64,000 nt of DNA from Azospirillum humicireducens. Its GTDB lineage: Bacteria; Pseudomonadota; Alphaproteobacteria; Azospirillales; Azospirillaceae. The notes below the pieces were generated by a model. That model ran no database searches, was not told the origin of the DNA, and saw only the letters and a list, made by a program, of their open reading frames with translations. Below, piece after piece: positions 1-64,000 of this stretch. The stretch spans positions 488,501 to 552,500 of the forward strand of contig NZ_CP015285.1 in assembly GCF_001639105.2 (NCBI RefSeq), written 5' to 3'. Every line of letters begins with the position of its first letter. Positions within the stretch are counted from its first letter, which is position 1. The position numbers and the translations under genes are program-made.

Positions 1-487
1 GGAGAACGTGGACATCAATCGTAGCATCATCAGAGTTGTTCAACACAAGACGGACCAGAAAGACGGTGTGCTTGAAGTCCACATCAGCGCACCGCTCAAG
101 CGCCTGCTGAAGAGGATGCCCAGGTCATGCGAATGGTTGTTTCCAACGCCGGATTCGGCGACGGGACACATCATGAGCCTGGATCGTGCTTGGTCGCAGA
201 TCAGAAAGGACGCGGGGTTGTTGAATGATGATCGTGTCACCCTCCATGATTTGCGGCGAAGTTGGAATAGCGTGGGCGCAACGCTGGGGTATGGCCCAAG
301 CGTGATGGGAAAGGTGATCGGAAACTCTGCTCGCGTAAACGAGCGCCATTACTGGCACTTACAGGAGGCCCAACGGCGCGAAGTTACAGGTAATGTTGCG
401 GAAGCTATCGCGGGATTTGCAAGCGGCAACTTGAGGGCGAATAGAGAGACGGGTTCTTTGGAAGACCGTCCTCCAGAACCGTCTTGA
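1..487 (+). CDS. Tyrosine recombinase/phage integrase, C-terminal catalytic part (5' end outside window)
   Basis: The frame is open at the window start and ends at the TGA at 485-487, so only the C-terminal part of the gene is seen. The visible protein has the layout of a tyrosine recombinase catalytic domain: a typical beta-strand start (ENVDINRSIIRV), the LHDLRRSW box with the second catalytic Arg, and ERHYWHL carrying the probable nucleophilic Tyr. The usual GHSS box reads GNSA, so the conserved His is Asn; this may lower activity or be a subfamily trait. It lies 91 bp outside the left inverted arm and may belong to an older or larger island. The GTG at 8 is an internal codon rather than a convincing start. 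Confidence 0.8.
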   Translation, partial: ENVDINRSIIRVVQHKTDQKDGVLEVHISAPLKRLLKRMPRSCEWLFPTPDSATGHIMSLDRAWSQIRKDAGLLNDDRVTLHDLRRSWNSVGATLGYGPSVMGKVIGNSARVNERHYWHLQEAQRREVTGNVAEAIAGFASGNLRANRETGSLEDRPPEPS

Positions 488-700
488 AACCGTCATCGCG
501 ACACCGCTAAGCCATTGGAATTCCAAGGTTTTCTCGCGACCTTGGCGTCTACGGCGCGCCGCAACCAGGAGAAGAATAATGATCCCCCGTCAGAGGCGTC
601 AAGGCTGGATTTGGTGAACGCAGCGAAGGATGTAGGGGAACGGCCCAGAGGGCCGGGCCATCGGTCAGCCATCTGGGCTTATCGCTGAGCATCGGTTGAT

Positions 701-722
701 GGGCGGGGGCATGCCCCCGCCC
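701..722. terminator. Perfect 22-nt GC palindrome after helicase gene
   Basis: The half GGGCGGGGGCA is followed directly by its reverse complement, four bases past the stop of the helicase gene. It can form an 11-bp stem with almost no loop and has no T tract. A transcription end, an mRNA stabiliser or a protein-binding palindrome are all possible. Confidence 0.5.
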
Positions 723-726
723 GTGA

Positions 727-2184
727 TCATGCGGCGTGCTTGGCTGCCAAAATGTCCTGGATGGTGAGCACCTGGGCGGATGGTTTCGGCCGACTACTGC
801 TCTTTGCCTGGGCATCGGTTGCCGTGAACCGGTATTCGCTCCGGCCGCCGCGACTCCGGTGTTCAAGCCGGTCGTCCTGGCACAGCTTCATCTCCTTCGC
901 GAACTTCACGACGCTGTAGCGTTCGGCCGGGAAGAACGTCTCCCGCCATTCCTCGAAGTGGTCGGCGAACAGGGATGCGCAGGTGGTCCAGGAGTCCGGG
1001 ATGTGGACGTCGGAATCGAGCCATTGTTCAACCGGGGTCCGATACCGCTGTCCCGCTTGCTCACCCCGGATCAGCGCATAGACGTCGCCTTCAAACGCCG
1101 GGGCCTCGGCGTCCTCGTCCACCGAGCGCCAGAAAGCCATGGCGTCCAACTTGCGGATCGCGGCAAGGTCGATCCTGTCGCACACGTTAATCTGGAAGAA
1201 CCGGCGATTACCGCTGGGATCCATGATCAAGGTGTCGAGGTCAAAGTTCCCGCAGCCGATAAACGTCGAGATGATCTCCCGCTTCCCGGCCTCTTGATAA
1301 AGCTGTCGGAATTGCTGGGATCGGCTGGTCATCAACCCTTTCACCTTGTTCACCTCCGAACGCCGGGCATTCGCCATCTCGTCGAAGAAGATGATCGGCA
1401 TGGTGGTGAGGTCCATCATGCGGCTCTGATCTTCCAGCATATCGAAGGACGTGGCCGTCACGGCTTCCTCGACAGGGTTGATCAGATGCTCAACAGTCGT
1501 GGTCTTTCCACAGCCTTGGACCCCCATGAGATACGGCATGATGTGGGTCCGGTAATGGATCGTCCCACGCATCGCGTTCTTCACCCGGTGAACCCAGTTC
1601 CTCAGCACAGCTTTGGCCGCCTCTCGATGTGTCGGGTTATTGACGGTGTTGTGAAAGAGGAGGTCGAGGATACGGTCAAAGACGGTGGTGTCGGCCGCCG
1701 GGTCGAACTTCACCCGCTCGTAGCAGGCTTGCAGAGCCTCTTTGTGCGCCAGCCGCCGCCATTCGGCCCAGGCGCCGTTGAGCGGATTGACGGCAGCGAA
1801 CGCCCCATGGTCGCCGGTCCAGATCGCGATCTGGTTTCGGACATCGGCGCTGCCAACGGTCTGGCCCTTGGCGTCGATGAACGTTCCGTCCACCTTCATC
1901 CGCAAGTCACGCGACTCGATGAAGGCGGAGATGAAGTCGATGAGGCCGTCAGGATAGCGGCCGAGATCGGCGGTGATCCGCCATCCCCGAACCATGTCGG
2001 CAGCCTCCCGCTTCGGCAGGCCGGAACGCTCCTCCATGGTGCGGCGCACATCGGCCCACAGCCAGGACGGCGCGTCATTGGCGGCCTTGGCCGCTTCGGC
2101 GAACCGAAGGATGTCCTCCGGTGTTGCCGTCCATCGCCCAGGCTGTTGGTTCCACTCGTTGATGATGTCGTGCAGGTCCATCAT
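727..2184 (-). CDS. VirE-family SF3-like helicase/ATPase (left copy)
   Basis: 485 aa. Probable replicative helicase or primase-associated ATPase of the virulence-associated E (PF05272) type, as found on phages, satellites and plasmids. The P-loop is GVQGCGKTTT in the middle of the protein. Walker B is IIFFDEMANA. The VirE-type block follows, with VNKVKGLMTSR, FRQLY, a sensor-like IGCGNFD and DPSGNRRFF. The start chosen is the ATG whose ATGA overlaps the primase stop, which is translational coupling; a longer upstream frame exists but runs into the primase gene. It is identical to the copy at 23929-25386. Being paired with a primase argues for self-replication of the element rather than virulence. 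Confidence 0.85.
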   Translation of the reverse strand: MMDLHDIINEWNQQPGRWTATPEDILRFAEAAKAANDAPSWLWADVRRTMEERSGLPKREAADMVRGWRITADLGRYPDGLIDFISAFIESRDLRMKVDGTFIDAKGQTVGSADVRNQIAIWTGDHGAFAAVNPLNGAWAEWRRLAHKEALQACYERVKFDPAADTTVFDRILDLLFHNTVNNPTHREAAKAVLRNWVHRVKNAMRGTIHYRTHIMPYLMGVQGCGKTTTVEHLINPVEEAVTATSFDMLEDQSRMMDLTTMPIIFFDEMANARRSEVNKVKGLMTSRSQQFRQLYQEAGKREIISTFIGCGNFDLDTLIMDPSGNRRFFQINVCDRIDLAAIRKLDAMAFWRSVDEDAEAPAFEGDVYALIRGEQAGQRYRTPVEQWLDSDVHIPDSWTTCASLFADHFEEWRETFFPAERYSVVKFAKEMKLCQDDRLEHRSRGGRSEYRFTATDAQAKSSSRPKPSAQVLTIQDILAAKHAA

Positions 2185-3146
2185 GCCGCCCCTCCCATGG
2201 CCCGCGCTTGACGGCGGCGGATACGGTCGAGGAGCCGGGGATCGCGCCGGAACGGTTCCGGGGCCGGTTGACGTGCGATGAAATTGAGCGCGTGCTCGGC
2301 TTCCCGGCGCGTCCCTGTTCGAGGGCGGGCCTTGCCGCTGGCCCCGTCCATCATCAAGGCCAACGCCTCCAGATCGGCCGCCGTGATCGAGACGCCGAGG
2401 AACCGTGCTCTCGCCGCGATCCGACACATGAACTTGTAGAACCGGCCGGAGCCAATGGGCGCGGAGAAGTATTCCTGCTGCATCTCCTCGGTCACCAGCG
2501 CCGTTGGATCGTCGCATGGCGGGGCCAGTCGCCACACGGTATCCGCAACGCTCGCTGGTGCCACGGTCGGAGCGGCAGGCACGGGGAAGGCAGCGATCAG
2601 GGCGTCAACGTCGAGGGCGGCGCCCTCCACCCGGCAGGCGAAACGGTTCTCGGCCCCGTCCCAAGCGGCCGGGATGAAGAAGACGCGGCTGGGATCTCGG
2701 GTCCGATGATCGAAGAGTCGGCCAAACCGTTGGTTGGCCGCCCACCAGAACGCATCGAACTCATTGATCTCCACCGGTCGGGACAGCGGCAAGATCAGCC
2801 GCATCCGATGATGGTCCGGCTTTGACTTGGTCGTTGAATGCAGGATGTACGGCAGATCGCCGAGCAGTTCCACGACATCCTCGAACCGCACCGAGCGGGC
2901 CGGATCATCGTTGTCGAGGTCGAAGGCCGCAAAGCTCCATCGAGCGACGGCATCCTTGCGGCGGGTGGCGCCGGGTTGGAACTCGGCAGGCGAGATGGTT
3001 GGGACGGTCCCGGCGTCCTTGGCGCTCGGCGGCCGGGCGATCAAGCTCCAAGCGTGGAGGCGGTCGCAGGCTTCGCGCCAGGAAAGGGTATCGTAGGTTG
3101 GGATGGTGTCCCGGATCGTCGGGAAGAAGCTCCAAGTAATAAGCAT
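2181..3146 (-). CDS. Archaeo-eukaryotic primase-like (prim-pol) replication protein (left copy)
   Basis: 321 aa. A DLDND motif (AAFDLDNDD) near residue 70 could bind metal, and a block with HHRMRLILPLSRPV followed by RDPSRVFFIPA matches the pattern of AEP-type primases linked to mobile replicons. The family call is from motif layout, without a search. The start at 3146 (MLITWSFFPTIRDT) is preferred over one 19 codons upstream because that extension would be read through the 11-bp stem hairpin at 3163-3190. The stop overlaps the helicase start by ATGA. Identical to 22967-23932. Confidence 0.7.
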   Translation of the reverse strand: MLITWSFFPTIRDTIPTYDTLSWREACDRLHAWSLIARPPSAKDAGTVPTISPAEFQPGATRRKDAVARWSFAAFDLDNDDPARSVRFEDVVELLGDLPYILHSTTKSKPDHHRMRLILPLSRPVEINEFDAFWWAANQRFGRLFDHRTRDPSRVFFIPAAWDGAENRFACRVEGAALDVDALIAAFPVPAAPTVAPASVADTVWRLAPPCDDPTALVTEEMQQEYFSAPIGSGRFYKFMCRIAARARFLGVSITAADLEALALMMDGASGKARPRTGTRREAEHALNFIARQPAPEPFRRDPRLLDRIRRRQARAMGGAA

Positions 3147-3162
3147 GTCGTTGCTCGTGAAT

Positions 3163-3190
3163 GCCCCGCATGGTGGCAGCCATGCGGGGC
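3163..3190. promoter_or_regulatory. Perfect 11-bp-stem hairpin in primase leader
   Basis: GCCCCGCATGG and its complement are separated by a 6-nt loop, ending 16 bp before the primase ATG. In the leader it could act as an attenuator, a repressor site or a copy-number control element. Same in the right arm at 22923-22950. Confidence 0.55.
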
Positions 3191-3451
3191 GGTTTTGGCA
3201 CACGACAAGTTTGGAGGCACGTTCCCGGCGTCAGATGGACGCCCGGCCTCGTGATGTATTTAGTTGGCGATAAAGTCGTGTGCTCCGCTCTGCCAGCGGT
3301 CCGCCTGCACGTATTTAAGGCGGAGATGGGTTCCGTTTGTCGATATCTTTCTCGTGCCCAGCGGATATTTCCTGGATCGACATTTGAATATTGACAATGG
3401 CGACGGTCCATTCGGTATAATCGTTGCCCCTGTCCGCTCCGCCGCTGGGGA

Positions 3452-3725
3452 GGTGGGGTCCACCCCACCGGGTGGTGGGGTTCACCTCACCAGCCAACCC
3501 AATGATATTGTTGATGAATTTCTGTTTGGTGGGGTAGGTGGGGTGATTTCTGGAAAGTCATGAGAGAAGAAGAGAAAAAGACAAGAGGTTCGGAAACCAC
3601 CCTCACCACCCCACCATCCCCACCATGATCCACACCAGACGGTGAGCAGTTCGTGATCACGGCAGGTCGGGCGTAGCCCTGGACCCCACCATCCACCGGC
3701 GCGGCGGGGAACCGCGTTCCCCACC
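3452..3725. other. Origin-like array of nine GGTGGGG/CCCCACC heptamers (left copy)
   Basis: Mirror of 22388-22661. The non-coding gap between recombinase and primase holds nine copies of one heptamer in both orientations. They include a double unit GGTGGGG-AT-GGTGGGG facing CCCCACC-TA-CCCCACC across about 65 bp that contains a long pyrimidine run. An AT-rich stretch lies next to the second double unit. Iteron-like repeats beside primase and helicase genes suggest an origin of replication; this is inferred. Confidence 0.55.
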
Positions 3726-3737
3726 GTCGCTCCACGA

Positions 3738-4334
3738 TCACGCCGCGACGGCAAGCTCCCCGATGGACGCCGCCTTCGCCGACCGAAGGGCCATGTAGTA
3801 GCTCGACCGCGAGATGCCGAGCGTCCGGCACGTCTCCGCGACCGGCGTACCAGCGTCGCTCGCCAACATGATCTGCCGGACCACGGCCGCCGTGACCTTG
3901 GACGGGCGGCCGAACTTCACCCCGCGTTGCCGGGCCACGGCGACACCGGCCTGCGACCGTTCCCGGATGAGGTTGCGCTCGAACTCCGCCAGCGTCGCCA
4001 AAACGCCCAGGATCATCCGGCCGGTGGCGGTGCTGGTATCGATCTGGTCCATCACCGAAACCAGCTTGGCGCCGCGACCCTCCACCTCTTCCACGATCTG
4101 GAGCAGATGGATCTGCGACCGGGCCAACCGATCCAGGCGCCACACCACCAGTTCATCGCCCGGCCGGAGCAGATCAAGGACGCGCCGCAGTTCCTCGCGA
4201 TCCCGGCGGGCACCGCTGGCCTTCTCCTTGAAGATGTCGCGATCATCGACCCCGCGCTTCAGCAAAGCGTCAAGCTGGAGCGCCCAGTCCTGTTCGCTCG
4301 TGGACACCCGCGAGTAGCCGTAAATCCTCCCCAT
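3738..4334 (-). CDS. Serine recombinase (resolvase/invertase family) with C-terminal HTH (left copy)
   Basis: 198 aa, the usual length for Hin/Tn3-type small serine recombinases. GYSRVSTSEQD near residue 10 holds the probable nucleophilic Ser, the WRLDRLARS block holds catalytic Args, and EFERNLIRERSQAG marks the long E helix. The last 50 residues form a Hin-like HTH (VAETCRTLGISRSSYY). The ATG at 4334 is chosen because the protein starts MGRIYGYSRVS as in the family; the frame runs further upstream but crosses the res-like sites and, in this copy, the cargo junction. It probably acts on the half-sites just upstream. Identical to 21779-22375. Confidence 0.92.
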   Translation of the reverse strand: MGRIYGYSRVSTSEQDWALQLDALLKRGVDDRDIFKEKASGARRDREELRRVLDLLRPGDELVVWRLDRLARSQIHLLQIVEEVEGRGAKLVSVMDQIDTSTATGRMILGVLATLAEFERNLIRERSQAGVAVARQRGVKFGRPSKVTAAVVRQIMLASDAGTPVAETCRTLGISRSSYYMALRSAKAASIGELAVAA

Positions 4335-4447
4335 GTCCAGAAACCCCCGTCCGGTTGTCTCTAATTTTCGCACGGATTTTCTGGACGTCAACCGCCGCAG
4401 TTCCACGTCATCTTCAGCACCGTCCAGAAACCCAAGAAATTCTGGAC
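4335..4447. promoter_or_regulatory. Res-like recombination/operator sites upstream of serine recombinase (left copy)
   Basis: Two inverted pairs of GTCCAGAA(A): one 26-bp site (4422-4447) and one 52-bp site (4335-4386) that ends at the base before the recombinase ATG. Paired half-sites of this spacing directly upstream of a small serine recombinase are the usual form of a res site, which also serves as the gene's operator. Confidence 0.6.
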
Positions 4448-4479
4448 AGGCCACCTCCCCTGGTGCCGCATGCCCTTTA

Positions 4480-4527
4480 CGTGGGACAGAAATACCACTC
4501 AGGATCTGCGTGGGACGGAAATACCAC
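4480..4527. repeat. Two 19-bp direct repeats near inner arm end (left copy)
   Basis: CGTGGGACNGAAATACCAC occurs twice (4480-4498 and 4509-4527), 29 bp apart start to start, with one mismatch (A or G at N). Each unit begins with GTGG-type and ends with CCAC-type bases, so it is partly self-complementary. It is a candidate protein-binding site such as a partition, iteron or transposition-end site. Confidence 0.6.
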
Positions 4528-4702
4528 GCGAAAAAATTGTGAAAAACATATTGACCCTCGGACCGCCCATGATAATATCTCCAACAACGCTGAACGGCGT
4601 TCAAAGCGCAATCATCAAACGCGCGACTGGCTCGCAAAACGACACGCCGCCAACATTCAACATGGAAACATTCCGTGAATGCATACATCTGGAGGATTGA
4701 AG

Positions 4703-4882
4703 ATGAAACACAATGTGATTCGCGACGCACGGACAGCAGAGGATAAACTCGATGAAATAATGGGCAAAATTCTTGATGGAGAAATGTCCCCAGAACAGGG
4801 AGCTAGCTTAGCGAACAGGATTATTAACGATAAAAAGAGGCAAAAAAAGCTATGGAAAGGACTTGCTGATCATCAAAAATGA
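4703..4882 (+). CDS. Small hypothetical protein, 59 aa
   Basis: The frame MKHNVIRDARTAEDKL... to the TGA at 4880-4882 has a clear GGAGG 7 bases before its ATG, which decides the start over an in-frame ATG eight codons upstream. The product is charged and probably helical, ending in a Lys-rich stretch (INDKKRQKKLW). I recognise no family. It is the only plus-strand gene in the cargo, and both it and the DNA after it are much more AT-rich than the neighbours, which suggests separate transfer. A 7-bp-stem hairpin (4884-4904) follows its stop. Confidence 0.55.
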   Translation: MKHNVIRDARTAEDKLDEIMGKILDGEMSPEQGASLANRIINDKKRQKKLWKGLADHQK

Positions 4883-4883
4883 C

Positions 4884-5126
4884 GGCATTCAAATAATGAA
4901 TGCCTAGCGATGCAATTAATATCGATATTTTGTTATAACGTTAATATACAATAAAAATTGATCTTATTTCCGATAAAATCTCTATAAACCTTACTGCTTT
5001 ACTTTGATGCGCTTCGATGTTGAGGTTGGCCTATTGGAACCCGGAAAAAATCAATTCATGAAGCAACGCGCCACATGATGCCTTAACCGCCGAAAATGGC
5101 GTGACTCCCGAATGGTAGCTCTTCCG
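4884..5126. other. AT-rich non-coding patch with hairpin
   Basis: GGCATTC and GAATGCC with a 7-nt loop (4884-4904) form a terminator-like hairpin without a T tract, just after the 59-aa gene. The following 150 bp is strongly AT-rich for this window and includes the palindrome ATATCGATAT near 4920. I see no gene here. Possible roles are a transcription end, promoter DNA, or a remnant of foreign DNA. Confidence 0.45.
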
Positions 5127-5318
5127 TCAAGCGCCATCACGTGTCGATTTGCCATCAGGCTGATTGTTGGACATCACTGCCGCGTCTTCGGTCAAGCATT
5201 CGTTACGACTTGGATGAAACGCGCGCCTCGCTGACGCCGCAAACTCCGGGTTCTCTCGCGACACCTTCCGGCCCAGCGCCGCAAGCTCCTCCATCCGTGC
5301 CCTCATCGCCGCGTCCAT
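5127..5318 (-). CDS. Small hypothetical protein, 63 aa, downstream of defence operon
   Basis: The ATG at 5318 has a strong GGGAGG at 5-6 bases upstream, which is the main support. The product begins MDAAMRARMEELAALGRKV and looks helical at the N-terminus with a polar C-terminus; no family is recognised. It lies on the same strand as the defence operon, 102 bp after the DUF499 gene. Between them are a hairpin that could end the operon (5372-5403) and a palindrome (5338-5359) directly in front of this gene, so it may be separately controlled. It could also be a chance frame. Confidence 0.45.
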   Translation of the reverse strand: MDAAMRARMEELAALGRKVSRENPEFAASARRAFHPSRNECLTEDAAVMSNNQPDGKSTRDGA

Positions 5319-5337
5319 GGCATCCTCCCGATAATGC

Positions 5338-5359
5338 GGTAAAAACAGTCCATTTTACC
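5338..5359. promoter_or_regulatory. Palindrome GGTAAAA-N8-TTTTACC before 63-aa gene
   Basis: A perfect 7-bp inverted repeat with 8-bp spacer, about 20 bp upstream of the 63-aa gene start. It is operator-like in size and position; an RNA hairpin is the alternative. Confidence 0.45.
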
Positions 5360-5371
5360 GGAAATGGTTGC

Positions 5372-5403
5372 TCCTGGGGCTGACGATTATGCCAACCCCA
5401 GGA
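5372..5403. terminator. Hairpin after DUF499 gene
   Basis: TCCTGGGG and CCCCAGGA are exact complements around a 16-nt loop, 18 bp past the stop of the DUF499 gene on the minus strand. Likely end of the defence operon, although no T tract follows. Confidence 0.5.
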
Positions 5404-5420
5404 CAACAGCCGGGTAGACG

Positions 5421-8400
5421 TTACTCTTCCTCGAACCCCTGCGATGTGAACTTCAGGGTGCGGCAATTCTCGGTGACGGTGCGGACCAGATGATCGCTCG
5501 CCCCGCTTGGCAAGACCGCATCGATCTCCAACGTCACCGTGACCTCCGCGCCGACAACCCCAACGAGGTGCGCGATGACCTCATTGGCAATCTCGCCCGC
5601 GTCGCGACCGACCCGCATTGCGTTGAGCGTGACCGTACCATGGAACCGCCGAAGGGATGGCGGAGCATCGACGATCACCTCAACGCCGCCTTCGGTTTTG
5701 ACGGGCATGCTTCCACCGCCGGAGGACGGAGGTACCGTTCCCTCACCCGGCGTCGGCGCCGGTGCCGTCACGGCGGTTTCGGAGGTATGCTGGGCGTCTG
5801 CAACGGTCGCTCTCACCAGCAGTCCATCCAGGCTATCCGGGGCCATGGTCGGCGGCTTTCCGCAGCGAAGTCCGCGATACCGCTTCGCAACCTCGTCGTA
5901 GCTGTCGGCGAAGGCAAAGGACTCCTGCTTCCACAGGAGCAGTCCAAGCCCATCCTGGATAGCGGCGGTAAGAACCGTCGTATCCCTCAGGCGCGGCAGG
6001 TAGATGTATTGCGCGAAATCCTGCGCGAGCTGCCGGATCTCGACATGATCGCCCCGCCATAGCGGCACCCGGTCCAACTCCATGCGCAGCCGGGTTCCCG
6101 CGATGGACGGGAAGAGAAGATCGGCACCACGCAGCTTCTTCGACGCGCGGGCGGCAAGCGGCTCCTGCCCGGTCAGGCGAAGCGCCTCCCAGGTCACCGG
6201 CGTTTGTGGGGTGTCCTGCACCGGCGTCAGGAGCCATTGATAGGCTTCCGGCAGCCGGGCGGCCACCGTGCCGTCCGCCGTCTTCAACTGCGTCTCGGCC
6301 TGCCGGACCTGATGCGGATCGAGGTTCAGCTGGTTCTTCTCGTCCAGAATGGACCACCAAGCGCAGTAACGGCGCGTCGCTTCGTCGAGGTCTTGCAGAC
6401 GGGCCTGATCGACCGCCAGAAAGGCCAGGGTGTTGCGGAACAGGCGCGGCCCGCTGCCGCGCGACTCCAGGATCGCCTTGGCCGCAGCTTCGGCCTTGTT
6501 CCCTTCCGCCTTGCTGTAGGGAAAATCGATGCCGAGCACCACCAGCCGGGCGTCCAGATCGTCCGGCACATCAGCGCCCGACTGTGGGAAGGGGTGAATG
6601 CGCCGGAAGTCGCCGGTGGAGCGCAGATCGAGACGGAGTCGGCGCTCGATTTCGGTGATGACCGGATCGGGGTTTCGTTTGAGTTGCTCCGCCCGGTCTT
6701 CCGCCATCTTGGTGACGGTCGGCTGGGTCGAATACCAATAACGCGCGCCGTCCTGGTAAAGGTAGGTCGCCGCCATCGCCAGCCGCCGCAGCGCGTCGCC
6801 GAACAGCGACGGCGTCTCGCCGGGCATGACGCAGCCCAGTTTGATCCGACGATCCTCCAACCCCCGGTTGGCGGCGGTCGAGGTCGGAGCGGACCCCAGA
6901 TACACGGTGCGGGCGACGCGCCGCGTCGCCGCGAACTTGCCCAAGTTGGTATTGCTAGCGTCGATCTGGAGCGGCAGGGCGCTCGTCCCATCCACGTCCT
7001 TCTCGATGATCGGCTTCCAATCGTCGGACAGGTAGCGGGTCAGTTCGTCCCGCACACGCGGATCGTCTATGGGCAGGTTGCCCGGCATGATCAGCGGGTT
7101 GCGGTCGCCCTTTTCCCACAGGCTATGGATCACGGCGGCCATCAGGCGCAGCACGCCACGGGTGCGCTGGAACTTGGGCTGGGTCGACCAGTCGCCATAG
7201 AGCCGGTCGAACACCTCCGGGTGGATCGGATAGGCGGCCTTCATCCGGCCTTCATACGGGGAGTCCCGGCATTCCGGCGGGAATTCCTGGTGCTGGGTAC
7301 GGTAGACGTCATGGAACGCGCTCGCCACCGTATCGCGGGAGACGAACTGTGCCTTGTCGATCAGCGGTTCGAACAGGCGGCGGCGGACGATCTCGAAGCC
7401 TTCCTCCGTGCTGGCCGGTGCCCAGGAGGATTCAACGCGACCGATCACGTTTCGCAGCCGCGCCAGCGCCGCCCGGCCGCGCTCGCCGCCCACCTCCTCG
7501 TCGGCGCCCACCGCATGGGGCGAGGTGCCGGTGTCGGAGGCGGGAAGGCTGATGACCAGCAGGCAGTGCTTCGCCAACTTGGCCGATTCGGTCAATGCCT
7601 GGGCGAAGCTGAAATGGGTTTCGAAGCTGCCGCCGGGCAGGTCCGGGTCGTCGTGGAGCTGACGGGCGTAGGCCACCCATTCGTCGATCAGGATCAGGCA
7701 GGGGCCATATTCGTTCATCAGCTCCCGCAACGTGTCGCCGGGGCTGGTGGCCCGTTCGTCATCCGCCCGCAGCCGTGCGAAGGCCGCAGCGCCGCCAAGC
7801 TGCCATGCCAGCTCGCCCCACAGGGTGCGGACCACGGTGCCGTCCGGCTTCACGCTGGGGTTGCCGGGGGAAATCTTGTTGCCGACCAGCACGACCCGGC
7901 GCACCGACGGGGGCAGGCTCTTCACCTCCGATTCGATCAGCAGCGGCTCCACCCCCAGCAGATCCCCTGGTGGCATGCCGGAGAACAGGTGGTAGAGGGC
8001 CAGCATCGAGTGGGTCTTGCCGCCACCGAAGTTGGTCTGCAACTGCACGACCGGGTCGCCGCCCTGGCCGGTTAGCCGCCGCATCGCGCCGGTCAGCAGG
8101 CTCTTCAGGCTTTCGGTCAGGAAGGTGCGGCGGAAGAACTCCGCCGGGTTGCGGTATTCGTCTGAGCCTTCGCCGAGATGGACCTGCCACAGATCGGCGG
8201 CGAATTCGGCCTGCTGGTAACGGCCGCTCGCCACGTCGCGGTGCGGCGCCACCACCTCCCGCCAGGGCTTCAGGCTGCCGGTGACCTGACTTTCGATGGC
8301 GGTGCCCGCGCCCTTGCGTTTCTCCGACCGCATCTGCTCGTCGAAGATCAGGCGGCGCAGTTCCATCTTCATCCGCCCGACTTCATCGGCCTGCGGCGCC

Positions 8401-8768
8401 GACACGGCGGTGAGCAGGCGGGCGATGCTGTCCAGCGCCCGGTCGGCATCGTCGCTTGAAAACGGCTTCTGGTGCGCCCAGCCGTTGCGATGGCCGCGAA
8501 TCTCCCCGACCAGCCCGCGTTCGGCGGGGCCGAGCGTGGCACGGAAAACGTCGTTCCACGACTCCCACATCAGCTTCAGCAGTGCCGCCGCGTCCCAGTC
8601 CGGGATCGGCCGGTTGCGGGTCATCGGGTCTTCGTTGAAACCGACCAGCGCTGGAATGGCGACGGCGCGTTTCAGCGCGCTGCCGATCTCGCGTTCGATG
8701 AAGGGGCCGAGGCCGGAGCGTAACAGGTCGAGCGCCTTGCCCACGCGCTCCTGGTTGGTCAGTGCCAT
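5421..8768 (-). CDS. DUF499 (COG1483) P-loop ATPase with N-terminal Swt1-like HEPN domain
   Basis: 1,115 aa. Residues about 60-130 look like the Swt1-type HEPN domain, with RNGWAH (about 94-99) fitting the RNxxxH motif of HEPN ribonucleases. Residues about 240-260 carry the P-loop FGGGKTH and about 330-345 the Walker B-like LILIDEW, as in DUF499 ATPases. The C-terminal third (after about 970) has a linker rich in Pro/Gly and a small beta-rich domain. The family is known beside DUF1156 methylases in defence islands. It is last in the six-gene operon, 21 bp after the methylase, with a GGAG ribosome site. A working model is infection sensing by the ATPase part and RNA cleavage by the HEPN part; this is inferred. 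Confidence 0.85.
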   Translation of the reverse strand: MALTNQERVGKALDLLRSGLGPFIEREIGSALKRAVAIPALVGFNEDPMTRNRPIPDWDAAALLKLMWESWNDVFRATLGPAERGLVGEIRGHRNGWAHQKPFSSDDADRALDSIARLLTAVSAPQADEVGRMKMELRRLIFDEQMRSEKRKGAGTAIESQVTGSLKPWREVVAPHRDVASGRYQQAEFAADLWQVHLGEGSDEYRNPAEFFRRTFLTESLKSLLTGAMRRLTGQGGDPVVQLQTNFGGGKTHSMLALYHLFSGMPPGDLLGVEPLLIESEVKSLPPSVRRVVLVGNKISPGNPSVKPDGTVVRTLWGELAWQLGGAAAFARLRADDERATSPGDTLRELMNEYGPCLILIDEWVAYARQLHDDPDLPGGSFETHFSFAQALTESAKLAKHCLLVISLPASDTGTSPHAVGADEEVGGERGRAALARLRNVIGRVESSWAPASTEEGFEIVRRRLFEPLIDKAQFVSRDTVASAFHDVYRTQHQEFPPECRDSPYEGRMKAAYPIHPEVFDRLYGDWSTQPKFQRTRGVLRLMAAVIHSLWEKGDRNPLIMPGNLPIDDPRVRDELTRYLSDDWKPIIEKDVDGTSALPLQIDASNTNLGKFAATRRVARTVYLGSAPTSTAANRGLEDRRIKLGCVMPGETPSLFGDALRRLAMAATYLYQDGARYWYSTQPTVTKMAEDRAEQLKRNPDPVITEIERRLRLDLRSTGDFRRIHPFPQSGADVPDDLDARLVVLGIDFPYSKAEGNKAEAAAKAILESRGSGPRLFRNTLAFLAVDQARLQDLDEATRRYCAWWSILDEKNQLNLDPHQVRQAETQLKTADGTVAARLPEAYQWLLTPVQDTPQTPVTWEALRLTGQEPLAARASKKLRGADLLFPSIAGTRLRMELDRVPLWRGDHVEIRQLAQDFAQYIYLPRLRDTTVLTAAIQDGLGLLLWKQESFAFADSYDEVAKRYRGLRCGKPPTMAPDSLDGLLVRATVADAQHTSETAVTAPAPTPGEGTVPPSSGGGSMPVKTEGGVEVIVDAPPSLRRFHGTVTLNAMRVGRDAGEIANEVIAHLVGVVGAEVTVTLEIDAVLPSGASDHLVRTVTENCRTLKFTSQGFEEE

Positions 8769-8789
8769 AACGGTATCTCCGGTTCCGGC

Positions 8790-11675
8790 TTACAGCAGGG
8801 TGCCCTGGGCGGGCGCGGGTTCGGGTTGGATGTCGCGCGACAGGGTCAGGATTTCCGGCCAGCTCTGCACCAGACCGTTGTAGGCCATCGCCTCCGCCGC
8901 CCGCTTCTTGCGTTCACAGAGCGTGTAGAGCCGATAGGCGAGTTCGCGCGCCACCTCGGCCTTCGAGCCGATGGCCGCGACCATACGGGCGGCGGCAGTT
9001 TCGCCGCCGGACTCCAGGACGCGGATCAGGTGATGCACCATCTCCCACACCGTCAGGCGCGGGTCGGTCGCTGGATTCCAGTCGGCGGGAAGCTCCGCCG
9101 GACGCAACAGACGGACCTTGCCGCCCTTCGACACCAGTATCCCCGCCTCAGCGAGACTGGCGACGGCAGTATTCTTGGCCTTGGACAGTGTTTCGGCGTC
9201 GCCATAGGCCCCGTCGCTGAAGCCCACCTGCTCGAACCAGGACAGCGCCCAGCGGGTGTCAGCATCGAAATCGCCTTCCTGCTCGGCCAGGGATTCATCC
9301 AGTAGTTCGTTGATCAGGGAGAGCGCTTCACGGACAGAAACCCGCTTGCTTTGGGCGTCCAGCACCTGGGCATAGCGGGTATAGACCGCCATGCCAGGGC
9401 CGATGGCTGATTGCGCCAAATCCACCGGGGCGATGTTGCCGCGCTGGAGATGGGCCAGAGCCACAGGAAGCTCGGCCTTCAGCGCATTCCGAAACTCACG
9501 CTTGGTGGCCGTAGGGGCGTCATCTGGGCGATGGCGGCAGACCAAGACAATGGAGGAGGCCAGAGCGTTGGTGTTGCGTCCAATGTTTCGAGTTGCCAAT
9601 TCGGACCGCATAGGCCAAGTCCCACTGATGGCAAATCCAGCACAGATAACGGCATCAAGAAACGTTTCCCAGCCCGTGCTCGCAGTTCCGGCATCATTAG
9701 CGGTTTCGGACTGCTTGAAGGCATAATAGATGGTGACTGGAAAAGCGGGATGAGCCTGTTCGGCCAACCGATGCATGGCTGCCGTCATCCCGGTCAGGAA
9801 GAAGGTCTCCGCCGCCTCTTTACCACCATGGCGATAGGGGGTCGCCACCAGTTCCTCGGACTTCGGAACTGCCAGGGTGGAAAACAGGGTCGGGAAGACC
9901 GGACGCAGGGTGCGGCGCAGCCAGACATAGAAAAAGTCGGACAAATCGGCGTAACCGATATTGTCGTAGTAGGGCGGGTCTGTGGATATAACGCGGGCAT
10001 TGCTGGTCGATTGGGTCTGCGCATCGCTTTGCGTTGCCCTTCCGCCAGTGCAATCCATAAATTTGTCTAGAACTTCGCATAATGAGTGAGTTGTTCCGTA
10101 AAAATCCCCGCCCGCGCCTGCAAAAGGATTGGTTTCAACATAATCCCAAGTCATTGGCAGTGCCTGTCTGCCGAATGTTCCGCGCATACGGTCCATTCCG
10201 CTTTCCCAGACACACAAAGATGAGTTGCGGTCAGTGGCCTTACTTACAGAGAACCCGCAGTATACAGCTACAGCGTCAGCATAGGCTGTGGCTCCGGCAC
10301 CGCCATCGACGAGGCTCTCGCCGTCGTCGAGACGTCCAGCGGCTAAGGCATCGGCCTTGATTCGCTCCCGCGCCTCCTGCACCAAATCGGAAAACGTCGT
10401 CAGCGCCATCAATTGGCGCGATGTAAACAGATCGCCGTAGGTGGTCAGACCGTATTGAACAGTCCAGAAGTTGCGCGGATCGTTCGGCAAGTTTGTTTCC
10501 GGCTTCCAGTCGGGGGTCGCTCTGGTCGCCAAGCTCTCCATTTCCTCGGTGGGCGACAGATAGACGCGCCCCCGGTCTCCTTCCGCGACAATCGCCATCA
10601 GCCGCGCACCCATCCTCCCGGTCTGCCCTTCACCTTTGATGTAATCGGGCATAATCGGCGATCCTGACATCACACATTGGAAATTGGCTCCGCGCCCCAA
10701 TTTGGTGCCATTCTTCGCTGCATCGGTATCCCCTGGCTTGCCGATCTTGACGACGAATCGGTAGCCACCATCCTCAATGACTGGCTCGACGTAGGCTTCC
10801 TTGCCGGGCTTGGTGGACAGCATGAATGTGGAGGCCAGTGGCACATCCACGTCATGGAAGGCGGGGTTCGGGCTTTTCACCGTGCGCGCCCACAGCCAAG
10901 CAATGACGGTCAACTTGCGGCCTACCAGCGGCCTCAAGTCGAGCCGCTCATCAGCCATAGACGCGGTGATCTCGATTTTGGGATACAGGTGCCCGATGCG
11001 CTTTTCCGCCTCGTCCCGCATCCATTGGCCGTAGTGCCGCACGTCCTCTGCCAGCCCCTGCGCCCCCTTACCGCTCCATGTGCCGCCGCGCGCCAGCTCC
11101 ATTCTTGCTTGCAAGTTGACCGGTGGTAGCCCAGTGAACTTGGGCGGGATTTCGATCATCGCCTTGTTGATTAGCACCGCCACAGGGTTGAGGTCGGTGG
11201 CATGGGCCTCCAGTCCTAGCCGTTGAGCCTCCAATGGCAGGGTGCCACCGCCCGCGAAGGGGTCGTGGAAGCCGGGTAGCCGGTCTGGGGCAAATAGTTC
11301 CCCTGCACGCGGATGGGCGACATTGTCGGCGCAGGCTCGCCGCCAGTTTTGCCTGATCTCGGCGCGAGCCTGTTCCAACACCGCTTCGTTGGTGGTGTTC
11401 TCCCACTTAACCAATTGCTCGATGATGCCGAATAGACGGTCACGCTCCTTCTGTTGCGCCTCTTCCGTCGGGAACAGGTCCGGCCACGCCGACGGATCGT
11501 CCACCATCTGCGCGAAGATCACCGCCCGCGCCGCTGCCAGGGGCCGTCGCGCCCACCACAAGTGCAGCGTGCTGGGATGCCCATGCCGGATCGACTTTTC
11601 CCGTGCGCTGGCCTTGTTGATCGCCTCCAGCGGCAGGGCGACTTCGATGAGCTTCTTGCGGGTCTTGACCATCAC
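8790..11675 (-). CDS. DUF1156 (COG1743) adenine-specific DNA methyltransferase
   Basis: 961 aa. The N-terminus ([17 protein letters not shown], then [13 protein letters not shown]) is the signature of DUF1156 proteins. The SAM-binding motif is [14 protein letters not shown] at about 137-150, and the catalytic [10 protein letters not shown] motif is near residue 565, as in N6-adenine methylases with the order motif I then motif IV. The Zn-ribbon Cys pairs named in the COG are not evident. Its start overlaps the stop of the ASCH gene by 4 bp. It probably marks host DNA as self for this defence system. The large gap between motifs is usual for the family. Confidence 0.9.
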
Positions 11676-12457
11676 AGAGAGTCTTTCAGCATACGGATTC
11701 GGATTTGGCGCGGTGCCATGCGCTCCAGAAGAACCTGATCGCCGGGCATGGCCCCGGCACTCGTGAAAAAGGCGCGTGTGCCGCCCCGGTCGCGCAAGAT
11801 CATCTTGCTGCCATCGACATCGGTCGTGACGGTCGGGCCGGGGTCGAACGCCACCGTGACGGTTCCTTTCGCCATGGTAGCCGTGTTGGAACCGCCAATG
11901 GCATCATTCGGGAAAAGGCCGAGCGCATTCGTCAACCGGATGTAGCCATTGTCGATGGCGCCTTTCGTCAAATGGACGATGTGGCTGTCCACAGGGGGAG
12001 CAGGTGGAGAAACTGGCGCGGCGGCCGGAATCAGCTTGCGTGCGGGTTCGACGGTGTCTTCAGGGTTTGACGTTTCGCCGGACTGCTGCGCGATCAACGC
12101 CGTAACCTCCGGCGGAAGATTCACCCACGTCACCGCACCCGACGGATGCCGATACGGCACCGGCTTGGGCAGACGCCGCACCTGCGCCAACTCCCAGGGA
12201 ACGACCCACCCGGCCGCGAGTACATCGGCGATTTGGTTCGCCCCAATGCCATGCCGGTCCCCAGTCGCGGTCAGCCCATCGCGGTCCAGCGCTGAATGGC
12301 AAGCCACCAGTTCCGCCACGCCGCAGACCATCCCGCTGCCTTTGCGGATCAGGGCGATTTGCCCCCGGACCAAGGTCGGCTTCGACCGCATCTCCCAGGT
12401 CTTGCTGCCGGACAGGATCAGGTCGATCCACGGCTCGCGAATGACCAGCCCCTTCAT
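11672..12457 (-). CDS. ASCH-domain protein with extra C-terminal beta-rich domain
   Basis: 261 aa. [27 protein letters not shown] at the N-terminus is the ASCH (PUA-like) signature, and the domain spans about residues 1-115. After a Pro-rich linker near 145-155, a roughly 95-aa beta-rich domain follows ([16 protein letters not shown] to the end) that I cannot assign. The ATG at 12457 is preferred to a GTG nine codons upstream because it begins exactly at the domain. ASCH and related PUA-like folds bind RNA or modified bases, so a reader of methylated or modified nucleic acid is a sensible guess. It overlaps the methylase start by 4 bp. Confidence 0.7.
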
Positions 12458-12506
12458 CGGAATGTCCCGCACGGTTTGGACCACAGCAGTGGACGGATCC
12501 TATCGG

Positions 12507-12983
12507 TCATTCCACCTCCTCCTCGGGTGCCCAAAGCGGAGGAGCACCGGGCAACGCCAGTTCGATCATGTAGAGGCAGAGCGCATGCGACGCTTCGGAC
12601 GGTGACCGGCAAGAAACCGCACCGACCGCACGCAGAACGTTTCGCACGACCTCGTCATCCCGTACCAGCGCCGGGAACAGGTGATGGTGGATGAAGCGTC
12701 CCCACAGCTCGGCCGGATGGGTGGCAGATTGGACGAACAGATCGATCTGCGGCTCGTATGCCTCGTCGCGATAACGTCTGCACAGAATGGTCCAGGGCGC
12801 CAGAAGCGGCGCCAGATCCACCGGATCGCTGCTGCCCATGGTGGTGATTGGTCCAAGGCGGTCGCGCGTAACCCCCAGAAGGTCCGCCGCCCGAAGGAAG
12901 CGGCGGCGGCAGACCGAGTAGAGCGCGAACAGCTCCGCCTTCGCCCGGTGCTCCTGATGGACGGCCAATTCCTCACGGGTCAT
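12507..12983 (-). CDS. Hypothetical protein, 158 aa, in defence operon
   Basis: I recognise no family. The product appears all-helical, Arg/Leu-rich, with the segment LWGRFIHHHLFPALVRDDEVV near residue 95 and a Glu-rich tail. The start overlaps the helicase stop by ATGA and has GGGAG upstream, so it is a real coupled gene. Being between the helicase and the ASCH gene, it is likely a system-specific adaptor or inhibitor subunit. Confidence 0.75.
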   Translation of the reverse strand: MTREELAVHQEHRAKAELFALYSVCRRRFLRAADLLGVTRDRLGPITTMGSSDPVDLAPLLAPWTILCRRYRDEAYEPQIDLFVQSATHPAELWGRFIHHHLFPALVRDDEVVRNVLRAVGAVSCRSPSEASHALCLYMIELALPGAPPLWAPEEEVE

Positions 12984-15900
12984 GCGATGGCTCCCGCCTT
13001 GGCGATCAGTTCCGCAAAGCCATAGTTCACGCTGGCCGCGTCGAAGTCCGGCTCCCGCCGGAAGGGTTGGCGGATGTAATGTACGCGATGGTTGGGACCG
13101 TCGAATTCGACCACGGCCAGGATGAAGTCATCCGGCTTGTTGAGCGCGGTTAGGATTTCGTTGCGCGTCACCGTGATGGTATCGGCGCCGGTGACACGGC
13201 CCTTCACCTCGATGAAGCGCAGGCGGCCGGTGCCGGGGATGCGGCTTTCGATGTCATAGCCAAGCCGGTCGAACTCCCGGTCCACCGGCACGAATCCCAA
13301 GCCCCGCTCCACATCCATCACGATGGCGCGCGCCCGTGCCGCCACCGCCATGGTGTCCACCATTTGAACCAGCGGTCGCCCGGACATCGCGGCGATCAAT
13401 CCGGCGGGGACGATCAGCACGCCGCCCAGCGCCACCGGCGGTAGGGCCGCCATCTGCCGCTCCTGGCGGATTTCCTCCAGGCGCTTTTCCAGCCGGGCCT
13501 GGAGCGCGTCGGCGCGCTTGCGGGCCTCGGCCGAATTCAGGTTGGCGTTAGGCTTGCCCGCCTTTTCCTGCTCCTTCAACCGCTCCGCGCGATGGTCCCA
13601 ATAGGAGATTTCCTTGGTCAGACGGTCTCGCACCGCCGCCTCGGTCCGCGCCAGCAGGGCCAGCTTGCGCTCCTTCACCTCGGCAAGATGCTCCGGCACC
13701 ATGTGGGCGATAGCGTGGCCGAGGGCTTGGCGCTCCAACTCCGGTCGGATCCAGCCGCATTCGGGCCGAGCGAGAATCGCTTCCACTCCGGGTTCGTCGG
13801 CGCGCAACGGGCGAACGTCGAGGTAGGGGGCGTAATGGATGTGCCGGGTCTCCCCGGCCTCGTCGATCTCCACGTAGAGCAGGCGCTTGGAGATCATCCG
13901 CCGGTCGCCGCTGCGGGTGACGCCGCCGTCCTGGAGCGCGCTCTCCATCGTGAACATGACGCGGGGCTTGGTGCCGGGGTCGCGGTCGTCCACCAGGATG
14001 GAGCCGCGCCGTAGCAGGTCGCGGTGCCGCTCCAGGACCAGATCGATCACCGAATCCAGCAGGGGATGGCCGGGGCAGACGAAGGCGGCGAGCGTCTGAC
14101 CCTGCGGCGCCACCAGCGCCTTCTCGAAGGCGATGCGCTCGTAACGGGGCAGCACGGGTTCGCCGATGCCGATCAGCCGGTCGCGGTTGCGGACCGGGGC
14201 CGGGACATGGGTCACCTCGAACCGGCGCGGCTCACGCTGCTTCACCGTGCCGCCCAGGCGCCGGAAGGCTTCCAGGAAGAAGGATTCGATGTAGTGGGGT
14301 TGCAGGCGACGCGCCTCCGCCCGCTCCATCTCCTCGCGGATGCGGTGAACACGGCTCGCGTCCATGCTGTCCTGGGCGAGGGCGTGATCCTCCAGCAGGT
14401 CTTGCAGATGGTCGCGGTCCACCGCGTCGTCGATGACCCGGTTCAAGCGGTCCCGCACCTCCGGCTGTTCGCCGTAGCGGATGGCCGAGATCAGGAGATC
14501 GCGCAGCGGGCGTCCGTCGAACTGGAGCTTTCCGAGCACGTCGAAGACCTGCCCACCCAGCGATTTGCGGGCCTGCTCCAGCTTCTCCAGCAGCTTGCGA
14601 TAGACGTCGCCTTCGCGCGTCTCGTCGGCGACGAGGTTCCACAGGTGGCAGACCTCGGTCTGGCCGATGCGGTGGATGCGGCCGAAACGCTGTTCCAGCC
14701 GGTTGGGATTCCAGGGCAGGTCGTAATTGACCATCAGATGGGCGCGCTGGAGGTTGATGCCTTCCCCCGCCGCGTCGGTGGCGAGAAGGACGCGCACCTC
14801 CGGGTCGTGCTTGAAGGACTCTTCGGCCTTCTTGCGCTCCTCCCGACCGAGGCCGCCGTGGATGCAGACCACGGCCTCCCGGCTGCCGAGCAGGGACGAG
14901 ACGCGGGTTTCCAGATAGTTCAGCGTGTCGCGATGCTCGGTGAAGAGGACGAGCTTCTGATGCGGCGACGCCGTGGGCTTTGGCGGTGGGTTGTGCTGAT
15001 CCGGCCCTCCGGCGTCGTATTCGGCCTGTTCCTCGGCAAAGCCGTTGGCGATCACGGTGGGGGTGAAGATTTCGGACAGGAGGCTCGCCAACTCGCGCCA
15101 TTTGCGATCCTCGCCGGACCGGCGGATCGAGGACGCCAGGGCTTCGAGGCGCTTCAGCGTGTCGATTTCGATCTTCAACTCGCCGATGCTGCGGGCGGCG
15201 GTGGCCTGATCAAGGATCTCCTCCTCGGCGGCCTGTACCTCGTTGTCCGGCGCGTCGTCGAGATCGTCCACATCGTCGGCGTCGAGCATCCGGCCCGCCG
15301 ATAGGACCGTGCCGACCTCGGCCCCGCGTTGCAGCACCTCCAACTCGCGCATGCGGCTTTCCAGCCGCTCCCGGCGACGGCGGAGGGATTGGTAGATCGC
15401 CTCCGGCGAAGACGCCAGACGCCGTTGCAGGATCGTAAGGGCGAAGCCAACCGTTCCAGCGCGTTTGTCGTTTTCCAGCGCGTCAGCGCGGTTGAACTCC
15501 TGCCGAACGTAGTCCGTGACCTCCTTGTAGAGCTGCGCCTCGGCATCCGACAGGGTGTAGGTGACGGTGTAGGCGATCCGCTCGGGGAAGAGAGGCTTGC
15601 CGTCGAACTTCAGCAGCTTCTCCTTCACCATGCGCCGCATGAGATCGGACACGTCGGCGGTATGAACGCCATCGCGGAACCGGCCTTCGAACCGGTCGCC
15701 GTCGAGCAGCGCCATGAAAAGCTGGAAATCCTCCTCCTTGCCATTGTGCGGTGTCGCCGACATCAGCAGGAAGTGCCGGGTGAGCGTCGAGAGCAGTTGG
15801 CCGAGCCGGTAACGCTTGGTGTATTTGATCTCACCACCGAAGAAGGTGGCCGACATTTTGTGGGCTTCGTCGCAGACGACCAGATCCCACCGGCAATCCG

Positions 15901-16564
15901 GGGCCTGGAGCTTCTGCTGGACGTCCTCGTCCCGCGACAGCTTGTCCAGGCGGGCGATGACGAGGTTGTTCTCCAGGAACCAGTTGCCGGTTCGGGCCGC
16001 TTCAAGCTTGTCGTTGGTCAGGATCTCGAAGGGCAGATGGAAACGGCGGTAAAGCTCGTCCTGCCACTGCTCTGCCAAGCTGCCAGGGCAGACGACAAGG
16101 CAGCGTTGCAGATCGCCGCGCGCGATCAGCTCCTTCATCAGCAGCCCGGCCATGATGGTCTTGCCCGCGCCGGGGTCATCGGCCAGCAGGAAGCGCAAGG
16201 GCTGGCGGGGCAGCATCGCTTCATAGACGGCGGTAATCTGGTGGGGCAGCGGCTCGACCACGGAGGTGTGGACCGCCAAGACCGGGTCGAACAGGTGGGC
16301 CAGCCGGATGCGCTGGGCCTCCGACACCAGACGGAAGAGGTCACCCTCGCCATCGAAGCTCCAGGGGCGGCCGACTGTCGCCACCTCGATACGCGGTTCA
16401 TCGTGCCGGAACAGCAGTTCGTTGGCGACCCGGCCTTCCGGCGTCTTGTAGGTCAGTTCGACCGCCGCAGTGCCATGCCACTGAACGCTGACCACGGTCA
16501 CAAGCCCGTTCGGCAGGATGCCCCGCACGGAAGCGTTGGGGGTCAGGTCTTCGAGCCGCGCCAT
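12980..16564 (-). CDS. SNF2/SF2 helicase with C-terminal DUF3883 (DISARM DrmD-like)
   Basis: 1,194 aa. Residues about 125-140 hold the P-loop DDPGAGKTIMAG, 232-236 DEAH, then LMSATPHNG, and the second RecA-like lobe has LLATDAAGEGINLQ and QRFGRIHRIGQ, the SNF2 pattern. The C-terminus (about 1080-1170) has YDIESRIPG then FIEVKGR, the DUF3883 pattern, with an ExK that could be nuclease-like. Size and layout match DrmD-type helicases of DISARM. The start MARLEDLTPNASVRG is typical; an ATG 15 nt upstream would overlap the WYL gene instead. It probably translocates on invading DNA. Confidence 0.88.
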   Translation of the reverse strand: MARLEDLTPNASVRGILPNGLVTVVSVQWHGTAAVELTYKTPEGRVANELLFRHDEPRIEVATVGRPWSFDGEGDLFRLVSEAQRIRLAHLFDPVLAVHTSVVEPLPHQITAVYEAMLPRQPLRFLLADDPGAGKTIMAGLLMKELIARGDLQRCLVVCPGSLAEQWQDELYRRFHLPFEILTNDKLEAARTGNWFLENNLVIARLDKLSRDEDVQQKLQAPDCRWDLVVCDEAHKMSATFFGGEIKYTKRYRLGQLLSTLTRHFLLMSATPHNGKEEDFQLFMALLDGDRFEGRFRDGVHTADVSDLMRRMVKEKLLKFDGKPLFPERIAYTVTYTLSDAEAQLYKEVTDYVRQEFNRADALENDKRAGTVGFALTILQRRLASSPEAIYQSLRRRRERLESRMRELEVLQRGAEVGTVLSAGRMLDADDVDDLDDAPDNEVQAAEEEILDQATAARSIGELKIEIDTLKRLEALASSIRRSGEDRKWRELASLLSEIFTPTVIANGFAEEQAEYDAGGPDQHNPPPKPTASPHQKLVLFTEHRDTLNYLETRVSSLLGSREAVVCIHGGLGREERKKAEESFKHDPEVRVLLATDAAGEGINLQRAHLMVNYDLPWNPNRLEQRFGRIHRIGQTEVCHLWNLVADETREGDVYRKLLEKLEQARKSLGGQVFDVLGKLQFDGRPLRDLLISAIRYGEQPEVRDRLNRVIDDAVDRDHLQDLLEDHALAQDSMDASRVHRIREEMERAEARRLQPHYIESFFLEAFRRLGGTVKQREPRRFEVTHVPAPVRNRDRLIGIGEPVLPRYERIAFEKALVAPQGQTLAAFVCPGHPLLDSVIDLVLERHRDLLRRGSILVDDRDPGTKPRVMFTMESALQDGGVTRSGDRRMISKRLLYVEIDEAGETRHIHYAPYLDVRPLRADEPGVEAILARPECGWIRPELERQALGHAIAHMVPEHLAEVKERKLALLARTEAAVRDRLTKEISYWDHRAERLKEQEKAGKPNANLNSAEARKRADALQARLEKRLEEIRQERQMAALPPVALGGVLIVPAGLIAAMSGRPLVQMVDTMAVAARARAIVMDVERGLGFVPVDREFDRLGYDIESRIPGTGRLRFIEVKGRVTGADTITVTRNEILTALNKPDDFILAVVEFDGPNHRVHYIRQPFRREPDFDAASVNYGFAELIAKAGAIA

Positions 16565-16565
16565 C

Positions 16566-17444
16566 TCAAGCAACCCCATGAAGCTGTTGGGACGCGGCGC
16601 CGATGGCGTCGCGGTTCAAAAGGACGATTTGTTGATCCTGCGGTCGGCGTGCGGAAGGGTCGGTGTCGATGCCCAGACGCTTCAGCGTGTAATAGAGAAG
16701 CGCCCGGCGTACCCGGACCTCCGCCCGCCCATCGACCATGCCGTAATCGCGCCCTATCGCCGCGTGCTGGGACGCGGATAGAGCCGGATGAGGGCCGATT
16801 TCGAGCGCCACGTCCTCATGCCAATCCGTGTCGTCAGCGGGGTTCGTCGACGCGGGAGTCAGCGTCCTGGTCTCCAGGATCCTGGGGAGCACAAAGTCCT
16901 TGAACCGGCCATCGGCGCAGCAAAATGCACGCGCATGCCAACGGAAGCCGTCATGGGCTATCGCGTGTGGTTCAATCCAGCGCCACGTGGGTTCCACGCG
17001 CGACATGGACTGGTAATGGATCTCCACCGCCTCGTGGCCGTGGATGGCTCCTATGATGGTCCGAAGGACGCTCGCGTTGACCGTTCTGGCAAGTACCGGC
17101 AGGACACCGAATGGAGGCAGACGAGGCAGCCAGCATTCCGATTGGCCCAACACCGCCTCCGAAACCAGACGAAGCTGCGAGAGGTATTGTTCGGCGTCTG
17201 GGCGGAAGAAGATCGGTGCGAAAGACGGAGAGCGGACGTATGCTTTGGCATGGGTGTCATAGGACATGTTGCCCGGTGCCATGGCAAGGTAGCGCCGCAG
17301 ATCGGCGGATGCCTGCTGGATCGAGATGCCGAACATGCCCGTCAGGTCGGCGCGGTTAGCGTGACCGTCCCAGAACAGGCGGAACTCGATGAATTCGAGC
17401 CGCCGTTCAATTCCCCACCGTAGCTTCGCAGGAAGCTGCTCCAC
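16566..17444 (-). CDS. WYL-domain transcriptional regulator of the defence operon
   Basis: 292 aa. An N-terminal winged helix-turn-helix (ANRADLTGMFGISIQQASADLRRYL, about 32-56) is followed by a WYL-like domain (VEIHYQSMSR to FRWHARAFC near 145-180) and a C-terminal extension, the layout of BrxR/CapW-type repressors found at the head of defence operons. It is the first gene, and the helicase start follows 1 bp after its stop. The start is GTG at 17444; the same frame is closed upstream by a stop, and no ATG lies near. It likely represses the operon by binding near 17504-17513 and lets go on infection; the ligand is unknown. Confidence 0.85.
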   Translation of the reverse strand: MEQLPAKLRWGIERRLEFIEFRLFWDGHANRADLTGMFGISIQQASADLRRYLAMAPGNMSYDTHAKAYVRSPSFAPIFFRPDAEQYLSQLRLVSEAVLGQSECWLPRLPPFGVLPVLARTVNASVLRTIIGAIHGHEAVEIHYQSMSRVEPTWRWIEPHAIAHDGFRWHARAFCCADGRFKDFVLPRILETRTLTPASTNPADDTDWHEDVALEIGPHPALSASQHAAIGRDYGMVDGRAEVRVRRALLYYTLKRLGIDTDPSARRPQDQQIVLLNRDAIGAASQQLHGVA

Positions 17445-17484
17445 GAGACGCCTGTTCGCCGGTCAATCCAAAAAACCCTCCTAG

Positions 17485-17513
17485 TTTCTGGACCGTCCGA
17501 CGATTGACGTCAA
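17485..17513. promoter_or_regulatory. WYL-gene promoter region: TTGACGTCAA palindrome and a res-like half-site
   Basis: The perfect 10-bp palindrome TTGACGTCAA (17504-17513) lies 60 bp before the WYL start and is a likely operator. Next to it GTTTCTGGAC (17484-17493) repeats a 10-bp form of the recombinase half-site found twice in each arm. No convincing -10 box could be fixed. Confidence 0.4.
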
Positions 17514-17634
17514 CGTGGAATTATCAATTTGAGGTATGCCTTTTGGTCGCGTCGGCCGCAGGACGGCTCCGTTGGGAAGATGTGCATTTCCATCTCGGTA
17601 CCATCATGCGGGGAGCACTGAACCAAGTCGACCG

Positions 17635-17856
17635 TCACATTTCCCAGGTTAGCACGTCCTCAGCCATCCGGCGGCTGGCACAGCCAATGGCGACAGTCCA
17701 TTCACCTCCAACTTCATCATCAACCGCCGCGACCTTGAGGCCGCGTCGGGAATTGGTGTGGCAGACGAGTCGATCATAATCCGCAGGGTCAATGATGACC
17801 GAGACCTGAAACGGATATCGTTGATCTTTCGTCTCCAAAATTTGTGCGTTGCTCAT
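17635..17856 (-). CDS. Small hypothetical protein, 73 aa
   Basis: MSNAQILETKDQRYPFQVSVIIDP and the rest look like a compact alpha/beta protein of no family known to me. GAGGAA lies 7 bases before the second of two in-frame ATGs, so the start at 17856 is preferred over 17862. It is the last gene of operon B, 39 bp after the phosphatase gene, and is separated from the WYL gene by 190 bp holding the operon A promoter. Confidence 0.65.
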   Translation of the reverse strand: MSNAQILETKDQRYPFQVSVIIDPADYDRLVCHTNSRRGLKVAAVDDEVGGEWTVAIGCASRRMAEDVLTWEM

Positions 17857-17895
17857 GAACATTTCCTCGCGGTTTATCGGGCAAGATGCCCAAGA

Positions 17896-18471
17896 CTATT
17901 TACCGTGAGGGATTCTTCCGTTGGAAACAGGGCGGATCGAGAGAACATGCTGGACCTGCTGTGGGTTCAGCAGCGCACCGGGGCGAGCAGCACGTACCAG
18001 ACGGGTGGCGTCGTCGGCCAGGGTGCCAAGTTCGACCAGCAGGCGGGCTGCGATCATCCCAGACCGTCCGCGCCCAGCCCGGCAATGTACCAGCACCCTT
18101 TCGCCACAACGCAGGCGATGCCGCACCTCGGGACCAGCCAGCGCCCAGGTTTTCTCGAACTCCTCGTCAGGTGGATGCTGGTCGAAGATCGGACAGCGGA
18201 ACAGATCGATACCATGCAGCCCAGCTTCATGCGCAAGGCGCTCAACCCCAAGAACGCGGGTTTCGCGCGGCGTCAAAAGCGAGATGATGGCATTTGCCCC
18301 CCATCTGCGGATGGCTTGGAGGTCGGCGGCCATGTCGCGATTCCACCCACCGGATACTGGATCGCGATCCTTGCGGCCTGGACAAAAGGTGACCCCAATA
18401 TGACCGGCGGCGCCGGGCACCGGCACCTCCACGATCTCCATCGGGTGCGTCGCGCTCGTGCAGAGAATCAT
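17896..18471 (-). CDS. Cys-dependent (dual-specificity/tyrosine-type) phosphatase
   Basis: 191 aa. VHCRAGRGRSGM at about residues 128-139 is the CX5R loop with nucleophilic Cys and Arg, and an upstream FDQHPPDEEF segment may give the general acid. The rest fits the small dual-specificity phosphatase fold. GGAGG sits 5 bases before the ATG at 18471, and the start overlaps the stop of the cyclotransferase-like gene by 4 bp, so the two are coupled. The substrate may be a phosphoprotein, a nucleotide or another phosphate ester; this cannot be told from sequence. Confidence 0.82.
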   Translation of the reverse strand: MILCTSATHPMEIVEVPVPGAAGHIGVTFCPGRKDRDPVSGGWNRDMAADLQAIRRWGANAIISLLTPRETRVLGVERLAHEAGLHGIDLFRCPIFDQHPPDEEFEKTWALAGPEVRHRLRCGERVLVHCRAGRGRSGMIAARLLVELGTLADDATRLVRAARPGALLNPQQVQHVLSIRPVSNGRIPHGK

Positions 18472-18836
18472 CGACGCCTCCAAATCTTTGTTACGCCATC
18501 CGGCAACGGGGCAATCGGCTTCGATCCGGTGTCCGGCTCAATCAGAACGTAGAGCCAGCACTCAACCTCACCGGTTCTCGTGAATATCATTTCAGCGATG
18601 CGCTCGTAGAAAATTCCATTTCCCTCGACGAGATCGACCTCATCAAGAGTGCGCCGATTCACTTGGTATATCTCGCCCTGAACATGGAAACGACCCGGCC
18701 GCACCATTGCCGGAAAATCCCCAAGATCAACGAGATCGAATTCTGGCCGAGTTCGCCCCTCTCCGAAAAATCTTGTACCTTGCAGATATGAGTGATTGTG
18801 AAATCCGCGCCTCAAACTGCCGTAGACGAACAGCAT
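18468..18836 (-). CDS. Gamma-glutamylcyclotransferase-like (GGCT/AIG2) protein
   Basis: 122 aa. MLFVYGSLRRGFHNHSYL is the GGCT signature (YGSL and the following RxGxxN), and VEGNGIFYER near residue 72 has a candidate catalytic Glu. The start at 18836 is decided by AAGGA 7 bases upstream and by the family N-terminus; the frame is open for 47 codons further up. Members cyclise gamma-glutamyl amines or peptides to 5-oxoproline. In this setting it may act on a modified metabolite or a conjugate. It is coupled to the phosphatase by a 4-bp overlap. Confidence 0.8.
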   Translation of the reverse strand: MLFVYGSLRRGFHNHSYLQGTRFFGEGRTRPEFDLVDLGDFPAMVRPGRFHVQGEIYQVNRRTLDEVDLVEGNGIFYERIAEMIFTRTGEVECWLYVLIEPDTGSKPIAPLPDGVTKIWRRR

Positions 18837-18880
18837 CCCGCTGTCCTTCTTCGGCATCCTCTTCAAGAGCGGCATGGCTT

Positions 18881-19261
18881 TCACAGGGAAGGGATGCAAG
18901 GGATCGGCAGGTCGACCATCCCGATGGATAGCAAATACTTGCGGAACCGCCTTTCGGTTTCGGCAATCAGAAGACAATGGCTGAACGAGTTCGGCGGGAA
19001 ATTATCACCGCGCTCGGAACGCATGGCGTGGAGCACCTCCTGGCGGAGTTTCAGATAGACGGCCATGTGGACATTGATTGCTGTCTGCCGCTCATTCCAT
19101 TTCAAGACGGCGACCGTTCGCGTAAACTCTCGTTCTTCGTCGAGCAACGGAAGGCCAGAACGCCGCCGCAAGCGGTTTCGGTCACAGACAGAAGTTTCGA
19201 TTCCTTGAAAGTCGGACTCCATATGAATGATCCCAAAGAGTGGAGAACAATAATAATGCAT
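18881..19261 (-). CDS. Hypothetical protein, 126 aa
   Basis: No family recognised. The product is basic, with helical-looking segments (AVYLKLRQEVLHAMRSERGD, then LIAETERRFRKYLLS). AGGAG lies 4 bases before the ATG at 19261; an ATG 13 codons later (MESDFQG) is an alternative. It sits in operon B between the DUF5131 gene (114 bp upstream) and the cyclotransferase-like gene (44 bp downstream). The antisense frame at 18977-19336 is also open, so the call has some doubt. Confidence 0.6.
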   Translation of the reverse strand: MHYYCSPLFGIIHMESDFQGIETSVCDRNRLRRRSGLPLLDEEREFTRTVAVLKWNERQTAINVHMAVYLKLRQEVLHAMRSERGDNFPPNSFSHCLLIAETERRFRKYLLSIGMVDLPIPCIPSL

Positions 19262-19375
19262 TGTTCTCCTGAAGTCGACACATCAGAACTCACCATCATC
19301 CTGTCGAAACCTTCGCTCTTGGATTTCCTGGTATAATCCTTGGGCAGACGGGGCTGCCCCGCCTGCCCGTCCTGG

Positions 19376-20221
19376 TCATGCCGCGATCCGCCCCTCGTGA
19401 ACCACCATCCCATGTGGTGGATCGGACTGCATGTCGAGTGGGTGTCCGGTGGATGGAAACTGGCGCCACAGTATGCCGTCCAGCATAGCGCCTCCCTTGC
19501 CATATCCGTCGTCCACGCCTTCCGGGTTGTTCTCAACCTTGCCCCACTGCTTGAAGAAGAACGGCGCCCCCCTGCGAATGCACTGGTCCCGGATATCTCT
19601 CACCCAATCGATGGAGCACGGCCGAGCACCGATTCCGCTTTCACCGCCCGCAATCACCCAATGAATGCTGTCCAGGTCCAGCGGCCCCACCGAACCAATC
19701 AGCGGTTCAATCGAAAGAAAGCGGGTGCGGGCTGGGATACGCCGAAGGTCATCAACCCGGCCCGTGACCTTTGCATTCTCGACAGACGTTCCAATCCAGA
19801 CGTGGTCACCGAGCCTCACATTGTGCTTGGCGATAAAATCGGCGGCATAGCCGGGGCGCTTTGTCAGAACCTGAAAGATGTGGTGCGGCAAACTATTCAT
19901 GATGTTAATAATGTCGAGCACGTCATGCTCATTAGCTTCTTCATAGAACAAGTCGGACATGCTGTTCACGAAATAGACGCTTCCCCGCTTATCGCCGACT
20001 GGCGCACGAAAGACTTTAGGCGAGTTGCGTCGGATGACCCCACTCCAGACCGCAGGCTTTCCCGGCTTGCGTTCCGTCAGACCCTTGTATTCTGGCCGAT
20101 TCCTCATTCCAGCCAATCGGTGCGCCATCTTCTGCGCATAGCAGTTGGTGCAACCCGCCGAAACGATTTTGCAGCCGATCAGCGGGTTCCAAGTCTTTTT
20201 AGTCCATTCGATGGTCGTCAT
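19376..20221 (-). CDS. DUF5131 (phage Gp37/Gp68) family protein
   Basis: 281 aa. It starts MTTIEWTKKTWNPLIGC and goes on with SAGCTNCYAQ, giving a C-x6-C-x2-C cluster near residues 17-27 that resembles the iron-sulphur cluster loop of radical SAM enzymes. VYFVNSMSDLFYEE, HIFQVLTKRPG, WIGTSVEN and IEPLIG are family hallmarks of Gp37/Gp68 proteins carried by phages and islands. The reaction is not known to me. GGAAA lies 7 bases before the second of two in-frame ATGs. It follows the 290-aa gene after 292 bp without a clear gene. Confidence 0.85.
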   Translation of the reverse strand: MTTIEWTKKTWNPLIGCKIVSAGCTNCYAQKMAHRLAGMRNRPEYKGLTERKPGKPAVWSGVIRRNSPKVFRAPVGDKRGSVYFVNSMSDLFYEEANEHDVLDIINIMNSLPHHIFQVLTKRPGYAADFIAKHNVRLGDHVWIGTSVENAKVTGRVDDLRRIPARTRFLSIEPLIGSVGPLDLDSIHWVIAGGESGIGARPCSIDWVRDIRDQCIRRGAPFFFKQWGKVENNPEGVDDGYGKGGAMLDGILWRQFPSTGHPLDMQSDPPHGMVVHEGRIAA

Positions 20222-20513
20222 CTTCATTTTCCTTCAAAAAAGTCGCGCGTCTTTGTTGCCGTCCGTCTTGTGGTGACATCGGCTTGAAAATCGTTTCGCG
20301 TGTTTTTGGTGGATCAGGCGGAACAAGCTCCGCCCCGGAGATCAATATTGCGTTCCCTGAGGCGGCTCCGACGGAATCCGCATCGTGGAAACTGCTTTGC
20401 TACTGATAATCCTTCGCCGTCGCCCTGGTCATGCCGTGACACCCGCCATCAGGCGGCGGTCGTCAACAAGGTGGAAGGTTTGGCGCCGGAGCGTCAAGAA
20501 GTGACCAATCGTT

Positions 20514-21386
20514 TCAGCGGCCAAGCACAGCAGCAAGTTCATCGAACAGCGGCTCAAGGTCATCTGCTTTCGCCTTGGCAAGACGTTTGCCGATGGATCG
20601 AGCAGCTTTTACCGGTTCAAGGGAACCGAGTTCTCCAGAGCTTTCATCATCAATGTGCCTGCGGCTGCTTCCAACCCTCCCACGGTCGGCGGCCTTCTTG
20701 ATTCCCCCCTGCTCCTCGATCCAGGCAACGAACCCATCGGAGTCGATTCCATCCTGCAATGCGGCACGCATGGCATTGATCCAATAGGCGCGATTACGCT
20801 TACGAGGATCGGTGTTGCCCGGCCATGCCATGTAGCTGATGATCGCCGGGGTGTCGGCGATCTTCAGGCGGTTGATCGCCTTGGCTTGTCCCGATTGTTC
20901 GATGATCTGCTCGCGCTTCTCGTCGCCAAGATCGTCCCACAGGCGAATAATTTCGTAGACTACCGCGAGGGAGCGATAAGCACGCTTGTTGCCGATTTCG
21001 TCTGTCTCGGTCGAGTAGCGGTCCACGTCCTTCAACGAGGCGACAATCTCGTCCACGGTGGGACGAAGCGGCGCACTGAGTTGCTCTTCATCCGTCGCGT
21101 TGTGACCGGCCTTCCTCACGAGATCGTCATAAATTTGTTGTTGCTGATCCAGTGCCTCCTCCAGTTCAGCCACACGATTCTCAAATTCGCGTTTGGCTTC
21201 GTCAAAGGCAAGGAATGCGCCACCCGTTTTGAGTGTCTCCTTTGGTGAAATGCCTGTTGAGTCCATATACGTGTAGGCTTTTCTGATGGCGTTCAAAGCT
21301 TCAATGTCCGATGTATTCGGATGTCCCGCCATGATAATCATCTTTGAAGCCTTAGCGATTGCGTGGTAATTCAGCAAATTTTCCAT
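20514..21386 (-). CDS. Hypothetical coiled-coil protein, 290 aa, first gene of operon B
   Basis: No family recognised. Residues about 60-95 form a probable coiled coil (EAKREFENRVAELEEALDQQQQIYDD), followed by a mostly helical region and a Lys/Arg/Ser-rich segment near 235-255. GGAG lies 5 bases before the ATG. It is the cargo gene closest to the right arm, with 108 bp to the junction at 21495. It could be a DNA-binding or partition-type protein of the element, or a subunit of the operon B system. The gap after it (20228-20513) shows no gene I can support. Confidence 0.7.
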   Translation of the reverse strand: MENLLNYHAIAKASKMIIMAGHPNTSDIEALNAIRKAYTYMDSTGISPKETLKTGGAFLAFDEAKREFENRVAELEEALDQQQQIYDDLVRKAGHNATDEEQLSAPLRPTVDEIVASLKDVDRYSTETDEIGNKRAYRSLAVVYEIIRLWDDLGDEKREQIIEQSGQAKAINRLKIADTPAIISYMAWPGNTDPRKRNRAYWINAMRAALQDGIDSDGFVAWIEEQGGIKKAADRGRVGSSRRHIDDESSGELGSLEPVKAARSIGKRLAKAKADDLEPLFDELAAVLGR

Positions 21387-21585
21387 GGGTCTCCGTTATC
21401 CTCGTATCGGTTTCCATATCAAGAGTGCGCATTGAATAACGTTCGGTTCTGCGTGGAATCCAATCCAACGCCCGTTTTTTGAAGTTTCCGCATGTTGATG
21501 ATTGCGCTTTGAACGCCGTTCAGCGTTGTTGGAGATATTACCATGGGCGGTCCGAGGGTCAATATGTTTTTCACAATTTTTTCGC

Positions 21586-21633
21586 GTGGTATTTCCGTCC
21601 CACGCAGATCCTGAGTGGTATTTCTGTCCCACG
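21586..21633. repeat. Two 19-bp direct repeats near inner arm end (right copy)
   Basis: GTGGTATTTCNGTCCCACG at 21586-21604 and 21615-21633, with N being C then T. Same repeats as at 4480-4527. They lie 146-193 bp before the recombinase start and may bind an element protein. Confidence 0.6.
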
Positions 21634-21665
21634 TAAAGGGCATGCGGCACCAGGGGAGGTGGCCT

Positions 21666-21778
21666 GTCCAGAATTTCTTGGGTTTCTGGACGGTGCTGAA
21701 GATGACGTGGAACTGCGGCGGTTGACGTCCAGAAAATCCGTGCGAAAATTAGAGACAACCGGACGGGGGTTTCTGGAC
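21666..21778. promoter_or_regulatory. Res-like recombination/operator sites (right copy)
   Basis: Inverted GTCCAGAA / TTTCTGGAC half-sites at 21666-21691 (26 bp overall) and 21727-21778 (52 bp overall), the second abutting the recombinase ATG. Relative to the left copy these sites point the other way, so recombination between them would invert the cargo. Confidence 0.6.
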
Positions 21779-22375
21779 ATGGGGAGGATTTACGGCTACT
21801 CGCGGGTGTCCACGAGCGAACAGGACTGGGCGCTCCAGCTTGACGCTTTGCTGAAGCGCGGGGTCGATGATCGCGACATCTTCAAGGAGAAGGCCAGCGG
21901 TGCCCGCCGGGATCGCGAGGAACTGCGGCGCGTCCTTGATCTGCTCCGGCCGGGCGATGAACTGGTGGTGTGGCGCCTGGATCGGTTGGCCCGGTCGCAG
22001 ATCCATCTGCTCCAGATCGTGGAAGAGGTGGAGGGTCGCGGCGCCAAGCTGGTTTCGGTGATGGACCAGATCGATACCAGCACCGCCACCGGCCGGATGA
22101 TCCTGGGCGTTTTGGCGACGCTGGCGGAGTTCGAGCGCAACCTCATCCGGGAACGGTCGCAGGCCGGTGTCGCCGTGGCCCGGCAACGCGGGGTGAAGTT
22201 CGGCCGCCCGTCCAAGGTCACGGCGGCCGTGGTCCGGCAGATCATGTTGGCGAGCGACGCTGGTACGCCGGTCGCGGAGACGTGCCGGACGCTCGGCATC
22301 TCGCGGTCGAGCTACTACATGGCCCTTCGGTCGGCGAAGGCGGCGTCCATCGGGGAGCTTGCCGTCGCGGCGTGA
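21779..22375 (+). CDS. Serine recombinase (resolvase/invertase family) with C-terminal HTH (right copy)
   Basis: Same 198-aa protein as at 3738-4334: Ser in GYSRVSTSEQD, Args in WRLDRLARS, helix E, and a C-terminal HTH. Only the promoter-distal upstream DNA differs between copies, because the cargo junction lies 284 bp before the start. Both copies have intact catalytic residues, so either could serve the two res-like sites. Confidence 0.92.
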   Translation: MGRIYGYSRVSTSEQDWALQLDALLKRGVDDRDIFKEKASGARRDREELRRVLDLLRPGDELVVWRLDRLARSQIHLLQIVEEVEGRGAKLVSVMDQIDTSTATGRMILGVLATLAEFERNLIRERSQAGVAVARQRGVKFGRPSKVTAAVVRQIMLASDAGTPVAETCRTLGISRSSYYMALRSAKAASIGELAVAA

Positions 22376-22387
22376 TCGTGGAGCGAC

Positions 22388-22661
22388 GGTGGGGAACGCG
22401 GTTCCCCGCCGCGCCGGTGGATGGTGGGGTCCAGGGCTACGCCCGACCTGCCGTGATCACGAACTGCTCACCGTCTGGTGTGGATCATGGTGGGGATGGT
22501 GGGGTGGTGAGGGTGGTTTCCGAACCTCTTGTCTTTTTCTCTTCTTCTCTCATGACTTTCCAGAAATCACCCCACCTACCCCACCAAACAGAAATTCATC
22601 AACAATATCATTGGGTTGGCTGGTGAGGTGAACCCCACCACCCGGTGGGGTGGACCCCACC
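22388..22661. other. Origin-like array of nine GGTGGGG/CCCCACC heptamers (right copy)
   Basis: GGTGGGG begins at 22388, 22423, 22489, 22498 and 22644; CCCCACC begins at 22570, 22579, 22633 and 22655. The pairs at 22489/22498 and 22570/22579 have the same 9-bp step and face each other. The stretch between includes a pyrimidine run near 22530-22550, and the AT-rich stretch 22590-22615 follows. Best guess is a replication origin bound by the element primase, the helicase or a host factor. Confidence 0.55.
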
Positions 22662-22922
22662 TCCCCAGCGGCGGAGCGGACAGGGGCAACGATTATACCG
22701 AATGGACCGTCGCCATTGTCAATATTCAAATGTCGATCCAGGAAATATCCGCTGGGCACGAGAAAGATATCGACAAACGGAACCCATCTCCGCCTTAAAT
22801 ACGTGCAGGCGGACCGCTGGCAGAGCGGAGCACACGACTTTATCGCCAACTAAATACATCACGAGGCCGGGCGTCCATCTGACGCCGGGAACGTGCCTCC
22901 AAACTTGTCGTGTGCCAAAACC

Positions 22923-22950
22923 GCCCCGCATGGCTGCCACCATGCGGGGC
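22923..22950. promoter_or_regulatory. Perfect 11-bp-stem hairpin in primase leader (right copy)
   Basis: Stem 22923-22933 with 22940-22950 and loop CTGCCA, ending 16 bp before the primase ATG. Same sequence as 3163-3190. Confidence 0.55.
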
Positions 22951-22966
22951 ATTCACGAGCAACGAC

Positions 22967-23932
22967 ATGCTTATTACTTGGAGCTTCTTCCCGACGATCC
23001 GGGACACCATCCCAACCTACGATACCCTTTCCTGGCGCGAAGCCTGCGACCGCCTCCACGCTTGGAGCTTGATCGCCCGGCCGCCGAGCGCCAAGGACGC
23101 CGGGACCGTCCCAACCATCTCGCCTGCCGAGTTCCAACCCGGCGCCACCCGCCGCAAGGATGCCGTCGCTCGATGGAGCTTTGCGGCCTTCGACCTCGAC
23201 AACGATGATCCGGCCCGCTCGGTGCGGTTCGAGGATGTCGTGGAACTGCTCGGCGATCTGCCGTACATCCTGCATTCAACGACCAAGTCAAAGCCGGACC
23301 ATCATCGGATGCGGCTGATCTTGCCGCTGTCCCGACCGGTGGAGATCAATGAGTTCGATGCGTTCTGGTGGGCGGCCAACCAACGGTTTGGCCGACTCTT
23401 CGATCATCGGACCCGAGATCCCAGCCGCGTCTTCTTCATCCCGGCCGCTTGGGACGGGGCCGAGAACCGTTTCGCCTGCCGGGTGGAGGGCGCCGCCCTC
23501 GACGTTGACGCCCTGATCGCTGCCTTCCCCGTGCCTGCCGCTCCGACCGTGGCACCAGCGAGCGTTGCGGATACCGTGTGGCGACTGGCCCCGCCATGCG
23601 ACGATCCAACGGCGCTGGTGACCGAGGAGATGCAGCAGGAATACTTCTCCGCGCCCATTGGCTCCGGCCGGTTCTACAAGTTCATGTGTCGGATCGCGGC
23701 GAGAGCACGGTTCCTCGGCGTCTCGATCACGGCGGCCGATCTGGAGGCGTTGGCCTTGATGATGGACGGGGCCAGCGGCAAGGCCCGCCCTCGAACAGGG
23801 ACGCGCCGGGAAGCCGAGCACGCGCTCAATTTCATCGCACGTCAACCGGCCCCGGAACCGTTCCGGCGCGATCCCCGGCTCCTCGACCGTATCCGCCGCC
23901 GTCAAGCGCGGGCCATGGGAGGGGCGGCATGA
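22967..23932 (+). CDS. Archaeo-eukaryotic primase-like (prim-pol) replication protein (right copy)
   Basis: Identical to 2181-3146, 321 aa: AAFDLDNDD metal-site candidate, HHRMRLILPLSRPV and DPSRVFFIPA blocks. The C-terminal third is helical and Arg-rich (IARQPAPEPFRRDPRLLDR), which may bind DNA or the helicase. Coupled to the helicase by ATGA. Two intact copies in one element are unusual, since one would be enough for replication. Confidence 0.7.
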   Translation: MLITWSFFPTIRDTIPTYDTLSWREACDRLHAWSLIARPPSAKDAGTVPTISPAEFQPGATRRKDAVARWSFAAFDLDNDDPARSVRFEDVVELLGDLPYILHSTTKSKPDHHRMRLILPLSRPVEINEFDAFWWAANQRFGRLFDHRTRDPSRVFFIPAAWDGAENRFACRVEGAALDVDALIAAFPVPAAPTVAPASVADTVWRLAPPCDDPTALVTEEMQQEYFSAPIGSGRFYKFMCRIAARARFLGVSITAADLEALALMMDGASGKARPRTGTRREAEHALNFIARQPAPEPFRRDPRLLDRIRRRQARAMGGAA

Positions 23933-25386
23933 TGGACCTGCACGACATCATCAACGAGTGGAACCAACAGCCTGGGCGATGGACGGCAACACCGGAGGAC
24001 ATCCTTCGGTTCGCCGAAGCGGCCAAGGCCGCCAATGACGCGCCGTCCTGGCTGTGGGCCGATGTGCGCCGCACCATGGAGGAGCGTTCCGGCCTGCCGA
24101 AGCGGGAGGCTGCCGACATGGTTCGGGGATGGCGGATCACCGCCGATCTCGGCCGCTATCCTGACGGCCTCATCGACTTCATCTCCGCCTTCATCGAGTC
24201 GCGTGACTTGCGGATGAAGGTGGACGGAACGTTCATCGACGCCAAGGGCCAGACCGTTGGCAGCGCCGATGTCCGAAACCAGATCGCGATCTGGACCGGC
24301 GACCATGGGGCGTTCGCTGCCGTCAATCCGCTCAACGGCGCCTGGGCCGAATGGCGGCGGCTGGCGCACAAAGAGGCTCTGCAAGCCTGCTACGAGCGGG
24401 TGAAGTTCGACCCGGCGGCCGACACCACCGTCTTTGACCGTATCCTCGACCTCCTCTTTCACAACACCGTCAATAACCCGACACATCGAGAGGCGGCCAA
24501 AGCTGTGCTGAGGAACTGGGTTCACCGGGTGAAGAACGCGATGCGTGGGACGATCCATTACCGGACCCACATCATGCCGTATCTCATGGGGGTCCAAGGC
24601 TGTGGAAAGACCACGACTGTTGAGCATCTGATCAACCCTGTCGAGGAAGCCGTGACGGCCACGTCCTTCGATATGCTGGAAGATCAGAGCCGCATGATGG
24701 ACCTCACCACCATGCCGATCATCTTCTTCGACGAGATGGCGAATGCCCGGCGTTCGGAGGTGAACAAGGTGAAAGGGTTGATGACCAGCCGATCCCAGCA
24801 ATTCCGACAGCTTTATCAAGAGGCCGGGAAGCGGGAGATCATCTCGACGTTTATCGGCTGCGGGAACTTTGACCTCGACACCTTGATCATGGATCCCAGC
24901 GGTAATCGCCGGTTCTTCCAGATTAACGTGTGCGACAGGATCGACCTTGCCGCGATCCGCAAGTTGGACGCCATGGCTTTCTGGCGCTCGGTGGACGAGG
25001 ACGCCGAGGCCCCGGCGTTTGAAGGCGACGTCTATGCGCTGATCCGGGGTGAGCAAGCGGGACAGCGGTATCGGACCCCGGTTGAACAATGGCTCGATTC
25101 CGACGTCCACATCCCGGACTCCTGGACCACCTGCGCATCCCTGTTCGCCGACCACTTCGAGGAATGGCGGGAGACGTTCTTCCCGGCCGAACGCTACAGC
25201 GTCGTGAAGTTCGCGAAGGAGATGAAGCTGTGCCAGGACGACCGGCTTGAACACCGGAGTCGCGGCGGCCGGAGCGAATACCGGTTCACGGCAACCGATG
25301 CCCAGGCAAAGAGCAGTAGTCGGCCGAAACCATCCGCCCAGGTGCTCACCATCCAGGACATTTTGGCAGCCAAGCACGCCGCATGA
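23929..25386 (+). CDS. VirE-family SF3-like helicase/ATPase (right copy)
   Basis: Identical to 727-2184, 485 aa. The first 120 residues are helical and Trp-rich (WNQQPGRWT, then DAPSWLWADVRRTM). The ATPase core follows with GVQGCGKTTT, FFDEMANA and the SGNRRFF motif of VirE proteins, and the C-terminal 100 residues look like a winged-helix region as in SF3 replicases. The stop is followed after 4 bp by the 22-nt palindrome. Confidence 0.85.
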   Translation: MMDLHDIINEWNQQPGRWTATPEDILRFAEAAKAANDAPSWLWADVRRTMEERSGLPKREAADMVRGWRITADLGRYPDGLIDFISAFIESRDLRMKVDGTFIDAKGQTVGSADVRNQIAIWTGDHGAFAAVNPLNGAWAEWRRLAHKEALQACYERVKFDPAADTTVFDRILDLLFHNTVNNPTHREAAKAVLRNWVHRVKNAMRGTIHYRTHIMPYLMGVQGCGKTTTVEHLINPVEEAVTATSFDMLEDQSRMMDLTTMPIIFFDEMANARRSEVNKVKGLMTSRSQQFRQLYQEAGKREIISTFIGCGNFDLDTLIMDPSGNRRFFQINVCDRIDLAAIRKLDAMAFWRSVDEDAEAPAFEGDVYALIRGEQAGQRYRTPVEQWLDSDVHIPDSWTTCASLFADHFEEWRETFFPAERYSVVKFAKEMKLCQDDRLEHRSRGGRSEYRFTATDAQAKSSSRPKPSAQVLTIQDILAAKHAA

Positions 25387-25390
25387 TCAC

Positions 25391-25412
25391 GGGCGGGGGC
25401 ATGCCCCCGCCC
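25391..25412. terminator. Perfect 22-nt GC palindrome after helicase gene (right copy)
   Basis: Same palindrome as 701-722, centred on GGGCA/TGCCC. It lies 122 bp inside the outer arm end and could also be a protein-binding end signal. Confidence 0.5.
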
Positions 25413-25534
25413 ATCAACCGATGCTCAGCGATAAGCCCAGATGGCTGACCGATGGCCCGGCCCTCTGGGCCGTTCCCCTACATCCTTCGCTGCGTTCACC
25501 AAATCCAGCCTTGACGCCTCTGACGGGGGATCAT

Positions 25535-25958
25535 CGGCACTCTCCGGAGGATGCGGGCGCTGGATTGAGGGTGGCTTGCGGGTCTCATAGCACGCGCGCG
25601 CGACCATAGCGGCGTGGGCATGCGTTTTAAAGCCTCGCGATGCTCCGGTTTGCCCGTCCGGACCGGACCGTCGTCGGCCGCATTGATCTTCGCCGCCGAA
25701 TCGTTGCCCGGTGAAGGGAATCCGCGCCTAGATCTCTGCAGGCATGGTTTCCGTGATTTCCCTGTACACTCGCGGACGCGGCGCAGATCGTCCATCCAAG
25801 GGCGAGGAAAACAGTCAAAGAGTCGCGCTGTGGTGGCTTTAATTCGCTTGCGGTTGAATCCTTGCGAGCATTAAGCAACACTTGCACAGTGCATCGGGGC
25901 CGGCCGCAGCCGGTTGCCGCGAGCTTCATCAGATCAGGCCATCCGAAGGGAGCCCTTC
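25535..25958. other. Intergenic junction between mobile element and chromosome
   Basis: 424 bp with no gene, tRNA or clear repeat of the left flank. No att-like match to 488-578 was seen. The last 60 bp should hold the leader of the GGDEF-EAL gene. Confidence 0.5.
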
Positions 25959-28900
25959 TTGTCCGACCCCGTCGCCGAGCTGGTTCGTGCGCCGTCGCGC
26001 TCGTCAGACGAGGCCCGGCTCTACCGCCTGCAGTTCCTGGCGTCGATGGCGTTGGTGTCGGCGCTCGTCCTCGGGCTCGGCTTCTATTTCGTCTGGCAGC
26101 ATTGGGCCGATCTGGAGCACGATCTGAAGCAGAGCGAGGCGCGTTATGTCCAGGAGCAGCAGCAGGCCCTGGTGCAGGAGGTGGAGAACGCGCAATCCTA
26201 TCTGGCCTACATGCGCTCGCGCGTGGAACCGCTTCTGAAGGAGCATCTGCGCGCCCAGGTGGATGAGGCCTACGCCATCGCCCGCAGCGTCCATAATCGG
26301 GAAAAGGACATCCTGCCCGATGCGGCGGTGAAGGAATCGATCAAGGAGACGCTGCGGCCGCTCCGCTTCTCCGGCGGGCGCGGCTATTATTTCATCTACG
26401 ACCTGAACGGCGAGTCGGTGCTGATGCCGGTCGATCCGTCGCAGGAGGGAACCACGCCTTTCGCGGCTCCCGATCCGCATGGTGCCGCGGTGGTGCGCGA
26501 GCTGATGCGGGCCGTCCAGGACCCGAGCCTGCGCGGCTTCGCCCGATACCGCTGGCGCATGCCCGAAAACCCGGCGCAGATGGTGGACAAGCTGGCCTTC
26601 GTCCGCCGGTTCGAACCCTATGACTGGGTGATCGGCGCCAGCGATTCGTTGGGGGCGGCGGAGGCGCAGCTCCAGCGTGAATCGCTGGAACGGCTGCGCG
26701 CCTTCCGCTTCGGAGAGACCGGCTATATCGGCGTGCTGCGCCAGGACGGGCAGGTTCTGCTGTCCCCCACCGCGCCGGCGTCGGAAGGGATGAACGCGCG
26801 CGACCTGCCGTGGAAGACCGAACGCGATCTCGTCACCCGCTTGCTGGAGCAGGGACGCCAAGGCGGGGGGGAGGTGCGCTACGACTGGATCCATCCGGTC
26901 ACCGCGCGGCCGACGCCGAAGATGGCCTATGTCTCCGCCCCCACCGTGTGGGGCTGGATCCTCGTCGCCGGCTTCTACATCGACGATGTCGGCAAGGAGA
27001 TGGAGGCGCGCAGGGCGGAGATCAGCCGCGGCGTCAACCTGCGCGTCTGGACCACGGTCGCCGTGCTGGGCGTGGCGCTGGCTGCGTCCGTCGGCGTGTC
27101 GTGGCTGGTCACCGGCTGGATCCGCCGCATCGTCGGCAGCTACCAGTTGCGGGTCCGGCATAGCGACAGCATGCTGCGCGAGCGGGCGCGCCAGCTCTAT
27201 CTCGCCAACTTCTTCGTCGACCATGTGTCGGAGATCGTCGTCCTGGCAGATGCCAACCTGCGCATCGCCTACATCAACCCCTTCGGCTGCAAGGCGCTTG
27301 GCGGGACGCTGGAGGATCTGGTGATGGGGCAGGCCGACCTGCTGAAACGCTTTGCAGCGGAGGGCGAGGACGCGGCCAGCCATTACGAGACCGTCTACCA
27401 TACTCCGGACGGCCGCACCCTGGAGCTGGAGGTCACGGCCAGCCGCATCACCTACGAGGGGGAGGTCTATTATTCCGCCATCGCCCGCGACATCAGCGAG
27501 CGCAAGCGGGCGGAATGGCAGCTGCGGCTGTCGGCCAAGGTGTTCGACAACGCCGCCGAAGGCATGTTCGTCGCCAACGAAGACCGCCGGATCGTTGCCG
27601 CCAACGACGCCTTCGCCCGCATCACCGGCTATGACCGGGACGAGGTGCTGGGCCGCAGTCCGGAATTCCTGCGCTCCGACCGCAATCCGCCGGGCTTCTA
27701 TGACGATCTGTGGGCGCAGCTGCGCGAGAACGGCCATTGGGCCGGCGAGATCTGGAGCACCCGCAAGAATGGCGAGATGTTCCCGGAATGGCTGAGCGTC
27801 AAGCTTGTGAGGAACGAGGATGGCGCGGTCGCCAACTACATCGCCGCCTTCACCGACATCACCGAGACCCGCGCCCAGGAGGAACGCATCCGCCATCTGG
27901 CGCAGTTCGATTTCCTGACGGACCTCCCTAACCGCTTCCTGCTGCGCGACCGGCTGGACCGCGCCATGCTGGCCGCCGGTCGCCACGGCACCAAGGTGGG
28001 GTTGCTGTTCGTCGATCTCGACCGCTTCAAGACCATCAACGACAGCCTGGGCCATCAGGTCGGCGATAGCCTGCTGCGCGAGGTGGCGGTGCGGCTGCTC
28101 GGCACCGTGCGGGCCAGCGACACCGTCAGCCGCCAGGGCGGCGACGAGTTCATCCTCCTGATCAGCGACATGGACAGCCCCGACGCGGCCGGCATCGTGG
28201 CGCGCAAGGTGCTGCATGCCCTGTCGGAGCCCTATCTGATCGATGGGCACGAGCTGCAGGTCACGCCCTCCATCGGCATCGCCATCTACCCGGACGACGG
28301 CACCGGCATCGACGCGCTGCTGAAGAGCGCCGACATGGCGATGTACGCCGCCAAGGAGGCCGGGCGCGCCACCTACCAGTTCTTCACCCCGGAGCTGAAC
28401 CGCCGCGCGTCGGATCGGATGTGGACGGAGAACAACCTGCGCCGCGCCCTGGCCAACAACGAGCTGGAGCTGCATTTCCAGCCGCAGTTCTCGCTGGACG
28501 GCCGCCGGCTGATCGGGGCGGAGGCGCTGGTGCGCTGGCGCCAACCCGACGGCACGCTGATCATGCCCGGCCAGTTCATCCCGGTGGCGGAGGACACCGG
28601 CCTGATCCTGCCGCTGGGCGATTGGGTGCTGGGGGAGGCCTGCCGCCGCGCGGCGGAACTGCTGCGGCACCAGGATCTGCTGATCGCCATCAATCTGTCG
28701 GCCGTGCAGGTCCGCCGCCCCGGTCTGGCGGAGCGGGTGGCGGGCTGGCTGTCGGCCTACGGAATCCCGCCCTCGGCGCTGGAGCTGGAGGTGACGGAAA
28801 GCGTCCTGATGGACGATTCCGACGTTGTGTCGGAAACCTTCTCGCAGTTGCGCGAGATGGGGGTGCCACTGGCCATCGACGATTTCGGCACCGGCTATTC

Positions 28901-29216
28901 CTCGCTCGCCTATCTGAAACGCTTCCGGGTCGACAAACTGAAGATCGACCGCAGTTTCGTCAGCGGCCTGCGTGCCGGCAATCCGGACAGCGGCGCCATC
29001 GCCGAGGCGATCATCGGCATGGCGCGGTCCTTGCGCATGCAGACGCTGGCCGAGGGGGTGGAGACAGAGGAGCAGTATCACTGTCTGGCCACCATGGGCT
29101 GCGACCAGTGCCAGGGCTATCTGCTGGGCCGTCCCATGCCCTATGAGGATTTCCTGGCCTTCGTCCGCCGCGATGCCGGCACGGCTCAGGCGCAGTTGGC
29201 CGAAGTGGTGCAATAG
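25959..29216 (+). CDS. Membrane-bound Cache-PAS-PAS-GGDEF-EAL cyclic-di-GMP enzyme
   Basis: 1,085 aa from a TTG start with AGGGAG 8-9 bases upstream; a TTG 45 nt further up lacks this. A transmembrane helix at about 26-46, a periplasmic double-Cache-like region to about 360 (GYYFIYDLNG, YDWVIGAS), a second helix at about 363-388, two PAS domains, GGDEF at about 727-731 and EAL near 854. The GGDEF motif is intact and has an RASD I-site five residues before it; the phosphodiesterase part has EALVRW and DDFGTGYSSL. Both activities may be live, controlled by a small ligand outside the membrane. It is the first gene right of the element. Confidence 0.92.
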   Translation: MSDPVAELVRAPSRSSDEARLYRLQFLASMALVSALVLGLGFYFVWQHWADLEHDLKQSEARYVQEQQQALVQEVENAQSYLAYMRSRVEPLLKEHLRAQVDEAYAIARSVHNREKDILPDAAVKESIKETLRPLRFSGGRGYYFIYDLNGESVLMPVDPSQEGTTPFAAPDPHGAAVVRELMRAVQDPSLRGFARYRWRMPENPAQMVDKLAFVRRFEPYDWVIGASDSLGAAEAQLQRESLERLRAFRFGETGYIGVLRQDGQVLLSPTAPASEGMNARDLPWKTERDLVTRLLEQGRQGGGEVRYDWIHPVTARPTPKMAYVSAPTVWGWILVAGFYIDDVGKEMEARRAEISRGVNLRVWTTVAVLGVALAASVGVSWLVTGWIRRIVGSYQLRVRHSDSMLRERARQLYLANFFVDHVSEIVVLADANLRIAYINPFGCKALGGTLEDLVMGQADLLKRFAAEGEDAASHYETVYHTPDGRTLELEVTASRITYEGEVYYSAIARDISERKRAEWQLRLSAKVFDNAAEGMFVANEDRRIVAANDAFARITGYDRDEVLGRSPEFLRSDRNPPGFYDDLWAQLRENGHWAGEIWSTRKNGEMFPEWLSVKLVRNEDGAVANYIAAFTDITETRAQEERIRHLAQFDFLTDLPNRFLLRDRLDRAMLAAGRHGTKVGLLFVDLDRFKTINDSLGHQVGDSLLREVAVRLLGTVRASDTVSRQGGDEFILLISDMDSPDAAGIVARKVLHALSEPYLIDGHELQVTPSIGIAIYPDDGTGIDALLKSADMAMYAAKEAGRATYQFFTPELNRRASDRMWTENNLRRALANNELELHFQPQFSLDGRRLIGAEALVRWRQPDGTLIMPGQFIPVAEDTGLILPLGDWVLGEACRRAAELLRHQDLLIAINLSAVQVRRPGLAERVAGWLSAYGIPPSALELEVTESVLMDDSDVVSETFSQLREMGVPLAIDDFGTGYSSLAYLKRFRVDKLKIDRSFVSGLRAGNPDSGAIAEAIIGMARSLRMQTLAEGVETEEQYHCLATMGCDQCQGYLLGRPMPYEDFLAFVRRDAGTAQAQLAEVVQ

Positions 29217-29252
29217 GCGCGGGGGCCGGGCTGCACGGCCCCGCCGTCCGCC

Positions 29253-30020
29253 TTACCCATACCGCAGCAGCCGCGTGCCGTTGGCCTTCAGCCAGGCCCG
29301 CGGCAGCTCGACATCCCGACCGGCTGTCAGGCTGGCGCACAGCGCCCAGAAGCGCGGGGAGTGGTTCATCTCGCGCAGGTGGGCAACCTCATGGCCGACG
29401 ACATAGTCCAGCACCGGTTCCGGCGTCAGGATCAGGCGCCAGGAGAAGGACAGACGGCCGGTGGACGAACAGCTTCCCCAACGGCTCCTGGTGTCGCGGA
29501 TGGTGACGGCGGCGACGCGGGCGCCGATGGACTCGGCCTTGACGCGGGCACGGGTCGACAGTTCCCGCTTCGCCTCGGCGGTCAGGAAATCGCGGACACG
29601 GCGGGCGACATGCTCCGGCTGGCCGCCGACCAGCAGGGCGCCCTCCTCGATCCGGGTCGGGCCGCGCAGGGCGGGGTCGTGGCGGATCACATGATCGACG
29701 CCGAGGTACGGCACACTGGCCCCGTCGGCGAAGGGCAGGGAGGGCGGCATCGCCGCCAGACGCGCCCGCAGCCAGCCGTCATGCCGGCCGACGAATTGGC
29801 GGGCGTCGGTCTCCGATACGCCGACCGGAACGACAACCTGGACCAGCCCGCGGCCGGCATCGACGCGCAGGGTCATCCGGGTGGCGCGCGCACTCTCCCG
29901 CAGCTCCAGCGGAATCGGCAGGCCGGATATCTCCAGCGCCCGCGGCGGCTGGGGTGGCCGGGCGGCGGAACGCTTGCGTCTGCGCAAGAGGGCGGGGAGA
30001 GGAGGGCGGCGCTGCACCAT
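29253..30020 (-). CDS. YgjP/SprT-like zinc metallopeptidase (DUF45)
   Basis: 255 aa. GHEVAHLREMNHSPRFW near residue 205 is the HExxH zinc motif with the third ligand pattern of the YgjP/WLM group, and RWGSCSSTGRLSFSWRL just before it is the usual RWGSC box. The Arg-rich N-terminus (about 20 residues) may not be needed for the fold. Natural substrates of this group are not settled; some members hydrolyse UTP in vitro. It converges with the GGDEF-EAL gene, with 36 bp between stops. Confidence 0.87.
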   Translation of the reverse strand: MVQRRPPLPALLRRRKRSAARPPQPPRALEISGLPIPLELRESARATRMTLRVDAGRGLVQVVVPVGVSETDARQFVGRHDGWLRARLAAMPPSLPFADGASVPYLGVDHVIRHDPALRGPTRIEEGALLVGGQPEHVARRVRDFLTAEAKRELSTRARVKAESIGARVAAVTIRDTRSRWGSCSSTGRLSFSWRLILTPEPVLDYVVGHEVAHLREMNHSPRFWALCASLTAGRDVELPRAWLKANGTRLLRYG

Positions 30021-30158
30021 GCCGTCTTATAGCGCGGCTGCGGCCTTATGCGAAAGCGTCCTCCCACCTTGGCGGTAACGGAGTTAAGGCGCAGCCTCGG
30101 CTTAAAGCATTAGGGCCTTCGAACGAACCATAGGCTATGGGGTGGACTGAGGTCACAT

Positions 30159-30187
30159 TTGACACGATCGATCGGAGCACAAGATAA
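30159..30187 (+). promoter_or_regulatory. Sigma-70-type promoter before hybrid kinase
   Basis: TTGACA (30159-30164), a 17-bp spacer and AGATAA (30182-30187) lie about 100 bp before the likely start codon. The -35 box matches consensus; the -10 is weaker. Confidence 0.5.
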
Positions 30188-30284
30188 AGCAGAGGTAACG
30201 CGGCGGTCCCATGATCTCCGGTATCCCACAGTTCAGAATGCCTTTCTTTCTATCTTCGGTCTTCCCCGCAGTTTTACCGAGTAC

Positions 30285-31892
30285 ATGCCGATGCCACTCA
30301 TCCAAGGACAGACGCCGACCCGCGCGGACTGGTTCGACGCGCTGCTGTCGGCCAACGACGCTCCCCATGCGTTGCTTGGCGGAGATGGGCGCGTGCTGGT
30401 GGCGAACCGTGCCTTTGCCGAAGCTCTGGGCCGTGCGCCGGATGCGGCGGAAGGGCGAACACTGGCAGAGGGCGGGCTGGCTGCGGAGGCGGCCGCCGCA
30501 ATCGACCTGCTGCGGCGCCAAGTGCTGGCGACCGGCGCCCCGGCCGTCGGTGCCGGACCGTTTCCCGGTCTTGGGCGGGCCGTGACGTTGAGCCCGGTGC
30601 GGGATGCCGGCGGCGCCATCCGTGCGGTGGCGCTGATCGCGGACGCCGGCGTGACCGCCCTGGAGGAGGCGCGGGCGGATGCCGCGCAGGCGCGTGCCGA
30701 TGCGGAGCGCGCCCGCACCGCCAAGGGCAAGTTCCTGTCGGCGGCCAGCCATGACCTGCGCCAGCCCTTCCAGGCGATGCACCTGTTCCACCATCTGCTG
30801 GTCGGCCGGCTGACCGATCCGACCTCCATCGAGCTGGCGAACAAGCTGGAGCAGGCGATCGTCGGCGGCGAGACCCTGCTGCGCGCCCTTCTGGAGGTGT
30901 CGGCGCTGGAAGCCGGGCTGGTCACGGCTAAGCCGCAGACCTTCCCGGTCGACGAACTGCTCGCCAAGATGCTGGAGGAGTTCGGGCCGGAGGCGGAGGC
31001 CAAGGGGCTGCGCTTCAACGTCCGACCGCTCGACGCCCAGGTCACCAGCGATCCCGTGCTGATGGAACGGCTTCTGCGGCCGATCCTGGCGAACGCCCTG
31101 CGCTATACCCTGACGGGCGGCATCCTGCTGGCGGCGCGGCGGCGCGGCGGCACTCTGCGCATCGAGGTTTGGGACACCGGTGTCGGCATCGACCCGGCCA
31201 ACCTTGGGGTGATCTTCGAGGACTTCCACCAGCTCGGCAATCCCGGCCGCGACCGCAAGCAGGGGCTGGGGCTGGGGCTCGCCATCGTGCGGCGGCTGGC
31301 GCAGGTGCTGGGGCACCCGGTGACGGTGCGCTCCAAGCTCGGCAAGGGCTCGGTCTTCGCGGTCGAGGTGCCGTTGTCCGGTTGCGACGGCGACCGGTCG
31401 GGCGACGATCCCGCCGACAGCGAGCCCGAACCGGCCGCCGGCACCCAGGCCGCTTCCGCTCCGGCAAAGGCCGGGACGGTGCTGGTGATCGAGGACGACG
31501 CCATGCAGTTGGAGGGGATCGGCATGCTGCTGCGCGGCTGGGGCTATGCCGTCATCCCCGCCCGCGGCATCGTCGAGGCCTGTGCCGAGTTGGACAATGC
31601 CGCCGCCGCCCCGGATCTCGTGCTCTCCGACCTGCGCCTGTCGGGCCCGGAAACCGGCATCGACGCCATCCAGGCGGTGCGCGCCCGCTGCGGCCGGCGC
31701 GTGCCGGGCGTCATCGTGACCGGGGACACCGACCCCGACCGGCTGCGCAGCGTCGACCGCAGCGGGCTGCCCCTGGTGCACAAACCTTGCGATCCCCGGG
31801 CGCTGCGCCGCCTGCTCTCCCGCAGCATGAAGGCGGGTGCCGCACCCGCTTCGAATGGCGCGAACCGGCCGGACGTCACCTGTTCGCGATAG
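30285..31892 (+). CDS. Hybrid histidine kinase (PAS-like, HisKA, HATPase, REC)
   Basis: 535 aa. A short PAS-like region (about 20-110), a helix and then the H-box AASHDLRQPFQAMHLF with His near 156, an ATPase domain with WDTGVGID and GLGLAIVRR, and a C-terminal receiver with DLVLSDLRLSG (Asp near 448). No membrane segment, so it is cytosolic. The start at 30285 or the ATG two codons later is preferred to the TTG at 30159 because that TTG is part of a good -35 box. It resembles NahK-type orphan hybrid kinases. The partner is unknown. Confidence 0.85.
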   Translation: MPMPLIQGQTPTRADWFDALLSANDAPHALLGGDGRVLVANRAFAEALGRAPDAAEGRTLAEGGLAAEAAAAIDLLRRQVLATGAPAVGAGPFPGLGRAVTLSPVRDAGGAIRAVALIADAGVTALEEARADAAQARADAERARTAKGKFLSAASHDLRQPFQAMHLFHHLLVGRLTDPTSIELANKLEQAIVGGETLLRALLEVSALEAGLVTAKPQTFPVDELLAKMLEEFGPEAEAKGLRFNVRPLDAQVTSDPVLMERLLRPILANALRYTLTGGILLAARRRGGTLRIEVWDTGVGIDPANLGVIFEDFHQLGNPGRDRKQGLGLGLAIVRRLAQVLGHPVTVRSKLGKGSVFAVEVPLSGCDGDRSGDDPADSEPEPAAGTQAASAPAKAGTVLVIEDDAMQLEGIGMLLRGWGYAVIPARGIVEACAELDNAAAAPDLVLSDLRLSGPETGIDAIQAVRARCGRRVPGVIVTGDTDPDRLRSVDRSGLPLVHKPCDPRALRRLLSRSMKAGAAPASNGANRPDVTCSR

Positions 31893-32191
31893 TCTTTCCG
31901 CGCCTGCGCATTTTCGCTCCGCAACACTCCGGTCGGCGGCTGGCCTGCGTCATGAAGCTGCGATACGGCGTCTTGACAGAGCCGGCTCGGCGTGGGCAGT
32001 GTGACGCTTAGAGCAACCAAACAATTTCGGAAGCGATCATCGGGTTGTCGGCGCTTTTCGCAAGCGCAAACAGATGGCCCAGCAAATGGCCGCATGCGTC
32101 TGCCACCAAAACTTCACGAAAGCGTCGCGGGATGGCAACCCGTTGCCCTCATGACAACCGCGAACCATACCGGGACAGGGAGACCCACCGC

Positions 32192-33544
32192 ATGTTGACC
32201 CGCCGCAAGCTTGCCCTCCTGACGGGCGCCGCCACCACCACCGCGCTGCTCCTCGCCGCGCTGCCGGGCTCCGCGCTCGCCCAAGGCAAGACGGTGATCG
32301 ATTTCTGGCACGGCCTGCCGCAGCCGCTGGGCGGCCAGCTGGAGCAGGTCGTCAAGGAGTTCAACGACAGCCAGCAGGCGGTCCAGGTCAACGCCTCGTA
32401 CAAGGGCGCCTATCCCGAGACGATGCAGGCCGCCATCGCCGCGTTCCGCGCCGGCAACGCGCCGCACGTCGTGCAGATGTTCGAGGTCGGCACCGCCACC
32501 ATGATGGCCGCCGGCCCGGCGATCAAGCCGGTCTACCAGCTGATGCAGGAGACGGGGGCGGCCTTCGACGCCAACGCCTACATCCCGGCGGTGAAGGGGT
32601 ATTACTCGTCCAAGGACGGGAAGATGATGGCGCTGCCGTTCAACAGCTCCAGCACCATCATGTTCTACAACAAGGACGCCTTCCAGAAGGCCGGCCTCGA
32701 CCCGAACAAGCCGCCGGCGACCTGGCCGGAGATGATCGAGGCGACGAAGAAGCTGAAGGCGTCGGGCTCCACCTGCCCGATGACCACCTCCTGGCCGGTG
32801 TGGGCGCAGTTCGAACAGCTGGGCGCCATCCACAACACTCCCTTCGCCAGCCAGGCCAACGGTTTCGGTGGGCTGAACGCCGAGCTGAAGATCGACGCGC
32901 CGCTCTACGTCAAGCATGTGCAGACTCTGATCGACATGCAGAAGGAGGGGCTGTTCAAGTATGGCGGCCGTGACAACAAGCCGGACGCCCTGTTCCCGTC
33001 GGGCGAATGCGCGATGATCCACGGCTCGTCCGGCCTGCGCAGCCGCATCCTGAAGGAGGCGACCTTCGCCTGGGGTGCCGCCCCGCTGCCCTACTGGCCG
33101 GATTTCGCCAAGGACGGGCCGAAGAACAGCATCATCGGCGGCGCCGCCTTCTGGGTCATGACCTCGCCCAAGCGCACGCCGGCCGAATACAAGGCGGTGT
33201 CGCAGTTCTTCAGCTACCTTGCCAAGCCCGAGGTGGATTCCAAGTGGCACATGGACACCGGTTATGTCCCGGTGACGATGAAGGGCTTCGAACTGACCAA
33301 GGCCCAGGGCTATTACGAGAAGAATCCCGGCGCCGACGTGCCGGCCGCCCAACTGACCCGCACGCCCACCACCGAGAACAGCATGGGCCTCCGCCTGGGC
33401 AACCTGCCGGAGATCCGCAACATCATCCAGGAAGAGCTTGAGAAGGCCTTCCAGGGCCAGCAGGACGCCAAACAGGCTCTGGACTCCGCGGTGAAGCGCG
33501 GCAACGCCGTGCTGCGCAACTTCGAGCGCGCCAACAAGGGCTGA
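32192..33544 (+). CDS. ugpB: sn-Glycerol-3-phosphate ABC transporter, periplasmic binding protein
   Basis: 450 aa. It has a signal peptide ending ALPGSALAQG (cleavage near 30) and then the UgpB-type mature protein: DFWHGLPQPLGGQLE, FNSSSTIMFYNKDAF and WPVWAQFEQLGAIHNTP. The start at 32192 has AGGGAG 10 bases upstream; a longer frame to 32045 would spoil the signal peptide. First gene of ugpBAEC, whose order is the same as in E. coli. The UgpB family brings glycerol-3-phosphate and its diesters to UgpAE. The 299-bp gap before it (31893-32191) holds a TTGACA at 31973 but no clear -10. Confidence 0.93.
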   Translation: MLTRRKLALLTGAATTTALLLAALPGSALAQGKTVIDFWHGLPQPLGGQLEQVVKEFNDSQQAVQVNASYKGAYPETMQAAIAAFRAGNAPHVVQMFEVGTATMMAAGPAIKPVYQLMQETGAAFDANAYIPAVKGYYSSKDGKMMALPFNSSSTIMFYNKDAFQKAGLDPNKPPATWPEMIEATKKLKASGSTCPMTTSWPVWAQFEQLGAIHNTPFASQANGFGGLNAELKIDAPLYVKHVQTLIDMQKEGLFKYGGRDNKPDALFPSGECAMIHGSSGLRSRILKEATFAWGAAPLPYWPDFAKDGPKNSIIGGAAFWVMTSPKRTPAEYKAVSQFFSYLAKPEVDSKWHMDTGYVPVTMKGFELTKAQGYYEKNPGADVPAAQLTRTPTTENSMGLRLGNLPEIRNIIQEELEKAFQGQQDAKQALDSAVKRGNAVLRNFERANKG

Positions 33545-33557
33545 TCCACTGAAGGCT

Positions 33558-33585
33558 CCCCCTCTCCCCCACTGGGGAGAGGGGG
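33558..33585. repeat. Intercistronic hairpin between ugpB and ugpA (dispersed CCCTCTCCCC-type repeat)
   Basis: CCCCCTCTCCCC pairs exactly with GGGGAGAGGGGG around a 4-nt loop, 12 bp of stem, starting 13 bp after the ugpB stop. No T tract follows. Such REP-like stems can slow decay of the upstream mRNA and give more binding protein than permease. Confidence 0.6.
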
Positions 33586-33594
33586 GCCCCCCGA

Positions 33595-34512
33595 ATGTGC
33601 GCCATCCAACCCACGAAAGACCATCCTTTGCAGCGTCGCGTGACATTCGACAACCGGCTGCTGCCCTATCTGCTGCTCGCGCCGCAGGTGGCGGTGACGC
33701 TGGTGTTCTTCATCTGGCCGGCGGCCCAGGCGGTGTGGCAGTCTGTGCATCTGCAGGACGCCTTCGGCATCCGCAGCGAGTTCGTCTGGTTCGAGAATTT
33801 CGAACATGTGCTGACCGACCCGAACTATCTCGACACGCTGAAAGTCACCGTCGTCTTCAGCGTCGCGGTCACCGTGCTGTCGATGGGCACTGCGCTGCTG
33901 CTGGCGGTGCTGGCCGATTCCAAGATCAAGGGTGCGCGCGCCTACAAGACGCTGCTGATCTGGCCCTATGCCCTGGCCCCGGCCGTCGCCGCGGTGCTGT
34001 GGATGTTCATCTTCAACCCCGACATCGGATCCTTCGGCCTGGCGCTGAAGTCGCTGGGCTATGACTGGGACTACCGGCTGAACGGCGGGCAGGCGCTGTG
34101 GATGGTCATCATGGCCGCCAGCTGGAAGCAGGTGGCCTACAACTTCATCTTCTTCCTGGCCGGCCTGCAGGCGATCCCGCGCTCGGTGATGGAGGCGGCC
34201 GCCATCGACGGTGCCGGTCCGGTGCGGCGCTTCTGGACCATCACCTTCCCGCTCTTGTCGCCGACCACCTTCTTCCTGCTGGTGGTCGACATGGTCTATG
34301 CCTTCTTCGAGACCTTCGGCACCATCCATGCCCTGACCCAGGGCGGGCCGGGCAAGGCGACGGAGACGCTGATCTTCCGCGTCTATCACGACGGCGTGGT
34401 CAACAACGATCTCGGCGGATCGTCGGCCCAGTCGGTGATCCTGATGGTGATCGTCATCGCTCTGACGGCGGTGCAGTTCCGCTTCATCGAGCGCAAGGTC
34501 CATTACGCATGA
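33595..34512 (+). CDS. ugpA: sn-Glycerol-3-phosphate ABC transporter permease UgpA
   Basis: 305 aa with six hydrophobic helices and the EAA loop [20 protein letters not shown] near residue 200, which docks to UgpC. The family N-terminus ([11 protein letters not shown]) suggests the true start could be the TTG at 33628 rather than the ATG at 33595. The stop overlaps the ugpE start by ATGA. Confidence 0.93.
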
Positions 34513-35357
34513 AGCCGACCCGATTCATCGACCTCGTGCCGCACATCGTGCTGATCGTCGGCGTGCTGGTCTTCGCCTATCCGATCTATGTGACGCTGAT
34601 CGGTTCCACCTGGGATTCCGGCACCATCGGTCGCGGCGGTCTGCCGCTGTGGCCGGGCGGGGAAGGGGTGGACAATTACGCCCAGGCCTGGGCGGGCGAG
34701 GCGGGGGCGCGCGCCAAATACACGCCCGTGCGCACCATGATGCTGAACAGCCTGATCATGGCGCTGGCCATCGCGCTGGGGAAGATCGCCATCTCGATCC
34801 TGTCGGCCTATGCGGTGGCGTTCTTCCGCTTTCCGCTGCGCATGGCCTTCTTCTGGCTGATCTTCATCACGCTGATGCTGCCGGTGGAGGTGCGCATCAT
34901 CCCGACCTACAAGGTCGTCGCCGACCTCGGCCTGATCAACACCTATGCCGGGCTGGCGGTCCCGCTGATCGCGTCGGCCACCGCGACGCTGCTGTTCCGC
35001 CAGTTCTTCCTGACCATTCCGGACGAACTGCTGGAGGCTGCCAAGATCGACGGCGCCGGGCCGGTGCGCTTCTTCATCGACGTGGTGCTGCCGCTGTCGC
35101 GCACCAACATCGCCGCCCTGTTCGTCATCCTCTTCATCTATGGCTGGAACCAGTATCTCTGGCCGCTCCTGGTCACCAGCAGCGGCGACATGGAAACCAT
35201 CGTCACCGGCATCACCAAGATGATCGGCACCGGCGAATCGGCCAACGACTGGAATCTCATCATGGCGACGACGGTGCTGGCGATGCTGCCGCCGGTGGCG
35301 GTGGTGGTGTTCATGCAGCGCTGGTTCGTCAAGGGTCTGGTGGACAGCGAAAAGTAA
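34509..35357 (+). CDS. ugpE: sn-Glycerol-3-phosphate ABC transporter permease UgpE
   Basis: 282 aa, six membrane helices, with the EAA loop [22 protein letters not shown] near residue 180. It starts with ATG overlapping the ugpA stop. With UgpA it forms the inner membrane channel. Length matches E. coli UgpE (281 aa). Confidence 0.94.
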
Positions 35358-35382
35358 GACGCGGGCGAAGGAAAGAAGAACA

Positions 35383-36447
35383 ATGGCAACCGTTGAAATC
35401 CGCGACGTCCGCAAATCCTACGGGCCGGTCGAAGCGATCAAGGGCATCGACATCGCGATCCGCGATGGCGAGTTCCTCGTCCTGCTGGGGCCGTCCGGCT
35501 GCGGCAAGTCCACCCTGTTGCGCATGGTCGCCGGGCTGGAGGGCATCACCGGCGGCGAGATCGCCATCGGCGGGCGCGTGGTCAACACTCTGGAACCCAA
35601 GGACCGCGACATCGCGATGGTGTTCCAGAACTATGCGCTCTACCCGCACATGACGGTCTTCGACAACATGGCCTACGGCCTGAAGATCCGCGGGATCCCG
35701 AAGGCGGAGATCCGCGCCCGCGTCGACAAGGCGGCGGAAATCCTGGAATTGGGCCGCTTCCTCGACCGCCGGCCGAGCCAGCTGTCGGGCGGCCAGCGCC
35801 AGCGCGTCGCCATGGGCCGCGCCATCGTGCGCGAACCCGCCGCCTTCCTGTTCGACGAGCCGCTGTCCAACCTGGACGCCAAGCTGCGCACCCAGATGCG
35901 GGTGGAGATCAAGCGGCTGCAGGACCGCCTGCGCATCACCAGCCTCTACGTCACCCATGACCAGGTGGAGGCGATGACGCTGGCCGACCGCATCCTGGTG
36001 ATGAACCATGGCGTCGCCGAACAGATCGGCACGCCCTTGGAAGTCTATCAGCGCCCGGCCAGCCTGTTCGTCGCCGGCTTCATCGGCTCCCCGCCGATGA
36101 ATGTTCTGGACGGCCGCATCGACGACCGCGGCGAGGCGGTGCTGGTGCCCGGTGGCCAGCGCCTGACCCTGCCGCAGCCGCGCCCGACCGATGCCGGCCG
36201 GCCGATCAAGCTGGGCATCCGCCCGGAGCATATGGCCGCCGCAGCGGACGGCTTCTCCATCGAGGTGGAACTGGTCGAGGCGCTGGGGGCCGACACGGTG
36301 GTCTATGGCCGCCTGCCGGACGGCGAGACGCTGCTGGTCCGCATGGCCGGCATTCCCATCGTGCGCGAGCGCGACCGCCTGACCGTTGCTCCGCAGGACG
36401 GTGCCCTGCACCTGTTCGACGCGGTGACCGGCCGCCGGATGGAGTGA
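35383..36447 (+). CDS. ugpC: sn-Glycerol-3-phosphate ABC transporter ATP-binding protein
   Basis: 354 aa. Walker [12 protein letters not shown] (about 38-48), ABC signature [13 protein letters not shown] (about 135), Walker [14 protein letters not shown], switch His in [11 protein letters not shown], and a C-terminal OB/TOBE domain (KLGIRPEHM) as in MalK/UgpC. It follows ugpE after 25 bp. Powers uptake of glycerol-3-phosphate, often induced by phosphate lack in relatives; no Pho box was identified here. Confidence 0.94.
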
Positions 36448-36458
36448 GAAGGAGTCCC

Positions 36459-36647
36459 TCAGAAATCCGAACAGCGCCCCTTGAACTCCCAGTCGCCGTA
36501 GCGGGTCGGCTCCGGTCCCTTCGGGCCGCCGATCTCGCCCGGCTTCTGCTCCGGGCCTTTCGTCTCGCTGGCGTCCGGAGCGGTCTCTCCGGTTGCCGCC
36601 TCGGTGGTGTCCTGCTGCGGCTTGGTCGGTTCGGTCATCATGTCCAT
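36459..36647 (-). CDS. DUF1674 protein (SdhAF4-like succinate dehydrogenase assembly factor)
   Basis: 62 aa. The C-terminus GGPKGPEPTRYGDWEFKGRC followed by SDF is the DUF1674 signature. The N-terminal part is acidic, Pro/Thr-rich and likely unfolded, as usual in the family. Eukaryotic members help flavinylated SDHA assemble. Three ATGs lie within 9 nt, so the start is 36647 or up to 9 nt later. It converges with ugpC, stops 11 bp apart, and diverges from htpX. Confidence 0.88.
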   Translation of the reverse strand: MDMMTEPTKPQQDTTEAATGETAPDASETKGPEQKPGEIGGPKGPEPTRYGDWEFKGRCSDF

Positions 36648-36664
36648 CGCGAAATTGCGGGCAT

Positions 36665-36696
36665 CTTGAACGCGGGCTCGGATAGGTCCCATATCT
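36665..36696 (+). promoter_or_regulatory. Sigma-32 (RpoH)-type promoter of htpX
   Basis: CTTGAA (36665-36670), 17-bp spacer, CCCATATCT (36688-36696), close to the alphaproteobacterial RpoH pattern CTTGAA-N17-CYTATNT. It lies about 45 bp before the htpX ATG. Heat-shock control of htpX is well known in E. coli. Confidence 0.55.
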
Positions 36697-36740
36697 CGGT
36701 TCGGAGCGGGTAACCCCGCTTCGGCCCATCCTGAACCGAT

Positions 36741-37751
36741 ATGGCGATCATGACCAGCTATCTGAAGACCACCATTCTCCTTGCCGGCCTGACGGCGATC
36801 TTCATGGCGGTCGGCTTCCTGCTGGGCGGCAAGACCGGCCTGATCATCGCCTTCGTCGTCGCCCTGGGCATGAACCTGTTCAGCTACTGGAACTCCGGCG
36901 ACATGGTGCTGTCGATGTACGGCGCCCGCGAGGTCGACGGCTATTCGGCGCCGGAGTTCCAGGGCATCGTCGCCCGGCTGGCGGAGCGCGCCGGCCTGCC
37001 GATGCCGCGCGTCTACATCATCGAGAACGATCAGCCCAACGCCTTCGCCACCGGCCGCGATCCGGAGCATGCGGCGGTCGCCGCCACCACCGGCCTGCTG
37101 CAGCGCCTGACGCCGGAGGAGATCGCCGGCGTGATGGCGCATGAGCTGGCCCATGTGAAGAACCGCGACACGCTGATCATGACGATCACCGCGACCATCG
37201 CCGGTGCGGTGTCGATGCTCGGCAATTTCGGCCTGTTCTTCGGCGCTTCCAGCAGCGACGAGCGCGGCGGCAACCCGCTGGGCATGGTGGGGGCGGTGCT
37301 GGCCGCCATCCTCGCCCCCATCGCCGCCACGCTGGTGCAGATGGCGATCAGCCGGACCCGCGAGTTCGAGGCCGACCGCATCGGCGCCGAGATCTGCGGC
37401 CGTCCCAGCTGGCTGGCCGATGCGTTGACCAACATCCACAACAGCGCCAACCACATCCCCAATTATCAGGCGGAGGCGCATCCGGCGACCGCCCACCTGT
37501 TCATCGCCAACCCCCTGAGCGGCGCCAGCATGGCCAGCCTGTTCTCCACCCACCCCGACATGGGCGAGCGGGTGGCGCGGCTGCGCGCGATGGCGGCCCA
37601 GGGAGGCGGTTTCAGCGGCGGCTTTGGGGCCGGCTTTGGGGGCGGCAACCACACCCCGCCGCGTGACGGCCGCTCTCCCTGGGGGGCTCCGCCGCAACAG
37701 GGCAGCCAGGGCGGCTTCATGCCGCAGAACCGCCGCGGCCCCTGGGGCTGA
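36741..37751 (+). CDS. htpX: Membrane zinc metalloprotease HtpX
   Basis: 336 aa. Two N-terminal helices (residues about 8-50), [14 protein letters not shown] as the HExxH motif near 135, two more helices around 150-200, and the third zinc ligand in [10 protein letters not shown]. The Gly/Phe-rich tail after about 290 ([14 protein letters not shown]) is longer than in E. coli (293 aa). Degrades misfolded inner-membrane proteins. Confidence 0.95.
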
Positions 37752-37850
37752 TCTCCGGCGCGGTCGCTGGTAAAGGATTGCGCGCCGGATGGGTGGACGA
37801 TTACCCTTCCGGCCAGCGCTCAACCAAGACGGCCGCCAGGGGAAGCTTGC

Positions 37851-38783
37851 ATGTCCGAAGTCGCGAAATACCGCCTCGTCACCCGTTCCGATTTCGATGG
37901 GCTGGTCTGCGCCGTCCTGCTGAAGGATCTGGGCATCCTCGACGAGATCAAGTTCGTCCATCCCAAGGACATGCAGGACGGCAAGATCGAGATCTCCAGC
38001 CGCGACATCACCACCAACCTGCCTTATGTCGACGGCGCCCATCTGGTGTTCGACCATCATTTGTCGGAGACCTTGCGCGTCGGCGAAAAGGCGAACCACA
38101 TCATCGACCCCAAGGCACCGTCCGCCGCCCGCGTCGTCTATGATTATTACGGTGGGAAGGAGCGCTTCCCCACCATCTCCGACGAGATGATGGCAGCGGT
38201 CGATCAGGCCGACTCGGCGCAGTACCAGCGCGAGGACATCCTCAACCCGACCGGTTGGACTTTGCTGAACTTCATCATGGACGCGCGCACCGGGCTGGGC
38301 CGCTTCCGCGAGTTCCGGGTGTCGAACTACCAGCTGATGATGGACCTGATCGACTATTGCCGCAGCCATTCGATCGAGCAGATCCTGGAGCTGCCCGACG
38401 TGAAGGAGCGGGTGGAGCTCTACACCCAGCATGCCGAGCTGTTCGTCGACCAGCTGAAGCGCTGCGCCACCGTGCGCGGCAACGTCGTCGTGCTCGACCT
38501 TCGCAAGGAGGAGACGATCTATGCCGGCAACCGCTTCATGATCTACGCGCTGTTTCCCGACACCAACGTGTCCATCCATGTGCTGTGGGGCCTGAAGCAG
38601 CAGAACACCGTGCTGGCCTGCGGCAAGTCGATCCTGAACCGCAGCTCGAAGACCGACATCGGCCCGCTGATGCTGCAATATGGCGGCGGCGGGCATCAGG
38701 CGGCCGGCACCTGCCAGGTCGACAACGACCGGGCCGAAGAGGTACTGGAGGCCATCGTCGCCCGCATGCGGGCGGACGGCTGA
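37851..38783 (+). CDS. DHH/DHHA1 family phosphoesterase
   Basis: 310 aa. RSDFDGLVCA near residue 12, DHHLSE near 67, DQAD near 123 (metal ligands), and C-terminal GGGGHQAAGTC of the DHHA1 domain. Proteins of this layout are exopolyphosphatase-like or oligonucleotide/cyclic-dinucleotide phosphodiesterases; which one cannot be told. SD is GGGAAG 7-8 bases before the ATG. Confidence 0.88.
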   Translation: MSEVAKYRLVTRSDFDGLVCAVLLKDLGILDEIKFVHPKDMQDGKIEISSRDITTNLPYVDGAHLVFDHHLSETLRVGEKANHIIDPKAPSAARVVYDYYGGKERFPTISDEMMAAVDQADSAQYQREDILNPTGWTLLNFIMDARTGLGRFREFRVSNYQLMMDLIDYCRSHSIEQILELPDVKERVELYTQHAELFVDQLKRCATVRGNVVVLDLRKEETIYAGNRFMIYALFPDTNVSIHVLWGLKQQNTVLACGKSILNRSSKTDIGPLMLQYGGGGHQAAGTCQVDNDRAEEVLEAIVARMRADG

Positions 38784-38809
38784 CACCTCACCGACCGGGT
38801 CCTGAGCGA

Positions 38810-39544
38810 TTGAGCGCCTTTCCTCCCTTCCCCGATGGCACCCTGTTCGACGCCGGATGGCTGTCCGCCCTGTCCGACGAGGTGCCGCGGGCCGAGGCGC
38901 TCGACCGCGCCCGCCCGGTGGTCGCCGACGCCATCGCCCGCACCGACGCGGCCGGGGCGGCGGCGCTGGCCCGCATCGACGCGCTGGTGGCAGGCGCTGC
39001 GCTCGACGCCATCCCGGCGCTGCTGGTGGCCGAGACCCATGAGTTGCCGGAGGCTGCTGCGACGGCCGAACGCTCCATCCACGACCTGATGAGCCGCGTC
39101 GCCTACAAGCGGCGGGAACTGATGCCGCTGTTCCCGGATTTGATCGAGCGCGTCGCCGCCGTCCATGCCGCGGCGGCGCTGGCCTGTGGCACGTCGCGTT
39201 GGCGGCTGATGGCGTCGCGCGCCAGGCTTCAGCCGGGCCGGCCGTCCAGTCCGATCCAGGGTTCCGGCACCCGCTATGTGAAGAGCGACCGTTTCGACGC
39301 CCGCGCCGCCGAAAGCCTGCCCGCCATCGACCGCACCCGCGCCGACCGCATTTTGAAGCGGCTCGGAGAGGCCCCGGTGCCGGACGAACTGGAACTGCGC
39401 CCGCTGGATGACGGCGATGATCTCTGGACCATCAAGGCCGGCGGGACCAGCCGCTTCATCCTGCGGGTCGAGCGCGACCGGCGGGGGCCGTTCTACATGG
39501 TGGAGGATGTCGGGCCGCAGGCGTCCGGTCAAATGCCTGCCTAG
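38810..39544 (+). CDS. Hypothetical protein, 244 aa
   Basis: I recognise no family. Acidic, Ala/Arg-rich, helical for 100 residues (around VADAIARTDAAGAAALARI), with a C-terminal beta-like part (DDLWTIKAGGTSRFILRV). The frame is open upstream through the DHH gene; the TTG at 38810, shortly after the DHH stop, gives the most sensible start but has a weak ribosome site. It may be coupled to the DHH gene. Its end overlaps cobD by 4 bp on the opposite strand. Confidence 0.65.
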   Translation: MSAFPPFPDGTLFDAGWLSALSDEVPRAEALDRARPVVADAIARTDAAGAAALARIDALVAGAALDAIPALLVAETHELPEAAATAERSIHDLMSRVAYKRRELMPLFPDLIERVAAVHAAAALACGTSRWRLMASRARLQPGRPSSPIQGSGTRYVKSDRFDARAAESLPAIDRTRADRILKRLGEAPVPDELELRPLDDGDDLWTIKAGGTSRFILRVERDRRGPFYMVEDVGPQASGQMPA

Positions 39545-40524
39545 ATCCCCGCCACGCCCCACAGCAGCAGCGCCACCAGCCCGACCAGCAGCAATGCTGC
39601 GACCGCTGAGAGAGCGAGCGCTCGCCCGATGTCGGCAGGGGTGACGCGGGCGCGGCCGTCGCCGATCCAGCTTTCGGTGATGACCACACCGCCGTCGCGG
39701 TGTGGGCCGCCCAGCGCGAGGCCCAGGGCGCCCGCCATCGCCGCGATGGGCCAGCCCATGTTCAGCGACGGGTGCTTGCGCGCATCGCTGCGCAAAGTGC
39801 GGAAAGCGGCGCCGGCCTTGGCGGTGCCGATGAAGGGGGCGGCGATCGCCAGCAGCAGGCCGGCCAGCCGGGCGGGCAGGGCGTTCAGCGCGTCGTCCAG
39901 CGTCGCCGCGGTCGATCCGAAGCGGCCATGGCGGACTCCGGGGCTGCCCAGTGCGGCGTCGGCGCCGTCCATCGCGGTCCAGACGAACAGGCCCGGCACG
40001 CCGAGCAGGGCATAGGCGAAGACCGGTGCCACCAGCTTGCGGTCGAAGGCGCGGGCCGCCGCCTCCACCGCCGCACGGGCGATGCCGTGCTCGTCCAGGC
40101 CATAGACGTGGCGGCGGGTCAGCGACTGGATCGCCTCCTGGCCGGGAACCACCCCGCCGCTCTCCAGCGCGCGGCGCACCGCACGCACGCGGGTCCAGGC
40201 CGCCCGACCGCGCAGGCCGCAGAGCAGGGCCAGCAGTTCCAGCATCCAGCCGCGGCCAATGGAGCCGACCCATTCGACCGCCAGCCCCGCCGCCACGGCG
40301 ACGAGCAGCAGCGCCAGCACCACCAGCGCCCCGCGGAAAACCTGCGCCGAGGCGCCGCGCTCCGCCCGGTTCAGCCGGGCATCGGCGGCGTTGCAGAAGC
40401 GCCGCGCCAGCCCTGCCGGGTCGGGCAGGAGGCGGTCCAGCCAATCGCCGAACAGCGCGTCGATCCCCAGCGCCAGCAGCAGGAGAAGCAGCGGGCCGGG
40501 ACCGCCGAAAGCCGAACCGAACAT
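39541..40524 (-). CDS. cobD: Adenosylcobinamide-phosphate synthase CobD/CbiB
   Basis: 327 aa integral membrane protein with about five helices. GIDALFGDWLDRLLPDP at the N-terminus and HPSLNMGWPIAAMAGALGLALGG in the last third are CobD hallmarks. It joins the aminopropanol arm to adenosylcobyric acid in B12 synthesis. No other cob genes are nearby in the window, so it is set apart from the rest of the pathway. The WTAMDGADAA segment replaces the more usual form near residue 180. Confidence 0.8.
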   Translation of the reverse strand: MFGSAFGGPGPLLLLLLALGIDALFGDWLDRLLPDPAGLARRFCNAADARLNRAERGASAQVFRGALVVLALLLVAVAAGLAVEWVGSIGRGWMLELLALLCGLRGRAAWTRVRAVRRALESGGVVPGQEAIQSLTRRHVYGLDEHGIARAAVEAAARAFDRKLVAPVFAYALLGVPGLFVWTAMDGADAALGSPGVRHGRFGSTAATLDDALNALPARLAGLLLAIAAPFIGTAKAGAAFRTLRSDARKHPSLNMGWPIAAMAGALGLALGGPHRDGGVVITESWIGDGRARVTPADIGRALALSAVAALLLVGLVALLLWGVAGI

Positions 40525-40565
40525 GGCGTCTCCGCGGTCAGACGACGGGCATCAGCGGGCGCCGG

Positions 40566-41129
40566 TCATCGTGCGCCGGCTTGGCGCAGCAAGGTGCCGA
40601 CGCGGGCGTTGCGGCTTTCCTGCGCCCAGTTCAGCGCGGTGCGGCCGGTGAAGTCGGAGCGGTCGACCTTGGCGCCGGCCTTCAGCAGCCGCTCCACCAC
40701 GTCGGCGCGTCCGGCGCGGGCGGCGACCATCAGCGGGGTCATGCCCTCGCGGTTTTCCATATCGACCTTGGCGCCCTTCTTCAGCAGCAGCTCGATCAGG
40801 TCCGGGTTGCCGCTTTCGGCCGCGGCCAGCAGCGGGGTGTTGCCGGCCTTGTCGGCGCGGTTGACGTTGGCGCCGCTGTCCAGCAGCAGGCCGGCCATCG
40901 CCGGGCTGGACCGGTCCACCGCCGCCAGCAGGGCGGTCTTGCCGTGGATGTCGGCCTGGTTGGGGTTCTCGCCCCGCAACAGGGCGCCCTTCACCTTGGC
41001 GACGTCGCCATCGTTGACCGCCTGCATCAGCCCGGTGTCCTGGAACAGGCTGATCTGGGCGAGCGCCGGGGCGGCGGAGCCGGCGGACAGGCCGGCGACG
41101 AAGAGGGTGGCGAGCAGGAGCCGCTTCAT
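40566..41129 (-). CDS. Secreted ankyrin-repeat protein
   Basis: 187 aa. A signal peptide (MKRLLLATLFVAGLSAGSAAPALAQ, cut near 25) and then about five ankyrin repeats (GKTALLAAV, GNTPLLAAAESG, GMTPLMVAARAG, GRTALNWAQES). AAGGAAGGA lies upstream of the ATG at 41129. Probably a periplasmic binding partner; the target is unknown. Confidence 0.87.
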   Translation of the reverse strand: MKRLLLATLFVAGLSAGSAAPALAQISLFQDTGLMQAVNDGDVAKVKGALLRGENPNQADIHGKTALLAAVDRSSPAMAGLLLDSGANVNRADKAGNTPLLAAAESGNPDLIELLLKKGAKVDMENREGMTPLMVAARAGRADVVERLLKAGAKVDRSDFTGRTALNWAQESRNARVGTLLRQAGAR

Positions 41130-41245
41130 GGCGGGTGTCCTTCCTTGACAGCAGGGGTGCCGGATACTAGCCAAAAGACGGGCTACATTGCCAGATCGGC
41201 CTTGCCTGTTTTCTGTGCGCGGGCCGCATCGATCCGAGGACCGCC

Positions 41246-41392
41246 ATGCTCCGCAACCCGCTTGCCCGTCACATCGCGCTGTTCCTGCTGGTGAAGGCGG
41301 TGCTGATCGGGCTCGGCCTCTGGTGGTTCCTGGGCGCCATGCCGGAGCCGCGCGGCATCGTGCCGCCCCCGGCCGCCGCGGCGCGCTCCTGA
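41246..41392 (+). CDS. Small membrane protein, 48 aa, CydP-like
   Basis: The short frame MLRNPLARHIALFLLVKAVL... ends at the TGA at 41390-41392. GAGGA lies 6 bases before the ATG. One membrane helix (residues about 9-30) follows a basic start, and the LFLLVKAVLIGLGLWWFLG pattern resembles CydP-type small subunits of cytochrome bd oxidases. No cydAB is seen here. The name is tentative. Confidence 0.6.
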   Translation: MLRNPLARHIALFLLVKAVLIGLGLWWFLGAMPEPRGIVPPPAAAARS

Positions 41393-41500
41393 TCGACAGC
41401 CTCATCGCAAGCACGGACGGAACCATGTCCGGAACCTTGGACCCGGTTCGCGGTTGGATCCGGATTGTACGGACATCCTGCGAAGTGAAGGGGTGGAGGC

Positions 41501-42130
41501 ATGATCGAAAGCCGCAACCAGAATCCGGCCACAGTCGATTCCAGTGCCTGGACCGGAGACAGCGGAGGGGCGACGGACGCCACGGTGCGGGAGGCGGTGG
41601 CGATTCTCGACAGCCGCGAGTCCCTGCAGAAGGCCATCGACGACCTGACCCTGGCCGGTTTCCAGCGCCATGAGTTGAGCCTGCTGGCCAACGACGAGAC
41701 CATCCGCGAGCGGCTGGGGAGCGTGCCGGCCGACGTCGGCAACCTCGCCCACGATCCCGACGCCCCGCGGCAGGCTTACATCTCGCCGGAGGACATCGGC
41801 AGCGGCCAGGGTGCCGCCGTCGGCTTTCCCGCCTATGTCGGCGCCATCATCGCCACCGGCGCCGTGCTGGCGACCGGAGGGACGGCGCTCGCCGCCGCCG
41901 CCGCCGCTGCGGCCGCCGGGGTGGGCAGCGGGGCAGCGGGCTCCTTCCTGTCGCAATGGATCACCGACAAGCGCAACGAGCCGATGCTGCAGCATCTCGA
42001 CAAGGGCGGCATCCTGCTGTGGGTCAATGTCGGCGACGCCGCGCGCGAACGCATCGCGCTGGAGATCTTGAACCGCCACGCCGTCCAGCCGGCCGAAGTC
42101 CATGACGTGCGGCAGACCGGATCGGCGTGA
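41501..42130 (+). CDS. Hypothetical membrane-associated stress-type protein, 209 aa
   Basis: Residues 30-75 (REAVAILDSRESLQKAIDDLTLAGF) look like the start of general-stress/DUF1269-like proteins that read offset between helices. An Ala/Gly-rich hydrophobic hairpin follows (about 108-150), then GGILLWVNVGD and a short ferredoxin-like end (ALEILNRHAVQPAEVHDV). GGAGG lies 4 bases before the ATG. No fixed function known. Confidence 0.72.
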   Translation: MIESRNQNPATVDSSAWTGDSGGATDATVREAVAILDSRESLQKAIDDLTLAGFQRHELSLLANDETIRERLGSVPADVGNLAHDPDAPRQAYISPEDIGSGQGAAVGFPAYVGAIIATGAVLATGGTALAAAAAAAAAGVGSGAAGSFLSQWITDKRNEPMLQHLDKGGILLWVNVGDAARERIALEILNRHAVQPAEVHDVRQTGSA

Positions 42131-42139
42131 GGGCCGGCC

Positions 42140-43537
42140 TCATCCCCGCCGGCCGCGGCGGACCAGGGCCTCCTCGGTGAAATCGTCCGGCTTGAGCGGG
42201 GCGTCGAACTGCGGCGGCGGCAGGCCGTTGTCCATGCCGCGCGCGACATAGCGGTCGGCGGTCAGGTCGAAGGCGAACTCCACCGTCGGGACCAGGGCCG
42301 GGACCTGCCAGTGCGGGATCGGATGCGCCTCGGCGTAGCGCAGAAGCTCGCCCTTGCCGTTGTAATGCTCCGACGCCAGAATCTGCCAGCTGTCCTCGTC
42401 CAGGTAATAGGTGCGGTCGGGCAGGGAGTGCTGGAAGTTCGGCTTCAGCCTTGCATCCACCACCCAGACCCGATGCATCTCGTAGCGCAGGAATTGCGGG
42501 TTCGGATGGCCCGGCCACAGGATGTCCCGCGCCGTCAGGCCGGGGTTGGTCAGCCTTTGGGCGTTGTAGGGCATGTACATCTCGCGCCGCGTCACCAGCG
42601 TGAAGTCGAAGCGGTCGAGCGCGCCGCTGAACATGTCCAGCATGTCGGCGGTGCAGATGCCGCCCGTCACCGGGTCGGGCGTGTCATAGGCGAAGTCGGG
42701 CGCCCGCACCACCCGGCCGCGTTCACCCTCCCGTGCCCAGGCGCGGGTCCGTGCGGCGATGGGGTCGAGCGTCGACTGGACGATCAGGCTGTTTCCTGCC
42801 TGCTCCTTCGGCTCCAGGACGGTGCGGCGGTAGAGCAGCGGCGGTGCCGTGGCGTCTCCGGCGGCGTAGGGGGAGAGGAAATCCTCGCGCAGCCGGGTCT
42901 GCGTGCGTGCCCCGTCGGCGGACTGGACCATGGTCAGGCTGGTGCGCGTCACCCGCTCGCCGCGCCAGCGCAGCTTGTGGTTCCACATCGCCTGCACCCC
43001 GTTGGCCGGGATGGGAAAGGGTACGCCGACCGCCGCATCGCGAAGGACCAGGCCATTCGCCCCCAGCGAGGCCCGGTCGGCATTCGCCATCGACGCGTCA
43101 TAGATGCGTTGCGGAGCGGCGGCGCTGCGCCGGCTGAGGAACAGCGCCAGCTCGAAGCTCTCCGGGAATTTTTCCAGCAGCGCCAGTTGCCCTGCGGTCA
43201 GCCGGACCTTGTAGCGCTCGACATCGGCGGCACCGACTGTGAACCAGCGGACATCCTCGATGAAGGGATCGGGGGAGGGGCGGCCGGGCACATAGCCGCG
43301 CGGCGCCTGGGTCAATCCGCCGGTCCAGGCGGGGATCGCCCGTGTGCGGTTGCCGGCCCGCACCGCCCCGAAGGGTGTCAACTCCTCGCCCAGCCGCGGC
43401 ACGCCGACATCCGCCGGTGGATTCTGGACGGTCGCAGTCTGGGCCCGCAACGGTGATGCCGCCGTTGCGGCGGCGGTGCCCAGCAGGAAGCCGAGCGCCT
43501 CCCGCCGGCTGGGGTGGCGGGTCGTCGGATCGTTCAT
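42140..43537 (-). CDS. DUF1329 outer-membrane/periplasmic protein with Tat signal
   Basis: 465 aa. [18 protein letters not shown] is a twin-arginine signal with a cut near 32. The body has the DUF1329 pattern, with MWNHKLRW and [10 protein letters not shown] as parts. Relatives are LolA/LolB-fold proteins next to RND exporters. Here the ATG overlaps the stop of the upstream 899-aa kinase by 4 bp, so the three-gene set (46230 sensor, 43534 hybrid kinase, this gene) is one operon. Confidence 0.82.
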
Positions 43538-46233
43538 CCTGCCGGCCTCTCCGTTTCGGCCAGCTCCTTGCCGATGGCCTCGCAGGTGACCGTGAAGCTG
43601 ACGCGCAGCCGATCGGCCGCCTCCGCAAGACGGGAGAGCGGCGCGCCCTCGGCGGCGGCCTGTTCCAGGATACGGGCGGTTTCCGCCAGCGGCTTGGCTC
43701 CGGCATTGCGCGAGGAGCCTTTCAGGTTGTGGGCGCAGGCCCGCACCCAGTCACGGTCGCCGTTGCCGAGCGCCGTATCGAGATCGGCGATGATCCCGCG
43801 GCCGATGGTGACGAAGTCATCCAGCAACTCCGCCAGCATCGTCGCATCGCCGCCGCACAGCGCGCGCAGACCGCCGAGTTCGATCGGCGAATCGCCTACG
43901 GCCGGCGGGGCGGAGGTCGCCGGAGCATATTCCTCCCCTTCGGACGAAACCGGTGCCGGCGGCATCCAGCGGGCGAGAGCCACGGCCAGTTGCGACAGTT
44001 CAAGCGGTTTGCTCAGCACGTCGTCCATGCCGGCGGCGCGGTAGCTCTCGATGTCGGCGGGGGCGGCGTTGGCGGTGATCGCGATGATCGGCAGGCGGCT
44101 GCCGCAGCCGGATTTGCCGATATCCGCTTCGGCGGCGCGGATGCGGCGGGTCAGCTCGAATCCGTCGATCTCCGGCATCTGGACGTCGGTCAGCAGCAGC
44201 GCGTAGCGGCGCCGGCCCTGGCGCATGGCGTCGAGAGCGGCCAGCGCTTCCGCTCCGCCCGGCGCCATCTCCGCGGCATAGCCGAGGGCCTGCAGCTGCA
44301 TCAGCAGAACCTTGCGGTTCACCGGATTGTCTTCCGCCACCAGGATCAGACGCCCCTGGGCCGTCGCCTCCTCTTCGCTGGGTGCGGCCGGCGCGGACGG
44401 TTGCGTGGAGCGGGCGCTGCGGCCGGCGGCGGGCGTGGCCGGGGCGGCGTCATGGGGGCCGGCATTGGGGGCGGGCAGGAGAACCGGACGTCCGGCAGCG
44501 GCGGCCACCGCGCGCAGCAGCACCAGCCGGCGTATCGGGCGGCTCAGCACCACGGTGCCGGGCTGGGCGCCCCGTGTGCCTGGACGGGAGGTGGCGGACG
44601 CCTCTCTCCCGGTCTCGTGGCAGAGCAGGACCACCGGCGGCCGGGGTTCGCCGCTGCGGCGGCCGAACTCGTCGGGCGCGCAGGCTGCGGCAGGAACCTG
44701 CAGCGCCTCGTCGATGGTGACGACACCGACGGCGCATCCCGCCTCCCGCGCGATGCGGGCCTGGGTCGCCAGTTCCGGCGGGGAGGCTGCGGGCAGCACG
44801 CGGGCGCCGGATTGTTCGAGGTAGCGGGCGAGAAAGCCGCGCTCGGTGTCGTCGGGCACGCCCAGCAGCACCGTCAGGCCATCCAGCCCTATGGTGTCGC
44901 TGGCATCCTCCGCCGGGGCCGGTGCCGCTGCGCGGGTCAGCGGCAGGCGCAGCCAGAAGGTGGAGCCGGCGCCGGGTTCGCTTTCCACCCCGATCTCGCC
45001 GCCCATCAGCGCCGCCAGCCGGCGGCTGATCGACAATCCCAGCCCGGTGCCGCCGAAGCGCCGGGTGGTCGAACTTTCCGCCTGGGTGAAGGGCTGGAAC
45101 AGGCGCTGGCAGGTGGATTCGGCAATCCCGATCCCGGTGTCGCAGACGGCGATGCGCAGCAGCGGTTCGGCGTCGCCGTCCGAAGTCGCGGTCTCCAGCT
45201 CCGCGCGCAGGACGACACGGCCCGTCTCGGTGAACTTGATGGCGTTTCCGGCGAGGTTGAACAGGATCTGGCGCAGCCGCACCGGATCGCCCAGCAATGC
45301 CTGCGGAATTGCCGGGTCCACATAGGTCAGCAGCACCAGCCCTTTTGCCCCGGCAGCGGGAGCCAGTGTTTCGGCCACCCCTTCGACCAAGGCCGGGACC
45401 GACAGCGGCACCCGCTCCAGATCCATCTTTCCGGCTTCGATCTTGGAGAAATCCAGGATGTCGTCGATGATGCGCAACAGCGCGCTGGCCGATTCGCGCA
45501 TGGTGGCGACGGTGTCGCGCTGATGCTCGTCCAGTTCCGTCCGTTCCAGCAGGCCGAGCATGCCGAGCACCCCGTTCATCGGCGTGCGGATCTCGTGGCT
45601 CATGGTGGCCAGGAAGGCCGATTTTGCCTTGGTCGCCTCCTCCGCCTGCTCGCGGCTTTCGCGCAGTTCGCGCGTGCGTTCCGCCACGCGTGTTTCGATC
45701 GATTGGATCTGGTCGAAGGCGCGCAGCGCGGCGATCACGGCGGTGAACAGGCTTTCCGCCGACAGGTCGGCCTTCGGCTTGTAGTCGTTGATGTCGTAAT
45801 CGACGATCACGTCGCGTTGCGGCGCCTGTCCCGGCTGGCCGGTGCGCAGGATGATGCGGACGTCGCGGTTGCCCAGTTCGTCCCTGATCCAGCGCACCAG
45901 CTTCAGGCCGGAATCATCCTCCTCCATCACCACGTCCAGCAGGACCACGGCGATGTCGCGGCGGAGTTCCAGAACAGAACGGGCGTCGGCAGCGGTGAAG
46001 CTGCTGACGAGTTCCAGCCGCCGCCGCTGGAAGGTCACATCGGCCAGCAGCAGGCCGGTCATCGAATGAACGTCGGATTCGTCGTCCACCACCAGGATGG
46101 TCCAGGGCGGGGCGGCCGGGTCGTGCGCAGGTGCACGCTGAACCGCGGTGGCGCCGGAGCGATCCGCAAGCCCTTCCGCCTCCTCGTCGGCGAACAGGAT
46201 CTCGTCGTCGTCAAAGGCGGCGCCGGTGCTCAT
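43534..46233 (-). CDS. Hybrid sensor kinase (REC-HisKA-HATPase-pseudoREC-REC-HPt)
   Basis: 899 aa, no membrane segment. It starts with a receiver ([14 protein letters not shown], Asp near 97), a coiled coil, the H-box [11 protein letters not shown] (His near 212), ATPase motifs ([21 protein letters not shown]), a degenerate receiver-like stretch, a full receiver ([13 protein letters not shown], Asp near 683) and a C-terminal HPt ([11 protein letters not shown], His near 833). Its GTG/ATG start overlaps the stop of the sensor at 46230 by 4 bp. The N-terminal receiver would let another kinase drive this relay. Confidence 0.92.
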
Positions 46234-48620
46234 GCGGGGTCGGTCTCCAGCGGGACGGGCGTCGGAAGGGGAAACGGCTGCGGTTGGGACTGGGGTTGCG
46301 TGGCTGCCTGCGGGGTCGCGGCGGTCCGCGGGATTCGCAGGGTGAAGGTAGTTCCATCGCCGGGAACGCTGTCAACCGAGATCCGCCCGCCGAGCGACTG
46401 GGTGACGAGGTTGAAGACGATGTGCAGCCCCAGCCCGCTGCCGCCCGACCCGCGGCGGGTGGTGAAGAAGGGCTCGAACACCTTTGGCAGATTTTCCGCC
46501 GGAATGCCGACGCCGTCGTCGGCGAAGCGGATCGTCACCTCGTCGTCCGGCATCTCGTCCACGTCGATCACCATGTGTCCCTTGCTGTCCGCCGGGAAGG
46601 CGTGGGTCAGGGCGTTCATCACCAGATTGGTCACCACCTGGCTGAGCGCGCCGGGGAAGCTGTCCATCAGGATGCCGGGCGAACAGGCGATGGCGACCCG
46701 GTGACGGCTCTTGCGCAGGGTAGGGCCGAGCGACGTCACCACCTCCTCCAGATAGGCCAGCAGGTCGAAGCGGCGCCGCTCCTCGCTGGTCTGGTCGACG
46801 GCGACCCGCTTGAAGCTCTGGATCAGCTCGGCGGCGCGGGTCAGGTTCTGTTCGATCAGGCGGGAGGATTCGCTGGCGGTGGCGACATAGGCGGCAAGCT
46901 CCGACTTCCTCATCGTCCCGCGCTCGAACGCCTCGGCCAGGGTGCCGGTCCGTCCCGACAGATGGGTGGCGCAGCCAAAGGCGATGCCGATGGGCGTGTT
47001 GATCTCGTGGGCCACGCCGGCGACCAGCAGGGCGAGCGAGGCCATCTTCTCCGCCTGGACCAGATTGGCCTGGGTCTCCTTCAGGTCGGCATAGGCGCGC
47101 TCCAGTTCCTGCATGGCGTTGAAGATTTCCTCGGCCGACCGCGCTTCCACCGTCACATCGGTCAGGGTGCGGACGAAGCCGCCCTCCGGCAGCGGGTTGG
47201 TGCGCACCTCCACGATGCGGCCGTCGGGACGGCGTCGCTTGAAGGTGAAGGGCTGGTCGATGGTGCCGGCCGGTTCGTCCGGCCCGGCGCCGGCGTGGCC
47301 ATCGGTGCCGCCGATTCCGTAGCTGAGATACAGGTCGGGGTCGTCGCCCATCTCGCCGAATTCTCCCTGGCGGCGCTGAAGGGCGACCACGTCGGCGAAG
47401 CGCGGGCTTCCGGCCAGCACCTCCGGCGGGATGTTCAGCAGTTCCGCCGCGCGGCTGTTTGCCATCACCACACGCCCGTCGCCGTCGACCTTGAGGATGC
47501 CCTGGTCGGTGTTGTCCAGCGTGACCTGCAGGATGTTGCGCTCATGTGCCAGGTCCAGTTCCGCCCGCACCCGTTCGGTGACGTCGGACATGGTGCCGGT
47601 CAGCCGCCGGGCGCGGCCGTCGGCATCGCGCTGTGCGGTGGCGCGATCCTCGATCCAGGCCCAGCGGCCATCGCGCCGGCGCATCCGGTAGACCGCCGTG
47701 TAGGCCATGGCCCGGTCGCGCAGCCGGCGCCGCGAATCGGCCATCACCCCTTCCGCTTCGTCCGGATGCAGCAGCGAGGCCCAGGTCTCCGTCGTCATGG
47801 CCAGCTCGTTCGGTCCGTAGCCCAGCAGGGTGGGAAACTCCTTGGACCACCAGTAAAGCCCGGTCCGCAGGTCGTAATCCCAGACCGAGGACCGGGTGGC
47901 GGTGATGGCCAGCGCCAGCCGCTGCTCGCTCATGCGCAGGGCGGCCTCCTCCCGGCCCAGCCGGGCGAGCATGGCATTGTGGGCCTGGATCACCCGGCCG
48001 AGTTCATCCGAAGCGCGCCAATCCACCGGCTGCAGCCCGCCGCCGCGTTCCGATTCCAGGATGGAGGCGATCAGCCGCCGAAGCGGCCGTCCCACCGTCA
48101 GCCGGAGTGCCGCCAGCGCCGCCGCGATGGTGCCGGCCAGCATCAGCAGAAGGAGGACGGCGGTGTTCACCACCTCCTGCCGCAACTGTTCGCGCGCGAC
48201 CTTGTGGTTGTAGTGCAGGGTGATGGTGCCGACCTGGAGATTCTGCACCCGGATCGGGCGGCGTTCGATGTTGGCGTCGCCGCTCAAGGGGCAGCTCGGT
48301 CCGGGCCAGGCGAACAGCCCGTCGGCCAGATCGTCCGTCACCTCGACGCAGACCAGCTCCCGGTTGGCGCCGATGGCCTGGATCACATTGCGGATCGCCT
48401 GGACGTCGAAGGTCCAGAGGTTGTTGGACAATGCCGCCGCATTGATGTCGGCGATGGTCGCCACCTTGTCCCGCAGGGCCGCCTGCAGATCCTGGTAGCG
48501 GTCGTAGAAGAACAGGGCGGAGAACAGCGAGACGGTGACCACCAGGCTGGGCACCAGGATCAGCAGGAATTTTGCCGATACCGCCGGCACGCGCCGCCAC
48601 GCCTCAGCGATCCTGGTCAT
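46230..48620 (-). CDS. Membrane sensor histidine kinase with two PAS domains
   Basis: 796 aa. Membrane helices at about 18-38 and 150-172 bracket a periplasmic sensor; a HAMP-like stretch, PAS domains near 240-350 and 370-490, and a coiled coil follow. The H-box [11 protein letters not shown] (His near 538) is of the HPK4 type, and the ATPase has DDGVGIP and GSGLGLHIV. First gene of the kinase/kinase/DUF1329 operon. The likely partner is the N-terminal receiver of the next gene. Confidence 0.9.
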
Positions 48621-48911
48621 ACATTGCCGTTCCGGACGTTCGTTGGTGCGGCACGCAGCGCGCGTGCGCCCCTACGGACGTTCTACCCGGTTGCGGACGG
48701 CGCGTCCATGGGGGTGAACCCGGGCTGTCGCATGGGGAAAAGTGTCGCGCTGCGGTGAAAGGCTTCTTCCTGGTGGCATCCGAGCTTGAGGGAACGCCCG
48801 GGCTTGCACTACTGTGCATAGGCAAATGCCGGGTGTTTCGCGCGCATTCGTATGAGGGCCGTCCGGGCTGCACGCCCACGGCCTCTCAGCGACCGATGGG
48901 TGAGGGAAAGT

Positions 48912-49217
48912 ATGGATTTCAAGACGATCAGAACCGATGCGGTGCCCGAGATCCGGCTGTCCGGTCGGATGGAGTTCACCGACCACGACCGTCTGGTCGA
49001 AATCGTGACCCAGCTGCGGGATCTGGGAGGAAGCCGGGTCGTGCTCGACCTGTCGGGGCTTGAATTCATCGACTCCGCCGGCCTCGGCATGCTGCTGATC
49101 CTGCAGGAGGAGGCCGAGAGCCTGAACACCAAGCTGATCGTCCGTGGAGCGGCCGGCGACGTGAAGCGGTCGATCGAGCTTGCCCGCCTGTCAGAGATCA
49201 TCACCTTCGAACATTGA
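48912..49217 (+). CDS. STAS-domain anti-sigma factor antagonist
   Basis: 101 aa. The STAS core is DLSGLEFIDSAGLGMLL, with Ser near 60 as the phosphorylation site. GAGGGA lies 5 bases before the ATG at 48912; an open frame 20 codons further upstream is not needed. It is followed by an ATPase of the RsbW type and a REC-PP2C phosphatase, so it should be the switch protein of a partner-switching unit. Confidence 0.9.
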   Translation: MDFKTIRTDAVPEIRLSGRMEFTDHDRLVEIVTQLRDLGGSRVVLDLSGLEFIDSAGLGMLLILQEEAESLNTKLIVRGAAGDVKRSIELARLSEIITFEH

Positions 49218-49278
49218 ACAACCGGCGGCCGGCCTGCCGCCGGCCGCACCGGTCCCTTCCACTGGGGAGATTGCCGCC

Positions 49279-50076
49279 ATGGACGCCGCCCTTCCCGACA
49301 CCCCGGCCGAACCGGCGCTCCGTTCCTTCAGCATGCTGCGCAACCGCGTGCCGGCGGACATGGCTGCCCGGATCTTCTCCCGCTTCGACGGCACCGGGGT
49401 TGGGACGGACGGCCTTCCGGACGCTGCGGTGACCGCCCGTCCGGTGGTCGAGGCCCAGTTGGTGGAGAGGGCGGACCGCGACCGGCTGCGCGCCGCCTTC
49501 GACCGCAGTTCCTTTCTGACGGTGGAGCTGGGGGAGGGAACGGACGAGTGCGAGGCCCTGCTCGACGATTGGTCGGGTGCGCCGGCGGCGGAACATCCGC
49601 GCCTGCCCGGATTCTATCTGTCGCTGACCACCGGCAGCGCCTATGGCCTGCAATGCCCGGTCCTGGTCTGCGACGAGCTGGTGCGGCGCGGGGCGCTCGA
49701 TCCGCAACGCCGGTCCAACGTGGAGCTTTGCCTGCACGAAGCGGTCGCCAACGCCATCGTCCACGGCAATCTGGGCCTTTCGAGCGCGGTCAAGGGCGAG
49801 CCCGGCGGCTATCGCCGCTTCAGCGAAATGATGCGCGACCGGCTGGGCGACCCTGCCGTGGGGCGCCGGCGGTTGGACATCTTCTGCCGCTGGACCGATC
49901 ACAGCATCGCCATCGCCGTGGTGGACCAGGGCGGCGGTTTCGATACCGAACTGGCTCCTGCGACCACCGGCAACAAGGCGCGGTCGGGCCGCGGCTTCGT
50001 CTTCATGCGCACGCTTGCCTCCCGTGTGACGGTGACCGACGGCGGGCGTTGCACCGTCCTGCAGTTCGACCGCTGA
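49279..50076 (+). CDS. RsbW-type serine kinase/ATP-binding protein with N-terminal extension
   Basis: 265 aa. The C-terminal part (about 120-265) is a HATPase_c_2 domain: NVELCLHEAVANAIVHGNL (N box), VVDQGGGFD (G1) and SGRGFVFMRTL (G2). The N-terminal 110 residues are not recognised. GGGGAG is 10 bases before the ATG. It should phosphorylate the STAS protein 61 bp upstream and may hold a response regulator or sigma factor. Confidence 0.86.
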   Translation: MDAALPDTPAEPALRSFSMLRNRVPADMAARIFSRFDGTGVGTDGLPDAAVTARPVVEAQLVERADRDRLRAAFDRSSFLTVELGEGTDECEALLDDWSGAPAAEHPRLPGFYLSLTTGSAYGLQCPVLVCDELVRRGALDPQRRSNVELCLHEAVANAIVHGNLGLSSAVKGEPGGYRRFSEMMRDRLGDPAVGRRRLDIFCRWTDHSIAIAVVDQGGGFDTELAPATTGNKARSGRGFVFMRTLASRVTVTDGGRCTVLQFDR

Positions 50077-50086
50077 CGGAGCCCGC

Positions 50087-51274
50087 ATGCCCGTGCCTGG
50101 CCTGTCGCTGTCGGATTGCCGTGTCCTGATCGTCGACGACAACGAATTCAACCGCAAATCCCTTGCCCTTGTGATCCGCCGTGCCGGCATCACCGACATC
50201 GCCTTTGCCGAGAACGGGCGCGAAGGGCTGGCCGCGGTCGACCGGTTCCGTCCCGATCTCGTGCTGCTCGACGTCGATATGCCGGTGATGAACGGCTTGG
50301 AGATGTGCGAGGCATTGCGCCGCAGCGCGACGCATGAGGAGCTGCCGGTCCTGTTCCAAACCGCGCTGGACAGCGATGAGGAGCAGGTGCGCTGTTTCGA
50401 GGCGGGTGGCAGCGATTTCATCTCCAAGCCGATCAAGCCCGGCGAATGCGTGGCCCGTGTCCGCCATCAGCTGGAAAAGCGCAAGCTGTTCAACGATCTT
50501 GCCACCTTTCGGGAGAGGGTGCAGCGGGAGCTGTCGCACGCCCGCGCCATGCAGACTTCGCTTCTGCCGGAAAAACGGCGGCTGGCGGAGGTGGCCGACC
50601 GCTATGGCCTGACCCTGGACGCCCATTTCGAGACCTCCTCGGAGTTGGGTGGCGATTTCTGGGGGCTCTATCCGCTGGGCGACCGGCGGCTCGGGCTTCT
50701 GATGGTCGATTTCGCCGGGCATGGCATCACCGCGGCGATCAACACCTTCCGCCTGCACACCCTGATCGACCGCTTTCCCATGCATCATGTGGCGCCGTCG
50801 CAATGGCTGGCGCAACTGAACGCGGCGCTGAAGGACGTGCTGCCGACGGGACAGTTCGCCACCGCCTTCTTCGGCATCCTCGACCTTGCCACCGATACGC
50901 TGACCTTCGCCGCGGCGGGGTCGCCCAACCCGGTGCTGGGAACGCCGGCCGGCATGAAGGGCGACGGGCCGGACATCCGGCTGCTCGATTCGGCCGGTCT
51001 GGTTCTGGGCGCCTCGCGGCGGGCACAGTATGTCGACCATAGCTTCCGCTTGGCCCGTGGTGGCTTCCTGTTCCTCTACAGCGACGCACTGATCGAATGC
51101 GGCGGCGACGATCTCGGCCCGCTGGGGCAGGATGCCGTGCCCGACTTTGTGCGGGCCGCGCTGGCCAAGGATCGTATCCACCCGCTCGGCCCGATGATGG
51201 ACAGCTTCTACTCCCGCATCCGCCTGCCGCTGCGCGACGACCTGACCGCCGTTTGGGTGGCAAGGCGGGCGTAG
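50087..51274 (+). CDS. REC-PP2C (RsbU/SpoIIE-type) phosphatase response regulator
   Basis: 395 aa. Receiver (VLIVDDNEFNRKS, LVLLDVDMPVMNG with Asp near 65, SKPI), a coiled coil LSHARAMQTSLLP, and a PP2C-like domain with GGDFWG and VDFAGHGITAA metal sites. It follows the kinase after 10 bp. Phosphorylation of the receiver would activate dephosphorylation of the STAS protein. The kinase may be one of the hybrid sensors divergently encoded next door. Confidence 0.92.
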   Translation: MPVPGLSLSDCRVLIVDDNEFNRKSLALVIRRAGITDIAFAENGREGLAAVDRFRPDLVLLDVDMPVMNGLEMCEALRRSATHEELPVLFQTALDSDEEQVRCFEAGGSDFISKPIKPGECVARVRHQLEKRKLFNDLATFRERVQRELSHARAMQTSLLPEKRRLAEVADRYGLTLDAHFETSSELGGDFWGLYPLGDRRLGLLMVDFAGHGITAAINTFRLHTLIDRFPMHHVAPSQWLAQLNAALKDVLPTGQFATAFFGILDLATDTLTFAAAGSPNPVLGTPAGMKGDGPDIRLLDSAGLVLGASRRAQYVDHSFRLARGGFLFLYSDALIECGGDDLGPLGQDAVPDFVRAALAKDRIHPLGPMMDSFYSRIRLPLRDDLTAVWVARRA

Positions 51275-51294
51275 ACGGACCGTGCGCGAGAGGT

Positions 51295-52158
51295 TTAGGG
51301 CGCGAACTGCTCCTTCAGGATGCGTTCCTCGAAATTCAGCTCCGGGTCGAACAGCAGGGTCAGGCCGACCTCGCGGCATTCCTGCACCTCGACCTGAAGA
51401 ACCTCGCGCACTTCGGTGAAGTCGGCGACGGCGCTGACCGGGCGCTTCGACTCTTCCATGACGTCGAAGGTGATGCGGGCGGCGTGGGGCAGCAGGGCGC
51501 CGCGCCAGCGCCTTGGGCGGAAGGCGCTGATCGGGGTCAGGGCCAGGACTCCGGCATTCAGCGGCACGATGGGGCCGTGGGCCGACAGGTTGTAGGCGGT
51601 GCTGCCGGCCGGCGTCGCCACCAGGGCGCCGTCGCAGATCAGTTCCGGCAGCCGCACCACCCCGTCGATGGTGATGCGCAGCTTGGCCGCCTGCCGTGTC
51701 TCGCGCAGAAGCGAGACCTCGTTGATGCCCAGCGCCTCCACCCGCTCGCCATTCACCCTGGTGGCGATCATGCGCAGCGGATGCAGCCGGACATGCTGCG
51801 ACGCCACGATGCGCTCCGCCAAATCCTCCTCACGGTAGGCGTTCAGCAGAAAACCGACCGAACCGCGGTTCATGCCGTAGACCGGTGTCGGCCGTTCGCG
51901 ATCACGGGTGAGCGCCCGGTGCAGCGTTTCCAGCAGGAAGCCATCGCCGCCCAGTGCCACGATCACGTCGGCCTCGTCGGGCATGGCGTTGCCGTAGCGG
52001 TGGACCAGCCGTGTGCGGGCGGCGCGGGCCTCGTCCGTGTCGGCGCAGGCGAAGGCGATGCGCAGCGCGTCGGGCGCGGGCAGCAAGGGTGCCTGCGCAT
52101 CTGCGGACTGCAAAAGGGCGGGCTGCATGGCGGCGGGATCGGTCATGGGCCCGACCAT
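51295..52158 (-). CDS. nadK: NAD kinase
   Basis: 287 aa. [16 protein letters not shown] holds the GGDG motif, [11 protein letters not shown] the NxGxxGFL, and [18 protein letters not shown] the second substrate loop. The N-terminus may begin at 52158 or at a second ATG 12 nt later. It makes NADP from NAD. It converges with the phosphatase gene, and its promoter lies in the 78 bp before the clpA terminator. Confidence 0.94.
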
Positions 52159-52236
52159 AGCGCAGTCCGGCCTACGCGCAAAAGTATCGCGCGGTGAAGA
52201 GATGATGCAAAAGAGCGCATCCGCCGCAATGGCAAC

Positions 52237-52267
52237 AAAAAGGGAGCCGTCGACGGCTCCCCTTTTT
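52237..52267. terminator. Bidirectional-looking rho-independent terminator after clpA
   Basis: GGGAGCCGTC and its complement (52242-52261) are flanked by AAAAA and TTTTT. It lies 26 bp past the clpA stop. Confidence 0.85.
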
Positions 52268-52292
52268 CACGATATGGAACGGGGAGGTCGGG

Positions 52293-54608
52293 TTACTCGA
52301 CCATCTCCGACACCATTTCCTCGTCATCGTCGCCGGACGTGCGCTTCGGCCGGCTGCCTTCGGCATACTCGAAAGCCGGCTTCTCGTCCTTCACGGTGAC
52401 CTTCACCAGACCGCCCTTGCTGAGCTTGCCGAACAGCAGCTCTTCCGCCAGCGGCTTCTTGATGTACTCCTGGATAACGCGGCCAAGCGGGCGGGCGCCA
52501 TAGAGCGGGTCGTAGCCCTTCTTGCCCAGCCACTCGCGCGCCTCTTCGTTCAGTTCGATGGACACGCCGCGGTCTTCCAACTGCGCCTCCATCTGCATGA
52601 TGAACTTGTCGACGACGCGGTTGATGACCTCCTGCGTCAGCGGCGCGAACGGGATGATCGCGTCGAGACGGTTGCGGAACTCCGGCGTGAACATCTTCTC
52701 GACCGCTTCGATGTCCTCGCCGACCCGGCGGTCACGCTCGAAGCCGATGGCGGGCTTGGCCATGTCGGCGGCCCCGGCGTTCGAGGTCATGATCAGGATG
52801 ACGTTGCGGAAGTCGACGATCTTGCCGTTGTGGTCGGTCAGCTTGCCGTGGTCCATGATCTGCAACAGGATGTTGAACAGATCCGGATGGGCCTTCTCGA
52901 TCTCGTCCAGCAGCAGGACGCAGTGGGGATGCTGGTCGATGGCGTCGGTCAGCATGCCGCCCTGGTCGAAGCCGACATAGCCCGGAGGGGCGCCGATCAG
53001 ACGCGACACCGTGTGCCGCTCCATATACTCCGACATGTCGAAGCGGGTCAGCTCGATGCCGAGAGTCATGGCGAGCTGGCGGGCCACCTCGGTCTTGCCG
53101 ACGCCTGTCGGGCCGGTGAACAGGTAGTTGCCGATCGGCTTCTCCGGCTCGCGCAGGCCGGCACGGGCCAGCTTGATGGCGGAGACCAGCGCGTCGATCG
53201 CCTTGTTCTGGCCGAAGACCATGGTCTTCAGGTCGCGTTCCAGATTCAGCAGCGTTTCCTTGTCGTCGCGGCTGACCGACTTCGGCGGGATGCGGGCGAT
53301 CTTGGCGACCACCGCCTCCACGTCCTTCACGCCGATCTTCTTGCGGCGCTTGTTCTCCGGCAGCAGCATCTGCGCCGCACCGACCTCGTCGATGATGTCG
53401 ATGGCTTTGTCGGGCAGCTTGCGGTCGCCGATGTATTTGGCCGACAGCTCCACCGCGACGCGGATGGCGTCGTTGGTGTAGGTGACCTTGTGGTGCTTCT
53501 CGTAGTAGGGCTTCAGGCCTTGCAGGATCTTCACCGCATCCTCGACCGACGGCTCGTTGACGTCGATCTTCTGGAAGCGGCGGACCAGCGCCCGGTCCTT
53601 CTCGAAGTAGCTGCGGTATTCCTTATAGGTGGTCGAGCCGATGCAGCGCAGCGAACCCGACGCCAGGGCCGGCTTCAGCAGGTTGGACGCATCCATCGCC
53701 CCGCCCGAGGTGGCGCCGGCGCCGATCACCGTGTGGATCTCGTCGATGAAGAGGATGGCCCCCTCCGTCGCCTCGAGTTCGGACACGACGGCCTTCAGCC
53801 GCTCCTCGAAATCGCCGCGGTAGCGGGTGCCGGCCAGCAGCGAGCCCATGTCGAGCGCGAAGATGGTGGCGTTGCGCAGCACCTCCGGCACTTCCTGCTG
53901 GACGATGCGGCGGGCGAGGCCCTCGGCGATGGCGGTCTTGCCAACACCGGGGTCGCCGACATACAGCGGGTTGTTCTTCGAGCGCCGACACAGGATTTGG
54001 ATGGTCCGTTCGACCTCCTGCTCCCGGCCGATCAGCGGATCGATCTTCCCGCCGGACGCCTTCTTGTTCAGGTTGACGCAATACGCGTCGAGCGCTTCGC
54101 TGCCTTTTTTCACGACCTTCTCCGCCGCCGCCTCGTCGTCAGCGCCCGAGACACGCTTTGTTTCCGAGCGGCCCGGAGCCTTCGCGATTCCGTGAGAGAT
54201 GTAGTTGACCGCGTCGAACCGGGTCATCTCCTGCTCCTGCAGGAAATAGACCGCGTGGCTCTCGCGTTCAGAGAACAAGGCAACGAGCACATTTGCTCCC
54301 GTCACCTCCTCACGTCCCGACGACTGGACGTGGATGGCCGCACGTTGCAGAACCCGCTGGAAACCAGCCGTCGGCTTGGCGTCATCGGGCCTGTTCGTGA
54401 TAAGGTTCGCAAGTTCGTTGTCGAGGTAATCCGACAGTTCCGCGCGCAGTCGGTCGAGGTCGATCCCGCAAGCGCGCAAGACGGCGGTAGCATCGGAGTC
54501 TTCGGTCAACGCGAGAAGCAGATGTTCGAGCGTCGCGTATTCATGCCTGCGCTCGTTCGCGTGGGCCAGGGCTCGGTGCAGCGTCTGTTCCAGGTTACGC
54601 GACAGCAT
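52293..54608 (-). CDS. clpA: ATP-dependent Clp protease ATP-binding subunit ClpA
   Basis: 771 aa (E. coli 758). The N domain ([34 protein letters not shown]) gives the start at 54608; the frame is open 38 codons further. Two AAA+ modules: [15 protein letters not shown] with [12 protein letters not shown], and [15 protein letters not shown] with [11 protein letters not shown]. The IGL/VGF loop for ClpP ([14 protein letters not shown] region) is in the second. It follows clpS by 8 bp. Confidence 0.96.
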
Positions 54609-54616
54609 GTGTGGGT

Positions 54617-54943
54617 CTAATCCTTTTCTAACGTGCATTGCAGCGGGTGCTGGTGCTGGCGCGCAAAGTCCATCACCTGCGTGACTTTCGTCTCCGCCAC
54701 CTCGTAGGTGAACACGCCGCACAACCCCACACCCCGCCGGTGCACATGCAGCATGATCTGTGTCGCTTCCTCCCGCGATTTGCTGAAGAAGCGTTCGAGA
54801 ACGAGAACGACGAACTCCATGGGAGTGTAATCGTCGTTCAGCATCAATACTTTGTACATCGACGGCTTTTTGGTCTTCGGCTTGGCCTTTACGACCACGC
54901 CGCTGTTCGTGCCGTCGTTGCCCTGCTTGTCAGAGTCGGCCAT
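54617..54943 (-). CDS. clpS: ClpS adaptor protein
   Basis: 108 aa. [28 protein letters not shown] with NDD/TPM motif and [20 protein letters not shown] are ClpS hallmarks; the His of HRRG binds N-degrons. The N-terminus is a flexible 27-residue tail. Delivers N-end-rule substrates to ClpA in the same operon. Confidence 0.96.
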
Positions 54944-55176
54944 GGTCCCAGTCGAATGTCATCGCGATGCACTGTCAATGTGAATGATATGGTCATTTCG
55001 GTCGCGGTGGGAAGGGGCCGTTTTCAGTCTCCCTCCATTTGGCAGACCCTCCTTTGGTCCACCGGCCCTCCCGCTACCCCGGAATAGGAGACATCGCTTT
55101 TGGCCGGACCGCAATCGGCGGAAAACCCTAGCCCCTTTCCGCCGCACCCCGGCATTCGGTGGGATGCGAACGCAAA

Positions 55177-55211
55177 ACGGCCCGGCACCCCTGTTCGGGG
55201 TGCCGGGCCGT
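55177..55211. terminator. Terminator after phasin 1
   Basis: ACGGCCCGGCACCCC and its complement around a short loop, 65 bp downstream of the phasin stop, with TTTT on the minus-strand side. The rest of 54944-55275 shows no gene and should hold the clpS promoter. Confidence 0.8.
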
Positions 55212-55275
55212 CGCAATGCGGACCTGACAACTGGGAAGGTCGGCAGGCCGGTCAAGGCCCGGCCGCCTTCGCCGA

Positions 55276-55749
55276 TCAGGCGGCCTTCTTCGACAGAACC
55301 TCGACCGTGGCGTTGACGCGGGCGCTCAGCGGAGCCAGCGCCTCGTTGGCGATCTTGACGGTCAGTTCCTGCATCTTGGTGCTTTCCGACACCAGGGCGT
55401 CGATGCTGGCCTTGGTGTAGGCGTTCTGCAGCTCGATCAGTTCCTGGATCGTCTTCACCGCCAGCAGGGCCTTGGCGTTCGACACGCTCTTCTCCAGCGA
55501 GGACTGGGTGAAGGCTGCGACCTGCTTGCCGGCCTCTTCGGCGCCCTTGGCGACGACGGTGCCGGACTTCACGAAGGCGTCGACGTTCTGCTTGGTCAGC
55601 ACGGTCAGATCGTCATAGCCCTTCAGCACCTGGGCGGAGGCCTTTTCGATCTGCTCCTGCTGGGCCTTTACCAGGCCTTCCAGGTTCTGCTTGGCAGTGG
55701 CGATGGCGTCTTCGACGGACTTGGTGACGGCGGTGATCTGGTCGGACAT
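55276..55749 (-). CDS. Phasin 1 (PHB granule-associated protein)
   Basis: 157 aa, all-helical. KQNLEGLVKAQQEQIEKAS, YDDLTVLTKQNVDAFVKSG and KALLAVKTIQELIELQNAY form the phasin_2 (PF09361) pattern, ending in an Ala/Lys tail. GAGGAG lies 8-9 bases before the ATG. It coats polyhydroxyalkanoate granules. It is close in sequence to the next gene, so the two arose by duplication. Confidence 0.9.
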   Translation of the reverse strand: MSDQITAVTKSVEDAIATAKQNLEGLVKAQQEQIEKASAQVLKGYDDLTVLTKQNVDAFVKSGTVVAKGAEEAGKQVAAFTQSSLEKSVSNAKALLAVKTIQELIELQNAYTKASIDALVSESTKMQELTVKIANEALAPLSARVNATVEVLSKKAA

Positions 55750-55862
55750 GGCTATGCTCCTCGCGCTCTCTCAGGGGTCAACCGCGCGGCCCCGACGATG
55801 CGGCGACCGGGTGCGGAGTGGGTTGAAACCCTCGGACCCCGGCAGGGCGGGCGCCCGAGATA

Positions 55863-55935
55863 TGCTGCACTGCAACATAGCTTGGAATGTAGGGAAAGCC
55901 AGGCAGGGAGTCAATGGATATTGTGCACTGCACAA
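55863..55935. promoter_or_regulatory. Two PhaR-like boxes upstream of phasin 1
   Basis: TGCTGCACTGCAACA (55863-55877) and the palindrome TTGTGCACTGCACAA (55921-55935) share GCACTGCA. They lie 114-186 bp upstream of the phasin 1 start. PhaR repressors bind TGC-N-GCA type sites before phasin genes in other bacteria. Confidence 0.55.
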
Positions 55936-55975
55936 TAAAACCTGGCATGCGAGGCAAACCCCATTCGCATGCAAA

Positions 55976-56010
55976 ACGGCCCGGCAACCGCGTGGGGGTT
56001 GCCGGGCCGT
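55976..56010. terminator. Terminator after phasin 2
   Basis: ACGGCCCGGCAACC pairs with GGTTGCCGGGCCGT over a 7-nt loop, 60 bp past the phasin 2 stop; the minus-strand side runs into TTTTGC. It shares its stem with the phasin 1 terminator, as expected from duplication of the gene and its tail. Confidence 0.8.
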
Positions 56011-56069
56011 TTGCGAAGCCGGGAGCCAACGCTGATTCCCGGCCTTACCGTTCGATCGGATCGGACCGA

Positions 56070-56582
56070 TCAGGCGGCGATCGGCTTGGAGAAGGTCTCC
56101 ACCGTCGCAGTGACGCGGGCGTTGAGCGGGGCCAGCGCCTCGTTCGTGACCTTGGTGGTCAGTTCCTGCAGGCGATTGGTCTCGGCCAGCATCGCGTCGA
56201 AGCTGGACTTCAGGAAGTCGTTCTGCAGCTCGACGACTTCCTGCAGGGTCTTGGCGGCCAGCAGGGCCTTGCCGGTGGTGATCGACTTGTCCAGCGCCGA
56301 CTGGCCATAGGCGACGACTTCGCGTCCCAGATCCTCGGCACCCTTGGCGGCGATGGTGCTGCTGGCGATCAGCGCTTCGACATTGGCCTTGCCGGTGGCC
56401 TGCAGATCCTCGTAGCTCTTCAGCAGCTGGGCGGCGGTCTTCTCGAACTGCTCCTTGGCGGCGGTCGCGGTCTGTTCGAACTGCTTGACCGTCTGCTCCT
56501 GGCCGGCCTTCACCAGACCCTCATACTGCTCCTTGGCCTGGGCGGCGACGGTTTCGAGCGACTTCGGCGAGAACTGGTTCAT
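56070..56582 (-). CDS. Phasin 2
   Basis: 170 aa. Starts MNQFSPKSLETVAAQAKEQ; GGAAGGA lies 10 bases before the ATG, and an open frame runs 113 codons further without support. Phasin_2 pattern as in phasin 1 (LLAAKTLQEVVELQNDF, then ALAPLNARVTATVETF). The copy is 13 residues longer, with an added Gln/Lys coiled coil near 25-50. Confidence 0.9.
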   Translation of the reverse strand: MNQFSPKSLETVAAQAKEQYEGLVKAGQEQTVKQFEQTATAAKEQFEKTAAQLLKSYEDLQATGKANVEALIASSTIAAKGAEDLGREVVAYGQSALDKSITTGKALLAAKTLQEVVELQNDFLKSSFDAMLAETNRLQELTTKVTNEALAPLNARVTATVETFSKPIAA

Positions 56583-56730
56583 GACGCGCGTTCCTTCCTG
56601 GCTGATGCCGACGTTTGGACGATGACCCCTGCCGCTGCGGATCGAGGCTGGAAGCCTGCCGGCAGTGGTTTGCGTTGCGTTTATACGTTGCGCATCCGGT
56701 TCCCGATGCCACGAAGAGGCTTGGGAAATG

Positions 56731-56741
56731 TTGCGCTGCAA
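56731..56741. promoter_or_regulatory. PhaR-like box upstream of phasin 2
   Basis: TTGCGCTGCAA, close to the core of the boxes before phasin 1, about 150 bp before the start. The rest of 56583-57068 holds no gene that I can support. Confidence 0.45.
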
Positions 56742-57068
56742 TATGAGAATTTTATGGGCTAAGCAGCCGGCGCTGTCAACAGTACGTTCGGCATGTGTCC
56801 TGCCTGGACTTTCGCGCCGCAACATACCCCCATTGCGTGAAAATCCGATGAATGCGCAATCGTCGACATTGCCGCCGCGTGCTGGGATCGCGGTGCTGGC
56901 GGCAAACCCCTGACGGAGCAACTCCTTAACGAAGGATTTACCAGCGGTGGGACAAGTGTAGCGTGGCCGCGGGCGCGTTTCGCCTCGGCCAATGGTCAGG
57001 TGCGGCGCTTGGACGCGGCGCTCCCGGCCCTCCGCTCTCCAGGCCGCATCTTCGGGACATTTTCGATC

Positions 57069-57830
57069 ATGACCTATTGCCTTGGCATCAAGACACGCGA
57101 CGGCCTGATCGGTCTGTCGGACGGCCGCATCACCAGCGGGTCGCAGCTTTCGTCAGCCCGCAAGGTGACGATGATGGGCAGCGGCGGCGACCGCTTCTTC
57201 ATCATGAATTCCGGCCTGCGGAGCGTGCGCGACAAGACGCTGGCCTATCTTCGCCGCGACATGCAGAAGCGCCGGGGAGAGGCCTATACGACCATGTTGG
57301 ACGCCGTGTCGGCCTTCACCGCCTGCCTGCGGCAAGTCGCCGCGGAGGACAAGGAGTCGCTGGAGGCGTCGAAGCTGCACTTCAATCTGCACGCCATCAT
57401 CGGTGGCCAGTTGTCCGAGGACCGGGAGCCCTACATGTTCCTAGTCTATCCGGAGGGCAATTGGATCGAGGTGGACGAACGCACGCCCTACCTGTCGATC
57501 GGCGCGACTGCCTATGGCAAGCCGATCCTGGACCGGGCCCTGACCTACGGCACCGACATGCAGACGGCGTTGAAGCTGGCCTACCTGTCCTTCGACAGCA
57601 CCCGTTTTTCCAGCAACGATGTCGGCTTTCCCATCGACATGGTGTCCTACCATGCGGAGTCGCGCAGCTGGCGGCAGTCGAACTACGATTATGACGACCT
57701 CAGCGAACAGCGCCAGTGGTGGAACCGCAATCTGACGGAACTGGCCCGCCGCATGCCGGACGGTCCCTGGGTCGAAACCCTGGTGCCCGACAGCCTGCGT
57801 CCGCGCCACACTGCCGAGGAACCGGCCTGA
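57069..57830 (+). CDS. Anbu-type (proteasome/HslV-like) peptidase
   Basis: 253 aa. MTYCLGIKTRDGLIGLSDGRITSG: Thr2 would be the nucleophile once Met is removed, and Asp/Arg of SDGR match the family. The start at 57069 is fixed by this N-terminus. Anbu forms open rings; its substrates are unknown. It often lies with transglutaminase-like and alpha-E genes, which are not seen here. Confidence 0.9.
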   Translation: MTYCLGIKTRDGLIGLSDGRITSGSQLSSARKVTMMGSGGDRFFIMNSGLRSVRDKTLAYLRRDMQKRRGEAYTTMLDAVSAFTACLRQVAAEDKESLEASKLHFNLHAIIGGQLSEDREPYMFLVYPEGNWIEVDERTPYLSIGATAYGKPILDRALTYGTDMQTALKLAYLSFDSTRFSSNDVGFPIDMVSYHAESRSWRQSNYDYDDLSEQRQWWNRNLTELARRMPDGPWVETLVPDSLRPRHTAEEPA

Positions 57831-57858
57831 CGGGGCCGGTGAGGGGGGCGCGAACGGA

Positions 57859-58716
57859 TCAGTCCGCCGGAAGGGCGCTGAGCATCAGCGCCCCGAAGGG
57901 GGCGGTCGGGCCGACCAGTCCATAGTGGCCCTGACCGTCGCGGCCGACCTGGATTTCGAAGAAGACGCCGCCGTCCGCCACCTCGCCGGAGGAGGGCAGG
58001 GTGCGCGGCGCGTCCTCCGGTTCCGGCAGTCCGGGAAAGGCGACTCCTGTCGGGTCGATGCTGCGCAGCAGGTCGGGGAAACCGGCATCGGTGAAGCGGC
58101 TGGACGGGTAGGGATAGGCGGTGAAGAACCATTGCCCGGAGCGGCAGCCGTTGATCAGCCAGTAGAATCCGTTCGACGGAAGCCTCAGCCCATTGGGCGG
58201 CGGGTCGAACGCCCCGTCTTCGCGCAGGCGGCCGATGAAGCTGGCATACTGCGCGGCGCTCAATTCCAGCGTCGCCTTGCGGCCGCGGGCGGCGGAGAAG
58301 GGGTCGGCCGGCGTGATGCGGGCCAAGTCGGTTGCCTCGATCACATGGGCCTCCACCGCGGCACCGCCGCGCTCGGGATCGCCGACGACGTCGTAGGTCC
58401 GCACATGGCGGTTGTAGTCTGCGTTGAAGACCAGGCGGAAGCGGTCGGTCCCGTCCTTGCCGCAGCGCATCCTCAGATCGTCGCCGTTGAGATAGCTGAA
58501 CCAGGTCAGCTTGCGCGCCACCGGATTGTCCGTCGGTCCGACGGAGGTGCAGCCGGCGAGCGCCAGCAGGCCTGCCGCCATGGATATCGCCACACGGGCC
58601 GCGGTTGCACGACGGGCGAGGCCAGGGCGAGGGCCGTCGGGGGAAAAGGTGTCGGTCGGAACGCTTGTTCCCGGTGCGCTTGTCTCCGGGGTGCTTCTTT
58701 GATGACCACGGCTCAT
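57859..58716 (-). CDS. Hypothetical lipoprotein
   Basis: 285 aa by the ATG at 58716. The lipobox LLALAGC gives a lipid-modified Cys, but about 45 residues lie before the hydrophobic stretch, so the real start may be a GTG near the signal (ARVAISMAAG). The mature part (WFSYLNGDDLRMRCGKD to the end) matches no family that I know. It converges with the Anbu gene, 28 bp apart. Confidence 0.72.
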   Translation of the reverse strand: MSRGHQRSTPETSAPGTSVPTDTFSPDGPRPGLARRATAARVAISMAAGLLALAGCTSVGPTDNPVARKLTWFSYLNGDDLRMRCGKDGTDRFRLVFNADYNRHVRTYDVVGDPERGGAAVEAHVIEATDLARITPADPFSAARGRKATLELSAAQYASFIGRLREDGAFDPPPNGLRLPSNGFYWLINGCRSGQWFFTAYPYPSSRFTDAGFPDLLRSIDPTGVAFPGLPEPEDAPRTLPSSGEVADGGVFFEIQVGRDGQGHYGLVGPTAPFGALMLSALPAD

Positions 58717-59023
58717 TGTCGCTTGCCTCGCGTCGGCGGCCCCTGGTAGGTGGAGAACGCAGGTCGCGGCGGCAAGCCCGGTCGCCGGGTCCCGGCCGAT
58801 CGGAGGGCGCCGGTAATCCGTATGCCCCCGTGCCATAACCCCACCGCTTGCGTGCCGTTCTCCGCCTCTTCCCCGTCATCCTCCGTCAGCCAGGACCTGC
58901 CATTTTGGTCACAGACACTGCCAAAAGCCAAAGCAAGAAATTAACGAATTCCTGCTAGACACTGATTTCGCACGAATTTACCATTGAACCAAGCACCAAA
59001 ATCTAGCGGTTGGCGGGGCCATC

Positions 59024-60361
59024 ATGAGTGTAACGCGCAACACCGTTCGTAACGGATTGTTTCCGTTCGCCTTTCGCGCAACGGACACGACCGGCGGGCG
59101 GCGTTCGGCGGGTATGGGGCGCCATTTCCTCGCGGCTGCCGCGCTGCTTGGCCTGGCGGCTGTCGGGTCTGGCCTCTCGGCGGCCGAAGCGTTGGCGGCG
59201 AAGGCCGCGGCCATCGTGGTCGATGCCCGGACCGGGCAGGTGCTGATCGACCAGGACGCCGACGCCATCGTCCATCCGGCGTCGCTGACCAAGATGATGA
59301 CGCTGTATCTCGCCTTCGATGCGCTGGAGGACGGCCGCCTATCCCTCGACCAGCAGTTGCCGGTTTCCTCCTTCGCGGAGAGCATGTCCCCGACCAAGCT
59401 CGGCCTGCGCGCCGGTCAGACGCTGAAGGTGGAAACCGCGATCCTCGGTCTCGTCACCAAGTCCGCCAACGATGCCGCCGTCGTCCTGGCGGAGGCGCTG
59501 GGCGGCACCGAGTCGCGCTTTGCCGAGATGATGACGCGCAAGGCGCGCGAGCTGGGCATGCGCCGCACCGTCTACCGCAATGCGTCCGGTCTGCCGAACA
59601 TGGAGCAGGTCACGACCGCCCGTGACTATGCGATGCTGTCGCGCGCCCTGATGCGCGACCACGCCAAATATTATCCGTATTTCAGCCGCCGCAACTTCGT
59701 CTATGGCGGCCGCACGCTGGCCAACCACAACCGTCTGATGTCCCGCTACGAGGGCATGGACGGCATCAAGACCGGCTACACCGTCGCGTCGGGCTTCAAC
59801 CTCGCCGCATCGGCGGTGCGGGATGGGCGCCGTCTGGTCGGCGTGGTGATGGGCGGCAAGTCCGCGGGATCGCGCGACAACAAGATGGAGGCGCTGCTCG
59901 ACCAGGCCTTCGGCCGGCCCAGCCGTGGCCGCGACGACGGGCCGGTGATGGCCAGCCTCGACACCACGCACTCCGATCCAGCCGACGGCGAGGGGGATGA
60001 CGATGACGAGCCGGTGGTGAAGGCCAAGCCGGTCCGCGCCGCCGTACAGATGGCCGCGGTTCCCCCCGCTCCGTCGCGCGAGAGCAAGGCCACCCGCGAG
60101 GCCGGATCGCATTGGGGCGTTCAGGTCGGCGCCTTCTCAAGCCGGGCTGCCGGCAACAAGGCGGTCAGCCAGGCGGTCAAGCAGGCCCCCTTCATCCTGC
60201 GCGCGGCCAAGCCCAACGTGGTGGAGGCCAAGGCCGGCAAGGACACCGTCTATCGCGCCCGCCTGACCGGTCTTGACGAGAAGGATGCGCGCAAGGCCTG
60301 TGCGGTCCTGACGAAGCACGGTCATCATTGCGTGGCCGTTTCCCCCGGCGAGCGCGGCTGA
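59024..60361 (+). CDS. D-alanyl-D-alanine carboxypeptidase (PBP5/6-type) with SPOR domain
   Basis: 445 aa. A signal region near 30-58, SLTK (active Ser), SAN and KTG motifs of the S11 family, and from about 360 a SPOR-type domain (HWGVQVGAFSSRAAGNKAV). The Asp/Glu-rich linker separates the two. It trims stem peptides, and the SPOR domain would bring it to septal peptidoglycan. GGGG lies 7 bases before the ATG. Confidence 0.93.
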   Translation: MSVTRNTVRNGLFPFAFRATDTTGGRRSAGMGRHFLAAAALLGLAAVGSGLSAAEALAAKAAAIVVDARTGQVLIDQDADAIVHPASLTKMMTLYLAFDALEDGRLSLDQQLPVSSFAESMSPTKLGLRAGQTLKVETAILGLVTKSANDAAVVLAEALGGTESRFAEMMTRKARELGMRRTVYRNASGLPNMEQVTTARDYAMLSRALMRDHAKYYPYFSRRNFVYGGRTLANHNRLMSRYEGMDGIKTGYTVASGFNLAASAVRDGRRLVGVVMGGKSAGSRDNKMEALLDQAFGRPSRGRDDGPVMASLDTTHSDPADGEGDDDDEPVVKAKPVRAAVQMAAVPPAPSRESKATREAGSHWGVQVGAFSSRAAGNKAVSQAVKQAPFILRAAKPNVVEAKAGKDTVYRARLTGLDEKDARKACAVLTKHGHHCVAVSPGERG

Positions 60362-60394
60362 CCGTCGCCCGGCCCGCGGGAACGGTCCGGGGGA

Positions 60395-61129
60395 TCACCC
60401 CCGCGCCCCGGTGACGCAACGATCCAGAAAGGCCAGCGCCGGCGTCAGCGAATCGGAGAGGTCGGCCATGCGCCGCGGCAGGTCGGCAGCGCCGCCGTTC
60501 TCCAGATCCGCCTCCAGCTTTCGCGCGGCGCGGCGCAGGGCAAGGCAGCCATATTGGCCCGATACGCCGGCGATCTTGTGCGCCATCGCGCCGGCAGTCG
60601 TCAGGTCGCCATTCCGCAAGGCTGCGCCGAGCGTCTGGTTATGCTGGCTCAACACGGCTGCCGTCTTGCCGATCAACTCGTCGGCACGGGCGGCGGGCAG
60701 CATGTCCCGCATCGTCGCTATGGCGCTTTCGTCGAAGTCCGGCTCGTCCACCGGCGGCGTGGTTCGCGGCGAGCCGGCCAGCGCGGCGGTCAGAGCGTCA
60801 AGTCGCAAGGGTTTTGCCAGGATGCCGTCGGCGCCGCAGCCGGCGCAGCGGTCGCGGCCGTCGGAGGTGATGCTGGCCGTCAGCATCAGGATTCGCGGGG
60901 TGCCGCCGCCGGACCGGCCGCGGATGGCACGGACGGCCTCGTCGCCGGGCAGGCCGGGCAATCCCAGATCCATCAGGATCAGGTCGAAGGCGATCTGCGC
61001 GGCGGCCGCGACGGCGGCAGGGCCATCCTCCACCGCCACCACCCGATGGCCGGCGCGCTCCAGCAGGGCGCGGGCGGCAAGGCGGGTGACCGTCTCGTCT
61101 TCCGCCAGCAGGATGTGCAAGGGGGGCAT
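60395..61129 (-). CDS. Response regulator with C-terminal HPt domain
   Basis: 244 aa. Receiver HILLAEDETVTRLAA, LILMDLGLPGLPG (Asp near 55), and an HPt with MAHKIAGVSGQYG near residue 190. There is no output DNA-binding domain, so it passes phosphate on. The ATG at 61129 is chosen by the family start; the frame is open for 91 more codons. Confidence 0.87.
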   Translation of the reverse strand: MPPLHILLAEDETVTRLAARALLERAGHRVVAVEDGPAAVAAAAQIAFDLILMDLGLPGLPGDEAVRAIRGRSGGGTPRILMLTASITSDGRDRCAGCGADGILAKPLRLDALTAALAGSPRTTPPVDEPDFDESAIATMRDMLPAARADELIGKTAAVLSQHNQTLGAALRNGDLTTAGAMAHKIAGVSGQYGCLALRRAARKLEADLENGGAADLPRRMADLSDSLTPALAFLDRCVTGARG

Positions 61130-61227
61130 GCCGGTCCGCTCTTCCCGGTTGATGAGAGGGAGGCAGTCTAGCCGCTTCTTCCGCGGCGCGCACCCACACC
61201 ATGAGACAGCGTCGGATGGATGCGGTG

Positions 61228-61719
61228 TCACACCGTGGGAGAGGCCTGGGAGAACATCGGATCCTCGATCCGGTGCAGGCGCCCGGCGCCGGTCATCGCC
61301 GCGCGCAGGAGCAGGGTCTTGCGGCGGGCCGCCGCCAGCTTGGCAACCGGCGCCTCGCGCAGGATCTCGGCACCATAGGCGTCGGCGACCATCAGTCCGC
61401 AATCCTCCGGGATCAGCTCGGTCGGGAAACCGTCATCGACGGCGAAATAGAAGGCATCGCACCATTCGCGATACTCCTGCCATTTCTGGTCTGACCGGAA
61501 GTCGGGAACGCCACTCTTCACCTCTACGATCAGGATGCTGCCGGACTCGTCGATGCCCAGCACGTCGGCCCGCCGTCCGCTCGCCAGGCGGAATTCAGTC
61601 AGGGTGGCATAGCCGTGCGTCGCCAGCGCCCGCCGCACGCCGCGGAAGATCGTCAGCGCTCCGCCGGCGGACGGGGCTGGGTCGCTGTCGGAAGCGGAAA
61701 CGGCAAGGTCGTTGCTCAT
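61228..61719 (-). CDS. mmcB: MmcB family DNA repair protein
   Basis: 163 aa. GRRADVLGIDESGSILIVEVKSG gives a PD-(D/E)xK-like core, and KWQEYREWCDAFYFAVD is shared by MmcB proteins. In Caulobacter it is an SOS-linked factor for mitomycin C damage. It is followed by no related genes. Confidence 0.85.
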   Translation of the reverse strand: MSNDLAVSASDSDPAPSAGGALTIFRGVRRALATHGYATLTEFRLASGRRADVLGIDESGSILIVEVKSGVPDFRSDQKWQEYREWCDAFYFAVDDGFPTELIPEDCGLMVADAYGAEILREAPVAKLAAARRKTLLLRAAMTGAGRLHRIEDPMFSQASPTV

Positions 61720-61842
61720 TGGCGCAGTGCCACCATCAGCAATGGGAACGGTTCGGGAACGTTGGCAACAGAATGCCGCGTCGGCCGATCGGCGCCAAGG
61801 GGCAAAAAGGGTATGGCGGGCTTCTGCCGCTCCGCAAACGCC

Positions 61843-63450
61843 TCAGCTTGGAATGACGATCGGGGGCAGGGGAACCGGCCGGCACCGGTCGCGCGGCAGG
61901 CTGCGCTCGGCGGGGAACACCAGCACGGCGGAGGTCCCGACTCCCGGCTCGCTGGTCAGCTCCAGCCGGCCGCCATGCATTTCGGCCAGCCGCTTGACGA
62001 TCGGCAGGCCCAGCCCGGTTCCTTGGGAATTGCGGGCGATGGTGGAGTCCTGGAGCTCGAAGGGGTGGAGGATGCGGGGAAGCTCGGCGGTCGGGATGCC
62101 GACGCCGGTGTCGGCGACCATCAGCCCGATCCCGCCGTCCGGCATCAGCTGCGCCGTCAGCACCACTTGTCCGCCCGGCCGGGTGTGGGTAACGGCGTTG
62201 GACAGCAGATTGGTTAGCATCTGGGTCAGCGCCTGGGCGTCGCCTTGCAGAAGCGGAAGATCGGCCGGCACGTCGCGGTGCAGGCGGACCTCACCCTCGG
62301 CCGCGACCTCCTGCAGCGCCTCGATGACCTTGAGCGACAGGGCGTCCAAATCCACCCCCTCCTCGGCCATCGGCATGATGCCGTCCAGGCGCGACAACTC
62401 CAGGATATCGTCGATCAGGGCAAGAAGATGGCTCCCGGCATCGCGGATGTCGCCGATATAGCTGCGGTAGCGCGGGTTGCCCAGCGGCCCGAACGGCTCC
62501 GACAGCAGCATTTCGGAAAAGCCGAGGACGGCGTTCAGGGGCGTCCGCAATTCGTGGCTCATCTGCGCCAGGAAGGCGCTCTTGGCACGGCTGGCGCTTT
62601 CCGCCTCGCTGCGGGCGGCACGCGCCTCGGCTTCGCGGACGCGCATCCGCTCCTCGTTCAGCTTCAGCGTGGTGACGTCCGTGTAGTGGACCAGCACGCC
62701 GCCGGGAACCGCATGTTCGCGGCTGAGCAGCCAACGTCCGTCGGGCAGTGGCACGACCACCGGCGGCTCCAGCCGGCGATGCCGCTCCAGCCGCACCCTC
62801 AGCCAGGTCGCGCGCTCCTCCTCCGTGGTCAGGCGGGGGTCGGAGAGGGCGAAGCTGCGGGCCAGCTCTTCGAACGGGATGCCGGGCACCAGCCGGTCGG
62901 CCAGCGCGGGCAGGTCGCTTTTCAATCGGCTGTTGGCGTGGACGAGGCGGTCGTCATGGTCGAACAGGGCGAAGCTCTCGGCGCTGTGTTCCAGCGCAGC
63001 GGTCAGGCTTTCGGCCAGCGCTTCGGCCACGGAGGGGGCTTCCGGACCGAGGTCGGTCAGGATCGCGCTGAGACCGCCGGGGGCCGGGGCCGCCACCACC
63101 CGCCAGCGCACGGGAATGCCGCCGCACCGTGCCGCGACCGTCCGCTCCACCGGTTCATGCAGGCCATCGGCCAGCACCGCGAACAGCCCGGGGCAGGCGG
63201 CGTCGGTCGCGTCACCGCGCAGCCGGCGGCCGGCCAGAGGAGAAGCCCCCAGCAGCCGCTCCGCCGCCAGGTTGGCCGACCGCCATTCCAAATCGGTCAG
63301 CGCGCCCTGGCAATTGTGGTGGGCTTTGAGAAGGGCGACGGCGACCGGCAGCCGCATCATTGCCGACAGGTAAACATCATCGGGCAGGACTTCCCCGGGA
63401 GTCGCCCGCCCGCTTTCGCCATCCTCACAAGTCTGCGCGTCGCATTCCAT
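61843..63450 (-). CDS. PAS-domain histidine kinase
   Basis: 535 aa, cytosolic. Two PAS-like regions (about 25-120 and 150-270), a short coiled coil, H-box MSHELRTPLNAVLGFSEML (His near 307) and an ATPase with DTGVGIP and GTGLGLPIVKR. No receiver. The N-terminal region is Cys/Asp-rich. The REC-HPt gene 0.7 kb downstream is a possible partner. Confidence 0.9.
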   Translation of the reverse strand: MECDAQTCEDGESGRATPGEVLPDDVYLSAMMRLPVAVALLKAHHNCQGALTDLEWRSANLAAERLLGASPLAGRRLRGDATDAACPGLFAVLADGLHEPVERTVAARCGGIPVRWRVVAAPAPGGLSAILTDLGPEAPSVAEALAESLTAALEHSAESFALFDHDDRLVHANSRLKSDLPALADRLVPGIPFEELARSFALSDPRLTTEEERATWLRVRLERHRRLEPPVVVPLPDGRWLLSREHAVPGGVLVHYTDVTTLKLNEERMRVREAEARAARSEAESASRAKSAFLAQMSHELRTPLNAVLGFSEMLLSEPFGPLGNPRYRSYIGDIRDAGSHLLALIDDILELSRLDGIMPMAEEGVDLDALSLKVIEALQEVAAEGEVRLHRDVPADLPLLQGDAQALTQMLTNLLSNAVTHTRPGGQVVLTAQLMPDGGIGLMVADTGVGIPTAELPRILHPFELQDSTIARNSQGTGLGLPIVKRLAEMHGGRLELTSEPGVGTSAVLVFPAERSLPRDRCRPVPLPPIVIPS

Positions 63451-63725
63451 CCGGCCATCATTGCGGCCTAATCCTAAAAAACGCTGAAGGCCGAGCCTGA
63501 ATTGACGGCGATTATTTGTCGAAATGTAACAGTAAGCCCGCTATGCGGATGGTTTTTGTCGAGTTTATCGAAAAAGCGATAAAATCCTTGATTGTTCGAT
63601 GTCGCGCAATCTTCGCGTGGTCTCTGCCCAACGGCGGGCTTTGCAGCGGGCGATGGCTTCCATACTGTGGGAGCTCCACAGCGTGATCGGTGACGGGGCG
63701 TTATGGCTTGGATGAAGGTGTCGTC
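63451..63725. promoter_or_regulatory. Divergent intergenic region with TTTATCG/CGATAAA inverted repeat
   Basis: TTTATCG (63564-63570) and CGATAAA (63577-63583) are 6 bp apart in an AT-richer stretch between two divergent genes. It could be an operator for either gene. Confidence 0.4.
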
Positions 63726-64000
63726 ATGAACGGCAGCCAGGATGGTGCCGTCGGCTCGGCGCCGCCGATTCTGGTGTTCGGCGCCGACGGACGGCTGGCC
63801 GACTGGTCTCCAGCGGCCGAAGCCTTGCCGTGTCTGGCCGGCTGCCTTGCGGCCGGCATGCCTGCCGCCGATCTGGAGGTGCAGGTCGGGCCGGGGCGGG
63901 TGGTTGTCCCGCTGGCCGGTGGCGGGGCGGCATGGCAGCTCGCCGGGCTCGTCTCCCCCATCTCCTCTTCCGTGTCTGCGGACACGCCCGCCCCTGCGCC
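63726..64000 (+). CDS. PAS-like sensor protein, 5' part (runs out of window)
   Basis: The ATG at 63726 has AAGG 8 bases upstream, and the frame is open to the end, 91 codons. ILVFGADGRLADWSPAAEAL looks like a PAS domain start. No catalytic domain is within view, so kinase or GGDEF function cannot be stated. Confidence 0.6.
   Translation, partial: MNGSQDGAVGSAPPILVFGADGRLADWSPAAEALPCLAGCLAAGMPAADLEVQVGPGRVVVPLAGGGAAWQLAGLVSPISSSVSADTPAPA

Follow-up and report, generated by a model that had tools for sequence, protein, structure and literature searches.

The locus in question lies in a 64-kb window (the whole stretch of DNA that was analysed), in which two inverted, near-identical arms enclose a block of defence-type genes, and it raises the question of which unit moved to this site and what such inverted arms might be used for.

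Two inverted arms with a recombinase, a primase-like gene and a helicase

An earlier note on this DNA had described two inverted 4,040-bp arms of equal length around some 16.9 kb, and alignment bears this out, with 16,876 nt between the arms. The arm sequence occurs in two copies only in its own 6.86-Mb genome (here G000), and exact alignment of the two places a single difference in the 4,040 positions, at position 3994 from the core end. The features of the arms are as follows.

579..4618, minus strand: left arm, 4,040 bp
727..2184, minus strand: VapE-like helicase gene, left arm (Pfam VapE-like_dom, 2.7e-20; start codon chosen by hand)
2181..3146, minus strand: primase-like gene, left arm (PHROG 9765 DNA primase, 8.8e-26; start codon chosen by hand)
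3204..3737, no strand: GGTGGGG-rich intergenic stretch, left arm, possible origin
3738..4334, minus strand: serine recombinase, left arm, 198 aa, reading towards att (PHROG 125, 1.4e-62)
4423..4446, no strand: 24-bp palindrome TCCAGAA-N10-TTCTGGA upstream of the recombinase, candidate recombinase site
21495..25534, plus strand: right arm, 4,040 bp
21667-21690: mirror copy of the 24-bp palindrome
21779-22375, plus strand: recombinase, right arm, reflection of the left arm
22967-23932, plus strand: primase, right arm, reflection of the left arm
23929-25386, plus strand: helicase, right arm, reflection of the left arm

The serine recombinase, the primase-like gene and the helicase named in the earlier note are thus all present, its label "VirE-type" for the helicase being in error for VapE. 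No Pfam family was assigned to the primase-like protein. The origin-like array of the earlier note corresponds to a GGTGGGG cluster between primase and recombinase (3204-3737), with 9 matches over both strands; 1,000 mononucleotide shuffles gave 0.13 on average and never more than 3. The arm recombinase matches Pfam Resolvase (E 2.7e-41), and its best PDB match is a DNA invertase (3e-36), with gamma-delta resolvase at 2.1e-29.

An integrative element inserted at the start of purB

The outer ends of both arms coincide with the att core of a tyrosine integrase, the right one at attR and the left one at an inverted attP, in an integrative element of 26.6 kb at the start of purB (TIGR00928, 1.6e-150). 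The element extends to the left of the window, where attL and most of the integrase gene are found; C1 below denotes the contig.

C1:487423-487433, plus strand: attL core, left of the window
C1:487423-487548: attL copy of LE (the integrase-side end) plus core, 126 bp, partner of window 464..589
C1:487674-488987, plus strand: tyrosine integrase gene, 437 aa, its 3' part being window 1..487
464..589, minus strand: inverted LE (115 bp) plus att core
579..589, minus strand: internal att core ATGATCCCCCG (reverse complement of CGGGGGATCAT), outer end of the left arm
25524..25534, plus strand: attR core CGGGGGATCAT, exact outer end of the right arm, followed by chromosome

The insertion core is 11 bp long and is made by the first codons of purB. 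A tRNA was considered as the integration target and rejected, there being no tRNA within the window or the left flank. The three cores of the element are oriented plus (attL), minus (internal) and plus (attR), and the two copies of LE plus core are identical at 126 of 126 positions, the last codons of the integrase falling within the inverted LE repeat. At the internal junction the order is arm, core, LE, as in an attP, so that the left arm together with the inverted LE and core makes up a complete inverted attP. The integrase matches Pfam Phage_integrase (4.9e-13) and Arm-DNA-bind_3 (2.8e-12), and its R, HxLR and Y positions, which we take to be catalytic, are invariant in a four-row family alignment. 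Homologues of the integrase were found neither among viral contigs nor, at E 1e-40, in plasmids.

The earlier note had also proposed to look for empty sites in related strains. From the 44 other genomes of the genus we fetched 10 purB sites, picked by best right-flank match; nine are empty, with the flanks joined at a single core (in one of these with one mismatch), and the tenth is occupied by a related element. Direct att repeats at both ends and an empty site in relatives are thus present, as for tyrosine-integrase genomic islands.

The enclosure of cargo by two near-identical inverted copies could also suggest a composite transposon made of two autonomous mobile modules, one per 4,040-bp arm, and the earlier note had indeed regarded the module as a mobile building block. 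This part of it is not supported by the searches. With few candidates scored per genome, the whole module was found as DNA in none of the 44 other genus genomes, 18 of which gave short matches only (27-390 bp); the primase was found in its own genome only among 45 genus genomes; and the helicase protein was found at E 1e-5 in 5 of the 45 genus genomes, its own included (best other 37% identity), and at E 1e-20 in 1 of 385 class genomes, which is G000 itself. Among plasmids, 404 records match the module, of which the best covers 10% and none covers 80%; the helicase protein has a single plasmid match, a partial one that spans 35% of the query at 30% identity, and none in phages, and the primase has none in plasmids. 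The module is found nowhere else in its own genome, the outer arm ends are the core of the integrase, and the empty sites fit the whole element, all of which makes a composite transposon very improbable. What moved is the 26.6-kb integrase element as a whole; the arms belong to an inverted repeat, cut at att by integration.

The cargo between the arms

The note's defence-type genes are recognisable in the cargo as a three-gene Hma set.

5421..8768, minus strand: hmaC, AAA+ ATPase, DUF499 (PADLOC HmaC, E 0)
8790..11675, minus strand: hmaB, DUF1156 methyltransferase (PADLOC HmaB, E 0)
11672..12484, minus strand: ASCH-domain protein between hmaB and hmaA (Pfam, 2.4e-6)
12980..16579, minus strand: hmaA, SNF2/DEAD helicase with NOV_C domain (PADLOC HmaA, E 0; Pfam)
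16566..17444, minus strand: WYL-domain regulator (Pfam, 3.6e-11)
18468..18977, minus strand: gamma-glutamyl cyclotransferase-like protein (Pfam GGACT, 7.4e-23)
19376..20227, minus strand: DUF5131 protein (PADLOC candidate family PDC-M41B)

The set is complete, with HmaA, HmaB and HmaC together, and the cargo is, judged by homology, anti-phage defence. Hma is described as a candidate defence system of helicase, methyltransferase and ATPase (PMC8565338), and all three components are matched at E 0; the present set differs from that description in the Swt1-like HEPN domain at the N-terminus of hmaC (Pfam HEPN_Swt1, 2.2e-31) and in the ASCH and 158-aa proteins between hmaB and hmaA.

Relatives share the layout with other arms and other cargo

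The element family as found is small, with 6 genomes, in 3 of which both arms are seen. Microvirga sp. VF16 (a complete chromosome) has the same layout at purB with arms of 2,590 bp, and Roseomonas genomospecies 6 has it at purB with arms of 1,101 bp, split over two contigs, so that a defence-carrying mobile element with inverted arms, as the earlier note had it, recurs with other cargo. Near-perfect inverted repeats are difficult to assemble, and a collapsed or duplicated repeat might therefore be suspected in G000; yet the same layout stands in other assemblies, and the arms of one element differ from each other at 1 base in G000, at 11 in VF16 and at 36 of 1,101 in Roseomonas, which leaves an assembly artefact hardly credible. 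In VF16 the attL core equals the internal core (GACCAT) and attR carries GATCAT, as would be expected if attR had retained the host base.

Arm length and gene content vary freely between elements. The serine recombinase is the one gene type that the VF16 and Roseomonas arms have in common with those of G000, and primase and helicase therefore do not define the arms; in the VF16 arms neither has a match, the other genes being without a Pfam family above the cut-off, and the 1.1-kb Roseomonas arms leave little room for them. The cargo is Hma in G000 and, in other members, Hma-related, a type III restriction-modification system with a DrmD-like helicase, or BREX, all of the four members seen being scored as defence or restriction-modification.

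An inverted repeat flanks the integrase at 5 of 5 family loci (G032 not included), compared with 0 of 6 distant integrases of the same genus (about 28% identity, stretches of 9-13 kb), in two of which the contig begins less than 600 bp from the gene; one of the six has a 31-bp inverted repeat, on one side only. When shorter flanks were used, VF16 and M. pakistanensis were missed because the far copy lies outside the stretch, and G032 gave only a 78-bp repeat of 82% identity. In the draft Microvirga genome G475 the mirror LE copy is just 98 bp long, and the final 147 bp of the contig do not extend it.

For G032 only the right end is seen, and it carries the BREX genes. The recombinase near its att is of the tyrosine type (201 aa) and not a serine recombinase, with no match to the arm serine recombinases within 60 kb, and a second arm was not seen near the integrase, which lies elsewhere in the scaffold. 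We considered this integrase as a decayed remnant and rejected the idea, given no stops over profile positions 1-403, runs of N on both sides and BREX at the right end. Two further loci with inverted serine-recombinase arms, G044 and G027, were left out of the family: neither has a match to the C-terminal part of the integrase, their arms hold no recognisable tyrosine integrase, and they differ in arm gene and in cargo. As side observations, another search counted two stops in the match to the G032 integrase; a different contig of G027 gives an integrase match of 29%; and for G044/G027 there are 78 bp at a contig end, with an inversion of the block relative to its flank suspected.

A double inverted attP and the proposed exchange of defence blocks

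Our preferred reading, to which we assign a probability of roughly 55%, is that of an integrative purB element with an inverted-repeat circle, in which the inverted att sites serve mainly for exchange of the arm-cargo-arm block. The architecture is read directly from the DNA, while the circle is deduced from it and the exchange is a matter of inference. The element's own tyrosine integrase inserts it at the purB start codon. The excised circle would hold two mirror-image repeats, each with a complete attP (arm, core, integrase-side end), each arm continuing through the attP to give an inverted repeat of 4,155 bp that sets the integrase half apart from the cargo half. Integration would use one attP, cutting its repeat at the core, and would leave the other intact and inverted inside the element; the arms would end exactly at att because integration splits one attP-bearing repeat at its core. 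The cargo is bracketed by inverted att sites (the internal attP and attR), and block exchange is therefore the most likely use of the layout: elements meeting in one cell would exchange the whole arm-cargo-arm block while the integrase half stayed put, in a natural form of recombinase-mediated cassette exchange. The integrase or the arm serine recombinase would also be expected to invert the block, and inversion of DNA between inverted att sites has been demonstrated for a tyrosine integrase (PMC5495485).

Support for an exchange comes from incongruent identities. The integrases of G000 and Roseomonas are 96% identical and those of G000 and VF16 67%, whereas the arm recombinases are 71% identical between G000 and VF16 and 34% between G000 and Roseomonas. 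Integrases thus pair G000 with Roseomonas and arm recombinases pair it with Microvirga, and relative to the integrase the arm-cargo block was therefore swapped. G000 and Roseomonas are 94-95% identical across both 126-bp copies of LE plus core, and their identity falls to 17 of 25 positions just past the internal core, a drop that fits both att exchange and homologous recombination and does not separate them; homologous recombination in the flank and the integrase could also have swapped the block.

The LE copies differ at 0 of 126 positions within G000 and at 0 of 124 within Roseomonas, and their identity within each element, as against 94-95% between the two, points to concerted change. Recombination between the mirror copies probably keeps them alike, to judge from this identity; the Roseomonas arms differ at 36 of 1,101 positions, and homogenisation is therefore incomplete there. 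One could also speculate that the arms are a functionless by-product, namely inverted duplications that arose by template switching in replication and that ordinary homologous recombination has kept alike. The length of the arms is sufficient for such recombination, the two copies are nearly identical in both G000 and VF16, and their free variation in length and genes between elements fits this view; but mirror LE, mirror core and outward-reading recombinase recur in three elements whose arms and cargo are unlike and whose hosts belong to two bacterial orders, and we regard a by-product as unlikely.

The yeast 2-micron circle has two inverted repeats, each holding the site of the tyrosine recombinase that it encodes. 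The layout might accordingly serve copy-number amplification, integrase-driven inversion between the attP repeats during replication reversing one fork and giving many copies before re-integration. The geometry of the deduced circle, with two inverted repeats that each carry a recombination site and divide two unique halves, the primase-like and helicase genes of the G000 arms, and the control of 2-micron copy number by FLP inversion (PMC5495485) all speak for amplification. Since the arms of relatives showed no recognisable replication genes, we placed it second, and consider it rather unlikely.

A further possibility is that the arms act as a switch that inverts the cargo, the arm serine recombinase working at sites upstream of its own gene, in the manner of phage invertases. 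In the three elements with both arms the recombinase reads outward, its start lying 236-284 bp from the inner end of the arm, its best PDB match is an invertase, and the 24-bp palindrome is common to the G000 and VF16 arms. Gamma-delta and Tn3 resolvases score nearly as high, however, and resolvases normally do not invert DNA; in addition, the Roseomonas arms gave no match to the palindrome pattern. We therefore hold a switch to be quite unlikely.

If block exchange is indeed what the layout serves, defence genes would turn over at one chromosomal site by swaps between inverted att sites, the double-attP layout would account for near-identical inverted repeats that end exactly at att, and a bacterial integrative element would here have a circle built like the yeast 2-micron plasmid. 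More tentatively, the family may represent a class of integrative elements that have a double, inverted attP and act as natural cassette-exchange vehicles, their integrase half fixed at purB and their defence blocks swapped between elements and across bacterial orders through a 2-micron-like circular intermediate. In searches of the open-licence PMC literature, none of the titles and abstracts that came up describes such elements.

Comparison with known systems

Integrative and phage-satellite-like islands combine an integrase, a primase and a VapE-type helicase. The G000 element resembles them in its end-located tyrosine integrase, attL/attR core repeats, gene-end target, passenger defence genes and replication-type genes, its integrase and primase/helicase module being as in phage satellites (PICI/P4-like); packaging, capsid or relaxase genes had no match among the element proteins scanned, which were part of its ORFs. 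Unlike such islands it has a second, inverted, complete attP, long inverted arms, and cargo between inverted att sites. With the yeast 2-micron plasmid (FLP/FRT) it would share a circle split by two inverted repeats bearing recombination sites; it differs in being bacterial, in integrating at purB, and in its defence cargo and second recombinase, and no homology is claimed. In laboratory recombinase-mediated cassette exchange, cargo between inverted recombination sites is exchangeable as a block; the present case differs in being natural, and in that exchange is suggested by incongruent identities only. An invertase of the tyrosine type is known in Rin of bifidophages (PMC6109161). Finally, the arm recombinase is of the same size and family as the serine invertases and resolvases (Gin, Tn3, gamma-delta), but unlike those systems G000 has, beside its tyrosine integrase, two near-identical recombinase genes that lie in inverted arms.

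Extent and insertion site of the element

The earlier note had taken the two arms and the DNA between them as the whole mobile unit, but the element in Azospirillum humicireducens proved larger, reaching left of the window to attL and a complete gene for a 437-aa tyrosine integrase, which adjoins purB (TIGR00928, E 1.6e-150). Its right flank was matched in all 45 genomes of the genus, the host's own included, and we fetched the insertion site from 10 of the 44 others, picked by best right-flank match. Empty sites in relatives, which the earlier note had proposed to look for, were found in nine of the ten: there the end of the left flank and the start of the right flank share a single 11-bp core, CGGGGGATCAT (one mismatch in relative L034), which, read on the opposite strand, gives bases 1-11 of purB. 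The tenth site (L038, from Azospirillum sp. TSH64) is occupied by a related element. Because the relatives' flanks join at a single core, the element can be delimited as listed below, and the joined flanks and the cores show a site-specific insertion at purB. Insertion has placed new DNA upstream of purB, and at the junction this includes an AGGAG (AGGAGAAGAATAATG) that resembles a ribosome-binding site and, we infer, works as one.

Features of the element (window positions unless a contig is named; the window is C1:488501-552500) and of the related right end in strain TSH64
C1:487423 to 25534, whole element, 26,601 bp between the starts of its two outer cores
579-4618, left arm, inverted relative to the right arm
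5421-8768, hmaC
19376-21386, gene for a DUF5131 protein (PADLOC candidate), adjoining that for a 290-aa protein without family match
21495-25534, right arm
L045 7109-19238 (G032:C1, about 2.292-2.304 Mb), right end of the TSH64 element at purB's partner flank

Arms and cargo

The two 4,040-bp inverted arms are present as first reported, with 1 difference between them in the alignment and no further copy in the 6.86-Mb, 7-contig genome. Each carries genes for a resolvase/invertase-type serine recombinase, a primase-like protein and a helicase; the first two agree with the earlier assignments, whereas the helicase is VapE-like and not VirE-type. The 16.9 kb of defence-type cargo also stood (spacing 16,876 nt), and includes HmaA, HmaB and HmaC, each with E 0 in PADLOC. 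Hma has been named as a candidate helicase-methyltransferase-ATPase system (PMC8565338). In the hmaC product the PADLOC HmaC match covers residues 165-1114; ahead of it, at residues 11-123, lies an N-terminal Swt1-like HEPN domain, possibly a fused RNase-type effector. The DUF5131 protein, which has a weak match, below cut-off, to an NCBIfam radical-SAM mobile-pair family, possibly forms a second small defence pair with its 290-aa neighbour.

A second, inverted attP inside the element

The element contains three cores, the middle one reversed. The final base of the right arm is also that of the attR core, while the left arm ends at the reversed core, outward of which lies an inverted copy of LE, the integrase-side end; the two copies of LE plus core are identical over 126 bp. 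The order at this inner junction is arm, core, LE, and therefore matches the sequence expected for attP. In an excised circle the joining of attL and attR would give the same order, so that arm and LE would fuse into a single 4,155-bp inverted repeat (4,040 + 126 - 11), present twice per circle; integration would split one copy and leave the other whole. The circle that we deduce would thus have two halves, one with the integrase and one with the cargo, parted by two inverted repeats with an attP inside each.

The layout recurs in relatives

A genome-collection scan with the integrase as query gave four loci. In the complete genome of Microvirga sp. VF16 the element likewise sits at purB, with a core-to-core distance of 26,664 bp, a mirrored LE plus core of 353 bp (1 difference) and inverted arms of 2,590 bp (11 differences, ten in the innermost 30 bp and one in the core). 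Its core reads GACCAT at attL and the internal attP and GATCAT at attR, as expected if attR had retained a host base. The near-equal lengths of this element and that of A. humicireducens, whose arms are unlike, may reflect chance or a size limit. In Roseomonas genomospecies 6, one contig carries the integrase end with a mirrored 124-bp LE, adjoining purB, and another the right end, adjoining the same downstream gene and bearing a second copy of the left arm, inverted and 1,101 bp long, that differs from it at 36 positions. Microvirga pakistanensis has a mirrored 111-bp LE running to the contig end; in a draft Microvirga (G475) the mirrored LE spans 98 bp, and the contig's last 147 bp are without mirror continuation.

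The sixth member, that of TSH64, is visible in pieces. Next to its core and right flank, 1.1 kb from the core, lies an outward-reading gene for a 201-aa tyrosine recombinase, and the right end carries BREX genes for BrxB, BrxC and PglX; a search of the 60 kb to the left of the core gave no match to the arm serine recombinases. Its integrase (79% identity) is placed 2.8 Mb away with runs of N on either side, so its scaffold place is uncertain and the layout cannot be judged. A 77-aa stretch with 54% identity to part of this right end occurs within the Roseomonas cargo (L063 8595-8825).

The mirrored integrase end is therefore seen in five of six members, two of them cut before the core by a contig end or stopping short, and both arms in three. 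As a control, no inverted repeat flanked any of six distant integrase genes of the genus (9-13-kb stretches, two with a contig start close to the gene), against five of five family loci in the same test, so the mirrored end is not general to integrases of these genomes. Judged from these loci the layout is conserved and, as the earlier note had suggested checking, it recurs in VF16 and Roseomonas with unlike cargo. The family is rare among the genomes searched: at E 1e-100 the integrase aligned in 3/82 genomes of the order, 3/48 of the Microvirga group, 1/397 sampled from Microvirga's order and 1/385 sampled from the class, overlapping sets that yield six genomes altogether.

Probable exchange between mirror copies and between elements

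The mirrored layout is common to the A. humicireducens and the Roseomonas elements, whose ends lie 2 bp apart; their LE copies are identical within each element and about 5% apart between them, which implies that the mirror copies exchanged sequence after the two elements separated. All 36 differences between the Roseomonas arms fall at positions 66-842, the outer 65 bp and inner 258 bp being identical. In the recombinase gene of these arms (L060/L063) many differences are spaced in multiples of three, and the translations differ by two amino acids; both copies may be under selection.

The A. humicireducens integrase is 96% identical to that of Roseomonas and 67% to that of VF16, whereas its arm recombinase is 71% identical to that of VF16 and 34% to that of Roseomonas. 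At the DNA level, identity to Roseomonas is 91% in purB, 94% in the integrase gene and 95% and 94% over the two copies of LE plus core, yet just past the internal core only 17 of 25 bases are alike. These clashing groupings and the drop at the internal core show that the arm-cargo-arm block was replaced relative to the integrase half. The three two-armed elements have one gene type in common, an outward-reading serine recombinase starting 236-284 bp from the inner arm end. By homology the cargo is of defence type in all four elements where it was seen: VF16 carries an HmaC/DUF499-related ATPase and an HmaB/DUF1156-related methyltransferase (28% and 26% identity) with a PbeA-like SNF2 helicase, and the visible part in Roseomonas a type III methyltransferase, a restriction enzyme and a DrmD-like helicase.

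Mechanistically, the element's integrase would recombine inverted att sites; another tyrosine integrase has been shown to invert DNA between such sites, and FLP to act likewise on the 2-micron plasmid (PMC5495485). Since the incongruent integrase and arm identities record it, block exchange between two elements is most likely the use of the layout, although the replacement could also reflect homologous recombination rather than integrase-driven exchange, and the evidence does not separate the two. A 2-micron-like amplification of the circle would fit the deduced geometry, but replication genes were not recognised in the relatives' arms. The arm serine recombinase, for its part, might serve to resolve dimers or to invert the cargo; upstream of its gene A. 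humicireducens and VF16 share a 24-bp palindrome, which the Roseomonas arms were not found to contain. Tyrosine-integrase islands with defence cargo are a known kind, of which this element is one. For the double, inverted attP with mirror arms we found no description in the literature searched, and it is this arrangement that appears new, with cassette exchange as the bold case.

Other VapE-like genes and arm pairs

Two further genomes (G018:C187, L022/L039; G022:C1, L025/L040) contain single helicase genes of the VapE-like type, close to a convergent serine recombinase; these are not surrounded by long inverted repeats, the only repeats being two of 89-91 bp in L040. Another inverted pair, with 100% identical arms of 2,854 bp enclosing about 26 kb, lies at G044:C1:716092-747887 (L085-L087), each arm carrying an outward serine recombinase (41% identical to that of A. 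humicireducens) and a protein of 384 aa that matches no Pfam or NCBIfam family. A copy of this locus (G027:C33, L088-L089) is 98% identical over 29.6 kb, has a diverged second arm (83%) and encodes, among others, a RecD2-like helicase, a metallo-beta-lactamase-fold protein and a flagellin-domain protein. Mirror serine-recombinase arms may be a wider theme.
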